Shown here piece by piece: positions 1 to 64,000 of a stretch of DNA of 64,000 nucleotides. Under the pieces are notes generated by a model, which worked only from the letters and a program-made list of their open reading frames with translations, ran no database searches and was not told where the DNA came from. The stretch is from Loxodes magnus (Eukaryota > Ciliophora > Karyorelictea > Loxodida > Loxodidae): contig CAMPDV010000201.1 in NCBI GenBank assembly GCA_946699065.1, positions 248,001 through 312,000 of the forward strand, in the 5' to 3' direction. The stretch's first letter is position 1, and every line of letters starts with the position of its first letter. The position numbers were made by a program, and so were the translations under genes.

Positions 1-479
1 AATTTAAAATACATATATTATAATTAATTTAAAATAATATCACTTACCGACCACATTAAGATTTGCTAAAATAGATAGAGTAAAGCTTCATATTATTCAA
101 GAGTATTGATAATAAAAATTGCTTAAAATTTTCAAATATTTCAAAATATTAAACTATAATCTTTCTGATTTAAATACATAAAAATTATCTAAAATAGCTT
201 CTATATATAATAATTTGAATAATACTCAGTCAAATAATTTATGTCTAAATGATACTGGTATATATTAAATTTAAAATATATTTACAGTTTTAGTTACGAG
301 TTTTAAATTAAAGATTAGCTAAATTTACTTTATTTGATGTAATTAGTTAAACAATCGTGATAAATTTATAGAAGTTCTTGAAATTATATAATTAATTATC
401 TAATAAAGATTAGAATATGAAATCATAAATAAAATGTTATTAATGAGAGCGGAAAAGTAGTAATAAATGAAGCGAATTA

Positions 480-930
480 ATTAGTAAGTTTAAAAATACT
501 CACTTAAATAAACTACGAATATCTTCGGGTCAAAATAAACAGTAAAAGGCGTAAGAATTTTTGAAGTTCGAAGAAGATGAAAATTAAAGAATTTTGAAAG
601 ATATTACTAAGATTAGGATATATAAGATATAACCACAGAATCTCTGCGTCTCAATAAACATCCTAAAAAGTAGAAAGCAAAAAACGAGTAGAAATCTGCC
701 CAGGATCGGACTTAAAAAGGATTTTTATATTTTTAAAACAATTCTTGACTTTAAGAAGTAAGCAGATTTATTTATTAACTAATAAATTTACGAAATGAAT
801 GATTAATTAGTTTGCTATTGAGCTATTTTCTACCTAGTTATTTATTGGCAGGGTTTTTCTTCGATCTCCTTCCTATACAACCTCTTTTGGTCTGTAGTTA
901 CTTCAAGTTTTAAGTCTAAAATTTTGGGGT
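480..930. other. Weakly coding-like block
   Basis: GC is raised compared with the flanks (for example around AGAATCTCTGCGTCTC and CAGGATCGGAC). A plus frame reads ASQQTSQKVESKKRVEICPG. No motif, repeat partner or boundaries; probably remnant sequence. Confidence 0.2.
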
Positions 931-3900
931 TTGAATTTATTTGTTTACTTGAAAATAGAATAATAAAATAATTATATAATTAAGTGCAAAATCTTAAAAT
1001 TATGATTGATATTTTTATAAAGGCTGGTTATAAATAATAATCTTTAGCAAAACAATTTATAATAACACAAGAAGAATAAATTTAAAAATATAAAAATATA
1101 AAAACATTTTTCTTATTGGAATTAATACTAAAAATGTTGATTAAAATGAAAAATAAAAAGTAGAATCAAAAAATAATTTCATAGTAATATTGGCATAAAT
1201 TTTAAAATATGATGAAATGAAGTTTATCTAAAACTTTTTTAATAGTTAGATGAAATTAATTTTACTCTATAAAAAATTATTCAAAATAGCTAACTTATTG
1301 AAATTTTAGAAAATAAATCTAAGTTTTTAAGATTTAAAAGTTTAGAAATCTAAGAAATAGAACATTTTTGATGAATAACAGATTTAAACTTAATATTAAT
1401 CAAGTTAATCCATTGTTTTAAATTCTTTAATTGCAAGAAACATTTTTAAAATTTTGGATAATGAGCAAATGAAACTATTTTGTTTATATTATGTATAAAA
1501 TAAATTATTAGGAAAGTTTAAAATAATAAAGGAAGGTGTTTATCATCATTTTAACTGAATAATCAAAAATTGCTTATGAAGTAAAATTTCTTATAGTAAA
1601 ATGTAACTAAATACCTTATAAATAGAGTTACAAATTAAAAATTAAAATTTGATAAAATAAAATTGGTGTTAATACTTAAATGAATCAGATAAATAAAATT
1701 GAATTTAATAAGAATAAACTTAAAATTATCTAAAATATTAGAAAAATTAGACAAATGAAGTGAAAGTTATAATTTGGTAGAGATAAATTTAACAAAAAAA
1801 TGAATTTTAAATTTTTATCTAAAACCAAATAGATGCTCAGCTTAAATAATTATTTTAATTAAGTTATTTTGAATTAAATTAATCTTGCTAGTGAAGTCGA
1901 GTTGCTCATTTTTACTAGAAATTATTTTTTTTCTTTACTTTAATCAATATCTCTATCCTAATCAAGTCCTAATATCCATTCATTAAAGTCACCCGTTTAT
2001 CCTCGTTTATCCTCTTTTAATATCTTTTCTCAGCTTTATTTATTATCTTCGTTTAATTGTATTTTTAAATTTATTTCCGTCCTTCAATTCAACATATTCA
2101 TTTTATTTGTTAATCTTTTGTATCTAATATTATTTCTTTAGTTTCATTAATAATAAGATTAACTTACACCTTAAATTAAGATTACTGAAGCATTACTATA
2201 GAGAAAATAGACAAATGCTTTTGATAAAAAAGTTCTGTAGTATCCTAATTATAAAAATAATACAATTATCCATCATAATTTTAATCAAAATTATACAAAT
2301 TTTTGACAGTAAATTTCAAATAACTTTTTTATGATTGTAAGATAAATAAAAACTAAGAATATATAATATGAATTAAATATCTAAATATCACTTTCAATAA
2401 AAATAAAACAAATCACCAAAGAATAGAAGAATCAAAATAAATGATTTAACTAATTACTTAAAACTTTAAGCAATTATCACACAGTAGTTAATTTATATTT
2501 TATATTATTTAGCTAAAAAATCTTTATCATTTACAGGTTTTTATAGCAAAATAGATTAAGAAATATTTTATTTGAAAAATGAGGCAATAATATAAATAGC
2601 GTTTTTTTCACTTTTAAATAAATAAAATAAAATGTATATAATTATAACAAATTGCTTAATATTCATTAGAATTTAATTTAATTTAGTATGAGAAGACAAA
2701 TATTATTAGAAAAATAGAATAGTAAAGATTAGCATACAAATAGAATTATTAAATCATTTGATATATTAAAAGATTTTTAGCAAAATTATTAGTATTTAAT
2801 AACTATACAAAATAAAGATAGATTTACCATAAACAAACATTTCAACGTTTTTTTATTTCAATAATAAACTTATGATATTTTATTGACGAACTTTAGTAAA
2901 ATAATATAAACTTCTCAAAGAAGAACAAATATAAAAAGATTGCTTAGAAATAAAAAATATTGAAGTTAATGCCAATTCTTAGTGAATTTATTAATTTAAC
3001 CTTTTGATTCGATTTTTTAATTAAACACTAAATTTAAAGATAGAAATACATTTAATTTAATTTCCTTTTAGAGAAGTAAAAAAATTAATTTATTGATATT
3101 TATTATTGGTAAGAAGTAATAAATATTTATTTAACTATTAAAATTTAACATGAGTATTAAAAGTTATTAGTTAGAAATTCACTCTTACATAAAATAAATT
3201 AATTTCATTAATTATTATAAGAAAGTTATCATTTAATTCAATTGATTTAAAGCTTTGTTATATTTCTCTATTATCTTATCCAAAAGTAAAAATTACTAAT
3301 TAATTATTTTAATGTATTTCATCCTAATTTTAAAAAGAGAATGTGATATTTTATTTTTGCTTAAAATTAGTAAAAGTGATTAAGCTTAAAATTAGTTTTA
3401 TAACGCTTGATTATAATAAAAGTTTCACAGTGCTTTAAGATAAAATAATTGATGAGAAAGGTTGTTTAACTATATTTTCTTGGTTAAATACTTTCAATAA
3501 TTTTAGTGAAATTTACTTATTTTTATCATTAATTAGTCATTTTATAAACTAGACTAGATCTAACTTTTCATTAAAAATAAGTAAAATTTGTTCTTTTTTC
3601 CTTTCATAATGATTTATACAAAAATTACTAAAATCTGTTTAATATTTAGAATATATTGCTCCATATAAGTACAATCAGTTCTTCCTATTTTATAATTTTG
3701 CTATTTTTTAGGTTAAGAAAGAAATTCTTTACATCTTTTCGATAGAAAAGTTTTCCTTTTTTTAAAGCTATTAAAAATAAAGTAATGAATAAGTAAATAA
3801 TGAATATTATATACACTAAAAATATAAGAAGATTAAGCTATAATTAGAGGTTGTATAATCCATTAATAAATATATTAAGAAACAAAATAGTTAGAAATAG

Positions 3901-5100
3901 GATTATACTTATATAGTATTACTTTGCTAAAACTAATATTTAAGAAAAAAATTTAGTTCATTCCATTATGAAGAGATTAATACTATTCAAACTCCTTAGA
4001 TTTATGTAAGAATTTATATAATTTAGCAAGTAACTAGTTAATTAAATGAACAGCGTTAAAAAAGAGTTTCAACCTATAATATTAAAAATGAACTATTTAT
4101 AATTTTGTAGTTCTAATAATGTAGAAAGTTTTTACCCAAAAATTTTTAATTAGGATAAGACATTTTTAAAACTAAATAAAGTAATAAATTCAAATAAGCA
4201 TTTACTACAAAATCTTATAATTAAAATTTAATTATAGAGATATTTTTCATTCACTTTTGTTATAATTACAAATTTAAATATATTTGAACCATTTTTACTA
4301 AAATCGATATAAATAAACTGATAAATTACTTGAAATATATGAATAGAGATCATAAAATATTATATTTAGTTGATTTTTTTTATATTAGTAAATAAGCATC
4401 AAACACAATATAAAAAAATGTAAATAAACACTTTTTTAATAAAATCTAATTATATAATATATTAAAAGAGCCTTTTATAATTCTTTGGATCTTTTAAATT
4501 ATCTTCAAAGAACAAAAAAATTCAAATAAACCTAAAATTTTTAAGCATTAAGAAGTCTTATAAAATATTATTGACTAGAAAAATAATTCAAAAAATGATT
4601 TTTTCGCCTAAATGATAAAGCTCAGGGCATTTTTCATTTGTTTATATTTTTTCTTGAATTTAAGAAAAGATTTAATATAAAATATTTTGAAATAGCTTAA
4701 CGTATTAATATAATAATTAAAAGAGCATATATTAGTCTAAATTGATAACAAACTTCCTATCTTATTACACCTTAATTTATTTAAAGCTGCTTGTGAATTC
4801 TAATATTATAAATTTAAATTATCCTTATATTTTAATATTTATACATCACATTTTTTCTTTAGTTACTAGTACTAACTTTAATAACTCTTATATCCTATTT
4901 ACTATTATATGCTTATTAGAAATATCATTGATGTATCATACTCCTTATTAGAAAAATATTAGGTATAAAAATTAAAATTTCCTTTTTTCTGTGCCATATA
5001 AATGTATCTCTGATAATAAATCCTATACTTCTAGTTTTTTAAATTTTGTTTCTTATTACAATAATAAAAAATATCAGCTTTTAAATTAATAATGAAGGCT
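930..5100. other. AT-rich intergenic stretch
   Basis: Mostly A/T runs with scattered Lys/Asn/Gln-type codons. No repeat partner, motif or RNA gene was recognised. The standard-code open frame at 4742..4951 is hydrophobic low-complexity sequence and is not supported. Confidence 0.5.
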
Positions 5101-5965
5101 AAATAAGAAAAATATTAAAATCGTTAAAATTACACAAAAAGGTTAGAATAAGGAATAAAAAACTTGTTTTTTAGAATTTTTACCTTTTTAAAGATGAACT
5201 ATAAGAGATAACTTTAGAAATCCAGCAAAAATGAAACTAAGTAACAAAATTTGAAGTAATTGAGAAATAAATGGAATAAATATATATAAGTTAGCATAGT
5301 TTCAAGCTAATGGTTAGAAATTAAGAGTTTATTATTTTATTATAATAATATTTTAGTAAGGACAATATGAAGCTAATTATACAACAAAATAATAGAAGGT
5401 TTAGAATCAAGGCTCATATTCTAGGAAAGAGAGCTAAGTGCCTTTTGGAACATATCACAAAATCAGAATAGCTAATCCTTAAAAGAGCTTCAGAAACAGA
5501 CTGAACTGACAAATAGACTTGAAAAAATAGAAGAGAAACTGCAATGAAAAATAGAAAAAAATGAGCAAAGAAATGATTCAATGGTGTTTGAAAGGAAGAC
5601 ACAAGAAAATCTAATAAAAATTCAGAAGAGCTGTTACCATTGCAATTAGGGAGAATATTTATAAGGAGATGCAAGAAATTTATAAGTTTCAATACTGGAC
5701 AAAGCAGAGAAAACAACAAGAGCAACAAAGAAAAAAGAATCGATTGAATTAGAGAAGAATCAGAAAAAAACTCTATATGAATTAGTTTGGAAATCTAAAA
5801 GAAGAAAGCATTACAGATTGGAAGATAAAACTAAAAAAGATAAGAACTAATGAGAGAGAGGAGATCAAATTTTTAATTTATTATATCCCAGAAAAATCAG
5901 GTGATAGGCAGAAAAAGCTGGAATTCCTCCAAAATGTCAAATTTAACTTAATATTAAAAATATTT
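5100..5965 (+). mobile_element. CK element, subfamily B, decayed
   Basis: A coiled-coil stretch ESRLIFQERELSAFWNISQN matches the 46.4-kb element (KSRLIYQEREFFAFQNISQ). Further on, LKELQKQTELTNRLEKIEEK is heptad-like and CYHCNQGEYLQGDA sits at the knuckle position. The last 60 bases (GGCAGAAAAAGCTGGAATTCC) match the 3' ends of the 60.2- and 46.4-kb elements and contain a short palindrome. More than one frame is needed. The start is approximate and no target-site duplication was found. Confidence 0.55.
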
Positions 5966-7230
5966 GAGTAAATTGGAGAATATTTACTTAAGACTTATGA
6001 GTGAGTAAATGAATTTAAGATTTGCAGTACAAAACTAACCGCAGAAAAATCACGAATTCATCATTAAGAAATAATGTTTAAAAAATAATTGAAGAAGTAA
6101 ACCTATCAAGTTCTATTAATTATAAAAATCATAATATTAAAAGCCGATTGATGGATAATGATTAAAAATATTATAACAAATTCTCATATTTAAAGTTTAT
6201 TTCTTTTAATGCTATAAATTATTTTAATTTATTGTAAAATACCTAGAAGATTGCCACTTGTTCATAAATTGTTTTTTCTGTTTTAGCTATATATTTTTCT
6301 AATAACAAATATACAGAATCTAAAATTTCTTTTGCTTTATTTGTTTTTTATTTATTTATAAACATTCCTAAAAATTTGGATTTTTTGTCAAATTAGTAGA
6401 ATTCAAATTCATTTTAACTAGTATTTAGAATCAATTTTACTAATCAATTTGGAATCCTAAAGAAATTTTTTCATTTTTCTTGAATTTTATCTATTTTTCA
6501 AATGTTCTTCAAACACAACGATTAATATATTATTTTTCTAATACTTTATTAGCATTTTCATTTATAGAGCTAATATAACCTGGCCATCTTTAACATTTTC
6601 TAATTATTTCTGAGCAATCTAGAATTCTTAAAAATTTCTTTAAAAGCAAATTTTTAAAGATACTCTAACATAAAAAATTTCCTTTAATTTTATATTTTTT
6701 AATTTAGAAAATATTTTATGGAATTAGGTTTATTTTATACGATTATAAAACTAATTATATTTTGTACTTAAATTAGTATTTCTTATAGTGCTTTCAAATT
6801 AGTCATTACACAATATTAAAAAGAGATTTTTAAAGTTCTGTCTCGAAAATTAAAACTATTTTAAATTATTGTTTCTGAAATAATAAATGCAATATATATT
6901 TCATGCTTTACATTTATTTAATATTTTTCCCACCCAAATTTAAATTTTATAGATATGCAAGATTTTAAAATCTTCAATGGGATATAGCTTTTAGATGAGA
7001 ATTTAAATAAAAACATTCACAGTAGAAAAAGAAATTATCTTTATTATTTAATTTAGTAAATTTTTAATATGAATACATTTACTATATCAGTTCCAAATAA
7101 TCTATATTAAAAAGAAGTACAATCTTTAAAGAAGAAAACAGTAATTCGTAATATAGTTATAAGAAGTTTTAGTTATTTACTGCTCAAATAAGCTATGTAA
7201 TTATTATATTGGTATAAAATATTTTAAAAT
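5966..7230. other. AT-rich intergenic stretch
   Basis: Between two CK copies. Nothing recognised apart from homopolymer-rich sequence. Confidence 0.5.
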
Positions 7231-7595
7231 AGGGTGGAAAGCCCTTTCCTTCGGATACAGCTTAGAGGCCCAGTAAGACAATAAAAAAAATAGCGAGGAC
7301 GGAAGATAAATCGAAGGAAGAAAAACCAATAACAAGAGAAGGATAATTCGACAAGCTGGAGAACTCTGAATCCTAGGAGAATAACTTCTTCATCATAGGT
7401 CGGGGAAAGATGTACCCGTAATCGCGTAATGCATTCTATGCTTTGGAAGGAAAAATTACAGGAACTACTGCAGGAAGAGAAAAAAGGATAGAGAGACCCA
7501 TAAAAAATTTTTCGACATAAAATTAATTTAATTTAAAGAGCTGCGCACCATCGAGAGTGCTACGCGCTCTATAATCCAATTTATTTATTATTTAA
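7231..7595 (+). mobile_element. CK element, subfamily C, 5'-truncated copy
   Basis: The copy is homologous to 38244..38610 from GGTGGAAAGCCC to the terminal hairpin and ATTTATTTATT tail. Upstream sequence shows no homology, so it begins abruptly, as 5'-truncated LINE insertions do. The shared part reads QGGKPFPSDTAQRPSK, so the conservation is partly at protein level; the second half is shifted in frame. Its GC content is well above the flanks. Confidence 0.7.
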
Positions 7596-10489
7596 AATTT
7601 CAAAGAATTTAAATTAGATTTAAATAATTATCATTATAATCTTAAAAATGTTAGAAAATAATTACAAATATATCAAATAAGTTAAATAAAAGCTTTGTTA
7701 GAAAAGGTAATTTTCTATTATTTAAGATGATTATAAATAAAATAATTAAATAATTGGACTTAGCTATCAATTAAGGAACTCTAAACAAATATAAAACAAG
7801 CTGAAGCATTAAAAAATAATATATTAAAAAGAATCGTACCTTATTCTATAAAATTATTTTGTAAATTTTTTATTTTATTGCTGATTCGAATTTTTTTCAT
7901 TGTAGCACTAATAATTACTTTACAAAATTTTAGTTTTATTTATGCTACTTTTTACATTTTTAATATGTTTCAAATTATACTAGACATAATGCTGTTGCAA
8001 TAAAATTTTAATTACAAATTTTATTTATATTTCTATCAACTCTTCTCAGAACAAAAAACTCTTTATATTATTCTTAAAAGTATTGAAAAAGCTTTCACGA
8101 TAGTTATTTTTAATGAATAAAAACATATCAATTTATCTTTAAAGTTTTGATTCATATTTTAATTTTAAACTTCATTATTAAATTTTTTGATAGTTGAAAA
8201 TATATAATAGATATGTTCTTTAATTAAGTTGCATTATTTGGTATTATATTATCTTTATTAATTTTTATGAATTTTTATTAATTTTTCAATTTCTTAAATT
8301 TAGCAATAGCTATTATTTATGAGTAGTTTATTATATTAATAATTATAATTTTAATTCTTCATCCTAATCAATTACTTTTGATTATATTTTTAGTTACATT
8401 TAATGAAACTATAAAAATTAAAATTTTATCCTTTATATTTATTGAAATATTTTTTTAAATTGCTTTTTAATTGTTTATCTTTGGAAAACATTTTCTTAAT
8501 ACTTTTATAGAATCTTTATAGTACAATTATTTCATTTTCTTAAATATTCCTATAAATAAATTAACATGGTACTACCTTTATTAGGATCACCACGATTAAG
8601 AAAATAACCAAGTTTTTCCGTCAAATTTTCTGTAATATTTCTAGCTTAATATAGTATCTATGGTCATATTTACTTCTTTTCTCCGTTTTTGAAATAAAAA
8701 TTGATTATCTTCTTTCTCTAAATACTTAACGAATCTTTCCGAAGGTTTAAGTTAAAAGGAATTAGAGGATATTTCGATACTTGCGCCGAAAACCACAGTC
8801 GAATTAATTCTTCTAAATAAAAATTATATCTTTCTCAGTCATGTCTTTAGGTGTTTTCCAATTCTTACCCAGTTTTGTAACATATGAAGACAGGAAAATT
8901 CTGAGACCTGAACTTCAATGCCCTTCTAGTCAGATTCTAAGTGTTGATAAAGTGATGATAATGACTTAAGTTGATATATAGTAAAAAGTTAATAAAATGA
9001 ATATAAAGTAGTATAAATAAGATTTAATTAATTGGATATATTGTTTGATAAATTAGGATAAAGATGGTTTAGAGTGGATGAAGGAGTATAAAGAGCAGAT
9101 AGATACATAGCTAGAGAGAAATCTCAAATAGATAGGTTTATCATACGAATGGCACGTTTTTACTTATCAGTGGTGTATCTATTATAAGAGTACTTGTAAT
9201 ACAGTTTACATTGCAACTGATTACTTATTTGCTGACTTAGACACATCGTCCAATTTCAATTATATATATAATATATATATTTTAATATGGCTGATTAAAA
9301 AGGCATATTATCTTTGAATTTTGCATCTTGTTTAATAGTAAATGCTTAAATAAATAAGATAATTAATTTCCAATTATTTTTCTTTCATTTCATTTATAAT
9401 TATTTTTAATTTTTTTAAAAGTCCGGCTCAATATAAATCAAAGTAAAAATAATATCCACAAAACTATTAAAAGATAAGCTAAATAATCGAAAGTAATATC
9501 TGATAGCAAATTATACTTGTGAATATATAAAATTGCAATATTTAATAATAAGGATAATTATAGATATCATACTATATGAGTAAAGTATGCTAACTTAGAT
9601 ATTTTATATTATTTTGCTCATAGTAAAAAATTACATTTCAAGTTAATTATATATTAATTATGCTAAAAATGAATCAAATGTTCATAAAAATGTGCCAAAA
9701 ATTAAATTTTTTTTTCTATTTAGTTTAGAAAATAAAAGTAAAGAAATTAAAATAGAATATGAAACTAACCGTTTATAATTAGATTATACCATAAGTAGAT
9801 ATATTTGAAAAATGTTATTAATTAAATGTTGAGTATATTATTAGTAAAATTTAAACTAAAATCCACGTTAATTTATAGAAATACTATAAAGTTACAAAAT
9901 TTTATAAGAAGCAAAAATAAATAAAATAGTGCAGTTTTTTCATTTCGTCTTATTACTAAAAAGGAAAATAATAATCTTAATCAGTACAGTAAGGAAAAAA
10001 TAAAAAAGTAATTTTTTAAAGATATATAAATCAAATAAAATATGTGTAATTTTATTTATTATAGTAAATGATCACTTTCATTTATAAATCTTGAAAACAT
10101 ATTCAACATAAAATTAAGAATTTTTATTAAGTGAAAGAATTAAAAATTGGCATGGTTTTGAAAATATCGAAATAGTATTTTTAAATGTTTTAATCTATTA
10201 AAACTTCAATGAAAAGCTAAGTGTATTTAAAATAAATGATAAAATTTACGAAATTATGAAACAATAATTATCTATTAATAAAATTCAAACTCTCTGTAAA
10301 ACTATAATAATGCTAAGTTATTTAAATATTATTTAATAAATTAAAATTAAAAAAATGAATTGACTTTTCATCTTAAAGGCAAAATTTTATTTTATTAATA
10401 TATTATACTATAATCTTTTTAATCAGTAATAAAATTTATTTTAACTATTAAAAAACAAAATTTAGAATCTTAGTCAAAGTAGTAATCAT
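7596..10489. other. AT-rich sequence around family F copy 1
   Basis: Outside 8566..9260 there is no readable feature. A short (TA)n palindromic tract lies at about 9262..9280, directly at the edge of the F copy. Confidence 0.4.
8566..9260 (-). mobile_element. Family F repeat, copy 1
   Basis: Homologous to the two parts of the copy at 61.5-62.9 kb and to the 40.7-kb copy. Minus-strand frames give TRRALKFRSQNFPVFICYKT and NRGDPNKGSTML, matching the other copies. It contains roughly 140 bases of extra AT-rich sequence near 8945..9085 that the 62.7-kb copy lacks. Family unknown; termini unclear; decayed. The original protein may have had paired Cys residues (see copy 3). Confidence 0.5.
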
Positions 10490-10885
10490 ATTTTCCGCAT
10501 GCCTTCATTCTCGAACCAGGATTGCTTGGAACATTACGTTATGAAACGAAATAATTTCGAAGTAAGGATAGAATATCTTGGAAATGCTGAAAGAAGAAAG
10601 CCCATTTCATCATATCTGAGAAGTAATATGTAAATCGTAATTATCAAAATGAAAAAATGAATCCTACGCTTTGTTAGATTTAATGCAAATAAAGGAAAGA
10701 TTAGCATCAAGAAGAAACAGAAATAGGGAAACCAAAAAGCCAGTACATCTTTCGAAAGACTGTATTTACAATTTGTTTCGATTTACTTAAAAAATTAAAA
10801 AAACTAAAATTTTTTATTTATTTTTCGCAGCTAACCTAAATATTGTAGAGTCACATTAATTAATATTATATTAATATACATTTTT
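10490..10885 (+). mobile_element. Subfamily D-like element fragment
   Basis: A GC-richer block in an AT desert. The best frame reads MPSFSNQDCLEHYVMKRNNF to GNQKASTSFERLYLQFVS. Its 3' end resembles that of the 42.8-kb element (GTAGAGTCACATTAATTAAT). No knuckle is seen. It may be the truncated 3' portion of a CK element. Confidence 0.35.
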
Positions 10886-13800
10886 TAATGTAAAAGAATC
10901 TTCGATTGATATATAAATTAAAAAGCGTTAGAAGTAAAGATAAATTTTAGTTAAAAGTTTTTAAATTAAAGATATTAATAGTATATAATTATTCATATAT
11001 AAAGACAATAAATATTTGAAAATTTTTTGGTATTTCTTTTTATATGCAATCTGCTTCTGTTAGATTTTTGCTGATTTTCTATTTAGTATAATTTATTATG
11101 TTTAGTATGATACTGTGTTTTCAATACAAATATCCCAATATAAAATGATCTTACTTTTCATATATCTTGATTTTTTATCTTTTTCAAACTCCTAAAAGAT
11201 TTATGCCTTTACTGATTATAAAATTGTTTCTTGAAAGTTCGGGATGTTTTAGTAATGTATTTAAGAGAATTTTTTTATTTACGAGCTTATTTGATTTATT
11301 CTATCTACTTTTTTGCTCTTTCTATTTTTCTATTTTATTTATAATTTTTAACTTTATTTCTAATTAGAAAAGACTTTTGTAAATTATTTTATATGCTTTA
11401 ATTATTAAAATTAATATATTAGTTTTCTTATTTATGTAGATTTATTAATCAATTTAGTATCTACATTTGAATAAAATATTTATTTTCAATTTGTGAGATC
11501 CTTTATAAACTTGACCAATCTTCTTAATGAGATCTATCAGTTTCCATTCAAATTGAATCAAAGTTGCTTTTCTTCTCATCTTCCTATTATTTAGTCTTAA
11601 AGTGTCTAATTTCTTAATTCGGAAGTTCTTAAAAATAGTTTATTTTTTTATTTTTTAAACTATTTCTCGGTCTCTCCAGAGTTGTGGATATGTTTCTCTG
11701 ATTGCTTGTGAGGCTTTATTTTGCGAGTTGCACGGACTTTTTTTCTTAATTTTTACTCTAAGCAAAGACTTTTTAAAGCTTCTCTTTTTTTATTTATTTT
11801 TCTTCTTTTAAATAACAAATTTATGTTTTTAAAACGGATAGAAAAATTAATAATAATTCAATGATAATTTTCCTTAATTATCTTAAATTTTTTTAATGTC
11901 TTTTAAGCAAAAGTATTCTTTAATTTTTAGACATATATAACCAAAATTTTAATTTTTTTAATTTTTTTCTCAATTTCTTATTCGATGTGTCGAAAATATG
12001 ATTTAATTTCTATAAAAAAATATTTTAAATTAAACTTAGGATTTAAGTAAAAAATTTAATACAATAGGAAATAATTTTTTTAATTACTGATGGTAAATAT
12101 TTAATTTTATAAATTTAATGCATGTTATTTCTGGAAATTTGTAAATTTTATAAATGCAGAAAATATTCATTTTGCATATAAGATGAAGTATCTTTATTAA
12201 GTATTCAAGTTTAAGAACGTTTAGCTTGCTATAGTACAAACTCTTAAAAATAAATAACGAAATAGAATTTAAATTAGAGCCAATTATTTATATTTAATAA
12301 AAATTAAATTAAATATTAGCATCTACTTATAATTTAAATCCTTTTCATCGATAATTTGAAAAAGTTAAGATCATTAAAACTTGATTCTATTTGCTTTCTT
12401 GATTGACTCCATTTAGTTAATTTTTAATCTCAAAGATTTTTATATTTAGTAAAACTAACAAAATTATAAATAGAATTGAATTTTCATAAATTTTAAGCAA
12501 TTAAGTAAAAGATAGGCATTTTTAATCAAAGCAGAATTAATTAAAAGTTACTTTTTTTCATATTAATAATTTTCCTTTGCAATGATTTTCGTAATACTAA
12601 AGATAAAAACTTATTTTTTATAAATTATTCTAAATATATATTTTTAAATTGCTACTTCAAATATTTTCATAATTAATTAAAGCTTAATACTTACTTCTTA
12701 AAGTAGTTCATCTTTCTTTTAAATTTATGATTCTTACTGATAGTAGTTCTTCTATAAAGTTTATTTTATTTTATTTTTACTCTATTTTTTAATTAAATAA
12801 CTTAAATATATTTTATGTTTAAGAGAACCACCAAATATTAATGTTTCTTCTATTAAAATAAATATACAGATATTACATATTTATTGCTTTATTTCTAATT
12901 TTTGTTTTTTTATCTATTTATATTTTTAACTTTTAATTAATTTTGCTCTACCTTTACTCTTGCTAAAAAGTTATCAACTCAACTTACTTATGAAGCTTTA
13001 TTTTGTTATTTTTTCTTTAATTTAGTTAAAAATATTATAATATTTAGTATTTTAGCTCTATCTCAATTAAATCACTTTAAATTACTGCAGATAAAAAATT
13101 GTAACACTAGCTATTAGAAATAATTTAATAAGTTTATCTTTATAAGGCTTAGCACAAAGTAGATAATGTATTAGATTAAGGAGTTAAATCAAAATGGTTA
13201 AAAAGTAGACTGATAGAAAAAATTAAAAGAAAAAGTAAATTTAACGGTTTGAATTAGAAAAGTTAAATGTGCTAAAACAGCTATAAAACTAATTAACAAC
13301 TTACACTAAATTTCGCGAAATTTAAGTAAATTAAATAATATCTAAGGAATACAATCACCTTATAATTAATTAGGAGTTTAATCATTTGTCGTTTATAATT
13401 TTCGGCGTTTGCTTATAATTGTTTCTAGGGTACTGTAAAGAACTAAAATTTAAAAAAAATTATTTTAAATCAGTAACACTTAAAAAAATAAAATATGTGC
13501 TTAATGCAGATATTATAAATAGTAAGTAGTGAGGTGAAATTTTTATATTTAGCAAAAAAAGTTTATTAAATCTAATGAGTATTCTAGCATTTACTTTAAT
13601 CATAATCAAAATTTACTTAAGTCGCTTTTAATTTCCAATATCGAATTAAAATAAAAACAATTTAAAGAGTGAAGAAATTAAAGTATCTTAATAAAATCAT
13701 TTTTTTATTTCTGCATCTAAAAATTATAATTGAAAAAATAATAGTGAAAGACTAATCAAATAATCAAGTAAATAGATAAAATATATCTTCAGAAACTTAA

Positions 13801-15739
13801 TTTAAATTTTCTTGTTAATTAAAAAAAATTATAGTAAAATAGAAATTAGCTAAAAAAATGATTAGTTAACTTATTTTTTTATTTTCTATTAATTTTTCTT
13901 TATCTTTATTTAAATATTTATTCTTGCAAATTTCATATTACTTTAATTTATTTTTTTCATATTCATTTCTCATTTAAAAAAATACAAAAAACTTCTAAAT
14001 TTAGGATCTATTTGTATTATTTTCGTGACCTTTCTTCAGAATTAGGAGTTGCAAATTAAATGTTGAATTATTTTGTTAGCATTTTTTGAGCCGAATGTTT
14101 AAAGGAAATCATTAATTCGAGTTTAGAGAAATCCTTTTCTAAATCAATTGATTTTTTTTTTTCTAATTGAATATGAAAATCAAGAAGATAATTATATATT
14201 ATTATTTCTTTTTACTACTCTTTTAAATACTTTTACTTTTTAGTAAAAAATTTTAATTCTAATTCTAATTAAAAAATGTTCGTAATTTTATATTTTTGCT
14301 AAAAAATAAATTTAATAATTTAATTTATCAAATTTTCTCTGTCTTTTTTCATAACTTTGCCATTTTTAAAAACTAATCTTAAAGTTAAAAAATTAGTGCC
14401 AAATTAATTCAACGTATAATTTTTTGCCTTTTGATTGCTAGATATAGCCTTTTATAGATAACTAGTTAAAAATTTTAAAGACTTAGTTTCTGCAAGTTTA
14501 ATAAAAAAATTCCTTTTTAATTATGAATAAAGTAAGTAATTAAAAATTTAAAGCATATGAATAAATAATTTATACAAGTCTAAATGTTTTATTTAAATAA
14601 TCTTTTTATATAGAACCTAAATTACGAACATTTTTCTTAAATTATGATGCTTTTTTTCATTATAAAGTTGAGTAATATAAAAAAATAAATAAAAGCCTTA
14701 TATGATAAAATATTAAAACTGATTAAATTAAATTGCAGATTAGAAAAATAGCATAGAAAACTAATAAGTTTATAATATTAAATTAAAAATTTTAAGGTTA
14801 AATGAAAAATACATTTTGGTTTGAGAGTAAGATTTAATGAAAAAATATGTGTTATTATTGTAGCCCGCTTAAAATAATCTATATTACTGTATTAAGATTT
14901 TTATTTTCAAAATTAAATTCAAAAGGTCTCATAGTCAAAATTTTTTCGCTATTTGCTATGATGTTTCACTTTATTTATAAAGACTAAAAGTTTAAATTTT
15001 CGCTTGAATTTATTACTATTTAAAATTAAGTTTTTTAATAACTGAAATGTCAAATATATAAAAGAGGTAAACAAAAACTGCTGAAATAAATTTTAATTAT
15101 ATTTAGAGTATAACTATTTAATAATAATTAAAATAGTTACTCTTAAATACTTAATTAAAATATCCAAATATCTATAATAAATTGATACTATATTTTTAGC
15201 ATACTATAAATAAAGTTGAACTTTTATAGAATAAATTTATAAAAAAAATCAATAAAAATGAAATAATTTAAATTTTAAGGTTAAGTTTAAAGCCTTTAAA
15301 AAAGTTTGAAGATAAACTATATCTAAAGTATAGTTTTTCAATCAAAATTAATATAAATCAATAATTAAAATTATTAAATAGCGGTACATTTAGTTTTTTA
15401 ATTGAAATTGCTAATTCCAAAAGTACATAAGGATAAAATATTTTAGGCTAAAATGAAAATGATAATTAAAATTTATTTTCATACTAAAAAATAAAATTAA
15501 AAGAAAAAATTTTATAATTACTTTGTATAATTAATTTCAAAAAGTTCTCGTATGTAGTTGTAAAAGTATCCATATTTCCCTGATCTATTTATATTTTCTT
15601 AAAATATAAGTTTTTAAATTAGATTTAACCAATTTCTCTAGGTTTTTCTCGTAAAATTAATAACTACCGAATGTAAAATTCTTAATAAAATTCAGCACTG
15701 TTAAATTAATTAATTTATTGCTTTAAATTTACAAAAAAA
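10886..15739. other. AT-rich intergenic stretch
   Basis: No supported gene. The standard-code open frame at 11167..11367 is Phe/Leu/Ile-rich low-complexity sequence. Small islands of normal composition (near 11560..11720) did not yield a consistent frame. Confidence 0.45.
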
Positions 15740-16340
15740 TTAACTAAAAAATAAATCCAACTAGGAACGATAAATTCAGAGACTTTTTATGATTATTAAT
15801 CTTGGAAATATAGAAAGAACTATGAAAAAATAAAAAATTTTCGTGCAATGAAATGATGAATCTAAATATTTGGAAAAAGCCTTCATTTAATAACTTGTCT
15901 TAATAAAAATAGATTGATCAAATAAAATAAAAAATATTAAAGAAACCAGCGTAAGAACTAAAAAATAGAAAATACAGTTGAAACTAAGAAAGCAAAATCT
16001 TGAGTTATGAAAGTGCAAAATAAGTATTTTGAAGAATATTAAGAATAAAATAGATAATAAAGAAAAAGAGAAAATATAAAAAAAATAAAAATTAATAGTA
16101 TCCTCAATAAATCAAGAAAAATTGAGGAATTAAAAAAATGAAAAGATGAAAGTTGAAGTAATTTATTTCCGAAAGTGGTTAAAAAAAGAACGCCACTTCT
16201 TTATAGAATTAATCTATTTATTGAAAAATTAATAAGCTCCAAATATTTAAGAAACATTAACTGAAGAATTGATAAATTAAATATTAAAAAAAGAGATTTT
16301 ATTGAATAGAATAATATTGTTCTTTTTGCAAGCAACTATA
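15740..16340 (+). other. Possible decayed coding region
   Basis: A plus frame gives MKVQNKYFEEYQEQNRQQRK and KSRKIEELKKWKDESWSNLF, Lys/Glu/Gln-rich and coiled-coil-like. There is no knuckle, tail or repeat partner in the window. A remnant of a CK-type element is possible. Confidence 0.25.
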
Positions 16341-19300
16341 AAATTACATAAGCATACAATATTTAAGAGTGAAAGCTGATATAAAGATAAAATTTTGATA
16401 TAGAAGAAAAGAAAAATATTAGTATTTAAAACATTAGATTTGTGATTAATAATAAAAGATCATTAGAAGTATTTACTTATCTTATATGTATCTTTAGAAA
16501 AAATGAATTTTAATATCGTTAAAATTTGTAATGAATTGTTTATTTAATTTAATATTAAAAATCAATATAAAATTCTTTTTCTCTTATCTTAAATTATTTA
16601 ATTGAATACTTTATCTATTTGAAAAAACAATATCTAACTGGATATTTGAAACGTAACTTTCTCTTAACTTAATTTTTATTTAGATAAAATATTTAAAATT
16701 ATTTCAAACTTCATTCGCAATTTTTTCTTAACATTTTAATTATTTTAATCGATTTTCTATTAAAAATTATTTTCTAAAAATTATTAGCAAATAATATTTA
16801 ATTTTTTCTAAATTTTTCACTTGTAATAATCATTAGAAACTGAAAACGATACAAATTTAAAGTCATGCATTTACAAAAATATTTTGAGTTAAAGTTCTAT
16901 TAATTTTTTTAGTTAGTTTCTTCTCTTGGGCAAGGATTATTCTGTCTCAAAAAGTTACAAAAATCCAAAGAAAGTATGATATTAAATAGAAAAATTAAAG
17001 AGTATTTAAATGGATAATGGAGTTAAGTCATTTGATTTAGTTTTAATTTTCATATTTATATCAAATCTTTTTCTTATCATTTTATATAAACATCCTAGTT
17101 TTAATTAGTTTATAATAAGTACTAAAATTAACTTTTAAGATTCTAAAAATGTTAAATAAATTTTATATATAATTTCTATTTTTAATCAAATAAACTTATT
17201 ATTTCGTTTTTATTGCTTAATTTACTTAATAATAAAATATTATAACATAAATCAATATAAATTACTACTATTTTTACATTTTAAGATTATTGCAATCCTT
17301 TCTTATCCCTAAATTTTTATTTTAAAGTACTTTATTAAAATTAACAATTTTATTATTTATATATATGTTTTAAAATTTTGACTTTAGATTTAATTTTATT
17401 TTCCTTTAAATAAACTTATTAAATAATATGGTTTCTATATCTTTCATCATAAATTTAAATCTATTAAAATATAAATTATCACTTTTATTGTTTTAATATA
17501 TTTTTATTTTTAGATTAACTTATTTAAATTTTTACAAATATAGAAACTTTAAAAATTTTATATATTTACAAATTAAAGAATATCATAAAATATATTATTT
17601 TTAATCTTTAAATTTTCTTAATATATTAAAAAATAAAATATTAATTGCTCAATCAATTTTGTAATATTCTGGTTTGTTACTATAATTTTATAAAATTAAA
17701 TTACTTTTTTTATTTTTAATCAAAATTAAAACTTTACTTTTTATAATGACAATTACTGATTATTTAACTCTAGATTATATTTAGTTTATATAATTATAAA
17801 ATTTATTCTAAATTTATATTCTATTATTATAATAATCAATTTTAATTCTATTACATTCTTTTTTTCATATTTTTACCTTTTATAATTTTATATGATTAAT
17901 TATAAATTAATTTTATTAGAAGAATGATGCTTTTCAATTCTAGTATGTTTAATTTAATATATTTTTTTAAATTTTATACAATTCCTTTAATTTATTTTTC
18001 GAAAGCTATTAATTATTTTAATTGCATTAATAATTCTTATCTTAAATTATTTTAAACTAACAAAGAATTTATTATTTTTTAATACTTTTTTATAATTTTA
18101 TTTGCTTCTCATATATTATTCAAACATTCTAGGAAAAATTGTATTTTTATTTTAATATTGCTTGTATTTTTTTAAATTTAGTTCGATTTAAATATATTTT
18201 TTAAATGCTTTTTAATGCTTTTTTTCTCTTTTTTAGAAACAGTTTAATATTTATTTCTAAATATATAATTATAAATTTTTATAGATCTTTTTAATCAATT
18301 TTATAGAGTTTCTTCAATGAACTTCTATTGCTATTTTAGTTTATTTTATAATAAATAAATATTTTAAGCTTTACTTTAAAAAAAGATTAGAGATTAATAT
18401 ATATCAATAATTAAGTCTTCAAATAAATTTGGCTATTTATAGGCTGTTTTTAAATCTAAACTTTAGCATTTCTTTAAGTTTTTCTATAATTTGACAAAAT
18501 TAAATTTTAAGGGATTATTAAAAAAGTAATTCAAAAATTAATATAGAAATGAAGTAGCAAATAATAGACGTTTATAAATCAAACAATAAAAAGAAGATAA
18601 AATATATTTATAGAAGTAAAATAATGAAAAATAAAGAAAATTTAGTCCAAATTAAAGCAAATTTGCTTTAAAAATAGATAAAAGGAATTACAATAGTGTA
18701 TTAGAAATTCACTTTCTTATGAAGATGTTATTATTCAGATGAAAGAAATTAATGCTCTTAATAAATAAATTAAGTTATAAAAGGCTATTTTAATACCCTA
18801 ATGATTTACTATTACATCTTACCTTATATTTAATAATATCCAATAGTAAGATTTTTTAATCATAAATTAGAAATAAAAAATATCTAATTTTAAATCAAAA
18901 TATATATCAGATCATATCTTCAATCAAATTTATAATATTTAAATCTTATTCAAAATTTAAAACAATGTTATAATAAAAAAATTGTTTAATTTTATTCTTT
19001 TTTACAAATATCATTGTTTAACAAAATCCCTTTAAATCTTTTTTTGTAATTAAACTAAAAAATCTATTTTATCTCTTCCATTAAAAAAGATCAATAAAAG
19101 AACATTAAAATTCTTGTATTTCTTAATTTAGAGTTTACTGATTTTATCAAAACTTTAGATAACTTTTTAATATTTTTAATTATTTATTCTCTCTTACTAA
19201 ATTTTATAAAAATTTATTTATGATTTATACTAAAGTTTTTTTTACTATTACGATTTTTTGGTTTCATAAAGTATTTATTTTTTATTTGTGCGATCTTTTC

Positions 19301-22300
19301 TTTTTTTATTTTGTATATTTAATTAATTTTAAAAGTACGTAGCAGTAATATAACTCTGGCAAAATTAAAAAAATTAGTTTCAATATTTTTAAGATTTTTT
19401 ACATTTAATTAAAAATAATTTTAAATAAGATATTTCTAACCTCTAGAATAGTAAAAGAAACCCATTTTAAGATCGGAAATTAAACACTTAAAAATATCTT
19501 GTAAGAGTTAGCTATTCTAACTATATTATGCTTTTTGCTATCCTGCAAAATTTGGAAGTAAGGTAATGATTAATCACTTTATCGTGTAGATTTCGGAAAT
19601 ATATGATTGAAAGCCTTAATATTAGCAAATTGACAACTAAATAATTTGAAAAAATCGAGACTTAGTATAAATTGATATTTTACTCAGAATTAATTTTCTT
19701 ATCTTAATCCGTTTACAGAAGCTTTTTACAAAATTCATAGTAGTCAACAATTTTTTCGTTTTAAGATAACAACATGAATGATAATTTTCTGTATTATAAA
19801 AAATTTTATCATTTGAAAGCTTTAAGATGCAATTCAATTCCTTTTTAAATTATATAACTGAAAATTGCAAAATTATAAAAGTCCAAATCGCAGGACTAAA
19901 GATTTATATACTATATTCTTCAAAAGAAATAAATTCTTAACTCAAACTGATGCTAACATGATAACTCAAACTTTCTTGTTAATTATTTTCATTAAAAAAA
20001 GTATAGAACTTTATCATACTTGGAGAAATGGATATTTTAGAAAAAAATATAAATTCAATAGTCAAATCTTCTAGAAATAAAATTCTTCTTTAGTGTTTTA
20101 CTTATTTTTTCTAAAATTCTGCTCTCATATTTCTTAATTATTTAGTAAAATAAAACTGAAAATACAAAGCTAATATTCTTATTTTAAAATATAGCTGTAA
20201 TATTTATTTAAGTATAATAACTGTTTAGGATTTGATTATTTTATATAACTTCATTTTCTAAAATATCATAATTATTGCAACAAAATTACTCGATTATATT
20301 AGTTTTACAAAATATTATATATACCAAAAAGTTAATAGTTCACTATTTTCAAAGAATTAGATTAATTTTATTATATTTTTTTAAATAAGCAATTACTGTC
20401 TAAGATAACGTAATTAATTATAACTTTATTAATACTATAAATTTTAATTTTTCTCTTTGATATAAATAAGTTATTTAATGCTAATTTAGAAAAAAGTATG
20501 AAAATTATAAATTTATATTGATGGTTGTTGTTATGATTACTATTAGATATAAATCATATATTTTGCTATTATCTTCTTACATTATAATTAATTTACTGAT
20601 TTTATTTAATCATTTTTATATTATTAAAATCTATTTTTTTGATATTTTAAATAAGCATACTATAACAAGGAAATATCATTTATTATATTCCCTTGTTTGC
20701 GTTTGATTTTTCAGTTCTTTATAATTAATATTTTTCTTACAGTAAAACATAAAGAAATGTATATTTTAAAATGAATATTAACTGTATATTCTAAAGGATT
20801 AATAGCTTGAAAAATAACTTCTATTTTTATAAATTTACTCTATTATCTTAATAAAGAAATTATGTACTTACTTAAAGGTTATAGTGAATTTATATAATTG
20901 GAAAAACTTCCAAATCTAATAAATGTATTATTATTTGTTTTTTATTATTTAGAAGATAGTAAAGAATTAGTTTTATATATGGCTATAAAGTCAATTTTTT
21001 AATTATTTACCTTTTAGAAAATTTGTGGGGTTTATAATTTTTCTAGTACTTGCCATTTTTAATATATTTTTCCAGCTTTAAAGTTAGAGTAGTTTTAGAA
21101 TTTAATAATCTAAGATTTGTTTGTTCATAATTTGTCTTAGTCTTTATAATAAAGACTCTATGATATTAGTACCTAAATTTGTATAATTTTTTAAATTTTT
21201 GTTCTTGTTTTTCTAATATTTGAAAGCATGATTTCTAAAAATTATCTTATTTAAATATTAGAGGAGCTTTTTATTGTTTTAAAGGAAATAGTTTTGGTTT
21301 AATCAGCTTAATAATTAAATTCACAAAGTATTATTTTAAAAATTGGTTTAAATATTTTATTTTAACTATTTAACTTGCAGCTTAATAAATTATGTTATAT
21401 CTAGCTACTATTATATTATATTATATTAAAATCTTAATTTTAGATTTAGAGACATGTTTAAGTAGCATCTAATTTATTAATTATTCTGATAATATTTAAC
21501 TTTATTTTCTATCTTTTTATTATATTAAAAAGGAACATATCAAATTTTATTCTTATTATTAAATTCCCATTTATTTAATTATTTTGAGAATTTAGTTTTC
21601 TTTCTTCATACTATTTTGCTATTTTATAACTTAGTCTTATTTACTATAAATTTATATAAATAGTAGCTTTTTATACAATTGTTTTTTATAAATTTGTTCA
21701 AATCTATATTCAAATCTACTAATGTATAATTTCAATTTGATAGAAATAGTTTTGAAATTTTATAAATTTATTTAAAAAAAATTTAATTGTTTAAAACAAG
21801 CTTTCTATGAATTCTAGCTTGCTTATTTTTTAGTTATAGTTCTATAAGTCATTTTGATAGAAAGTTTAAGTATGAAAATTATAATTTGACAAAGTTTAAA
21901 AGCTAGTTATTTTCGCAAGGTTTTTATTATTTAGATTGAAGAAATAAATTAAACGAAGCTTTTAATGATCATATTTTATATAAAGGCTTTATTATATTAT
22001 ATAGCTATTAGAATTTAAAAAGCAAAAATAATTAAAGCAATCTGCTTGAAGTCTGGGGCTTGAGATAATAAAAAAATAAAACATTATAATAAATATAATT
22101 TTATTAGATTATAAATAAGATTAATATTTAATAATTGTTTTAAACTATTAGAATATAAAATAAATAATACTATTAAAAATGAGTATGTAATAAAATAAAT
22201 ATTTTTTATAAAAATGAAACTAAATTTTTATAGAAAAACTAAAATTAAAAAAATGTTGATGATTTTTAAAATTAACCTTTAGGTACAAATTTTCAATTTT

Positions 22301-23649
22301 TTTAATATATTTGATGTAATCATTTTGTATAAATTAGAATTGTCAAAGTTTGTCCAGGATAGAACAATGAAAAAAAGTTTTATTAATAAAAATAAAGAAT
22401 AAAATAAAGAAAATTTCCTATAGGTGATAAGATTTTATCTACTTTTTTATTTATAATTTTAAAATATTAAATTAACCTCGTTTAATTTATTTTTATATAA
22501 CATGTGTATATAATGAATAATTTACAAAAATTTCACTATTTTAATTATATCATAAACTCATTCATTTTATATTTCTTTAAGTTAAATTTCTATTTCTATT
22601 ATATACTCTCCCTAATTAATTTCTTTCCAGAAAATTTCAACACATGAATAAATTTAATTTCTCTTATTATATTAAAACCCTTAAAACTAATCTTTTTCAA
22701 TTTTTTTTTAAATATTTATACTCTATCTATCATTTCAAGTAATTTTTAAAACAGGAGACATTTTACAATTTATAACATTTATTTGTTACAAAATGTAATT
22801 TTATTTAATAATATTAAACGATTATTGTATTAGTAATAGTTATAGATAAGTTTATTATTTTAATAATCATAAGAATATGAGTATTGATGCTTTTATTAAT
22901 AGATTAGATTTCAGATAACTCTATATAAATTTCATTTTTTTGGATATTAATGAAATAAAACTATCTAATGTTATACTGTTAAAATACTTTCTTTTTAATA
23001 ATCTTTTAAAATTTCCTACCAACATAATTTATTAAAATTTCGAAAAAATGTATAAACTTTCTGCTGTTTTATCTATTGCCCTCTTATAAGCTTTATAATT
23101 AAATTAGCTTTTTATTTAATAAATATAAAGATGATTTAGCAGTTCTATAAATTTAGAGATTTTAGTCTTATTTATCTAGTTTTGTATTAATATTAAAAAA
23201 TAGGATTTTTATTCCAAACTATAATAACTAAATAAACTCAGGAATTTCTAGTTCGACTATATTTCATTCTTTCATGTTTTTAAAAGAGATTAATATCCTT
23301 TTATTTATTTAAACAATTAGCATTTTTTTCACTTTTTATAAATAATTTTTCCAGGTTATGCATAATTTAATCTCTTTAGCATAAGTTTCCTTAACTATTT
23401 ATATTTATAAATTCATAAAAAAATTGATTGGAAAATGCTAGAAAGCATAATAAATAAATCATTATTCTAGTTAAAAAAAATAAATGAATGATGCTTTCTT
23501 ATAGTAATAGATTAAAAATGAAATCAGTGTTTAAGAACTTAGAATTATAAGTATTTTTATTTATTAAATAGAAGTGAAATATTTTATTTAGCATTTGATA
23601 CTATTCTTCTTAAATCTATTCGCAAACTATTATTCATTACTTATTTATA
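16341..23649. other. Long AT-rich desert
   Basis: Seven kilobases with very low G+C. Apart from the 5S-like block at 19440..19560, nothing was recognised. Open frames at 19637..19837, 19865..20074 and 20518..20706 have no motif and are not called. Confidence 0.45.
19440..19560 (+). ncRNA. 5S rRNA-like sequence, probably a degenerate copy
   Basis: CCCAT, three bases, then AAGATCGGAAATTAAAC resembles the 5S rRNA core (CCCAT-NNN-AACTCCGAAGTTAAGC) with matching spacing. GTTAGCTATTCTAAC downstream is loosely like the GGGTTAGTACTA region. It is far more AT-rich than a working 5S gene and the ends do not pair convincingly, so a pseudogene or chance likeness is more likely than a functional gene. 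Confidence 0.25.
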
Positions 23650-24560
23650 AATAAAATAAGATATAAATTAAAAAGGAAATATGCAGCTAAGATATTAAAA
23701 GATTTTTTCATTTATGAAAAGATTAATTTTTTATGATTCGCTCCAGAAAGAAAAACTTATGGTTGTTATTTTCCAACTTTTGAAATGAAAACCGATAAAG
23801 AACTGGGATAAATAAATTTTAGATCTTAAAAGTTTGGAATTACTAGAAGTTCAAATTTTAAAATGTTAAAATAATCCAAATGTAACTCATCAATTACGAT
23901 GTCTTTATCACTTTAAAAATTAAGAATTTTAAGGGAAGATACGAAGCGGAAATTTCTTGAAAAAATTTGATTAAATCAAAATATGATTTATAAAGAGCAA
24001 ATAAAACCAGTCAGTTTAAATGATCAATCGATTTATTATGTAACACAATCTAAATTTTAATATTTTTAAATTAAAAATAATACAGAAAAAGAGTGAAATG
24101 CGAAACAAATATATCCAGAAGTTATTTATACTTACTTAAAAATCAATATTCAGGATCATATTCTTTGAATTTAAAGTCAAGCAATGAATATAATTAAAAT
24201 CTTTCAGGATTAGTTTTAGAAAATCAATTTCACGAAAAATATCGTAAATTTGAGAAAAACAGGACAAAAAATTAATGTCCATTTGAAATATCTTCAAATA
24301 ATTTGTAACACTAAGAGAAGTAAATATGATATAAATGAACTAAATAAATAGAAAATCAATAAATGGAAGCAAATATTAAAAAAATTTATGATTAAACTAT
24401 TAATATTAATTGCTAAAGCTTACTGTATAAAAGGATTTATAATATAAGAGCAAAGCCAGATAATTTGTGTTTGAAATGACTAAAGGCATAAACTAGACCT
24501 TAAGTTACAATAATCCTAAATACGAAAAATTATATTAATCAAGACTATATCAACAAATAT
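23650..24560 (+). other. Possible decayed coding region
   Basis: Plus frames give stretches such as FYDSLQKEKLMVVIFQLLKW and ILDLKSLELLEVQILKCQNN, with slightly raised GC. Nothing is continuous or recognisable, and it is not repeated in this window. Confidence 0.2.
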
Positions 24561-24724
24561 AGATCTTAATTTAAATCAAACTTAAAAAAATAAATAGAAT
24601 ATAAACCTAAAAATAAATAGTTTTTAAAAAAATTTAAGTAAATATGATTATCTATATTTATAAAAATAATTTTTTTAAGTAAAACAAATTTACTCACATT
24701 ATAAGTTATTAGTTATTAATAATG

Positions 24725-24905
24725 TCTGTAGTTTCTAACCGATCACCACTTAATATAAGTTTTGAAGTTTATACCTAGTTTTTTTCGATCCCTATCCCTT
24801 GTGAATCTTGCATCGCTAATTCTCCTTCTTCTTCCGTTATTAATTAGTTTAAGTCTTCAACCTCTTCTAGTTCAGAATTTTTTTCAATCTGTAAACTAAC
24901 CCTTT
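24725..24905 (-). other. Short coding-like segment, acidic
   Basis: The minus strand reads VQRKRVSLQIEKNSELEEVE then DLNQLITEEEGELAMQDSQG, acidic and well composed over about 60 codons, with raised GC. It could be an isolated exon or the remnant of an element. No start or partner exon is visible. Confidence 0.35.
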
Positions 24906-25224
24906 TTCGTTGCACCGATATAGTCACATAATTGAATGTAAATTTTATCTATCTATAAAGTAAAAATTTTATTATTTTTCATATACATTTTCATATAAAA
25001 TAATGCTCTTTATAAAAGATCGTAACAATATAATTTTATCTTAGTTCATTTAACAACTTTTTATATTTTATAGATTCTAATTATGTTTATATCAAAATTT
25101 GTAATTTTGCAATTTTTAATAGATAATCTTGCTATGTTTGTAAATAATTTAACTCTAAAACCTTAATAAAATTATTATATGAAAATGATTAATTTCGAAT
25201 ATTGATCTGTATAATAAAAAAATT

Positions 25225-25283
25225 AACATTAGAAAAACTTGGATTATAGAGCGCGTAGTATCTCAATGGTTTGCAGCTCTTAT
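25225..25283 (-). mobile_element. Subfamily C 3'-end stub
   Basis: About 45 bases of the subfamily C 3' end (minus strand AGAGCTGC...CTACGCGCTCTATAATCC) stand alone. The downstream tail (AAGTTTTT) resembles the copy at 52.5 kb. Interpreted as an extreme 5' truncation. Confidence 0.5.
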
Positions 25284-25557
25284 GATGATAAATTATAACT
25301 ATGAGATTAATAAAAGATTTATACTTTTGATATTTCTTTATACAATTATAATTATTTTATTGTTTTATAAAGTGAAATAGAATGATAAATGCATATGATG
25401 AAAGTATACAAAAGAATAATTTTCTCCAATAGGTAATTTAAAATAATAAATATGAAATATATGAAAAACAGAGTCTAGCATTATAGTGAACTTATATTAA
25501 AGCATAATTTATTCAATTTAATCAATTTAGTATTAAAAGAAGACTTTTGATAAAAAA

Positions 25558-26325
25558 ATGGCAGAAGGTCTCAAGAAGGGTTTTTTGTAGGCTCCATAGA
25601 TAAAGGAGCAAAAACCAGAGACTTCTAATTCTTCATCTATCACGTCTTCTTTAATAAAAAAATAATCTTCTTAATCTTAATAACCTCCAATAGTTGAAAA
25701 TTCAAGACAATCTTAAATAAAATAAGAACTTAAATAAGCATAATTAGAATAAAACTAATAATAAAATATTGACTTTCTTCTTAAACCTAGACCAAGTAAC
25801 TATAGGAAATAAGAGAATCCAAAAACGATGTAAAAAACAAACAAATGAAGAATAATTATTAATTGAAAGTCTTTTGAAATCTGAGTGTGTATTCTGTAAG
25901 AAGAAGTAAAAATATTAAGATAAGAAAACAAAAAATTATAAGAAAAAAGTTAAAATACTGAAGAAAGATTAGTCAAATAAAAAATCGAAGTAAAGCAACT
26001 TGGACAAAAAAGAATAGAGCCTCTAATCTAAGAAATAAAAATGGAAGTAGAAGACGATAGGTAAAAAGAACCAACCAATATTAGAAGGATTCTCAAGAAA
26101 TGTTACCTGTGCAAATAAAGATTCCATAGATTCAAGAGTTGCAAGATATACAAGAGAAACAGCGAAGAAATCTTAAGAGAATTAACAAGAATTTACGTGA
26201 CGATAGAAGGAAGAATTTACAGAAGAAGAATTTTCCATTCGAGTTCCAGAACTCCGAAAAAACTGGGTGACCTGAACTTTTATTTTAAGCATCCAGGAGC
26301 GATCACTGAATGTCAGTGGAAATGA
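25558..26325 (+). CDS. ORF1p-like protein: coiled coil + CCHC zinc knuckle (255 aa)
   Basis: With UAR=Gln and UGA=Trp one frame runs from the ATG at 25558 to TGA 26323..26325. The N-terminus MAEGLKKGFLQAP shares the KKGF motif with three other CK elements. Residues about 30-70 are Ser/Gln-rich. Residues about 115-170 form a heptad-like coiled coil (ILRQENKKLQEKSQNTEE). A perfect CX2CX4HX4C zinc knuckle, CYLCKQRFHRFKSC, follows at about residue 180. After it comes LTRIYVTIEGRIYRRRIF, a motif also seen in three other copies. Proteins of this layout resemble LINE ORF1 (nucleic-acid binding, trimerising). Near the C-terminus related copies prefer another frame (TFILSIQERSLNVSG), so the last 30 residues are uncertain. 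Confidence 0.7.
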
Positions 26326-26347
26326 GGTAGAAATACCTCAAAGCCAC
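26316..26347 (+). other. 3' hairpin with GAAA tetraloop in CK element
   Basis: An outer 4-bp stem (GTGG/CCAC), a symmetric 3-nt internal loop, then a 7-bp stem TGAGGTA/TACCTCA closed by a GAAA loop. It sits 25 bases before the element's 3' end. A hairpin just before the tail is the usual recognition site for LINE-type reverse transcriptases; that role is inferred here. Confidence 0.6.
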
Positions 26348-26551
26348 AAACACTTTAATTAATTATATTATTATTAAAAGATGACTTTCTATAATCTTAT
26401 TTAATTAGAATTATAAATACTTTTAAAATATATTTTATCAAAAATATCTATAAAATATCTGAGCAAATTTTTAAGTTTAATTTATGATAAGTTATATTTG
26501 CTAAAAAGAATAAAGCAGATTATATGAGTTACTTAAATAAATATTATTAAT

Positions 26552-27381
26552 AATAATAATATACTTAAAGTTAGTAGAGTTTTGCATTCTCTGGAATTGC
26601 AACCAGTTCCTGCGGACAGTTTTTTTAACGTGGGTGTGATCCACGACCTTTTTATTAAGTGGAAGGTTACCACTGTAACCGTTCAAGTGGTCTTGCAAAA
26701 AGCTTTTATTTGTAGATCCCTGTTGGAGTTATTCATAGTTTATTGAGTTGTCTCCATGTTCTTTTCTGCTCTTATTCGTTTATTTTCTTTCATTATCAAC
26801 AGTTTTTTAAAATATGTTGATTTGATTTGCAACATCAACAAAGTTTGTATTATTGTCTTTATTTCGTTCTTTTTTATGATAATTTATTTTCTATATTTTC
26901 TAATCTTTTAATGAAACTTGTAGCAATCATTTCTTTTTCTGGATTCAATTCTGTTTTTAATTCTATTGGTATTTTTTCTATTTCCATTTTCGTGTCATAT
27001 TTAAAGTTTTATTGTGACTAAGTTCAGAGTTGTTCTTCCGTTATCAAATTGCTTTGGATGAGCTGTCTTCTGAGTATTAATAATTCGTTGTTTTAATCCT
27101 CTATGCTATTCATTAATTCCCTTATTTTTTCTCCTTAGTTATAAGCTATTTCTTCATACTTTGAAATTAATTTTTACATTTGATCTAGTTAAATTTAAAG
27201 TTTTTAATCAAATTCGTTCTTAGGTTATCTTATCTCTATAGATCCTACCATCACTTTACCTTCTGATTACGAACTTGAGTCCTCTCGTTGCTATTGTTTT
27301 TTTTAAATTTCTTTTGCCGCTTTTCTCTTTAGGTTTCTAAGTTAATTCTTTGAGAGTCGAAGAGATTAATCCATTTTTTTT
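26552..27381 (-). mobile_element. CK element, subfamily A, full length (830 bp)
   Basis: A perfect 16-bp target-site duplication (AATAAATATTATTAAT) lies at 26536..26551 and 27382..27397. On the minus strand the element starts with seven A residues then ATG, and ends in an (ATT)n tail. It pairs with the copy at 30094..30927 over its whole length. The exact duplication suggests a fairly recent insertion. Confidence 0.8.
26562..27374 (-). CDS. ORF1p-like protein, subfamily A (about 270 aa)
   Basis: The frame from the ATG at 27374 stays in register to the tail. It starts MDQSLRLSKNQLRNLKRKAA, has a coiled coil (EIAYNQGEKIRELMNSIED), then a perfect CCHC knuckle CWCCKSNQHILKNC at about residue 195, then RTWRQLNKLWITPTGIYKQK. 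It aligns without gaps over most of its length with the copy at 30100, at roughly half identity and with many synonymous differences. The alignment gives direct code evidence: TGT-TGA-TGT-TGC here against TGT-TGG-TAT-TGC there, and TAA here opposite CAA there. The stop is not assigned; the frame is still open when it enters the (ATT)n tail. Confidence 0.75.
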
Positions 27382-27397
27382 AATAAATATTATTAAT

Positions 27398-30093
27398 TAA
27401 TTAAAACATTCAAATGATTGAGTAAAATTATAGTTTTTATTTAAAATTCATTATTTATTATTATAAAAAAAAATTTTTGACTTGAAGGATTTAAAATTAT
27501 AAAATTGCAAAATTTTTTTAAAATAATATATCCATAAAGTATTTATGAATATTTATTTTTATAAATAAAAAAGCATTTTAATTTCTATGCTTGATTTCAA
27601 TTATTATAAATTTTATTATCGAATAAATTAAGATGCTAAATAACGCTTTGATTACTCACTTAAATAAGACACCCCAATTTATCAATATTCTGATTTTTTC
27701 TAAATTTTATTATTTCTTGAGTTATTAATAAAAGTATTTTTACTTTATTATTAATAATGTTATTTTACACTTTTCAAAAATAGATTTATTTTGGTTCTTA
27801 CAAAGTATAAAATAAAATTTTCCATAAAATCTGCATAGATTAGTTTTCATTAATTGAATTTTCTTCCAATTATTTATGTTAATTTTTTTATTTCTTATAA
27901 AAATGTCTTTAAAAAAAGTAAAAAAACCATTAGAATAAAAGTAGCAATATAAAATTTTAAATAAAATAGAGATTTAATCAAGAAAAAGAATTTAGCAGAA
28001 TTAAATAAAAAAACATCAGAGTTATCTATAAAATGATTCAGCTTAAACTATTAAGAAGTTTTGTTCTGTAGTTTAAAATCTGTTTTTTCTGTTTTCCAAC
28101 AAATTCTTAGTTTTATTTTTCTTATTTAGCAAAATAAAAGCCTTATACAAATAAACTACACTTAGTGAAATCAGCTTATTTTTAAAATTTAATTTCAACC
28201 AATTTACTTATATATTTTCATTGTGAGCAATTCTCTTAACTTACTTTCTTTTTCCTTTTTGATGTTTTCATAATTATTTTTTAATCTCAAAGAAATCTCA
28301 CACTTAATAGTTTTTTACCTATAATAATACAATAAACTCAAAAATAATGATTATATTTTTTAATCTTAATTTATAATGTAGACTTATCATAGTCTTATAT
28401 TTAATGTTGACGATAATAAACATCTTGGTAGTAATAAATTAAAAATAGTAATAACTTAAATTTAATTGTATTAAATAATTTATGTTTTAATTTATTAATC
28501 TTAATATTTTTATATATCATCAAAAGCAAAAATGCTTTAAAAATAATAAAAAACGCTATTTTAAATATAATAGTAAAAATACTAAATATTATTGTAATCT
28601 TAAATAATATGAACCTTTCTTTCTTTTAGATAGGTTGAACCTACTTAATAAGGTGCCAAGATTTATTTCTTTTAAATACAGTTTTATTATTTACTTTTGT
28701 GGATTTCATAGTTAAAGGCTAAGATATTGAAAAAATAAAAGTTTAAAATAATAGAATGCCTAATAGAAAATACAAGTAATTTATTTAACTTGTTATTAGT
28801 CACACTTTTACTCATCTTTTTAAATTTTTCGTGTTTTTCTTATCAAATTTATCTTCTTTAAACTTATTTTTCTCTTTTAAATTGGTACCTTTTTTTAAAC
28901 TAAAAAACAGATAAATCTTACTCAAAACACTTTTTTGTATTTTTTTATTAAAATAAAAAAAGATTATTATAATTTTTTTAAAGACCTTATTTTTCTCCTT
29001 ATTTAATCAATATTTATTCTGATATACTTAAGTGAATTTAACATTTTTATACATAAAATGATTTTAAAAAAGTTATAAGAGCTATTTTCTATTTTAATTT
29101 AACTTCACTAAAAATATCTTTTACTTCAGATTTTTTTAAACTTTTTATTCATAACTTTTTTTCGATTTTATTAGCATTATTTTATTTTGCTTTTATTTTT
29201 TATTTAAATTGTATTTATAAAAAAATTTATATCAGTTTTTACTAGAAATCTACTTATAAACTTTCTTCTCTTTTTTACTTTTTATTCAAAACTTTATTTA
29301 TTTCAACTTCTAGTTACAACATCTTATATTTTACTTTTTGCTTCAATTCTATTTCTAACATATTTCTTTATCTTGTAAACTAGTAATCTATTTTTTTATT
29401 TCTTCTCTTTTTTACTTTTTTCTCAAAACTTTATATTTTTACTTCTGTCATCAAAGATTTATTTTTTATTTAACTTTTTTTTAACTTATTTTTTATCTGT
29501 ATTAACTAATTTTCTTATAAAAAAATTTTGTCCTTAATTCGTACTATTATTTAATTGAATAAGGATTCAAAGGTTTTTTATTTTAAAGCTAAAATATTAT
29601 TATTTTTTCTTCTAATCTTATTACACTTTTTCTTACTATTAAAATTATTTTGTTTACATTTGAAATTGTATGATGATTCATTCTTTTTAGTTCAATGCAT
29701 ATCAGAGATCTATTTTTGCTAGTGCATGAATTGAAAATCCAAATTAATTTTTAAATAAAATTTTAATTTGGAAAAAATATTTTTTCTATTTTCGCTAATT
29801 TATTGCTAATTAAATACAGCTTTTTTTAAGATAATAGTACTTAATTTTATTTTTATTAAAAATTTTGTTTTTTTAGTATTTTTTTTCATAGACGTATAGC
29901 AGATATATTGAGTTTAATTTGGAAAATTTATTAAATTATTTGAATTGAATTTTTTATCAAACTGTGATTCAGTTTTTTTATCTTTTATTTTCTAAGAAAT
30001 AATATTTTGTTTCTTTTAGACTCTCCTCATTTTTGAAGTGCAATTTGTATTTTTATATTCTGAATTTAATTATTATGATTTATATAGTTATTT
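27398..30093. other. AT-rich sequence between the two subfamily A elements
   Basis: T-rich tracts dominate 28780..30000 (for example repeated ACTTTTTATTCAAAAC-like words near 29280 and 29410). No gene or element is supported. Confidence 0.45.
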
Positions 30094-30927
30094 AAAAAAA
30101 TGGAACAGATTATTCGCCTTTCCAAAAACTTAACTAGAAACGCAAAAAGGAAAGCGGCGAAACAATTACTTAAATAACAAAAACTAGAAGAGAAATCGAG
30201 CTCCTCATCAGAAGGTAAAGATATTATAGGAACAGCTCAGAATAATCCAGGTAAGATTGGAGAGAATTCAGAAGTTTTTTTATAGCTCGATTAAATGAAA
30301 AATAAAATTTCTGAGTATCAAGAAATAATTTATAACCAAGGAGAAAAAATCAGAGAATTAATGAACTTCATAGATGATCAAAATAATGAATTGTTAATAA
30401 TTAGACGTCAGTTAATCCAGAATAATTTAGTAATGGAACAATAATTATACTAATAGTCTCAAACGAACCTTAAACAAGATCAAAACATGATCATTGAAAA
30501 GGAATTAATTTAAAAAGATGTTGCAGAAAAACAGAAAAATGAAAATATTGAATAAGATTTAATAAAACGAACAAAGCAGCTTGAAAAAAAAGTATTTTAG
30601 AAAAAACCTATGAAAAGATAAACCAAACAATGTTGGTATTGCAAGTCAAGATGATATTTATTAAAAAATTGTGGTGGCTGAAAATAAATATAATTAAAAG
30701 AACAATTAAGAACGTGAAAGACTCTTAATAGGCTATGAATTACTGAAGCCGGAGTCTATAAAAGAAAAATATTTGCTGGAAACTCGGAAGATTTTTAGTG
30801 GTTACCTCCCACGTAAAAAACTTGGTCGTGGTATCCATCCACGTTAAAAAATGGCAGCAAGAAACTGGTTGAGATTCCAAGTATTGCAAAACTTTTTAAC
30901 TTTAAGTTCATTATTATTATTATTAAA
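30094..30927 (+). mobile_element. CK element, subfamily A, full length
   Basis: The copy is homologous end to end with 26552..27381 in the opposite orientation. It starts at an A-run before the ATG and ends at (ATT)5. The 3' region carries CCACG...CGTGG inverted repeats (about 30808..30830) just ahead of the tail. Both ends share TTAAAAAAAT, a possible short target-site duplication, but this is low-complexity sequence and weak evidence. Confidence 0.7.
30100..30909 (+). CDS. ORF1p-like protein, subfamily A (about 270 aa)
   Basis: The frame begins MEQIIRLSKNLTRNAKRKAA. A Ser-rich stretch (KSSSSSEGK) follows, then a coiled coil (NQGEKIRELMNFIDDQNNEL). The knuckle reads CWYCKSRWYLLKNC, with Tyr where the zinc-binding His should be, so metal binding may be weakened. 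The tail LRTWKTLNRLWITEAGVYKR matches the partner copy, and both end with LV-IP--AKL. The frame stays in register from 30100 to the tail. The protein presumably packages element RNA as LINE ORF1 proteins do; this is inference from layout. Confidence 0.72.
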
Positions 30928-31671
30928 AAAATACATCATAGGGATTTCTTAAGCATAAAATGATTATAATTAAAAAATTAAAAGTTTTTTGTGCTTACAG
31001 CTTTTACTCTATCTAGTTTTTTCTTTTTTTTAGTTCTATATAATTTAAAAAGTAAGATCTAAAGAAGAAAGAAGACTGTTTTTACGTTTAGCAGATAATC
31101 AAAATTCAATTCTCTTCAATAAAGTTTTTAATTCATTTTAACTTTTAACTTATGATTCTTTAATTACAAATTTTCACTTTATACATAAGTTGAGCAAAGT
31201 AAAAACATTAGGCAATTTATATGAATAACTTTTTTATTTTTAAGATCTAAACATTTTCAGTTTTTATTATTTCTAAAACATATTTTTCTATTTAAACATA
31301 TCTTATATTATGATACTTTTTTATGAATGAGTAAAATATTATTATAAAGGTTTTTTCTTTGATCTCTTTTCTATTATTTTTTATTTATAATTTATTTATT
31401 AGAATTAACTTTATTTCAGAGAAATTTTGTTCGTTATCTTTATTATTTAATTTAATTATTTAGAACCTTATTTAATTAATTTTTTTATTCTTTGAAACTT
31501 ATTTTAAAAAATAATTAAAAAAACGCAATATACTCCGTTTTCTTCTATTTGAAAATTTTATAAATCAAAGAAAGAGATTTTTCAATTCTATTTTGATGCT
31601 AGTTTTTATTTTTGAAATATTTCCCAAGACCTATGTAAAATTATTTAAGTTCTTTTAAATAATCTCTAAAT

Positions 31672-31979
31672 AATTAAAAAGATGGTGGGAGCTGAGATTG
31701 ACCTTCTGAATCATACTTTCTGGTTTTATGGCTCGGAACAAGTTCCTTTTCTGTCGCTGAGAAAGTCCCTGGTCAAAGTCAACCTTTGCAAGGGAACGCC
31801 TTCCTCTTGATTATCCACTTCTGGTAGGGGCTTGAAGCCTGGCTGCCCATAGCGATGGAACTCCCTGGCAGCTGCTTTTCGAAAGCAACAGGATATCCCC
31901 GTTATCCCATGAAGGGAGTGTTGGGGTCGTTAAACTGCAAGAAGTTGCAGTCCAAAAACTCTTTTAGTTTAAAATTAAA
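31672..31979 (+). mobile_element. SINE-like element, copy 1 (308 bp)
   Basis: It is bounded by a perfect 17-bp target-site duplication (TTAAATAATCTCTAAAT at 31655..31671 and 31980..31996). The body runs from GGTGGGAGCTGAG to CCAAAAACTCTTTTAG and is about half G+C in an AT-rich genome. It is highly similar to the inverted copy at 48330..48636, but small indels break any shared protein frame, so an RNA gene origin is more likely than a coding one. The parent RNA was not recognised, and pol III boxes could not be assigned. Confidence 0.8.
31934..31951 (+). other. 3' hairpin of SINE-like element, copy 1
   Basis: ACTGCAA-GAAG-TTGCAGT, a perfect 7-bp stem with a GAAG loop, sits between GGTCGTT and CCAAAAACT. 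The equivalent site in copy 2 has a different stem that also pairs. Confidence 0.65.
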
Positions 31980-32732
31980 TTAAATAATCTCTAAATTTTT
32001 TAAAATTTTATTCCGTCCCAAAATTTTCATATAGTTTAAAATCAGAGCGAAAGAGTTTTTGTCCAATATGAAATTTTTTTATTTTCTGTTTTTTATAAAT
32101 AATTTTTAAAATATTTTAACTTCTTTCAAAATTCTATTCTTATTGCTTATTAAATTTAGTCCGTCCCAAAGATATCCAGTATTGTATAACTCAAAGCTAA
32201 AAGAACAAAAAATTGTTCACTTTTTAATTCTTTATATACTCTTATCTCTCTTTTTTTCTTAGATCCTTTAAATTAAGCAAAATTCTAAAGAGAAATAAAA
32301 AAATACCAAAAAAAATTTTTTAATTTGCCTCAAACTTTTTTTCAAATTTCCAAATATTTTTTATTCCAAATTAAAAATTTTCCCTTTAAATGGAAAACAT
32401 AAACAAAATTTTTTACTTATAAACTAATTCAAAAAACTACACTTTTAATATACTTAAAATTTAAAAGAATTTTCTTTTGACCTAGAGATAGATAAAGTAA
32501 ACAAATTAGAAAACAATAATTAAAAAAAATAAATAAAAACTAATTAATAATAAAATGGTATTACATTAATCAAAAAAACCTTTGTACTTAAAAAATTTCT
32601 AATACTAAAATCCTTTAAACTCAAATACAATAAAATTTAAAGATTAAGAAGAACATATTTAACAATAGAAGAATTAAAGAGAAATTTTAAATCTTAAATA
32701 TAAAAATTTAAAAGTTAGCACAATCAAATCAC

Positions 32733-35052
32733 TCAATTTTTGATATATCTTCCTTTGTCCTCAGCATTCATCTAGATATTATTCGTAATACAATTCTAAA
32801 ATCTTAATCCATATTCATCATAAACCTTATTCCAATTAATATACTAAATTAGGAAGATTTAAATTCAAACTTACCTAAACCTATTATTAGTTAGTATTAT
32901 TTTAGGAGCCATTCAACAATCTACCTATGTTCCATCTTCGAATCAAGTAATCATTTGATTAGTTGGAATCATACCATAAACATCCATTACTTGATACCAA
33001 CCAATTATTGTCCTTTGATTTTGACAAACTACCCACTGAATCAGTATGACCCATTAGAGTACATACTTATAAACCAGATTAAGTATTCCATATTCTTATA
33101 GTTTTATCAATTGATCCAGATATAATAAACTTGTCGTTAGATGAGAATATAACCGAATACACTGAGCCGGAACATCCCGAAAGAATCTTAATACAAGATA
33201 ATGTCTTGAAGTCCCATAGTCTCACCGTCGTATCATCGCTTCCTGATACGATGAACTCTGAATCACTGGATATAGCCACAGCATATACATAACTTGTGTG
33301 ACCACTCATGGTCTTGCAAGTACCTGTCTTGACGTCCCATATTCTCACTGTCTTATCACTACTTCCCGATACGATGAACTCTGAATCACTGGATATAGCC
33401 ACAGCATTTACAGCACTTCTGTGACCACTCATGGTCTTACAACTACCTGTCTTGACGTCTCATAGTTTAAGAGTTGTATCGCCACATCCTGATACAATGA
33501 ACTCTGAATCACTAGATATAGCCACAGCATATATTGAACTTTTATGACCACTCATGGTCTTACAACTACCTGTCTTGACGTCTCATAGTTTAAGAGTTGT
33601 ATCGCCGCATCCCGATACAATGAACTCTGAATCACTAGATAAAGCCACAGTATTAACATAATTTATGTGATCACTCATGGTCTTACAGGTACCTGTCTTG
33701 ACGTTCCATAGTTTCACCGTATTATCTCTACTTCCTGATACTATGGTGTTACCATCAGAGGAGATAGCTACAGAAGAGACACGACTACTGTGTCCTGTGA
33801 AAATATGAGGATGTTCCGTAATGATGGATGTGAGATTAGAGTTACCAAAGTCGCAGTTAATGAATTTAGTGTTTCTAAGATTCGCTAAAGTGAGATTTGA
33901 GTTGGTGAAGATACATGAGATGAAAGTGGCATCAGATAAGTCAGCATTTGATAAGTCGATGTTCTGGAAGTTTTACTAAGTGAATTAGAAATTCATGTAA
34001 TTCAACAAAGTTATAGCATTGACAGCTGCTAATTACGTTTTTGATTAATTTTAGGCTAGATTTAACACTTGTAATAATTTTTATTACAAGTCTTAGTCAA
34101 TTATTTTAGGTAACTCAAGCAAAATAGAAGATTGTTCTATTAAACCTACTTTATTTAGAACATTCTAACTTAAATTTTAAACTGATAAAGTTTCAGATTT
34201 AAATTCGTTAAGAATCTACTGCAATTTATTAAAATTTAAGTTTCTAAAATCTTAATTAATTTTATTAGAAGCAACTGGCTACACTTGTAGTTATTAAAAT
34301 TCTTAAGAGTGTTTGCTTTTAATTTACTGAATTGCTTACTGATTTTCCTAGAAGTATTATTCAATTAACAAATTTGCAATTTATTTTGTCAGTAATTACC
34401 CATTGAGTTTTTGCTTTAGAAATATAAAGATATTGAAAATCTGCTCCTATACGAAGATTCTTTAATTATCATGATTAACTAAACTTTATACTCTCTTTAT
34501 TTCACTTATTTCATTAAAAATCTGATGAAACTGCTCTTAATTAGCTTATTAGCTTACTTAAACAAATTAATGCTATTAACTGGCTTAAATATCCTAATTT
34601 AATTTGACTATTCGACCTAGCAATTCTTAAACTTGACCGATACTACTTTCATATTAAAATATTTATCTATTTAATAATAATTAAATTGCCTTCCTCAGAA
34701 TTAACTTGAATATTTCTTGATTTTCCTCCAACAATTTTCTTCCAATTTCCTTTTGCAATTATTGCTACTGTTATACTTCATTTAACTCCTTTACTTACTT
34801 ATTGAACTGATTTTACTCATTGTAAATGCTTTACTAAAAATTCATAATTTGCGGTTAATGAATTAAACTTTGTAACTATTCCGGTCTACAATTGTATATT
34901 TACTAATGAATCCTACAAACAACAATTTAAGTGAGTTAAAACACTCTCTGTAAACATTACAGACATGATCGGCAACCACATGGTAGCTACTTCGCTTGAC
35001 GAATACCTTAGTCATAATATATTGTACATTTAGGACACTGGCTATTATTCAT
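32733..35052 (-). CDS. RING-like / coiled-coil / pentapeptide-repeat / WD40 protein (762 aa)
   Basis: The ATG at 35052 starts MNNSQCPKC, a RING-like or related zinc finger (CPKC, then LPCGCRSCLQC, then further Cys/His to about residue 55). Residues about 75-340 are Gln-rich and coiled-coil-like. Residues about 355-405 are pentapeptide repeats (LSNADLSDATF; LTLANLRNTKF). Residues about 415-680 are seven or so WD40 repeats such as AISSDSEFIVSGSDDTT with a WD signature. Two repeats carry TGA exactly where their sisters have TGG (33460..33462 and 33583..33585), so TGA is read as Trp. A 31-nt intron lies near the 3' end, and the spliced length is an exact multiple of three. The end is placed at TGA 32733..32735; another TGA follows nine bases on. 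WD40 propellers are protein-binding platforms. With a RING-like finger, a ubiquitin-ligase adaptor role is possible but inferred. Confidence 0.85.
32844..32874 (-). other. 31-nt spliceosomal intron in the WD40 gene
   Basis: The minus strand starts GTAAGTTTGA and ends CTAATTTAG. Splicing joins ...NNTNQQQVQ to YINWNKVYDEYGLRFQNC, both well composed, whereas reading straight through shifts the frame (31 is 1 mod 3). Ends and size fit the very short introns known in some ciliates. Confidence 0.7.
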
Positions 35053-36339
35053 TTATAAAGGAAATTAAAATTTTTAAACATATAAATAAATTTTGATAGA
35101 ATATTAATTATTAGCTATTTTTTATTTAGTTGCTATCTCTAAATTAATTCACTAATGACAATCCTATTTAAATATTCCAAAATATTATATTTTTATAAGT
35201 AAGATTTGAAATTTTTTAGCTCTGAGATATATAAATATTCACTGCTTTAAAACTTATGCTTATAAATAAATATTCAAATATAATCCCTCAAGTTAATATT
35301 GTAGTATTTTACTTTCCAACTTCTTAAATTAAATATTTTAAGCCTTTTAGCATACTTAATAATTCATAAACTAAAATTGAAATAAAATTTTACTTTTCCT
35401 GCTATATATTAAATATACATTATTAATTCAAAAAAAAACATAAAAAAAGATAATAAAATTTATATTGAAAATGAAATGAAAATAATATATTAAAATACCA
35501 TATTTGCATGAAGAAAAAAAAAGGAATAGTAAAAAATATTTAAATTGATTAATTTAGAACTTCAATAATACATAAATTAATTTATAATTACTATAATTTT
35601 ATTAAAAGATAGTTAATTATTTTCTTTAGTTCTTCAAAAAAAATTTTATGTTCATATTAGAATTCAAAATAATCTAACAAAAATGTAAATAAAATCAAAA
35701 AAGAAAATAATTTAATTAAAGTATTTAAAAGATTTGAAAAATAAAAACAGATATAGAGTTTCAATATAGTTACAAAAATTTAGGTAGTAATAATATTTAC
35801 AAAAAAATGTAAAGATGAATTAAATAATTAAAAATAAAATATTTAATTCGTATAAAAATAGTATAATTTATCAAAATTTATTTTTTATTTCTAAAATTTA
35901 AAGATATCATTCCATTCAGAAATTATTCAGTCTAACCACAAAATCTCTTATAGTATAAAAAATTAGCAAAAAAAGCATAAACAAATTTTGAAAGATTAAA
36001 TATCATTTAACATATCACTTACCTTTAAAATCAACTTCTTTTGAAATTTTTGTTTAAATAAATTGATTTATACTTTTACTTCAAAACCTAAAAATTTTTA
36101 ATCATATATCTTTATTTATTAAATTCATTAAGATAACATTTAGAGGCATCCTTTATACTTTGATATTTTTTATTTAACATATAAAAAAATGAAGCTATAC
36201 AATTAATTATTCTTAGTTTTAAAACTAAAAAAGCTTTAAATTTTATGAAATTTTACTAATATAAACTATTTTATTCTTTTACAAATTTTATAATTAACTT
36301 CTTAAGATGCTAAATTAGCCTTAAAATTTATTAATCCTC
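35053..36339. other. Intergenic region between the two WD40 genes
   Basis: AT-rich and without readable coding sequence. It should contain the 5' end of the larger gene and the 3' end of the smaller one, but no promoter or polyadenylation signal could be assigned. Confidence 0.5.
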
Positions 36340-37300
36340 TCAACTAGCTATTCTCCATTTTCTCACTGTCATGTCCTATGCTCCAGATACGATCCATCTA
36401 TTGTCTCTACTCAATTCTATAGATTCAATAGCTTCTTCATGACCATAAAGAGTTTAGATACATTCCCCTGTATTAAAGTTCCATATCTTGATTGTTTAAT
36501 CGTAAGAACCAGAAACTATGACACTTGAATCACTACTAAGTTTAATACTACGCGCAATTTATGTGTGACCTGTTAGAGTTCGAATACATTTTCCATTTTA
36601 GAAGTTCCATATTTTAATTGTGTTATCACCGGAACCTGATACTATAAATTTATTATCCAATATCAAAATTACCGATCCAATCCAATCAGAATGGCCTTGG
36701 AGAGTTCGAATAATCTGACCAGTATGGAAATCCCAGATCTTTATCGTTGTATCGTCACTTCCCGATACAATTCATTTCACGTCACTTGTTATTGCTACCG
36801 ATCAAACTAAACTTATATGTCCAGTCAAAGTTCTCGTAAGGGTATAATTCTGGAAATCCCAGATCTTTATCGTTGTATCGTCACTTCCCGAAGCAATTCA
36901 TTTCATGTCACTTGTTATTGCTACCGAGATAACAGCATTCGTATGTCCAATCAAAGTTCTTGTAAGGGTATAATTCTGTAAATCTCAGATTTTTATCGTT
37001 GTATCGTCACTTCCCGATATAATTCATTTCATATCAATTGTTATTACTACAGAGTTAACTGCATACATATGTCCAATCAAAGTTTTCATAAGGGTATTAT
37101 TCTAGAAATCTCAGATCTTTATCGTTTTATCTTCACTTACCGATACAATTCATTTCATGTCTCTTGTTATTGCTACCGAGTAAACTGAATCCTTATGCCC
37201 AGAAAAAACTTAATCTAAAATAATTAAGATTTACCTTAAGACTAATCATATTTGATCTTATTTACAAATTTTTAGAAACACAAATTGGGCAGGATTTCAT
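36340..37300 (-). CDS. Second WD40-repeat protein, shorter neighbour
   Basis: Seven or so WD40 repeats are read from about 37210 down to TGA 36340..36342, for example HTNAVISVAITSDMKWIA then SGSDDTTIKIWDF. The codon before the conserved IVSG or IASG is TGG in the last repeat (DNRWIVSG) and TGA in four upstream repeats (MKWI or VKWI). The WD position likewise alternates between TGG and TGA. The N-terminus is uncertain: an ATG at 37300 gives MKSCPICVSKNL, resembling the start of the zinc finger in the upstream gene, but it needs a 28- or 31-nt intron around 37205..37270 to reach the WD40 frame. The gene lies in the same orientation about 1.3 kb from the larger WD40 gene, suggesting a tandem duplicate without the coiled-coil and pentapeptide parts. 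Confidence 0.7.
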
Positions 37301-37708
37301 ATTTAAAAAGAAGAAGAGGTATTCTACCAAAGGAATCAGTTCTTTATCTTAAGATTTTTCTTAAAAAAATACTTTTAGTAAATTGTATTTCTTTTTCCAT
37401 TTTTTACTTTATAGTTTACCTTAATAATCACTTAAATATAGTAAGCAACTCTAAGAAAATAATGCTTATTAGTTAATTTCAATATGATTAGATACTCAAA
37501 TTATTTATTGACTAACTATGCTTATAAATGCTCTATTATCAATACTTTATTTACAAAGTTATGTTTTTGCCTTAAATCTAGACTAATATAAAATTGATTT
37601 TAAATAATCCAGTATAAATAAGCTTTTATAATGTGTTTAATTTATAATTAATAAATTATTAAATATAAAAATGGCTTCTGAGGAATAACCTGGAAAGTAA
37701 TAATAGAT

Positions 37709-38611
37709 ATGGATTAATAAAAATCGTTCATTTAAATTTACTTCCTTGAAGCAGAAATCAAAAAAATTTAGACATAATTCTTAGGCTTAATTTACGAATC
37801 AATTATCTACACTATATAGCAACTATAAAATGAAAATCAATTATTAAAAAAAGAAATTAGCACTAAGGCTTCAATGTCGTAAGTTAATTAAGAACTGGAA
37901 AAAACTGAATAAAATTAAAAGAAATTAATAAGTTGAACAATTATGAATAACTCATTTCCCATCACAATCCTAATAAGATCCTTTGGTAATTTAAGAACAG
38001 AATAGAAAAAACTCTTTCGAATCGGAAAAAATTCCAAAAAATTAAAAAATCTGAAAATAGGTTATGGTTCAAAGAATTGTAAAACAAGATGTTTCTAATG
38101 TTAGAAGATTGGGCATTATTTTTAGAAGAAATAAGAACTAAAAACTTAAAGATATGAAACAGTATTATTAAATTATACTGCTCTTAAAGGAAAGATCAAC
38201 AAAAAAAGATATATAGTGGAGATTAATTACTATATATAATTTAAATAGGGTGGAAAGCCCTTTCCTTTGGATGCTGCTTGGAGGCCCAGCAAAGCAACAA
38301 AAAAATTAGCGCAGACGGAGGATAAATCAGAGGAAGAGAAACTAATTACAAGAGAAGGAAGATGTGACAAGCTGGAGAACTCTGAATGCCAGGAGGAAAC
38401 TTTCTTCATCATAGGTCGGGGAAATGTACCCGTAATCGCATATTGCATCCTATGCTTTGGAAGGAAAAATTACAGGGACGTACTGCAGGAAGAGAAAAAA
38501 AGGATAGAGAGAACCATAAAATTTTTTTTCGACATTAAATAAAATAAATTTAAAGAACTGAGCACCATCGAGAGTGCTACGCGCTCTATAATTGAATTTA
38601 TTTATTTATGA
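37709..38611 (+). CDS. ORF1p-like protein, subfamily C (about 300 aa)
   Basis: The frame starts at the internal ATG 37709 (MDQQKSFIQIYFLEAEIKK); the upstream ATG at 37671 is in another frame (MASEEQPGK). A coiled coil (QLQNENQLLKKEIS) is followed by a knuckle CFQCQKIGHYFQKK whose last Cys is Lys. The C-terminal part, PFPLDAAWRPSKATKKLAQT to VIAYCILCFGRKNYRDVL, is the piece conserved in the 7.2-kb copy and has its own C-x2-C. The frame reaches a TGA at 38609..38611 inside the tail. Register was checked at 37709, 38090 and 38267. Confidence 0.65.
38571..38587 (+). other. Subfamily C terminal hairpin
   Basis: AGAGTGC-TAC-GCGCTCT forms a 7-bp stem with one G.U pair and a 3-nt loop, followed by ATAAT and the ATTT-repeat tail. 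The same hairpin is at 7554..7570 and 42695..42711, and on the minus strand, with changes, near 25.25 and 52.53 kb. Confidence 0.55.
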
Positions 38612-38989
38612 ATATTAATTTAATTAAAAAAATTATTTATAAATTTATAGTCAGATTGAGAATTTTTATTTAAGTGGAGAAAAAAAAATTTAATATAATT
38701 ATAAAAGTAAATAAGTAAAAAGGAGAAATAATTTATTTATTTATTTTTGCTTAATAATGTTATAAATTGACTTTTATTTGATTAAAGCAAAGAAGAAAAA
38801 TATCTAAGCTCTTTTCGACTTAATATTAATTAATAACAGTATTAATATTTTCTGAAGGAATTTTTTTTGCTTAATCTCGCTGCGAAGTTAATTTTTAAAC
38901 AAATTAGAACGATTGGACATTAAATCGTTTTAACTGCTTAATTCGTACTTTTAAATCCATAAACCTTTTATTATAATATTTCTATAGAT

Positions 38990-39560
38990 CAAGTCAGATT
39001 ATTAATATTGGCATTGCTTTTTATCTAAAGCTCCAAAAACATATAATTCCCAACTGGGATGAATATTTTTAGCTAATATTTTAGTCATAGAATATCTAAC
39101 TGCATCAAAAACTTGATGAGATTCCTTACTCTCATCTATTAACTAAGATTCTTCTCTAACTCAGGGTAAGAGTAATTAAGTAAATATTTAGTTTCTTTCT
39201 AAGTTGAAAGCTATTCCTAAATTTTAGATGATCTAACCTTATTTAAAGCTCCAGTATTATATTGCTTAAATAATCTGATAAACATACAACCTAAAATTAA
39301 GAAGTTGCATCAGTTTAGAGAACATGTTGAACTTTGGCTTTAAGAGCCAAATAAGTATATGGAACTCGTGTGATGGATTAGCAAATCTGCAAGCTGCTTA
39401 ATCTAAACTTAAATCTCTAAATTGTATAATTTTTTTCATTAAAAACTTTAAATTTTCACTTGATCCATAATAATTGTATTTCAAAGTAAAAAAAAAACAT
39501 CCATATCTTTTTGAATCTTTTTCCTTCTCCTATAGCAATTCTTGAATCTTCAAAACCAGG
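38990..39560 (-). other. Coding-like region, unidentified
   Basis: The best minus-strand frame near 39160..38990 reads REESQLIDESKESHQVFDAV then RYSMTKILAKNIHPSWELYV and FGALDKKQCQYQQ, which looks like real protein. Upstream (39200..39560) the frame is less sure and short introns may intervene. No family is assigned. Confidence 0.35.
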
Positions 39561-40734
39561 TATTGTGGATAGAGGTTTTGTTTTTAAGATAAGCGGTATT
39601 ATAATGACCTTACAAAAAAAGTAAATAGGTGAATTTATAAGAGCATAATGAATTTACACAACAAATCTCCTGACTTAGGCTTTGCAATTTTAGCATATAT
39701 TTTAATTTAATTTAACTATTTTTATTCAGAAATAAATGCTTCATATTTTATCCTTTTTATCCTTTTATCTCTATTTACATATTGATTTAATTTTAATTTC
39801 TCTTTATTTCAAAATAATAAAGATATTAGATTACTAATACATCTTATTAAAACGTTTCTTTTTAATAGCAAACTAATATTTATTATATCGATTGTTGATG
39901 CTATTCTTCGAAAATATAATTTAAAATAGAAATAGATTTTAGATTTTGCTCAGCTTATTATTTCTGCTTTTTTCTATTTATCTATACTTATTTGAAAAAA
40001 ATAGTTACTACTATTAATATTCTTTTTCCCAAAATAAATTGTTCGCTACTAAAAAGATCATAAGTTTTTTAGAAAAAAGACTTTTTTAAATCTTCTAATA
40101 TGATATTATTTTATTTACTCTTAATACATTTTATTCAATTAGGCATCTATTATTCTTATAGCTTATTGTTCATATCAAACATTTCTTCATCCTTTAGTTT
40201 ATAGCAGATTAACAATTATTTAATATTATACAATATATAGGATAAAAATATAAAATGACGATATAGATAATCATATATATTTGAACCTGAAGCATTAAAG
40301 CGAGTTAGAAATTTAGATTATTTATAATTTTCCTTAATTTTAATTGTATTTATATATATTTTTTAATTATGCAGTTTTGTTTATTTTTTTTAATTCTTTT
40401 TAAACAAAATTAGAAAAAAGCTTCTATTTAAAAATATATAAGTCTTAATTTATCTAAATTTTATTTAGTTTTTAATCTCATTTCATAAATATTACAAATT
40501 AGTGTATTATTAAATTTTTTTTATATGCAAAGAGCGACCAAATTTTTTTTAAATTTTAAGTCATTAAACCTATATGTGAATTTAAATTTATCATTAAATA
40601 TTTTTCATTCATAATATAATATTATTTTTTTTATTTTAAGATGTCATCATTTTTTTTATCTTATAATATCATATCTTAATAAATGTTGATCCTTTTCTTT
40701 TTTCAATTTAATTTTTTGAGTTTATCATAACATT
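39561..40734. other. AT-rich intergenic stretch
   Basis: Runs of T and A with no consistent frame, repeat partner or RNA gene. Confidence 0.45.
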
Positions 40735-41350
40735 TTTTTAATTTAAATATTTGAAGTTCTTGGAGTATTTCAACCTCTTTAAAGTCAGTCTGTAGATGCT
40801 CTAGAGGTTAAATATAAAAGTTTGAATGTCTCTATAGCTCTTCTCCTTTCTATGCATAATGTTTTTAAGGTATTCTCTAATTAATTCTATTGTGATCTAA
40901 TATTGATAACATATATTAGCGTAGAACTTCCTTTGTTTGGTTTTCCACGAATTATTATGTTTCAATTTATAACTAATCTTTATACATTCAGCTTCATCTT
41001 TGGTAGAATTAATACTATTAAGAAAGATTGTTCTACTTTTCTCCTTTTTTAAATTCGAATATGATTACCTTCTTATCTTTATTCTTGAAATTTTCTGAAA
41101 ACTGTCTCAATCACGTCGTTTTATGTCCAAATCCTACCCATATTTGTGATATGTGAAACCAGGAAATTTCTGAGACTTGGCTTTAGTTCCCAAAAATACC
41201 GAGTCTCTGGATATTCTTTCGTGCCTCTAGAGAGAACCCATGAATAAATTAAGCATATCACTTTAGAACTCATCCACCCTTATCCATGATGTCATCTATT
41301 ACTTATTTACTCATATTTCAGCAAACATAATACCCGATTGCATACCAGAA
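40735..41350 (-). mobile_element. Family F repeat, copy 2
   Basis: The longest uninterrupted coding stretch of the family: GTKAKSQKFPGFTYHKYGQD, then INSTKDEAECIKISYKLKHN, NNSWKTKQRKFYANICYQYQ and LKNIMHRKEKSYRDIQTFIF. It aligns with copies 1 and 3 around KAKSQKFPGFTYHK. The DEAECIKISYKLKHNNSW block is loosely reminiscent of the zinc-finger N-termini of some transposases, but that is a weak impression and no family is assigned. Confidence 0.45.
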
Positions 41351-42239
41351 TTCCCATGATTTACCATCCATTTAAAAAATAATATCCTAATAAGCAACAA
41401 CATGCAAAGTAATGAATAGAAAACATTAATTGAATTATTACTAAGTGAAATAGAACTAAACACAATTAAAGCTTTATATTTCCCTTCTAAAGCTAAATAA
41501 TCATCTTTTAAACTAAAAGTGTTTATTAAACGCTAATTAATTTTAGGAAAATCCTGATCTTCTTATATAGTTTAAAAATGTAGTTTTCCTAAATAAATAA
41601 ATAGGCTTCATTTTTCATTAACTTTAAGCAATTTTAAACATTTCTTCAAAATGTAAAAACTTTGTCGTGTCGAAAAACTTGATCAAGCACATCTTAACTA
41701 GAGGAAACTTATTTAAATATAAAGTCAAGAAAATTATCCTCTAAGAGTAATAGAGAATTTTTATTAGTTTCTATATAAAAATAAGAATATCTTATTAAAC
41801 ATCTAAAGCTCTAAATTTTAATATATCTACATTTCAAAAATTAATTAGAAAGAGTAAGATAATTATTATAACTCCATATTTACTCTCATTACTTTCTTTT
41901 GAAATTAAATTAAGAAAAATGCTAACAATTTAATTAATAATCTCTACTAGTAGTACATTAGATAGATATGAAAGATTAATAAAATATTTTAATAGATAAA
42001 GAGATTATAATTTCCTATTATTTAATTATCAAAAGTTTTATAATATGATGATTAAGTTAAATTTTTATCAAAATAAGCAAAACATTACTAAGACTAAGAA
42101 ATTTAAATTTTCGTTTTCATTTTATTTACATATTGCTCTTTTAAAATTTTTACTTCTTTCTTTTATCAGCTTTAAATCTTCTAGATATGAAAATAAATTT
42201 TATTATTATATATTATTTTTTGAAACCACCATAGTTGTT
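41351..42239. other. Intergenic stretch before the 42.2-kb element
   Basis: No supported gene. The open frame 42045..42248 is low-complexity and directly abuts the duplicated element; it may include part of that element's unknown 5' region. Confidence 0.35.
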
Positions 42240-42730
42240 CGAAGGTGAACAACAAGGTCATCTTCATCAGAGGTTGGGGAAGTTAAGTACTCATAATCGA
42301 CTTTATGTCTTCCTCTGCTTTGGTTTGGCCTCGAGACATAAGATTCTTAGACCTTCGACGTTGGCTTGACTTGGTTTCGTTTATTTTTAATACTGGAACT
42401 AAAAAGAAATAATATTGCGATCTTCATCAGAGGTGGGGAATTTAAGTACCCATAATTGACACATGTCGTCCTCTGCTTTGGTGATGCAATGAGACACAAT
42501 CCTGCCATGTCCTTGGACCTCCAAGAAGTAGAAAAGATTACGAGTATTCTAAAATTATATCAGTATTGAACATTTTTATCAGTACTGAATAATTATACCA
42601 GTATTGAACAAGGTCTACCAGTATTTGATAAATTTATCAGTAGCAAACATTCTTGTCAGTATGAAACATTTTTTTAAAGAGCTGCACACCAATGAGAGTG
42701 CTACGCGCTCTATAATCAAATTTATTATTA
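42240..42730 (+). mobile_element. Subfamily C-related element with internal duplications
   Basis: Two copies of a segment (42261..42356 and 42421..42521) begin TCTTCATCAGAGG and contain CCTCTGCTTTGG. Both match the part of the 38-kb element around TCTTCATCATAGGTCGGGG. They are followed by a six-unit 19-bp tandem repeat and then the subfamily C terminal hairpin (42695..42711). No intact protein is visible. The start is approximate. Confidence 0.55.
42561..42675 (+). repeat. Six-unit tandem repeat, 19-20 bp period
   Basis: Units begin with CAGTA or CAGTATTGAACA-like sequence at 42561, 42580, 42599, 42619, 42638 and 42657, a period of 19, 19, 20, 19 and 19 bases. The array lies inside the element at 42240..42730, just before its 3' hairpin. 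Units diverge toward the right end. Confidence 0.7.
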
Positions 42731-42829
42731 TTATTTAAAATAGAATAACTAGTTATACTTAGAAGACATATAGATAATCTAGTTTAGTTTATAAGAATAA
42801 GCTAAATTTTATTTTATTATATATTTAGT

Positions 42830-43695
42830 TAAAATTGAGTGAAAAGTCCTTTTCTTTGAAAGTTGTAAACAGATCCAACAAGAAAATTTGAAAAGAGCAT
42901 TGCTGGAGGATAAATTTTTACAGGAAAGTTCAATACTACAAGAGATTTTATGTGAAGAAATCGCCAAACAAAAGAATTCTAAATTCGGAACAGATTTAAA
43001 CTGCAAATCCGTGCTGCATTTAGAGAAAGAGGTTTGAGAGATATTAATAATGAAAATTTTAATAGAATTATATATCAATAAGGTGTTATGTCCTCTTTAA
43101 TCCAAATTATTAAAGGATCTAGATAAAAATTGAAAAAAAGAAAATAAAATTGCATTAGAGTTATAATTAAAAACAAAGCTATAAATTAAAGATTAAATAA
43201 AAATAATTTTAATTGAAGTTTTGTATAAGATAAAGAAATTCTTTAGATCTTTAGATAAAATATGTATAATCTGCGTTAATAACTTAAAAATTGTATAATA
43301 TTAATTTAAAAAAATAATTTGCATCCTTCACAAGATAGACAAATAGCTAATTTATCCTAAACATTTTTTTTAAATTATTTAATATTATAGCATACATAAT
43401 TATTTTACTATCATAAAAAGGAAAAGATAGTGCAGTAGAAGAATGCGAGAAAAAATATTAGCAAGGGAATAAATAAAAGAAAAATTCTATTATAAAAAAA
43501 CATTATGAAGGAAATAGATCTAATTGAATTACACAAAAAAAGATGAATCTGTAGAAGAGCTCAACTAAAGGAATAAGATGAGGCAGAATGACAATCAAGA
43601 ATAAAATAAAAACAATTATTTGAATTAAAATAGTATTTCGAAGTTAACCAAATAAGGTTAGAGCCACGTTAATCTAATATTATTATTATTTTTTA
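42830..43695 (+). mobile_element. CK element, subfamily D
   Basis: One frame gives KIEWKVLFFESCKQIQQENL, then Lys/Glu/Gln-rich coiled coil (KIALELQLKTKLQIKDQIK), then CIICVNNLKIVQYQ at the knuckle position, where only the first two Cys remain. The element ends GAGCCACGTTAATCTAAT then (ATT)n. The same 3' end (GAGTCACATTAATTAATATT) closes the 10.5-kb fragment. It follows the 42.2-kb element almost directly. Confidence 0.5.
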
Positions 43696-46346
43696 CTTTA
43701 ATATAAAATAATTTTTTATTAATATTTACAAATAAAAAAGAAACTTTTATTAATCTATAGAACAAAATATAAATAGAAGATAAAAAATTCCAACTAAATT
43801 TATAAGGTTTAGAAATCTATATAAATTTAAAAAAGACAAAATTATACAAATTTAGTGTAGTAAATTTCTACTAAAATGTTTAACAATAGAAAAAAAGCAC
43901 AGTTAATTAGATTATTGACAAAAAAAACACTATGATTCTGGTTAATTTAATCGTATTTAAATTGTTCTAAATCTTAATCATAAGCAAAATAAAATATAAA
44001 TATAAATATAAAATCTTATTATCTATATAAACTTCTTTACAATTTAAAAGATTTACAATACTTAAACTAAAATCCATATCTAGGCATATATGATGTTTGA
44101 AATTAAATTGCTTTTAAATAAAAAGCCATAAATAAATATCGATAATTAAGTAACTATAGAATTTATAATTTAAAGTTAAATTAACTCAAAATTTACTTTT
44201 GTCTAAGTTAAAAAATAGTTAATTTTAGTTACTTCTTATACATAATTTTTCTTTTCAAAGACTTTTAAATTTATTAATATAATTTAGTTAATTACCTTTT
44301 GCTTTAATCTGTTCTCTCTAAATATTTCCTAATAAAAATAATTTTTATAAGTTAATTATATAACATTTGCATTATTTCTCTTTAATATGTATAATTTATA
44401 ATCAACTAATAAAGTATTTATTTTCTAAAATTTTACACCGAAGCATTAAAAAAATTTAGCAAGTAAGTTATTATAAATTTTTAGTAGATATAGTTTTATT
44501 ATTTTATGTCTATATGATATTAATAAACTTGACTAATAAGCATATATATTTAATTAATACCTAACCTACTTTTAATCTAATTTTTATATATATAGTACTT
44601 TGAAAATTAATAAATCATAATTTATTATTTATACTGTTCCTTATTTATATAATTATAATTAATACCTATATCATTTTTTAAGTTATTGATCTAATTTGAA
44701 AATAATTGTACTATCTTAAACTGAAGATTGGTAAATAGTTCAAAATTAGAGTAATTAGTTAGAAGATTATACTAATTTGTAACTGATTTTTATAAATGAT
44801 TAATATCTTTAACTTTATTATTAAAAACTGTTATTAGATATGCTGTTTAAAATTAGTTATATAAAAGCTTCTATTTCTAAGACTTAAATTTAAATTTATA
44901 AACAGAGTACATTTAAAAGCTTAGGATTAAGATTCAAGAAGTCAGTAAGTATAAACTACAATATACTTACGAGAAGCTATGCTTGAGATTGATATTTTTG
45001 AGTAATCTTTAAGCATGTCTAGCAAATATCGATTCTACGATTTAAAAATGATATTGTGAAAGATTAGACTTAAATCGTCCTTAATGAAACCTAGTCTTCC
45101 TGGAATAATTAAATAGGCTTATCACTCGCGAAACAGACCAAAGGAGCATTTAATCAAAATAATAACTTGGAGTTTGACTCCTTGCACATTCTCCTTCCTA
45201 GCCATATTAAATATTCTTATAACTAAATTATAAAATTGATTCTAACCACTTCCTTTGATTATTTATAATCAAACAGATATATTTTCCGCGAAATAAATTA
45301 ATAAGATTAAGTGTTTCTTTTTTGAAAATTAACTCTTCTTATCTTTCTTTCTATTCATTTTGCATATCAAATTTATTGATAACTGACAAATTTATTAATT
45401 GAGTTATTTTAAATTTCTTTAATTAACTTTATCAGAGTTCAAATTAACTTACGATATTTGAATTAGCAAACTATCCTAACTAGCATAAATAAAAAATAAT
45501 GACTGAAGCTTTCTCTCTGTGTATAATTAGTTAGTTAAAAGATTGTAATAAAAGCTATTGAAAAGATATATTTAATAACTTAAGGGAAAATAATAAAATA
45601 ATAGTAACTCAAGATTTGAATAATTATTTTAGCTGCTCTAATATCTTTTTCAGAATCTATTATTTCTATAGAAAGTAAAAATTATTTTATCATAGTTATA
45701 TATTATCTTTCGCTATTTTATTTATTTGTTAATTAAGTATAAGTTTCTAATCATTTGCAACTTTATTTAAAAATTATAAATTATGAAAATTTAAGTTTCA
45801 ATTTTAAAAGAGAAAGATAAATTTATCTTTCACTATGTTTAAAAAATATTGAGATACAATCAAAATTACAAAAAAGAGCTTCAATGTTTAATATTATTAA
45901 TTTCTACAGCTAAATATTTATGAAATGCCTTTATAGAATTAAAAGCTATTTTAAATTTTATAAATAACTTATAAAACTTCTTCTTCAAGAAAAAAGCTTC
46001 AAACTAGAATTAATCGAAATTAACTCGCAAGTTTACATTTAAATTATTCGAGTAGATAAACAGCAAAACTAAAATTCTTTATTTTAAGATCAATATTTTT
46101 TAATTTATATTATAAGCATAAAAATAAGTTTATCATCAGGTTTATTTTGCTCTAGCTTTATTTTCTTTTTTATATTAGCAACATTAAATAAAATTACTAA
46201 AGTACTATTTTAAATTGCTAAAGGCAAACTTTTAATTTTTTAGCTTTATTTAATTTAATATTTGAAGTAATTCAAAGTTTCTTTTAGTATCTAAGTATTT
46301 TAATTCAATTCTATATGCTTTTACGTCAATTTTATTTTTAAGTTTA
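43696..46346. other. AT-rich sequence with one unknown block
   Basis: Nothing is recognised except the GC-raised block at 44930..45300. The right edge is the target-site duplication of the 46.4-kb element. Confidence 0.4.
44930..45300. other. GC-raised block of unknown nature
   Basis: The block stands out from AT-rich flanks. A plus frame reads KPSLPGIIKQAYHSRNRPKE then HLIKIITWSLTPCTFSFLA. The minus strand also gives readable frames, so direction is undecided. It was not matched to the repeats in this window. Confidence 0.3.
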
Positions 46347-46362
46347 TAATTTTTTATATAAA

Positions 46363-47258
46363 CAAGTATGGAAAAATTATTCTCAGAGGTTTTCTAGTAG
46401 ATTCGAAAAGCTGTAGTTAACAACATACTCGAAAGACTAGGACTATGAAAAGGGAAATGGAAATGGAAAGAATGTCAATTATGCAGGAATTTTCGCCTTT
46501 TAAAAGAGGACTAGAGAATAGGCTAAGAATATTTCTCACTTGGAAATCTCTGTGGAAATGCAAAAAAACTATGAATAGGTTATTAAAGTAGTTCAAAATA
46601 TCCAGAAGAGATTAAAATTCTAAATGAAAATCTAACGAATAAACTAGAATTAGCAAATTAAATTAAATCTAGACTAATTTACTAAGAAAGGGAATTTTTC
46701 GCATTCTAAAACATATCATAAAACTAAAACAATTAATTTTAGAAACTGCGATAAGAATAAAAGGAGCTTATCAAGAAAATAAACGAAATAATGGAAATTT
46801 AAGAAAGCAGCAACAGTAAACTGATCATAATGAGCAAAGAATTGATATAATGGTAATAGAGGACGATAAGGTTTGGCTACCAAGTCAAATAAAATAACTA
46901 AAAAAGCTATTACTCCAAATCAGGAGCTCATCTTTGAAGAAGATGTAAGTAATTTATTAACTTAGAATAAGAATATTGAAAGAAGCAATGGTAGAAACAA
47001 GAAAAAAATGAAAAAGTAGTAATAAAAAAATAAGAAAAGAGAGAGAAATATGATAATTTGAAACACTAGGGAAAATTTACAAAAAAAAAACTGACGGAGG
47101 AACGAAAAATGTTAAGAGGTGTATACAAGACAGGTAAGGAGAAAATAAGAATATTTAAACTTTTAATTTAAGCTTCTGGAGCAATCTGGATGTCAGCGGG
47201 AAAGAATTTGAAAATTTTCCAAGAACACTACATATTTATTATCTATCTACTATCTATC
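46363..47258 (+). mobile_element. CK element, subfamily B, full length, decayed (896 bp)
   Basis: A perfect 16-bp target-site duplication (TAATTTTTTATATAAA) lies at 46347..46362 and 47259..47274. The ATG is at 46368, five bases inside. The protein starts MEKLFSEVFQQIRKAV and has a coiled coil (KSRLIYQEREFFAFQNISQ) nearly identical to part of the 5.1-kb copy. The knuckle position reads SYYSKSGAHLWRRC, with Ser in place of the first two Cys. Reading needs more than one frame, so this copy is decayed although its duplication is intact. Its tail is (TATC)n rather than (ATT)n. Confidence 0.72.
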
Positions 47259-47274
47259 TAATTTTTTATATAAA

Positions 47275-48314
47275 ATTCAAAATTTCAAGTTATTATAAAA
47301 ATCTTTAAATACAGATATAGCTATTTTTTATAAAGATTATACCTATTACTTTACTTATTTTTACCTTTTAAACATTTTATAATTTTACTTAATATAAAAT
47401 TTTATCATAGTTAAATCTAAAATCTTAATTTTATAAAAGAAATGCTTATAATCTCAATCTAAATTTATACCTTTTAATAAATTTAAAATTAAAACTCATT
47501 TTTTAATTTTAATTACTTAATTAATCTTTTTTAGTTATGCTTTTTTTGAAAATATATATCAGAAATGCTATCTATTCCAAAGTTATAATTTTATTTTTTT
47601 ATTTCTGTCGAGATCTTTTTACACCTGGTTTAAAAATATGGAAAATAATTAAATAAATATCTAAAACGCATTCTAAATTATTTGACTATCAAAAAATTTA
47701 TCTTTCAAATTTTATATAAAAGTTAGACCTTTATCTCTTTTTGAATAATTGGAAAAAACTTTTGAACAAGATGTTATAAAATTTCTCAAAAAGGTTTATA
47801 ACGAGAAATTGATATTCTTTGCTTACTTTTCTTTCAAAACAATTTTCTTTAATTATTTTATATTATCTATGCTTTTAAATAATTTTTATTTTATTATCAT
47901 TTTCAAATAAATTGAAAAAATACTTTTTACTAAAATTTCGTTTTATTGAGAAACTATATAGTTATCTTTCTCTTCATGAATTATATCGAGCCGAACTATA
48001 GATAAAAATTTTTGAAAATTATTATCTGTTTCTAAATTCTGAATTTTATTTGATATTTTTATACCAACAAATAAATAATAATTTAAAAAATACTTTCTAA
48101 CTATAATCCTTCATTTCTATCACTTAAAATACTCCTTAATTTTGAAATGATACATTATTTAATAGAACCTCAATAACTTCTTAAGATAATTCAAGGCACT
48201 AGTTATATAAATTTCAAATAGAACACTTTTTATTTTTATCTGATCTTTTGATTAAATAAAATTTAATTATTGTTAATTTGGTTACTTTAGCATTCATATA
48301 GTTCTAACTTATAA
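47275..48314. other. AT-rich intergenic stretch
   Basis: Between a CK element and a SINE-like element. No readable feature. Confidence 0.45.
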
Positions 48315-48329
48315 AAAATTATCTTTTTA

Positions 48330-48636
48330 TTAATTAATTTTAACTAAAAAAGTTTTTGGACCGGAAACTTCTTTCCGATTGCACGACCTGACGCTCTCTT
48401 TTTATGGAATAACGGGGATATCCTGTTGTGCTCCAGGCACAGCTGCTAGGGAGCTCCATCGATATGAGCAGCCAGGCTTCAAGCCCCTACCAAGAGCTGA
48501 TAATCTCAAAGACAGCATTCCCTTCAGAAAATGACTCTGACCAGGGACTTTCTCAGCGACAGGAAAGGAACTTGTTCCTAGCCATAAAACCAGAAAGTGT
48601 TTGTCACGAAGGTCATTCTCAGCTCCCACCATTTTT
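48330..48636 (-). mobile_element. SINE-like element, copy 2 (307 bp)
   Basis: A perfect 15-bp target-site duplication (AAAATTATCTTTTTA) lies at 48315..48329 and 48637..48651. On the minus strand it starts AAAAATGGTGGGAGCTGAG and ends CCAAAAACTTTTTTAGTTA. It is nearly identical to copy 1 over stretches such as GAAAGTCCCTGGTC and GGGGCTTGAAGCC. Open frames on both strands here are by-products of the higher GC content. Confidence 0.8.
48360..48379 (-). other. 3' hairpin of SINE-like element, copy 2
   Basis: The minus strand reads ATCGGAAA-GAAG-TTTCCGGT, an 8-bp stem with one G.U pair and the same GAAG loop, between GGTCGTGCA and CCAAAAACT. Confidence 0.65.
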
Positions 48637-49102
48637 AAAATTATCTTTTTAAGCTTAATAATTATTTAAAAATATGCTTCATTATTTAATTTACTTTTTA
48701 AAATCCCTCTATTGTAAGAAAATAATTGAAGGTTATTTTTATTATAAAGAAGAAATTTTAAAGCAATATGTTAAATCTAAAATCTAGAACCACTCCAACA
48801 CCCTTTAATTTCTTCTCAAAGTAGAATAATTTATCCATTTTACTCAAGCTATTTTATTTTCTTTTATATTTAAAGACAAAATATTTAAATAGTGCTATTT
48901 AAGCATTAAGATTTCTTAATTAATAGCTTTTTATTATTGATTATGCTAAGAAATTTAGTATTTAGTTTAAATAGTTTTACTGACTTTTATAAACAAAGAA
49001 TTTAAGTTGCTTTTAAATATGTTTATAAATATAAGATAAAGATAATAAGTCAATATAAGTTATTTATATATTAGCAAACGAGTTAATAAATTATAATAAT
49101 GT

Positions 49103-50095
49103 AAAAATGGCACACTGCTCTAGAAAGGGCTTTTTTGATACTTCATAATAGTAGGAGAAAAAGCAAGAAATGCTATCTCTCGACAGCATGTCTAATCTTA
49201 AATCGACTCAGTTTTCTTCTAAAGCCCTTGAAAAGATTGTTGAAGGAGCTAAGCAAGGCAAATATCCCTCAACTTTGTATCAAAGGGGATAAATTAAAAA
49301 GACCAAATTAGAACTTATAAAAAGGCATACACCGGGAACATCAATGTCAGAAGAAAAGTCGTACAAGCGATAGGAAATTGTCATACACTAGGAAATAAGA
49401 ACTTTCGGTTTTGAAATGAGAAGTCAATATAACTTAACTTGCATTAATGGTCGTTAAACTTCTAGAAGAGGTACAGAAACTCAAATATCTAAGCCAGAAG
49501 TTCACAGAAAAGCTGGAAGAGAAAAATAAGTAGGATGCATCCAGAATTGAGAACTACGAACTCTAGATAGATGTATTCAGCAACATTTAGAACTACCAAA
49601 ATCGCTTCACAACCCACCTGAACGAGCGCGTGAGCAAACAGGAATTAAAGCAACATTAATTAAAGCTAAAACTAAATTAAAATAAAAAGAAATATTACCA
49701 AGGATGAAAATCTAAATAGCAAACTTAGGAAGAAAAAATGATAAAGATAAGGAAGAGAAGTTTTTGCTACGGAAGCACGCGAAATCTGTACCGGAAATGT
49801 TAGAAATTTAAGCAGAAGTAACAAAACTATTGGATTCAAGAAAAAAAGAGGATAAAACAAGATTAAGATTGACAGAATAGAATATATGCAGCCTGAATAA
49901 ATCAATTTATAAATTCAATAAAAATGAAAATAATCAAAGACCACAGGCGAAAAGAAGAAAAACCTGGAGTAATCCGAATTATCAGGCTCGCCAAAATTGG
50001 AAGACCCAAATTTTTAGATTAAATAGCAGGAAGCATGAACTGCTGTTCTCCGGATGGGATTGATATTTCCTATCGGAAGTTTATTTATGTAATTA
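49103..50095 (+). mobile_element. CK element, subfamily B-like, GC-richer copy
   Basis: It starts GTAAAAATGG; the ATG at 49107 gives MAHCSRKGFFDTSQQQEKKQ, with the KKGF-type N-terminus. A coiled coil in another frame (VVKLLEEVQKLKYLSQKFTE) ends near SFCYGSTRNLYRKC, a decayed zinc knuckle. The 3' end is AT-rich with no clear repeat tail or target-site duplication. GC content is higher than in the other copies. Several frames are needed, so it is decayed. Confidence 0.5.
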
Positions 50096-51639
50096 AAAAA
50101 TAATAACTTTCTATAACATTGCTTGAATTTTTTATTTTAACATAAATCAAACATAAAAGAATCAGAATTTTTACTTAAAAAAAATTTTTAAACCAAATTT
50201 CTCTAAAGTTAAGCAAAGCAATTCTTGAAAGAGTGTAATATCATTTTATAAAACAATTATTTAGTAAGAACTAAATCATTTGTATATATTAAAGTTAGAA
50301 TATTACAAATCACTTTTTCTAGTTAAAAAAGATATTTTCTGCGCAGATTATAGTTAATTTTATTTTTTAATTTTAAACTTACATAAGCTCCTATATTTAC
50401 CATTATTCGCATGAAATATAACAATAAGTAGTGCAATTATGTCCAATACTCAAAGCATTTAAACTTTTTTTATCTTATTATTATTATTTTTTAATTAGAT
50501 TTATTTAAATCTCTTATGCTTTTATTCCTTTTTTGTACCTTAATCTTTATTTTAATGCTTTTTAATAAATAAATAAAATAAAATAATTTTGATATTTAAT
50601 TATTTTTAGGTATATTTGAAATGCTAATATTTCAAATTATAAATATTACAAGAATGCTCAATATAAAGGTTTTATTATCTTTCAGCGACTTCTTTTTTTC
50701 TAACCTTTGTCTTGTTTTAACTTGTCCAGTGAATTCTTTAAAGTAAAATCTTGCTTTTTAATTTTTAAAGGCAGTTTTGATATACTTAAATAAGATATTT
50801 TGATATATTCATCGAATTTCGGCATTTACTCCTTAGAAAAATTCTTACATATATAAATTAAATCTTTTAAGATAATTTATTTTAGCCTCCTCTCCAAATT
50901 TCAAATTTTAAATATCAAAAAGAAAAATGAAGTTAATTTCTAAAAATTGGCGATTACATCCAGTAATTTTGAAAATGTCTTCTCTTGAACTAAAGAACAT
51001 CTTAGGATTCCAATAATCCGCTATTCTTATTTATAATTTACATTTGCAGTTAAAACTTTTTACATCTAAAGCTATTTTTAAAACTATTATATATGCAATC
51101 ATAAAATTGTTTCCAATATTCTAACTCTGACTAATTTGGTCATATTTAAATTAGGTCTTTTTTAATTATTTTTTTTCTTTTCATAAAATTAGTTTCTTCA
51201 CCAGTATCTTTTATAATGATGCTGTTTTTGCATATAAGCCAGAATATTTTCTTCTTATAATTTATAATAATTCATTTATTTCTATATCCAAAGGTATAAT
51301 TCCCTTTTATCCATTTATTATTTAAATAATTTCTTATTATAGTTCTTGTTTTTCCTAAAACTTTTTTATTTGATATTTTAACTAAGAAAACTAAAATTAA
51401 AAATTTGAAGGATTAACTAAACCATTTTCCGATTCTTCTAGTTTATATGCTATTTACGACTATATGTTTATAATTGCTTTCTCTATAGATGGAAATTATA
51501 GCTAGTTCTTTGCCTATTTTTCTAGTATGCATTCGAATTTTTCAATCTTTAATCTTTATTTTTTAATTCCTTTAGTAGACTCAATTTTCTTTAGTGTACT
51601 GATAAAGCAAAAGATTGTTCTTTAAGGTGATTATTCATA
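50096..51639. other. Intergenic stretch, possibly remnant coding
   Basis: Minus-strand composition is slightly protein-like in 50690..50820 and 51290..51560, but no motif or consistent frame was found. Confidence 0.3.
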
Positions 51640-52415
51640 AAAGAATGGCACCTAAATGACAAATTATCTAAAACCAATCTTCTAACTAACAATAAGATAC
51701 CTTGATTGAGGTTTATTCGCTATAATCAGAAAATAAAAAGCAGTAGGAAGCAGTGCAAAAATTAGTTCTGCAAATAAGCAGTCTAAATTTAAAAATTAAC
51801 TAACTTTAAAACTAAAGTAATAGTAAATACAGAATTGAGTTTTAAAGTGTCTTCATATCTATCTAATCAAGAAATTAAAAGAGCAGAAGAAAAAATATAA
51901 GAAATTAGCAGTCTCAAATAAATAAACTAAAAGCAAGTTAAGAGTAAAGATATGCTTGATTTAATGGAGATTGAGCAATCAAATTTAAATATTAATTAAG
52001 TAACAAAAGAAGACTAATGTAGGGCACAAAATATTAAAAAGTTGTAGATGCAAAAAATTTCGAAGTTGCGATAATAAAAATTTTGATAAAGCCTAACAAG
52101 ATTTATTGTACATCTGAAGATGATCTGCATAGGAAAAAATGATTGGATATGCTTAGTCAATTTAACAAATAGTAGATACACAAAAAAAGAAGAATGAAGC
52201 AAATGTTTGGAAAGGACTGAGATTGGAACAAAATAACAATAGTAAAGAAAGACCAGATTAGCAGCCATAGTTAAGTTATAAAAGAATATGAATCTAGATA
52301 AGAAATAGACGATTTCATTGAGTTTTGCAATGATTCTTGAAACTTATTATAAACTAATACGTGACAAACCAAATAAAGGCGACATCACATAATAAATTAT
52401 TATTATTACAGTTAT
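51640..52415 (+). mobile_element. CK element, singleton
   Basis: The ATG at 51645 gives MAPKWQIIQNQSSNQQQDTL, then coiled coil (LQSENKKQQEAVQKLVLQIS) continuing in a neighbouring frame (NQEIKRAEEKIQEISSLKQI). A Cys/His remnant (IYCTSEDDLHRKKW) marks the knuckle region. The element ends ACATAATAA then (ATT)n. The flanks share TTATTCA-like sequence that may be an eroded duplication. Confidence 0.5.
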
Positions 52416-52522
52416 TCAATTAAATTAGATTATTATTTTTATTTTTAAGTTTTTCATTGAGGAAGGTGTTTAATTCTTATGTGTAATTTTATTTATAAAT
52501 AAAATTGTCATAAAAAAACTTA

Positions 52523-52840
52523 GATTATAGAGCATGTAGCACCTCATTTGCACGTAGTTTTTTTAAATTTTTTAGTAGTCTTATTAATTTTAAAGAGGCC
52601 TTCTCAATTCAAGCCTTGCCGCTGAACAGCTATACTTTTATATAGTTGTTGTTGAAATATTAAAAAAAAAAACCTTAAGTCTCTAGCATATTTAATTCTA
52701 TTCTAATTCGATATTCTAAGTCCAGAATTCTCTCTTTGCTCCTGCTAATATTCTTTCTCTGTTCTTCACCACAGGATTCTTCCTGGTATCAGAGGTTTTT
52801 GCTCATAGTTGAAAATTGCTCCTCCCTATTTAAATTAGCA
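52523..52840 (-). mobile_element. Subfamily C-like 3' fragment
   Basis: On the minus strand it begins TTTAAATAGGGAGGAGC, matching the start of the conserved 3' part at 38.24 kb, and ends in the terminal motif (TGCTACATGCTCTATAATC). The middle is more diverged and AT-rich. It lies just past the tail of the element at 51.6-52.4 kb, in the opposite direction. Confidence 0.5.
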
Positions 52841-53055
52841 AGGATATAATATCCAAAATCGAAAAATGATCAAAGAATCAAAATTTTTACCATGAATACA
52901 AATAATAATATTTATTAATTTTTAATGGAGCGTATAGCTAACATTTAAATTAAGTATCTATTTGACTTATTAATTTAAAAAATAAAAAGCACAAAATTTT
53001 AAAATTTAAACATAAAATATTTAGAAATTAAAAAGAGATTTAGATCGTTTTTTCT

Positions 53056-56000
53056 TCACTTAATCTAATTTGTAAATTCGCTTTCTAATTTGGAAGAATA
53101 TTATGATTCAGGATCGAAATCATTTACAATTTAATTGCCTTAAATTTTATCTTTTTCTTATATTTATTCATCTTGGTTTTCGAGTAAAAAACGATTCTCA
53201 TTTATAGTTTCGATATTGTTTTAATTTTCTTGCATGATTATTTTTTTACTTTAAGGAGTAAGATTTTTATAACTTTACTAAAAAGAAATGGTATCTTTTT
53301 CTTTTTTTTAAAGCTTATGATCTTCTGCTTTATTTATTTTTTCCTTCGAAGTTTAAATATCTGTTTTATTTTCTAATTGTTAAGCTTTGCTTAAATCTAT
53401 CACATTAACTTACTCGCTTTCTTATTTTAATTTAATTTAATTTTAAGAGGTTTTATTTATATCCATTTACTACTAAAAATTAGATTCTTATATTGACTAC
53501 GAAAGTTTTTTACATTTTGAAAGATTTTCAATCTCAATTTAAGGTTTTTTTGAATTTATACTTTCAAGATGGACAGAATTTTGACTTTCTTTTTTAGTTA
53601 CTTCATTAATTTGAAAATCATTAATTTCCTCCTTATTTATTTAGATTTACTACTCGAATTTATAGTCAATAGAATCCTTAATTTCGAATAAGTTTATATT
53701 ATCAGTTTCTAACTTGGAAAAACTATTAAATTAGCTCTTGTCTTAATACTACTCTTCTTATAAAGATAAGTTTTCTTTTTCTTACTAAAATTAGTTTTTT
53801 CTTTCTTAAAGCAACCTCTAATTGTATAATTATGTGTCCTTCTCAGTTTCTTACTATTGAGTATCGCTACTCTATATCTGAGCTATTTATTAATTTGTAG
53901 GAAATATTTTTTAATCATTTTAAAGTATAAAATCATTACTATTTTATTAGTATAAAATTTTTTCATCTTCCAGTTATTTTAAACTTTCATTTGATAAGGA
54001 TAATATCTTCTCATTTTCTAATTATCTAAACTCCAACTTTACTACTTTCTCAATTTCAAGTTCATATAAATCCCTTCCATCTTATTAGTATGTAAAAGAA
54101 ACTTCCTTTTCACTTTGCTCTCTTCTTTCTTCCATTATAATTTTTATTTCTTTTTGAAGGGAACTTTTTAACATAGTTAATTTTTCGCTACCAGTTGACA
54201 TAACTTATTATTACTCTTGCTATTTTTCTATTTCAAAATTGATATTTTCTTTAGATTAGAAAGGTATTACTTCTTTATTCATCGAATCTTCAAATATTTA
54301 ATCTTCCTTTATAAACCTAAAAGTTTCTATATTTTAGATTTCTTATGCAGTTTAGCTTTAAGCATTTTCAGATATTTTTTCTTTATTTTTTAAACTTTTT
54401 TCATCTAAACTGCGATCGTCTAATTTTTATCTCTGTTCTTACTATTAATGCTTTAATTTTCTCAGCTTTAGATAAACGTAGAAATTATAGAGGATTACTA
54501 ATAAAGCAAGCAAATAATTTCCAAATACTATAAAGTAAGTAATTAAAACTATAACGAAAGCGAAAACTTCAAATTAGCTAGGATCTTGTGTGGTGTAGAT
54601 AGAATGCTGCAAAAATAAAATGAGAACCCAAGATTCGTTTATTATTAAGACTATTGCTTCAACTTTATCTTTTAAAGGCCTGAATTTGCAAAGATATAAG
54701 ATTCAGCAGAGAGTTATAATAGAGCTAATAGAAATTTATAGTTCAGGAAATTCTTACCCTAAAATAATGATGAAAGACTGCAGTATTCTTCTAAAAAGGA
54801 ATACACTATAATACTGAAGACAGTATATATTCTCTGAGTCCTTTAGCTCGCTGAGTAAGCTTTTATAATTTTGCTTGATTTGCACATGAAAAAAATTAGT
54901 TTGCTCATTCTAATTTTACTAAGAAATAACTTAAGAAATAGACTTTTTGTACTTTCTCAACTTGATAAAAATAAGACATTAGAAATAAAGCATAATCATC
55001 TAAATAATATACTTACTAATGCAATATAAGAAAGAATACTATTAAAAGTAACTCAGAAGTCATCAAAATCTGTGAATCGAATTTAAATAAGAGATTAAAT
55101 CGTAATTCCTAAAGATATGTTTAAAGAAAATCTGATGAATGTTGAGTATTTATAGTTTTTGTAGACTTATTACATATATTATTAAAAGCGAAACTTTCGA
55201 TTTCTACCTATATGCATAATTATAAATAAAAAGCAGATAATCAAAAAGTTAATAACTTCAGCCAATCCGTTTTATAAGAATGTAGCAGTACTTATTCCTT
55301 GAATTTATAAGTTATATCAACTAATTTTTTATGAATTTTTGCTAGAATTTAGATCGATTCCTATGGCATTGAGAATCAACTGCTGAAGGTCGTAATTGAT
55401 TAGATATAAAGCTTGAAATATTTTTGGCATTTATACTGAAACCATACCTGTACAAGAAATCATTTCATCTAAGCAATAAGCAATTCATAGCTATCAGCAA
55501 GTAGAAGTAGAACCAGAACTAACTAATAAAGCTATCACTCCTGCAATTATAGTTGAAGTATTAACTATATAATAAGATTTTTAAATAAAGTAAGCAGTTT
55601 TTTCTTGATAATTAGTTAGATTCAAATCCTAAATTGAGTCAGGAAAGCTTACTTATGTGTCCCTGCTATTTTCTTCTGTTAAATTTTATTTTACTATGCA
55701 TGATTTGAATTAGTCAAAATAACTAAAGCCATCTACACACTTTTTACATTTGAATTCATCTTTATCGCATTTTTCACAGAATGGAATACTTTAGTTACAT
55801 AGTTTACAAAATCCATCACCAGCATATTCTTGGTAAGTTTCTGGACATTTTAGTAAGCATTTATTTTACTTTTGTAGCAATTTATAAGGATTTAGGCATT
55901 TTTTGCAATCTTAATTTAAACATATTTCACAATTAGTAATCAAAGAAGAACAAACGATACATTCATTATTCTCTAAGTAAAAGTTATTTTTACAAACCTT

Positions 56001-57953
56001 ACATTCTGTACCTTAGTCGTTACATTCTTCGCAATTCGTAATGCTCTGACTGCAATTTATGCATTGATCTTTAGATGGAAATGTACCTCTTGGGCATTTT
56101 TCAAGGCAATTGTTTTTAAATAGAAATAAAGGAGCAATACATTTTGTGCAACTTCCTATTTCACATTCTAGACAGTTTGAAAATATCTCTTTGCATTAAA
56201 GGCATTTACCCTTTGATATTACAAGTTGATCTTAGCACTTAAAGCATGTTTCTCCATTTTCATCGCAATCTAAACACGAAGAAATTTGACTCTGGCAAGA
56301 AGAGCATATAGAATCCTAATTAAAATCTTACTATCCAGCAGGACATTTTTCTACACAATTATTATTAGCCAATTTTAAAGGGTTTCTGCAATAAAGACAC
56401 TTATTTTAATCAATGCACTTAACGCAACCTTAATTAACTAACTAGCAAGATTAGCAAATTTAATTCTTCTAATCTCAGAAATATTCATCGTAACATCTCA
56501 AACATTTACTACCAGAGTTATCGCACTAATCACAATATTGTAGTTTGCACACACAAACATTGTTTAACAGTTAGAATCCACTTTTACATTAATTGCATAC
56601 TATTCCATTATTACCATTCTAGAAGCATTAGGAACACTATTTTATGAAATAGCTACAATCTTAGCATTAGCCTGATTTTTAATCTAAAATAAGCTCTTAA
56701 TCACAAATTTCGCACATTATCTTTCCATTATCTTCCCTACATACCTAACATTTCCATTAGCAAGCTTAGCATTTATTTTCTTTTACAAAATAGCCTTGCT
56801 TGCATTCTAGACATTCTATGTCATTACATTTGTTGCAAAATTTAAATTATTATTAGCAAGGTAAGCAAACTCCATCTTAATTGAAATCTTACTCCTAGCT
56901 ATCACATTAATCTCTACATACTTAGTTTGTTAGTTTCTTTCCTGACTAGCATTAAAGACAATTTTAGCTATTGCATTTGATACAAAATGGATCATAAATG
57001 TGACATGAAATGCACTACTAATTTTATTAAACTGAATCATCTTGACATTGAGTACAAACATTCCCTTATTAGTTACACTCCTTACAGAAAGGAATTGAAG
57101 CATTACATAAATCACATCAGTTATCACCATCGCCATCTTATTAAGTTATTGGGCAAGCCTGGCTGCAATCAAAATCAAGAGATATTTTTAAGTTGCATTG
57201 GCAAGAATCAACTTAAAAGTTTCATCCATTACGGCACTACAAGCATTTATTATTATTAAACCCATAACATTTTAAGCACTGCGTATTACACAAATTGCTT
57301 ATTTATAAAGTGGTAAATCCTTAATATTCTTGATCTAGAATTAACTTTACATAATCTTCCGTTAAAAATGAATTCTTATAATATCTTAAAGAATAAATGT
57401 AACCTCTGTAATTATAAGCATTTACATTAGATCCTAGCAGCATTGTAGTTAATTAGTTAAAAGGGATTACATTAACAAAGGAATTTGAAAACTTTTATAG
57501 TTAATTGTTAAACATTGAACTAGTAATAAAACAGTCATAAAAAGAATTTCTATTGAAAGAAATAGAAAAGAATACTCAAATATCGCTAGTAAAGCTAAAT
57601 TGCTAGTCAAAATAAAAATCGGTAGGGTAAAACTACTTTACTATGAAATTTGTCTTTTATTAGTCGAATTATTGTAAAGCAATCTCAATAAATCAGTAAT
57701 TATTTACCAAAATTTGCAAGATAACTCCATAGTTTATTTAATTTTAAGAATACTAATCGAATTTTAATCATCCTGAAATGCTAAATAAGCTATCCAAAGA
57801 AGGATCATATCCATAAAAGGCGAATGAGTTTGAGTTATAAGAAAATAATGGCTAAATTAATTTAGGAACATTAGGATTCAAAATATCAAAAAAAGAAAAC
57901 TAAGATTAAACCAATAATCTAGAAATATAAAGAAACTTTAAAAGAGTCTTCAT
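53056..57953 (-). CDS. Cysteine-rich LamG-like multi-span membrane protein (about 1,624 aa)
   Basis: This is a host gene read with UAR=Gln and UGA=Trp. The ATG at 57953 opens a signal-peptide-like start (MKTLLKFLYISRLL). Residues about 20-210 look like a LamG/concanavalin-like fold (FSISGWLKF; GSNVNAYNYRGYIYSLRYY). Residues about 215-755 are furin/growth-factor-receptor-like repeats with dense C-x2-C pairs (DNWCDLCNASIPFCKECN). Several hydrophobic spans follow from about residue 800 to 1,150 (TIIAGVIALLVSS; EVINFLIICFLFIIMHI; SYIALVSILFRWLCFI). The tail from about residue 1,170 is hydrophilic and Gln/Glu-rich. One 23-nt intron restores the frame, and the spliced length is an exact multiple of three. 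Internal TGA codons fall where Trp is plausible; the final TGA is at 53056..53058. Large surface proteins of this layout are common in ciliates. A role as a surface or sensory protein is inference, and no ligand is predicted. Confidence 0.85.
54420..54442 (-). other. 23-nt spliceosomal intron in the cysteine-rich gene
   Basis: The minus-strand sequence begins GTAAGAACAG and ends AAAATTAG. Upstream coding ends in the membrane region (frame ending ...WENQSIN). Downstream the sensible acidic frame (NDRSLDEKSLKNKEKISEN) lies two bases away. Removing 23 nt (2 mod 3) joins the two frames. A 33-nt GTAAG...TTAG stretch about 340 bases nearer the gene's 5' end is in phase and could be another intron or simply coding. 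Confidence 0.75.
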
Positions 57954-58399
57954 ATAAAGCTTTAAAAACAACTATATTAAAATAATTATTCTAAAAGAAA
58001 ATAAATTAAAAAAAAATAAATTAAAAATATAAAATATAATTTAACTTTATTAAGATAAAAAGAAAATAAATAGAGTTAAGATAAATAAGTTTAGTAATAA
58101 AAATGCTAAAAATATGTGATATACTATATAATTAAAATAAAAGAAATTATATTAAATTTAAAAAAATTTAAATATAGATAAACGAACAAAATGTAAAAAT
58201 AAAAATAAGTAAAAATAAAATAATTCAAATATAAAGAAAAATAATAAAAATAGATGTGATAAAAAAAAAAATATAACCCTAATTTAAGAAAATTATTTAA
58301 AAAATTATCAAATATAAAACCGAAAAAATACATTGATAAAAAATGGAGGATTATTAAAGAAAGAATTTAGAAGAAAAAAAATCATTATTTTAATACTAA
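57954..58399. other. Upstream region of the cysteine-rich gene
   Basis: Extremely A-rich. It should hold the promoter of the gene starting at 57953, but no element is recognisable. The open frame 58124..58333 is a low-complexity artefact. Confidence 0.4.
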
Positions 58400-60060
58400 A
58401 ATTTTAATAAAGCTTTGCTTTTCATGGTCTTACAGCCATCTCAAGTTTTCCATTTTTTAAATAAGTTGGATTTTTCTGCCTTTTTAATGTAGATGATTGC
58501 TCTCTTTTTGTGAAAGGACTCTTCTGTCATAATTTTTTTGGGTTTTATTGCTATTTATTCACAGATATGTAAATTCTCTTCAGATTCTTTGATCCCTTTA
58601 TTTTTAGTCCTTTAAATCAAAGCAATATTTTATTAAATGTTGGAAAAATTCCAATATAAAGATCTCAGTTACTTTTATGTCTTTCTTTGATTTTGAATGA
58701 ATAAAGTTCTCGTGCTTTTCTGATCTTATAGTTATCTCAGTTCTTTAATTTTCTATTTAATCATAGCCGATAGAACAATCTAAAAACATTGAATCTTTTC
58801 TTTTTTCCTCTGTTCGAATCAAAAATAATGCATTTCATGCTAAATTTAGCACATAGATAACCACCAACTAACTTTCTTTAAAGAAATTTGTGTTCTTTAT
58901 CACTTTATTGCAATTTTTCTCAAAGAGAGATGGATAGGATTGGAGCGATGTAACGGAAGAATGCCATCATACAAACTTATCCCAGTCTGCTCAAACAATT
59001 TATGTGAGTCGACGGTTTAAAATCTATCTAAGCTTAGGACTAATACTTATTAACATTCTGCCGCCAACTTTTCGATCTAATTTTATGGAGTGCATGAGTT
59101 GATGAAATCAGCACGTATATGAAAATTCCTTCTTCTTTGATTTAAAGCAATAAGCAAATATTGAAAAGTTATTACCCATCTATACATCTACTTGAACAAA
59201 AGCTTTTTCCAATTGGGTTTTTCTTTTATTAAACTGGAGAGAAGTTTCCAGATAAGAATTTACTTTCTTGAGTATCTATGGCCTCTTTTTTTGCTTAGTA
59301 ATCTTATTTTAAAGTGAAGTATTAAATATATTTTGATTAATGGTAAGTTTAATAGCAAATTATAAACTATAAACTATAATAGGATTAATTTTTGTTCTCC
59401 TTTTGAAATTAATTCTATCCATTGACCTTTCCACTCTATAATTGATAGGGTTAATCGATTCGATTCTTTTTTATTTGATCTAGAATTGATTTGAATTTTT
59501 ATATTTTTTTACTTAAGTTAATATTTTAAAGTATATTCTGTATTATTTTTTTAATATTGTTATTTTACTCCTAAATTTATAGCATTTAGTTAAATAATTT
59601 CAATTTTTATAATAGTTTCACTTCTTTAAATATGTTCAGTCTGTCATGCAATTTTTCCTTTTCCTCTTTTATAGTTCGCTCATGAGTTCTTAAGTTTGTC
59701 TTCTCTTAAATATCTTCAAAGATAAATTTAGATTTTACTTTTTAATGCTCCTTCAATTTTTCAAACTTAAATGTTTATATTATAATTTATTTATCATAAT
59801 TGAAGATAAAAATTTGGTTTTTATCCTCTCTTCACAAAATTGTCTAATATTCAATCCAATTTATTGATAAATAGAATCATTTTAAATTCCATTTTAATTC
59901 CTTTTACCTCTTAATTCTTAGTATTTAATCATCTTAGACTAATTTCTCCTTTTTTTCAGAATCTTAGCTTTTTCATAAATGTCTTTTCAGCCAATTTTTC
60001 ATAATTTGTGAGTTTAATTTCTTTTGCTAATTTTATTTATTTTTAATTATTTATGATTAA
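58400..60060 (-). other. Coding-like region, unidentified
   Basis: On the minus strand 59560..60060 gives coiled-coil-like sequence (KTNLRTHERTIKEEKEKLHD). From 59290 to 58400 it gives LETSLQFNKRKTQLEKAFVQ, then FSYTCWFHQLMHSIKLDRKV and GGRMLISISPKLRQILNRRL, again with TGA at Trp-like places. Composition is protein-like and GC is raised in 58900..59200. No domain was recognised and no boundaries are clear. It could be a larger mobile element or a host gene with short introns. Confidence 0.4.
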
Positions 60061-60184
60061 TACAATAAAACTTGTAACAAAAGTATTAATTTTTAATAAA
60101 AATTAAGAAAACTATAAAAAATAGAAAATAAATAGAAAAACAATATTCATAAAAATTTAAAAGATCTTAAGATTTTGATATTTA

Positions 60185-61128
60185 TATTATTAAGTGTTAA
60201 GCATTTTAGAAGGTCTTTCAACTCCTTTTCTGCCGATCTCCAGTTTGCTTCAGAGGCTATAATTAAAAACTTTTAAGTTTCTAAACTTCTTCTCTCTATC
60301 TTGGTTACTATTACTGTAGTATTCAATTCCTCCATTGCTTCTAGCTCTCTTTTTTTGGTCGATATTTCCAATTGAATTTATGCATAGTCTTTCTCTCACT
60401 CTTTTTAGCTTCATATTTTCATATCTCTTCTTTTTTCTTGCTATTTTTTTGTAATATTCTTTCTTAAAGCTTATAAATTTCTTACCTCAACTTCATATAT
60501 GTATTCTTGAAATTTGGTAATAGTACTTCTTCACTATCTGTTTAAGTTACTTATCTTCTCTTCTTCAATTTCCATTTTTTCACATTATTTTTCTCGTTAA
60601 TCAATTTGCTATTGAAGTTGACTGTGACTTTCTGCCAGTCATACTATTTAATTGTCCAAATATTTCTATTTTAGTTTTAGCTTTAGCTTTAGGATTAATT
60701 GTTATAACTCTATTACATATTCTATAAATATCTTCTCACTTATATAAAACCTTTCTAACTTCTTGTTGTCCTTTTATAGTTATTTCTCTTTAACTAGCTT
60801 TTTACAGCTATTCTATTGGTCAATGGCAAATTCCACGACTTCTTATGTATTACATTCTTAACCTATTTCCTAGCTTTCTCCTAAGTTGAAGATTTCTTAG
60901 CTTAGTGAGGGACTTTTTGGTGTCATTTTTATATCTAATGTGCTCTTCTATACTACTAGGTTGTTCTACTTTGATGCTACAAGGAAATCCTTCTAATTAG
61001 GCAGTTAAAATTAATTTTATTAAAAAGATTTTTATTTTAAATAGAAGGGTAAGAAAAATTGACGCTTCATGCTTCTCGCCTCTTTTAGGTAATAAAGAAG
61101 TCCTTTTTTGAAGATATCCCCCATATTT
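60185..61128 (-). mobile_element. CK element, subfamily B
   Basis: The minus strand starts ATGGGGGATATC at 61124 and ends TTAACACTTAATAATATAA. Its final 70 bases match the 3' ends of the 46.4- and 5.1-kb elements. The duplication is not clear (a possible AATATAAA at both ends). Confidence 0.55.
60200..61124 (-). CDS. ORF1p-like coiled-coil protein (about 300 aa)
   Basis: MGDIFKKGLLYYLKEARSMK carries the KKGF-type N-terminus. Long coiled-coil stretches follow (ESHSQLQQQIDQREKQCEK; QLEISTKKRELEAMEELN). One frame is in register from 61124 to at least 60213. However, the best match to the C-terminus of the 46.4-kb protein (NLKVFNYSLWSKLEIGRK against NIQTFNLSFWSNLDVSGK) is in a different frame. 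So a frame change near 60.3 kb is likely. No intact CCHC knuckle is seen. Confidence 0.5.
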
Positions 61129-61495
61129 TTATATTCTAAAAGATCATATTAAAATTTATTATAAAAGGTAAAGCCAAAAATAAATAAAAACTGATATCTT
61201 TAAAAAGGCTTTTTTATAATATACTAACTTAATTAAAAAAAATTAAACAAATGTATAGCTTGTAAAAACTGTATGAGTAATTTTATTTTGTAAAATTTAG
61301 TATTTTTTAATTAGTAAATAATTTTAAAAGCAAAAAGAATACTAAAAATAAGCATGTTTTAGTAAATTTTAAATAGAATAATTTATACTTTTGTATTATT
61401 TGCAAAAAGTTACATTATTTTTATTGGAAATAGTTCCTTAATTGCCAATAGAAGGAAAAATAATAAAAATTAATGTTAACAAATAAATTAAACTT

Positions 61496-62915
61496 GTGTG
61501 GATCTATCTTTATTAGGCTCACCTAATTAATAAAAGAAACCAAATTTTATTGCTAATAAAAGTCTAGTTATGTTCTAGCTTCACCTGGTCTCTTTGTTCA
61601 TATTTTCCTCTTTTCTCAGTTTTTGAAATCAAAATTAATTACCTTCTTTCTCTAATTTCTTTTTATTCCTTCCGAAGGCAGGTGTTAGAGGTTATATTGA
61701 TCCTTGTGTTGAGTGTCATAGTCTAGTTAAATTCTTCAAATAAAATTATTTCGGAAGAAATATAAAATAAAAGGCATTCGATAAGGCTTTTTTACCACCT
61801 CTTCCTAAGCCAAAAAAAAGAGAGAAAGCAAGATAACGCTTCTTCTAACCTCACGTCTACTTTTAACTAATCCTCTCCTTAATAATGATAGAATAAGTTA
61901 TAAAAAACAACTCATATAGCAATTACACCTACCTCCTAGGAGAAATTGAGGAAGTAAGTGAAGTCCGTATTACACCTGGAAGTCTCATAGTTCAATACTT
62001 CTTAGCCAGATGAGCATGGAATAGCTCATCAAAGTGGTACTAAATCTCAAGGAAGAGATTAATAAGCTCCACAAAGGAGAACACGATGATGAAGGAACTT
62101 ATAAATAATGGAATCCAAGATATGCTGGATTTTAGAATGATTAACTATGAGAGGGAAATCGATTACCTATTTAACTACTGGCGTGAGTAGTTCAACCAGA
62201 TAAACTCATATGTTTAGAAGAGGCAAGAAAAAAATGCTCAGATGGAGAACATACTTCTAAGTTAAAAAAGCTAATTCAGTCAACAAAATTAAGAACAAAT
62301 TATGGAAATTGAAGAACAAGAATCACAAAAAATCTAGATCTGAGGAAAAAGAATTAAGAAAAAATGTTATTACTTAGTAGATAAAGACACTTATATAAAA
62401 ACTGACTGAAATTCCAGAAAAAAAATGAATCTAAGAACAAAAGAACAGAGAGCATCTTTATTGCAACAAGAATGGAGATATTTGCAGAAGGATATTCACT
62501 AAAAATACAAGAGACCAAGAATAACTGGACCAGAGCGAAGAATATAACAAGACATTTACAAGCAAGAAACACCAAATTAATAAATTTATTTTAAACGGCA
62601 GTGATATACTGCGGCAAAAAAAATTTATTAAATTAAAACTAATGAAAATAATTTAAGATTCATTTATATCTTTAGGTGTTTTCCATCTTCCAATCAGATT
62701 TATGACATGTAAAAGCAGAATAATTCTGAGACCTGGACTTCAGTGCTCACTAATCAGATTCTCGTGACAATGAAGAGAACTTCAAGAAAATAAGATTTAT
62801 CACACAAAGGGTACATCCTTACTTATCTACATGGCATCTATTACAAGAGTACTTCTAAGGAAGACTACTGCATCGGATTATTTACTCGGCTGACTAGAGT
62901 CCAGCGTCCATTTTA
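61496..62915 (-). mobile_element. Family F repeat, copy 3, split by a CK element
   Basis: The parts at 62650..62915 and 61496..61760 match copy 1 on either side of 8.82 kb. The minus strand reads KYSCNRCHVDKQGCTLCVIN and ALKSRSQNYSAFTCHKSDWK in the first part, and TCLRKEQKEIRERRQLIL in the second. The four-Cys segment suggests a small zinc finger, and copy 1 has Tyr or other residues at those places. Confidence 0.5.
61760..62645 (+). mobile_element. CK element nested inside family F copy
   Basis: The insertion splits a family F sequence that is continuous at 8.82 kb. The N-terminal frame (GIRQGFFTTSSQAKKKRE) has the KKGF-type motif but no ATG at the expected place. Coiled-coil parts read MSMEQLIKVVLNLKEEINKL and YWREQFNQINSYVQKRQEK in different frames. 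HLYCNKNGDICRRI lies at the knuckle position. Near the 3' end GCAGT-GATAT-ACTGC forms a hairpin, followed by an A-rich end. Edges are approximate; AAAATTATTT and AAAATAATTT may be remains of the target-site duplication. Confidence 0.6.
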
Positions 62916-63109
62916 AAAAGATTATATAATAAAATTTTATTAAAAATTCAAAAGAATATAAAATAAACTTTGAAATATGGTGGATAATATCTGTTGAATG
63001 AATGAATTAATTAATTTACGTGATTTTACCTTTATTTGGTTAATCACAAATCAAAAGTTTAAAGTTAAATAAAAGAGATTTATTTGCTTGTTCTTGTTTA
63101 TTATACGTT

Positions 63110-63713
63110 ATAAGGATTTTTAATCTAGTTTTTAGAGTTTCTTATAGATCAATTTCCATTAATTTCTAATTAAATTCGTTAATTGCATGCTATATGTTTA
63201 GAGCTTCTTTGTTTAGCTGGAGTATTTTTTTCCTGTATAGTTTACCGTCATGAATGTCATAGATCCTGAAAATATTTTCCCATTATCTTTCTACTATTTT
63301 CTTTATTTACATTAGAAATGGAAGTAGCTCCTAACTTCGTGCCCTAATCGCTTGCAGTATCAACATCTCATTATTTTCCAATAGGAAATATAATTTGTTG
63401 TAGGCTGTTGCTCTACATCCATCGGATCATTCATCTACATTTTTTGCAGTAATATGCTTTCAATTAACTCTGCGAATTTATTAAATTTTAATTAAATTAT
63501 TCTATCCTAATAATTCCAAGCTATTTATTTTCTTTTTCTTATGAATTAATCATCAGATCAGATGTTCAATTTTTCTTTCTAGTTCTTGTACAGTTCTAAA
63601 AGTTTAAAATTTTCTAATTACATGACTTGGAGTCCTTATAGTGTTTCTTATTAACCGTAACTTGACTAAGATAATTCCTTTTGAGAAGATATATTTTACT
63701 TGTAATTTTCCAT
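63110..63713 (-). CDS. ORF1p-like protein of a CK element (singleton)
   Basis: The ATG at 63713 gives MENYKQNISSQKELSQSSYG. A Gln/Lys-rich coiled region (NFKLLELYKNQKEKLNIW) leads to the knuckle CWYCKRLGHEVRSY, canonical except that the last Cys is Tyr. The Trp codon in it is TGA. A following stretch in another frame, RIYDIHDGKLYRKKILQL, matches the RIYVTIEGRIYRRRIF motif at 26.2 kb. The flanks TTATATGCTATAA and TTATACGTTATAA (11 of 13) may be the target-site duplication. No repeat tail is seen. Confidence 0.6.
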
Positions 63714-64000
63714 TTTATATGCTATAATATCTGTCAATAATTCTTCATTCTTCACTCTTTTATTAATAATATGTAAGACTTGGAATACTTTCTTAAGAAT
63801 TAATAATTTCTGTGATATTTCAAATATTTAAAAAAGGAAATAAAGATGATTGAAAAAACTGACTATCTATAACTCTTATTAATACTATTCAAAATTATAT
63901 CATTAAGCTTTAACAAAAATACTTTACAATTTTAATTATTAGAGAAAGTAGATTCACCCTTCTTAAATGGGATTCACGAAAAAAGATAGACTACATAATA

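Follow-up and report, generated by a model that had tools for sequence, protein, structure and literature searches.

Short ORF-only retroelements in the ciliate Loxodes magnus look like LINE parasites that supply their own helper protein

The reason for a separate ORF1 protein in LINEs, and the question of whether it acts in cis, are usually studied inside LINEs. HeT-A of Drosophila is a telomeric element without a reverse transcriptase (RT); its Gag/ORF1-type protein contains a knuckle. HAL1 (half-L1) of mammals has a poly(A)-type L1 tail. According to the available text of PMC5753468, HAL1 is non-autonomous and encodes only ORF1p. "Stringent" LINE-tailed SINEs have a 3' stem-loop with compensatory changes and a short-repeat tail in common with a partner LINE (PMC3747384, available text). 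For Loxodes magnus, the available text of PMC11441545 describes the LINE families rnd-1_family-27 and rnd-1_family-19, which encode endonuclease (EN) and RT and are 5–6 kb long, and gives 366 Mbp of unclassified repeats in the somatic assembly. ORF-only elements are not mentioned in that available text, and the term ORF1 has 0 occurrences in the main text.

The somatic assembly of Loxodes magnus (705.7 Mb) carries many ORF-only retroelements of approximately 0.7–1 kb. We describe those in a window of 64,000 nucleotides, the whole stretch of DNA analysed, and their relatives genome-wide. With a probability of roughly 0.8, the short elements are non-autonomous non-LTR retroelements with mRNA-like full copies. 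They have target-site duplications (TSDs), dispersed copies, and a short-repeat 3' tail, and they lack the internal RT of an autonomous LINE. The reading as short retroelements that carry only an ORF1-like protein is supported by dispersed copies, common ends, TSDs, purifying selection between two subfamilies, and an RT-free body.

Elements and other repeats in the window

The original prediction listed 16 sites as copies of a single ORF-only family. Nine of these are supported and two are weaker, while three are non-members, two are unsupported, and one fragment was missed. The single family did not hold up, as the set falls into several families, and their 3' hairpins are of at least two unrelated kinds.

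A class A or A-like hairpin is present in six of the nine supported elements (25.6, 26.6, 30.1, 46.4, 49.1, and 60.2 kb). E1 (25.6 kb; 25552–26371, + strand) has its ATGG at 25558, a knuckle at 26101, a class A hairpin at 26324–26339, and an (ATT)n tail. It is flanked by a 17 bp TSD with one mismatch (5' copy 25531–25547, 3' copy 26372–26388). E2 (26.6 kb; 26552–27381, − strand) has its ATGG at 27374, a knuckle at 26840, a class A tail, and a 16 bp TSD (5' copy 27382–27397, 3' copy 26536–26551). Both are supported by a knuckle-plus-tail domain and by copies elsewhere. The same domain and a class A tail are found in E3 (30.1 kb; 30093–30925, + strand), which is 69% identical to E2 in DNA and has one 90% copy in locus L028. 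The ORF-only element at 46.4 kb (46363–47258, + strand) has a class A-like hairpin at about 47200, a short-repeat tail, and a 16 bp TSD (5' copy 46347–46362, 3' copy 47259–47274). Its kin at 60.2 kb (60195–61000, ends approximate, − strand) is also ORF-only and has a similar 3' hairpin; the two proteins match each other at E 2e-5.

E5 (49.1 kb; 49103–50106, about 1 kb, + strand) has a head like that of E1 and of the LINE family fam1. No zinc knuckle was recognised in its protein. E5 matches 40 other places in the genome at 69–76% identity, of which 31 start at query positions 135–197 and 30 end at 1151–1164. Seventeen of the 40 have identical limits and are probably parts of a single larger block that is itself repeated, because a match to the S1 repeat lies 5–9 kb away in eight of their contigs.

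Two elements carry a class B hairpin of the LINE fam2 type. The ORF-only element at 51.6 kb (51632–52408, + strand; hairpin 52360–52389) encodes a protein that matches the element of locus L013 at E 3e-16, and it has further copies in the genome. The ORF-only element at 63.1 kb (62995–63720, − strand; hairpin 63019–63048) has an 11 bp TSD (5' copy 63724–63734, 3' copy 62984–62994). Its tail domain was weak at first (E 7e-4), and 39 other copies were found. The ninth supported element (37.7 kb; 37640–38244, + strand) is ORF-only, decayed, and of the L013 type (protein match E 3e-7), with one independent copy and three copies that span its flanks. On its 3' side it borders on an S1 repeat.

Possible decayed members lie at 5.1 kb (5092–6050, ends approximate, + strand), where 45 aa match the 46.4 kb element, and at 61.8 kb (61768–62630, ends approximate, + strand), which has a LINE/E1-like head, an acidic motif, and a 3' hairpin read by eye. 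The missed fragment is a knuckle/tail region at 58.6 kb (58532–58654, − strand). Protein comparison gave no match for the sites at 10.5 and 42.8 kb. The sites at 42.2 and 52.5 kb were rejected as members and carry a LINE fam1 tail, one example of which is the hairpin plus short repeats at 42662–42741 (+ strand). The 7.2 kb site (7213–7600, + strand) was likewise rejected and is an S1 SINE-like repeat with a LINE fam1 3' tail. A second S1 repeat with this tail, also a non-member, lies at 38226–38616 (+ strand).

Genome-wide copies and the protein they encode

Genome-wide counts, which take in haplotype and block duplicates, gave 1148 exact heads for E2 and 261 for E1, together with 1122 exact 3' ends for E2, and the reversed controls gave 0. 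The E2 protein has at least 150 scored matches in the genome, all of which cover 234 or more of its 235 residues; the E1 protein also has at least 150, some of them partial. Among the E2 3' ends listed for contigs C1–C45, 72 of 94 have a head 741–808 bp upstream (53 at exactly 792). This spacing leaves an RT-free body, in agreement with the predicted absence of RT from the copies.

Such a set could also arise from a host multigene family copied at the DNA level. Some copies do lie in repeated blocks or haplotype pairs, such as L041/L042/L043, which represent one site, the 17 E5 matches, and the C985 cluster. However, the flanks of the 16 E1/E2 loci fetched distinguish 14 separate sites (by eye), and the copies have common ends. 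A TSD score of at least 12 was reached at 12 of 15 fetched E1/E2 sites (three were below), compared with 6 of 210 swapped flanks; L042 and L043 were left out of this count because they are the same site as L041. The duplications at sites that pass are 12–19 bp long, and chance matches are rejected by this control. Flanks and TSDs refute the host family for E1 and E2, and we regard it as highly improbable for the set. As predicted, several window copies have TSDs (four of the seven tested); none was found for the 30.1, 49.1, and 51.6 kb elements.

Well-preserved copies contain one frame of roughly 235–260 codons. In the protein, a predicted long helix precedes a zinc knuckle, and the C-terminal tail is conserved and rich in R/K. 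A CX2CX4HX4C knuckle had been predicted for all copies. It is exact at two places in the window, and the 30.1 and 63.1 kb elements have one-residue variants. The knuckle finds matches among the retroviral nucleocapsid knuckles of the PDB (best E 9.2e-5). A Pfam search of the E proteins gave nothing above the cut-off, and Foldseek with the predicted E2 model (mean pLDDT 63.7) gave 0 matches. The putative identity of the protein as ORF1p rests on the predicted helix and the knuckle.

Comparison of two subfamilies reveals purifying selection on the frame. Between E2 and E3, dN/dS in frame is 0.256 (bootstrap 0.13–0.41), whereas the other two sense frames give 0.78 and 1.07 and the antisense frames 0.50–1.27; this is one pair, with a dS of 1.45, near saturation. 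A pair of E2 copies gave 0.325 on only seven differences. Frame-shifted copies (E3 of L028, E4 of L015) gave 0.46–0.66 and were set aside as uninformative. These values bear on whether the elements are SINEs with a fortuitous open frame, in which only the RNA ends matter. Open frames are cheap in the genetic code of this genome, the window has other short LINE-tailed repeats (S1) without a recognised protein, and two E1 copies gave a dN/dS of 1.35 (0.80–3.84). The E2/E3 result and the retention of the knuckle-tail block across proteins of only ~30% identity argue against an accidental frame, which we therefore consider improbable. SINEs are non-coding and have a Pol III head; in the window, no Rfam match was obtained at E ≤ 0.5.

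A third explanation is descent as in HAL1, by which the elements would be LINE deletion derivatives that kept ORF1 and lost ORF2. The head of LINE fam1 ORF1 (the first ~40 nt, ~20 aa; MVSFKKGFYTTSS...) recurs almost unchanged in the element of locus L018 (MADFKKGFFTTSSEREKKPEA) and is recognisable in E1 and the 49.1 kb element. Within the sequence collected, the 15-mer TCAAGAAGGGTTTTT occurs only in the heads of LINE fam1, E1, and L018. Past the head, however, only the knuckle of the E domain can be aligned with LINE ORF1 (hhalign probability 1.5%). The head is absent from E2 and E3 (by eye), and class A tails differ from fam1 tails. Such descent is possible, although we consider it doubtful.

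3' hairpins and LINE partners

The two kinds of 3' hairpin covary. In class A, double changes occur in four of four pairs across 11 sequences, and the covariation score was reached by 0 of 500 shuffles. The class B score was reached by 3 of 500 shuffles on seven sequences and by 0 of 500 on the 41 distinct forms to which 100 listed matches were collapsed. These shuffles do not preserve relatedness, and the stems of both classes were picked by eye before counting. Pair-type counts were no better than shuffles (class A 152/500, class B 364/500), nor were class B pairs with a double change genome-wide (378/500). Alignment A2 leaves out 15 of 22 loop matches (12 inside LINE fam1 RT regions, three elsewhere) and the 61.5 LINE fragment.

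Only one tail class was found to have a longer relative that carries EN/RT and the same hairpin. The class B hairpin, which has the loop CCAAATAAAGG and compensatory changes, is common to LINE fam2, the 51.6 and 63.1 kb elements, and the L013 elements. LINE fam2 (L012) carries this hairpin together with Exo_endo_phos (2.9e-13), Exo_endo_phos_2 (2.4e-10), and RVT_1 (1.4e-34) domains. A genome-wide count of the class B pattern gave 861 occurrences, compared with 0 in the control. Copies of the 63.1 kb or the 51.6 kb element contain at least four of the 100 matches listed (C10:1755165, C11:116955, C50:383740; C26:162611). Because some short elements share their 3' RNA tail with full-length LINEs, they look like LINE parasites, which would supply their own helper protein.

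No class A helper LINE was found, given that the hairpin was seen by eye in none of four LINE groups and that the short elements have TSDs while ten LINE copies have none above control. Four of 22 orphan E2 tails were fetched as leads to a class A LINE, and all were E2 variants; a scan of the collected sequence for an (ATT)n hairpin gave no lead. The 3' end of the fam4 LINE is shown by five of six fetched pieces, the exception being L050. Ten of 18 LINE loci had both ends located and were scored, and none of these ten copies had a TSD above control. This contrast with the short elements is unexplained if one enzyme serves both, and the same applies to the two fam2 copies.

Candidate mechanism and comparison with known systems

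The RNA unit would be mRNA-like, with almost no 5' leader (an A-run, then ATGG), one frame, a 3' hairpin, and a short-repeat tail. It may be translated, and the protein may bind its own RNA in cis. A LINE-encoded endonuclease/RT would then recognise the 3' hairpin and copy the RNA where an ATT/AA-like site (read by eye) has been nicked, leaving TSDs. Elements of the 51.6/63.1 kind would use the LINE fam2 hairpin, and those of the 25.6/26.6/30.1 kind a different one for which no LINE was found. Tentatively, and at somewhat less than even odds, the elements form a superfamily of protein-coding retro-parasites in which the helper protein is largely their own rather than the ORF1 of a partner, lineages have exchanged their 3' recognition hairpins so as to use different LINEs, and protein and tail evolve separately as modules.

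Elements with more than 1000 exact heads keep only a protein of the ORF1 kind, alongside LINEs that have the same hairpin and LINEs that lack it. They offer a natural experiment in which protein function is separated from RT recruitment, and they may make up part of the unclassified repeat fraction. The original prediction held such a swarm to be undescribed. In the available open-access literature we found no description of ORF-only elements of this type, and a search of open-access papers for coding SINEs gave 0.

The likeness to HeT-A lies in a knuckle protein and the lack of RT; HeT-A is telomeric, whereas the elements described here are dispersed with TSDs. They are ORF-only, in contrast to the full LINEs rnd-1_family-27 and -19. 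Class B elements, through fam2, are like LINE-tailed SINEs in having a 3' end common to a partner LINE. LINE-tailed SINEs are non-coding (PMC3747384, available text), whereas these elements have a 0.7–1 kb body with a frame under selection. The short elements resemble mammalian HAL1 in that they encode a putative ORF1-type protein and no RT. Protein and tail nevertheless set them apart. HAL1 is an L1 derivative, whereas here only the N-terminal ~20 residues of some elements point to a LINE origin of the protein. Instead of a poly(A)-type tail, the elements end in a hairpin followed by (ATT)n or other short repeats, and at least two kinds of such 3' ends were verified.

Protein, copies, and insertion marks of the short elements

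The genome searched comprises 705,730,643 bases in 7843 contigs, and TAA, TAG, and TGA all occur inside its reverse transcriptase (RT) frames. Translated with the karyorelict code, the proteins of three ORF-only elements, E1 (25.6 kb, +), E2 (26.6 kb, −), and E3 (30.1 kb, +), share a C-terminal block formed by a CX2C...C knuckle and then an IYRRRIF-type motif. When 20 loci chosen solely for holding an RT were searched with an HMM built from these three alone, six of them (L013, L015, L016, L018, L023, and L028) contained the block at E<1e-5. A second HMM, combining the three window seeds with three of these six loci, found L009 (E 1.9e-14) and weak matches in L019 (0.0024) and at window 58.6 (−, 4.8e-4) and 63.2 kb (−, 7e-4); 52.1 kb (+) was reached by iteration only (0.032). 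Compared with PDB, a five-member profile matched retroviral nucleocapsid knuckles over the knuckle only (best E 9.2e-5). In the AlphaFold model of E2 (mean pLDDT 63.7), a helix spanning residues 54-129 is predicted with confidence and a C-terminal helix plus hairpin with low confidence; Foldseek returned zero matches to this model. A short acidic motif centered on M-[EVDI]-[IV]-E or similar was also seen by eye, mostly 5' of the knuckle, in 25.6, 26.6, 30.1, 46.4, 51.6, 60.2, 61.8, 63.1, L013, L018, and L023.

ORF-only retroelements are a large, partly young set in this genome. All copy counts include haplotype and block duplicates, since the assembly contains both. Searches with the E2 and E1 proteins gave at least 150 scored matches each, from 12,737 and 6,068 candidates, respectively. 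For E2, a 28-mer from the head has 1148 exact matches and one from the 3' end has 1122, with 0 for either pattern when reversed; E1 heads number 261. Among the matches listed on contigs C1-C45 (99 heads, 94 tails), a head lies 741-808 bp upstream of 72 of the 94 E2 tails, at exactly 792 in 53; these copies are therefore full length and leave no space for an RT. Of the 22 orphan tails, the four inspected all belong to E2 bodies, and three of these share one variant of the 5' region. Besides itself, element 63.1 gave 39 scored matches (86-88%) that begin within query 11-25 and extend to 734-757. For 49.1 there are 40 other rows (identity 69-76%), of which 31 begin within query 135-197 and 30 stop within 1151-1164; 17 share the limits 174-1153 and are probably one larger repeated block, because at least eight of the contigs concerned also have a match to S1, a SINE-like repeat of ~390 bp, at a distance of 5-9 kb. 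Long matches to 51.6 run from query 26-69 to 796-825 (72-76%), and the remaining rows are partial. Clusters of 51.6-like matches were seen on single contigs, C985 and C45.

In frame, E2 and E3 gave a dN/dS of 0.256 (bootstrap 0.13-0.41) at a dS of 1.45, which is near saturation, versus 0.78 and 1.07 in the other two sense frames and 0.50-1.27 in the antisense frames. Two E1 copies gave 1.35 (0.80-3.84), as expected for dead copies. The value for an E2 pair, 0.325, comes from 7 differences, a number too small to be informative, and comparisons with L028 and L015, both read as frame-shifted copies, gave 0.46-0.66.

The short elements start with an A run followed by ATGG, and a target preference for ATT/AA was suggested by eye. 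After removal of duplicate sites, 5' and 3' flanks matched with a score of at least 12 at 12 of 15 E1/E2 sites, compared to 6 of 210 swapped-flank pairs. For LINEs, 18 loci were tried, and the ten copies with both ends located (fam1 6, fam2 2, fam3 2) had best duplication scores of 7-11 against a control 95% point of 11. In the same genome, short elements carry target-site duplications, unlike these ten LINE copies of three groups (from L009-L028), which show none above control.

LINE groups and SINE-like repeats of the genome

A study of the L. magnus somatic assembly counts about 2,700 copies of RVT_1 and describes two families of full LINEs, 5-6 kb long, together with a large fraction of unclassified repeats; the term ORF1 does not occur in its main text (PMC11441545). 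Twenty RVT_1 loci of 10 kb each were surveyed here and held three LINE groups, namely fam1 (most loci), fam2 (L012, L027), and fam3 (L013, L026); the RT of L015, with RVT_1 and Exo_endo_phos_2, belongs to a fourth, fam4. Remnants of fam4 (12,638 search candidates) lie at window 50562-50888 (−) and 63590-64000 (+), in L021, and in L045, where a fam4-like piece precedes the end of a fam1-like ORF2. The fam2 LINEs carry Exo_endo_phos, Exo_endo_phos_2, and RVT_1 domains, and an ORF1 zinc knuckle below threshold (E 0.011). By eye, the 3' ends are hairpins around GCACC...GGTGC (fam1/fam3), CGTGGT...ACCACG with loop CCAAATAAAGG (fam2), and CAATATT-CTTA-AATATTG (fam4), followed in every group by short repeats or a T-run. 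On C5131 and C20, RT matches recur at periods of 2,532 (and 2,504) bp, a tandem array. WD40 repeat genes lie at window 33202-33745 and 36725-37201 (−), and their repeat units, of 123 and 126 bp, match at 85-86% in DNA.

S1 (7213-7600 and 38226-38616) ends in the LINE fam1 3' hairpin and tail; it has 36 further scored matches (89-94%), some inside repeated blocks, and no Rfam match in a window scan. Further fam1-type tails lie at 25233-25281 and 52510-52572, on the minus strand. A second SINE-like body (8554-8938 (−), 61481-61752 (−), 62660-62942, and 40912-41179 (−)) adjoins LINE fam2 3' ends, and its 40.9 kb copy ends in a fam2-type hairpin. A third type of 3' end (GGCTTTAACAAAGC), with an internal hairpin similar by eye to that of LINE fam1, was seen in the L023, L016, and L009 elements and perhaps at window 58.6 (−).

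Two classes of 3' hairpin

Allowing at most one mismatch, the 11-base fam2 loop was located 22 times across the 329,698 bases examined. Seven occurrences are at 3' ends: two fam2 LINEs, the fam2-like fragment 8.6, 40.9, and the ORF-only elements 63.1, 51.6, and L013. In these class B ends, 91.8% of stem cells are paired, four of seven pairs show double changes, and the covariation score was reached by 3 of 500 shuffles. The pattern GTGN5CCAAATAAAGGN6CAC has 861 genome occurrences (control 0); among the 100 matches listed, at least four lie inside 63.1 or 51.6 copies and one is the LINE of L027. The 41 distinct forms among these matches show covariation at the two free pairs. Of the cells, 79.3% are paired and 27 are double-changed, values that 0 of 500 shuffles reached in either case, and 9 and 8 of the forms are unpaired at the two positions; pair types and the number of double-changed pairs were not above shuffles.

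A different hairpin, class A, with loop TTGAAA or near, is common to eleven 3' ends: E1 of 25.6 and of L039, E2, E3 and its L028 copy, E4 (the ORF-only element of L015), 46.4, 49.1, 60.2, L027b, and L030b. Here, 90.9% of cells are paired, four of four pairs show double changes (17 of 500 shuffles), and the covariation score was reached by 0 of 500 shuffles, with pair types not above them. The original prediction had asked for a longer relative with endonuclease and RT that shares the 3' hairpin. LINE fam2 is such a relative for class B, but by eye no LINE group among the four shows the class A end. The class A helper may be a LINE of lower copy number or an extinct one, or recognition may be relaxed.

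Relation to LINE ORF1 and to known systems

The ORF1 start of LINE fam1, MVSFKKGFYTTSSEQERKPE, runs in frame into the main ORF1 in L010, L016, and L023. The ORF-only element of L018 starts with MADFKKGFFTTSSEREKKPEA, followed by the acidic motif MEIE and a knuckle of the E type, and has a 15 bp duplication (by eye); in E1, the 15-mer TCAAGAAGGGTTTTT occupies the corresponding position of the head. At the DNA level, a head of ~40 bp is common to these fam1 LINEs, E1, and L018 (about 1450, −), and could act as an internal promoter or reflect a past recombination. When an E domain profile was compared with two LINE ORF1 knuckle regions, the alignment past the head covered the knuckle only. Because the head is shared but alignment beyond it is limited to the knuckle, LINEs probably contributed to the 5' end of some short elements, and descent of the whole protein from LINE ORF1 is unproven. 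A bold reading of these sequences, with a probability of roughly 0.4, is that protein and 3' tail may be swapped as separate modules. Compared to HAL1, the mammalian half-L1 with ORF1 only, the short elements differ in the tail, and their descent from LINE ORF1 is unproven. Judging from their anatomy, the ORF-only elements would work like HAL1 and LINE-tailed SINEs combined.
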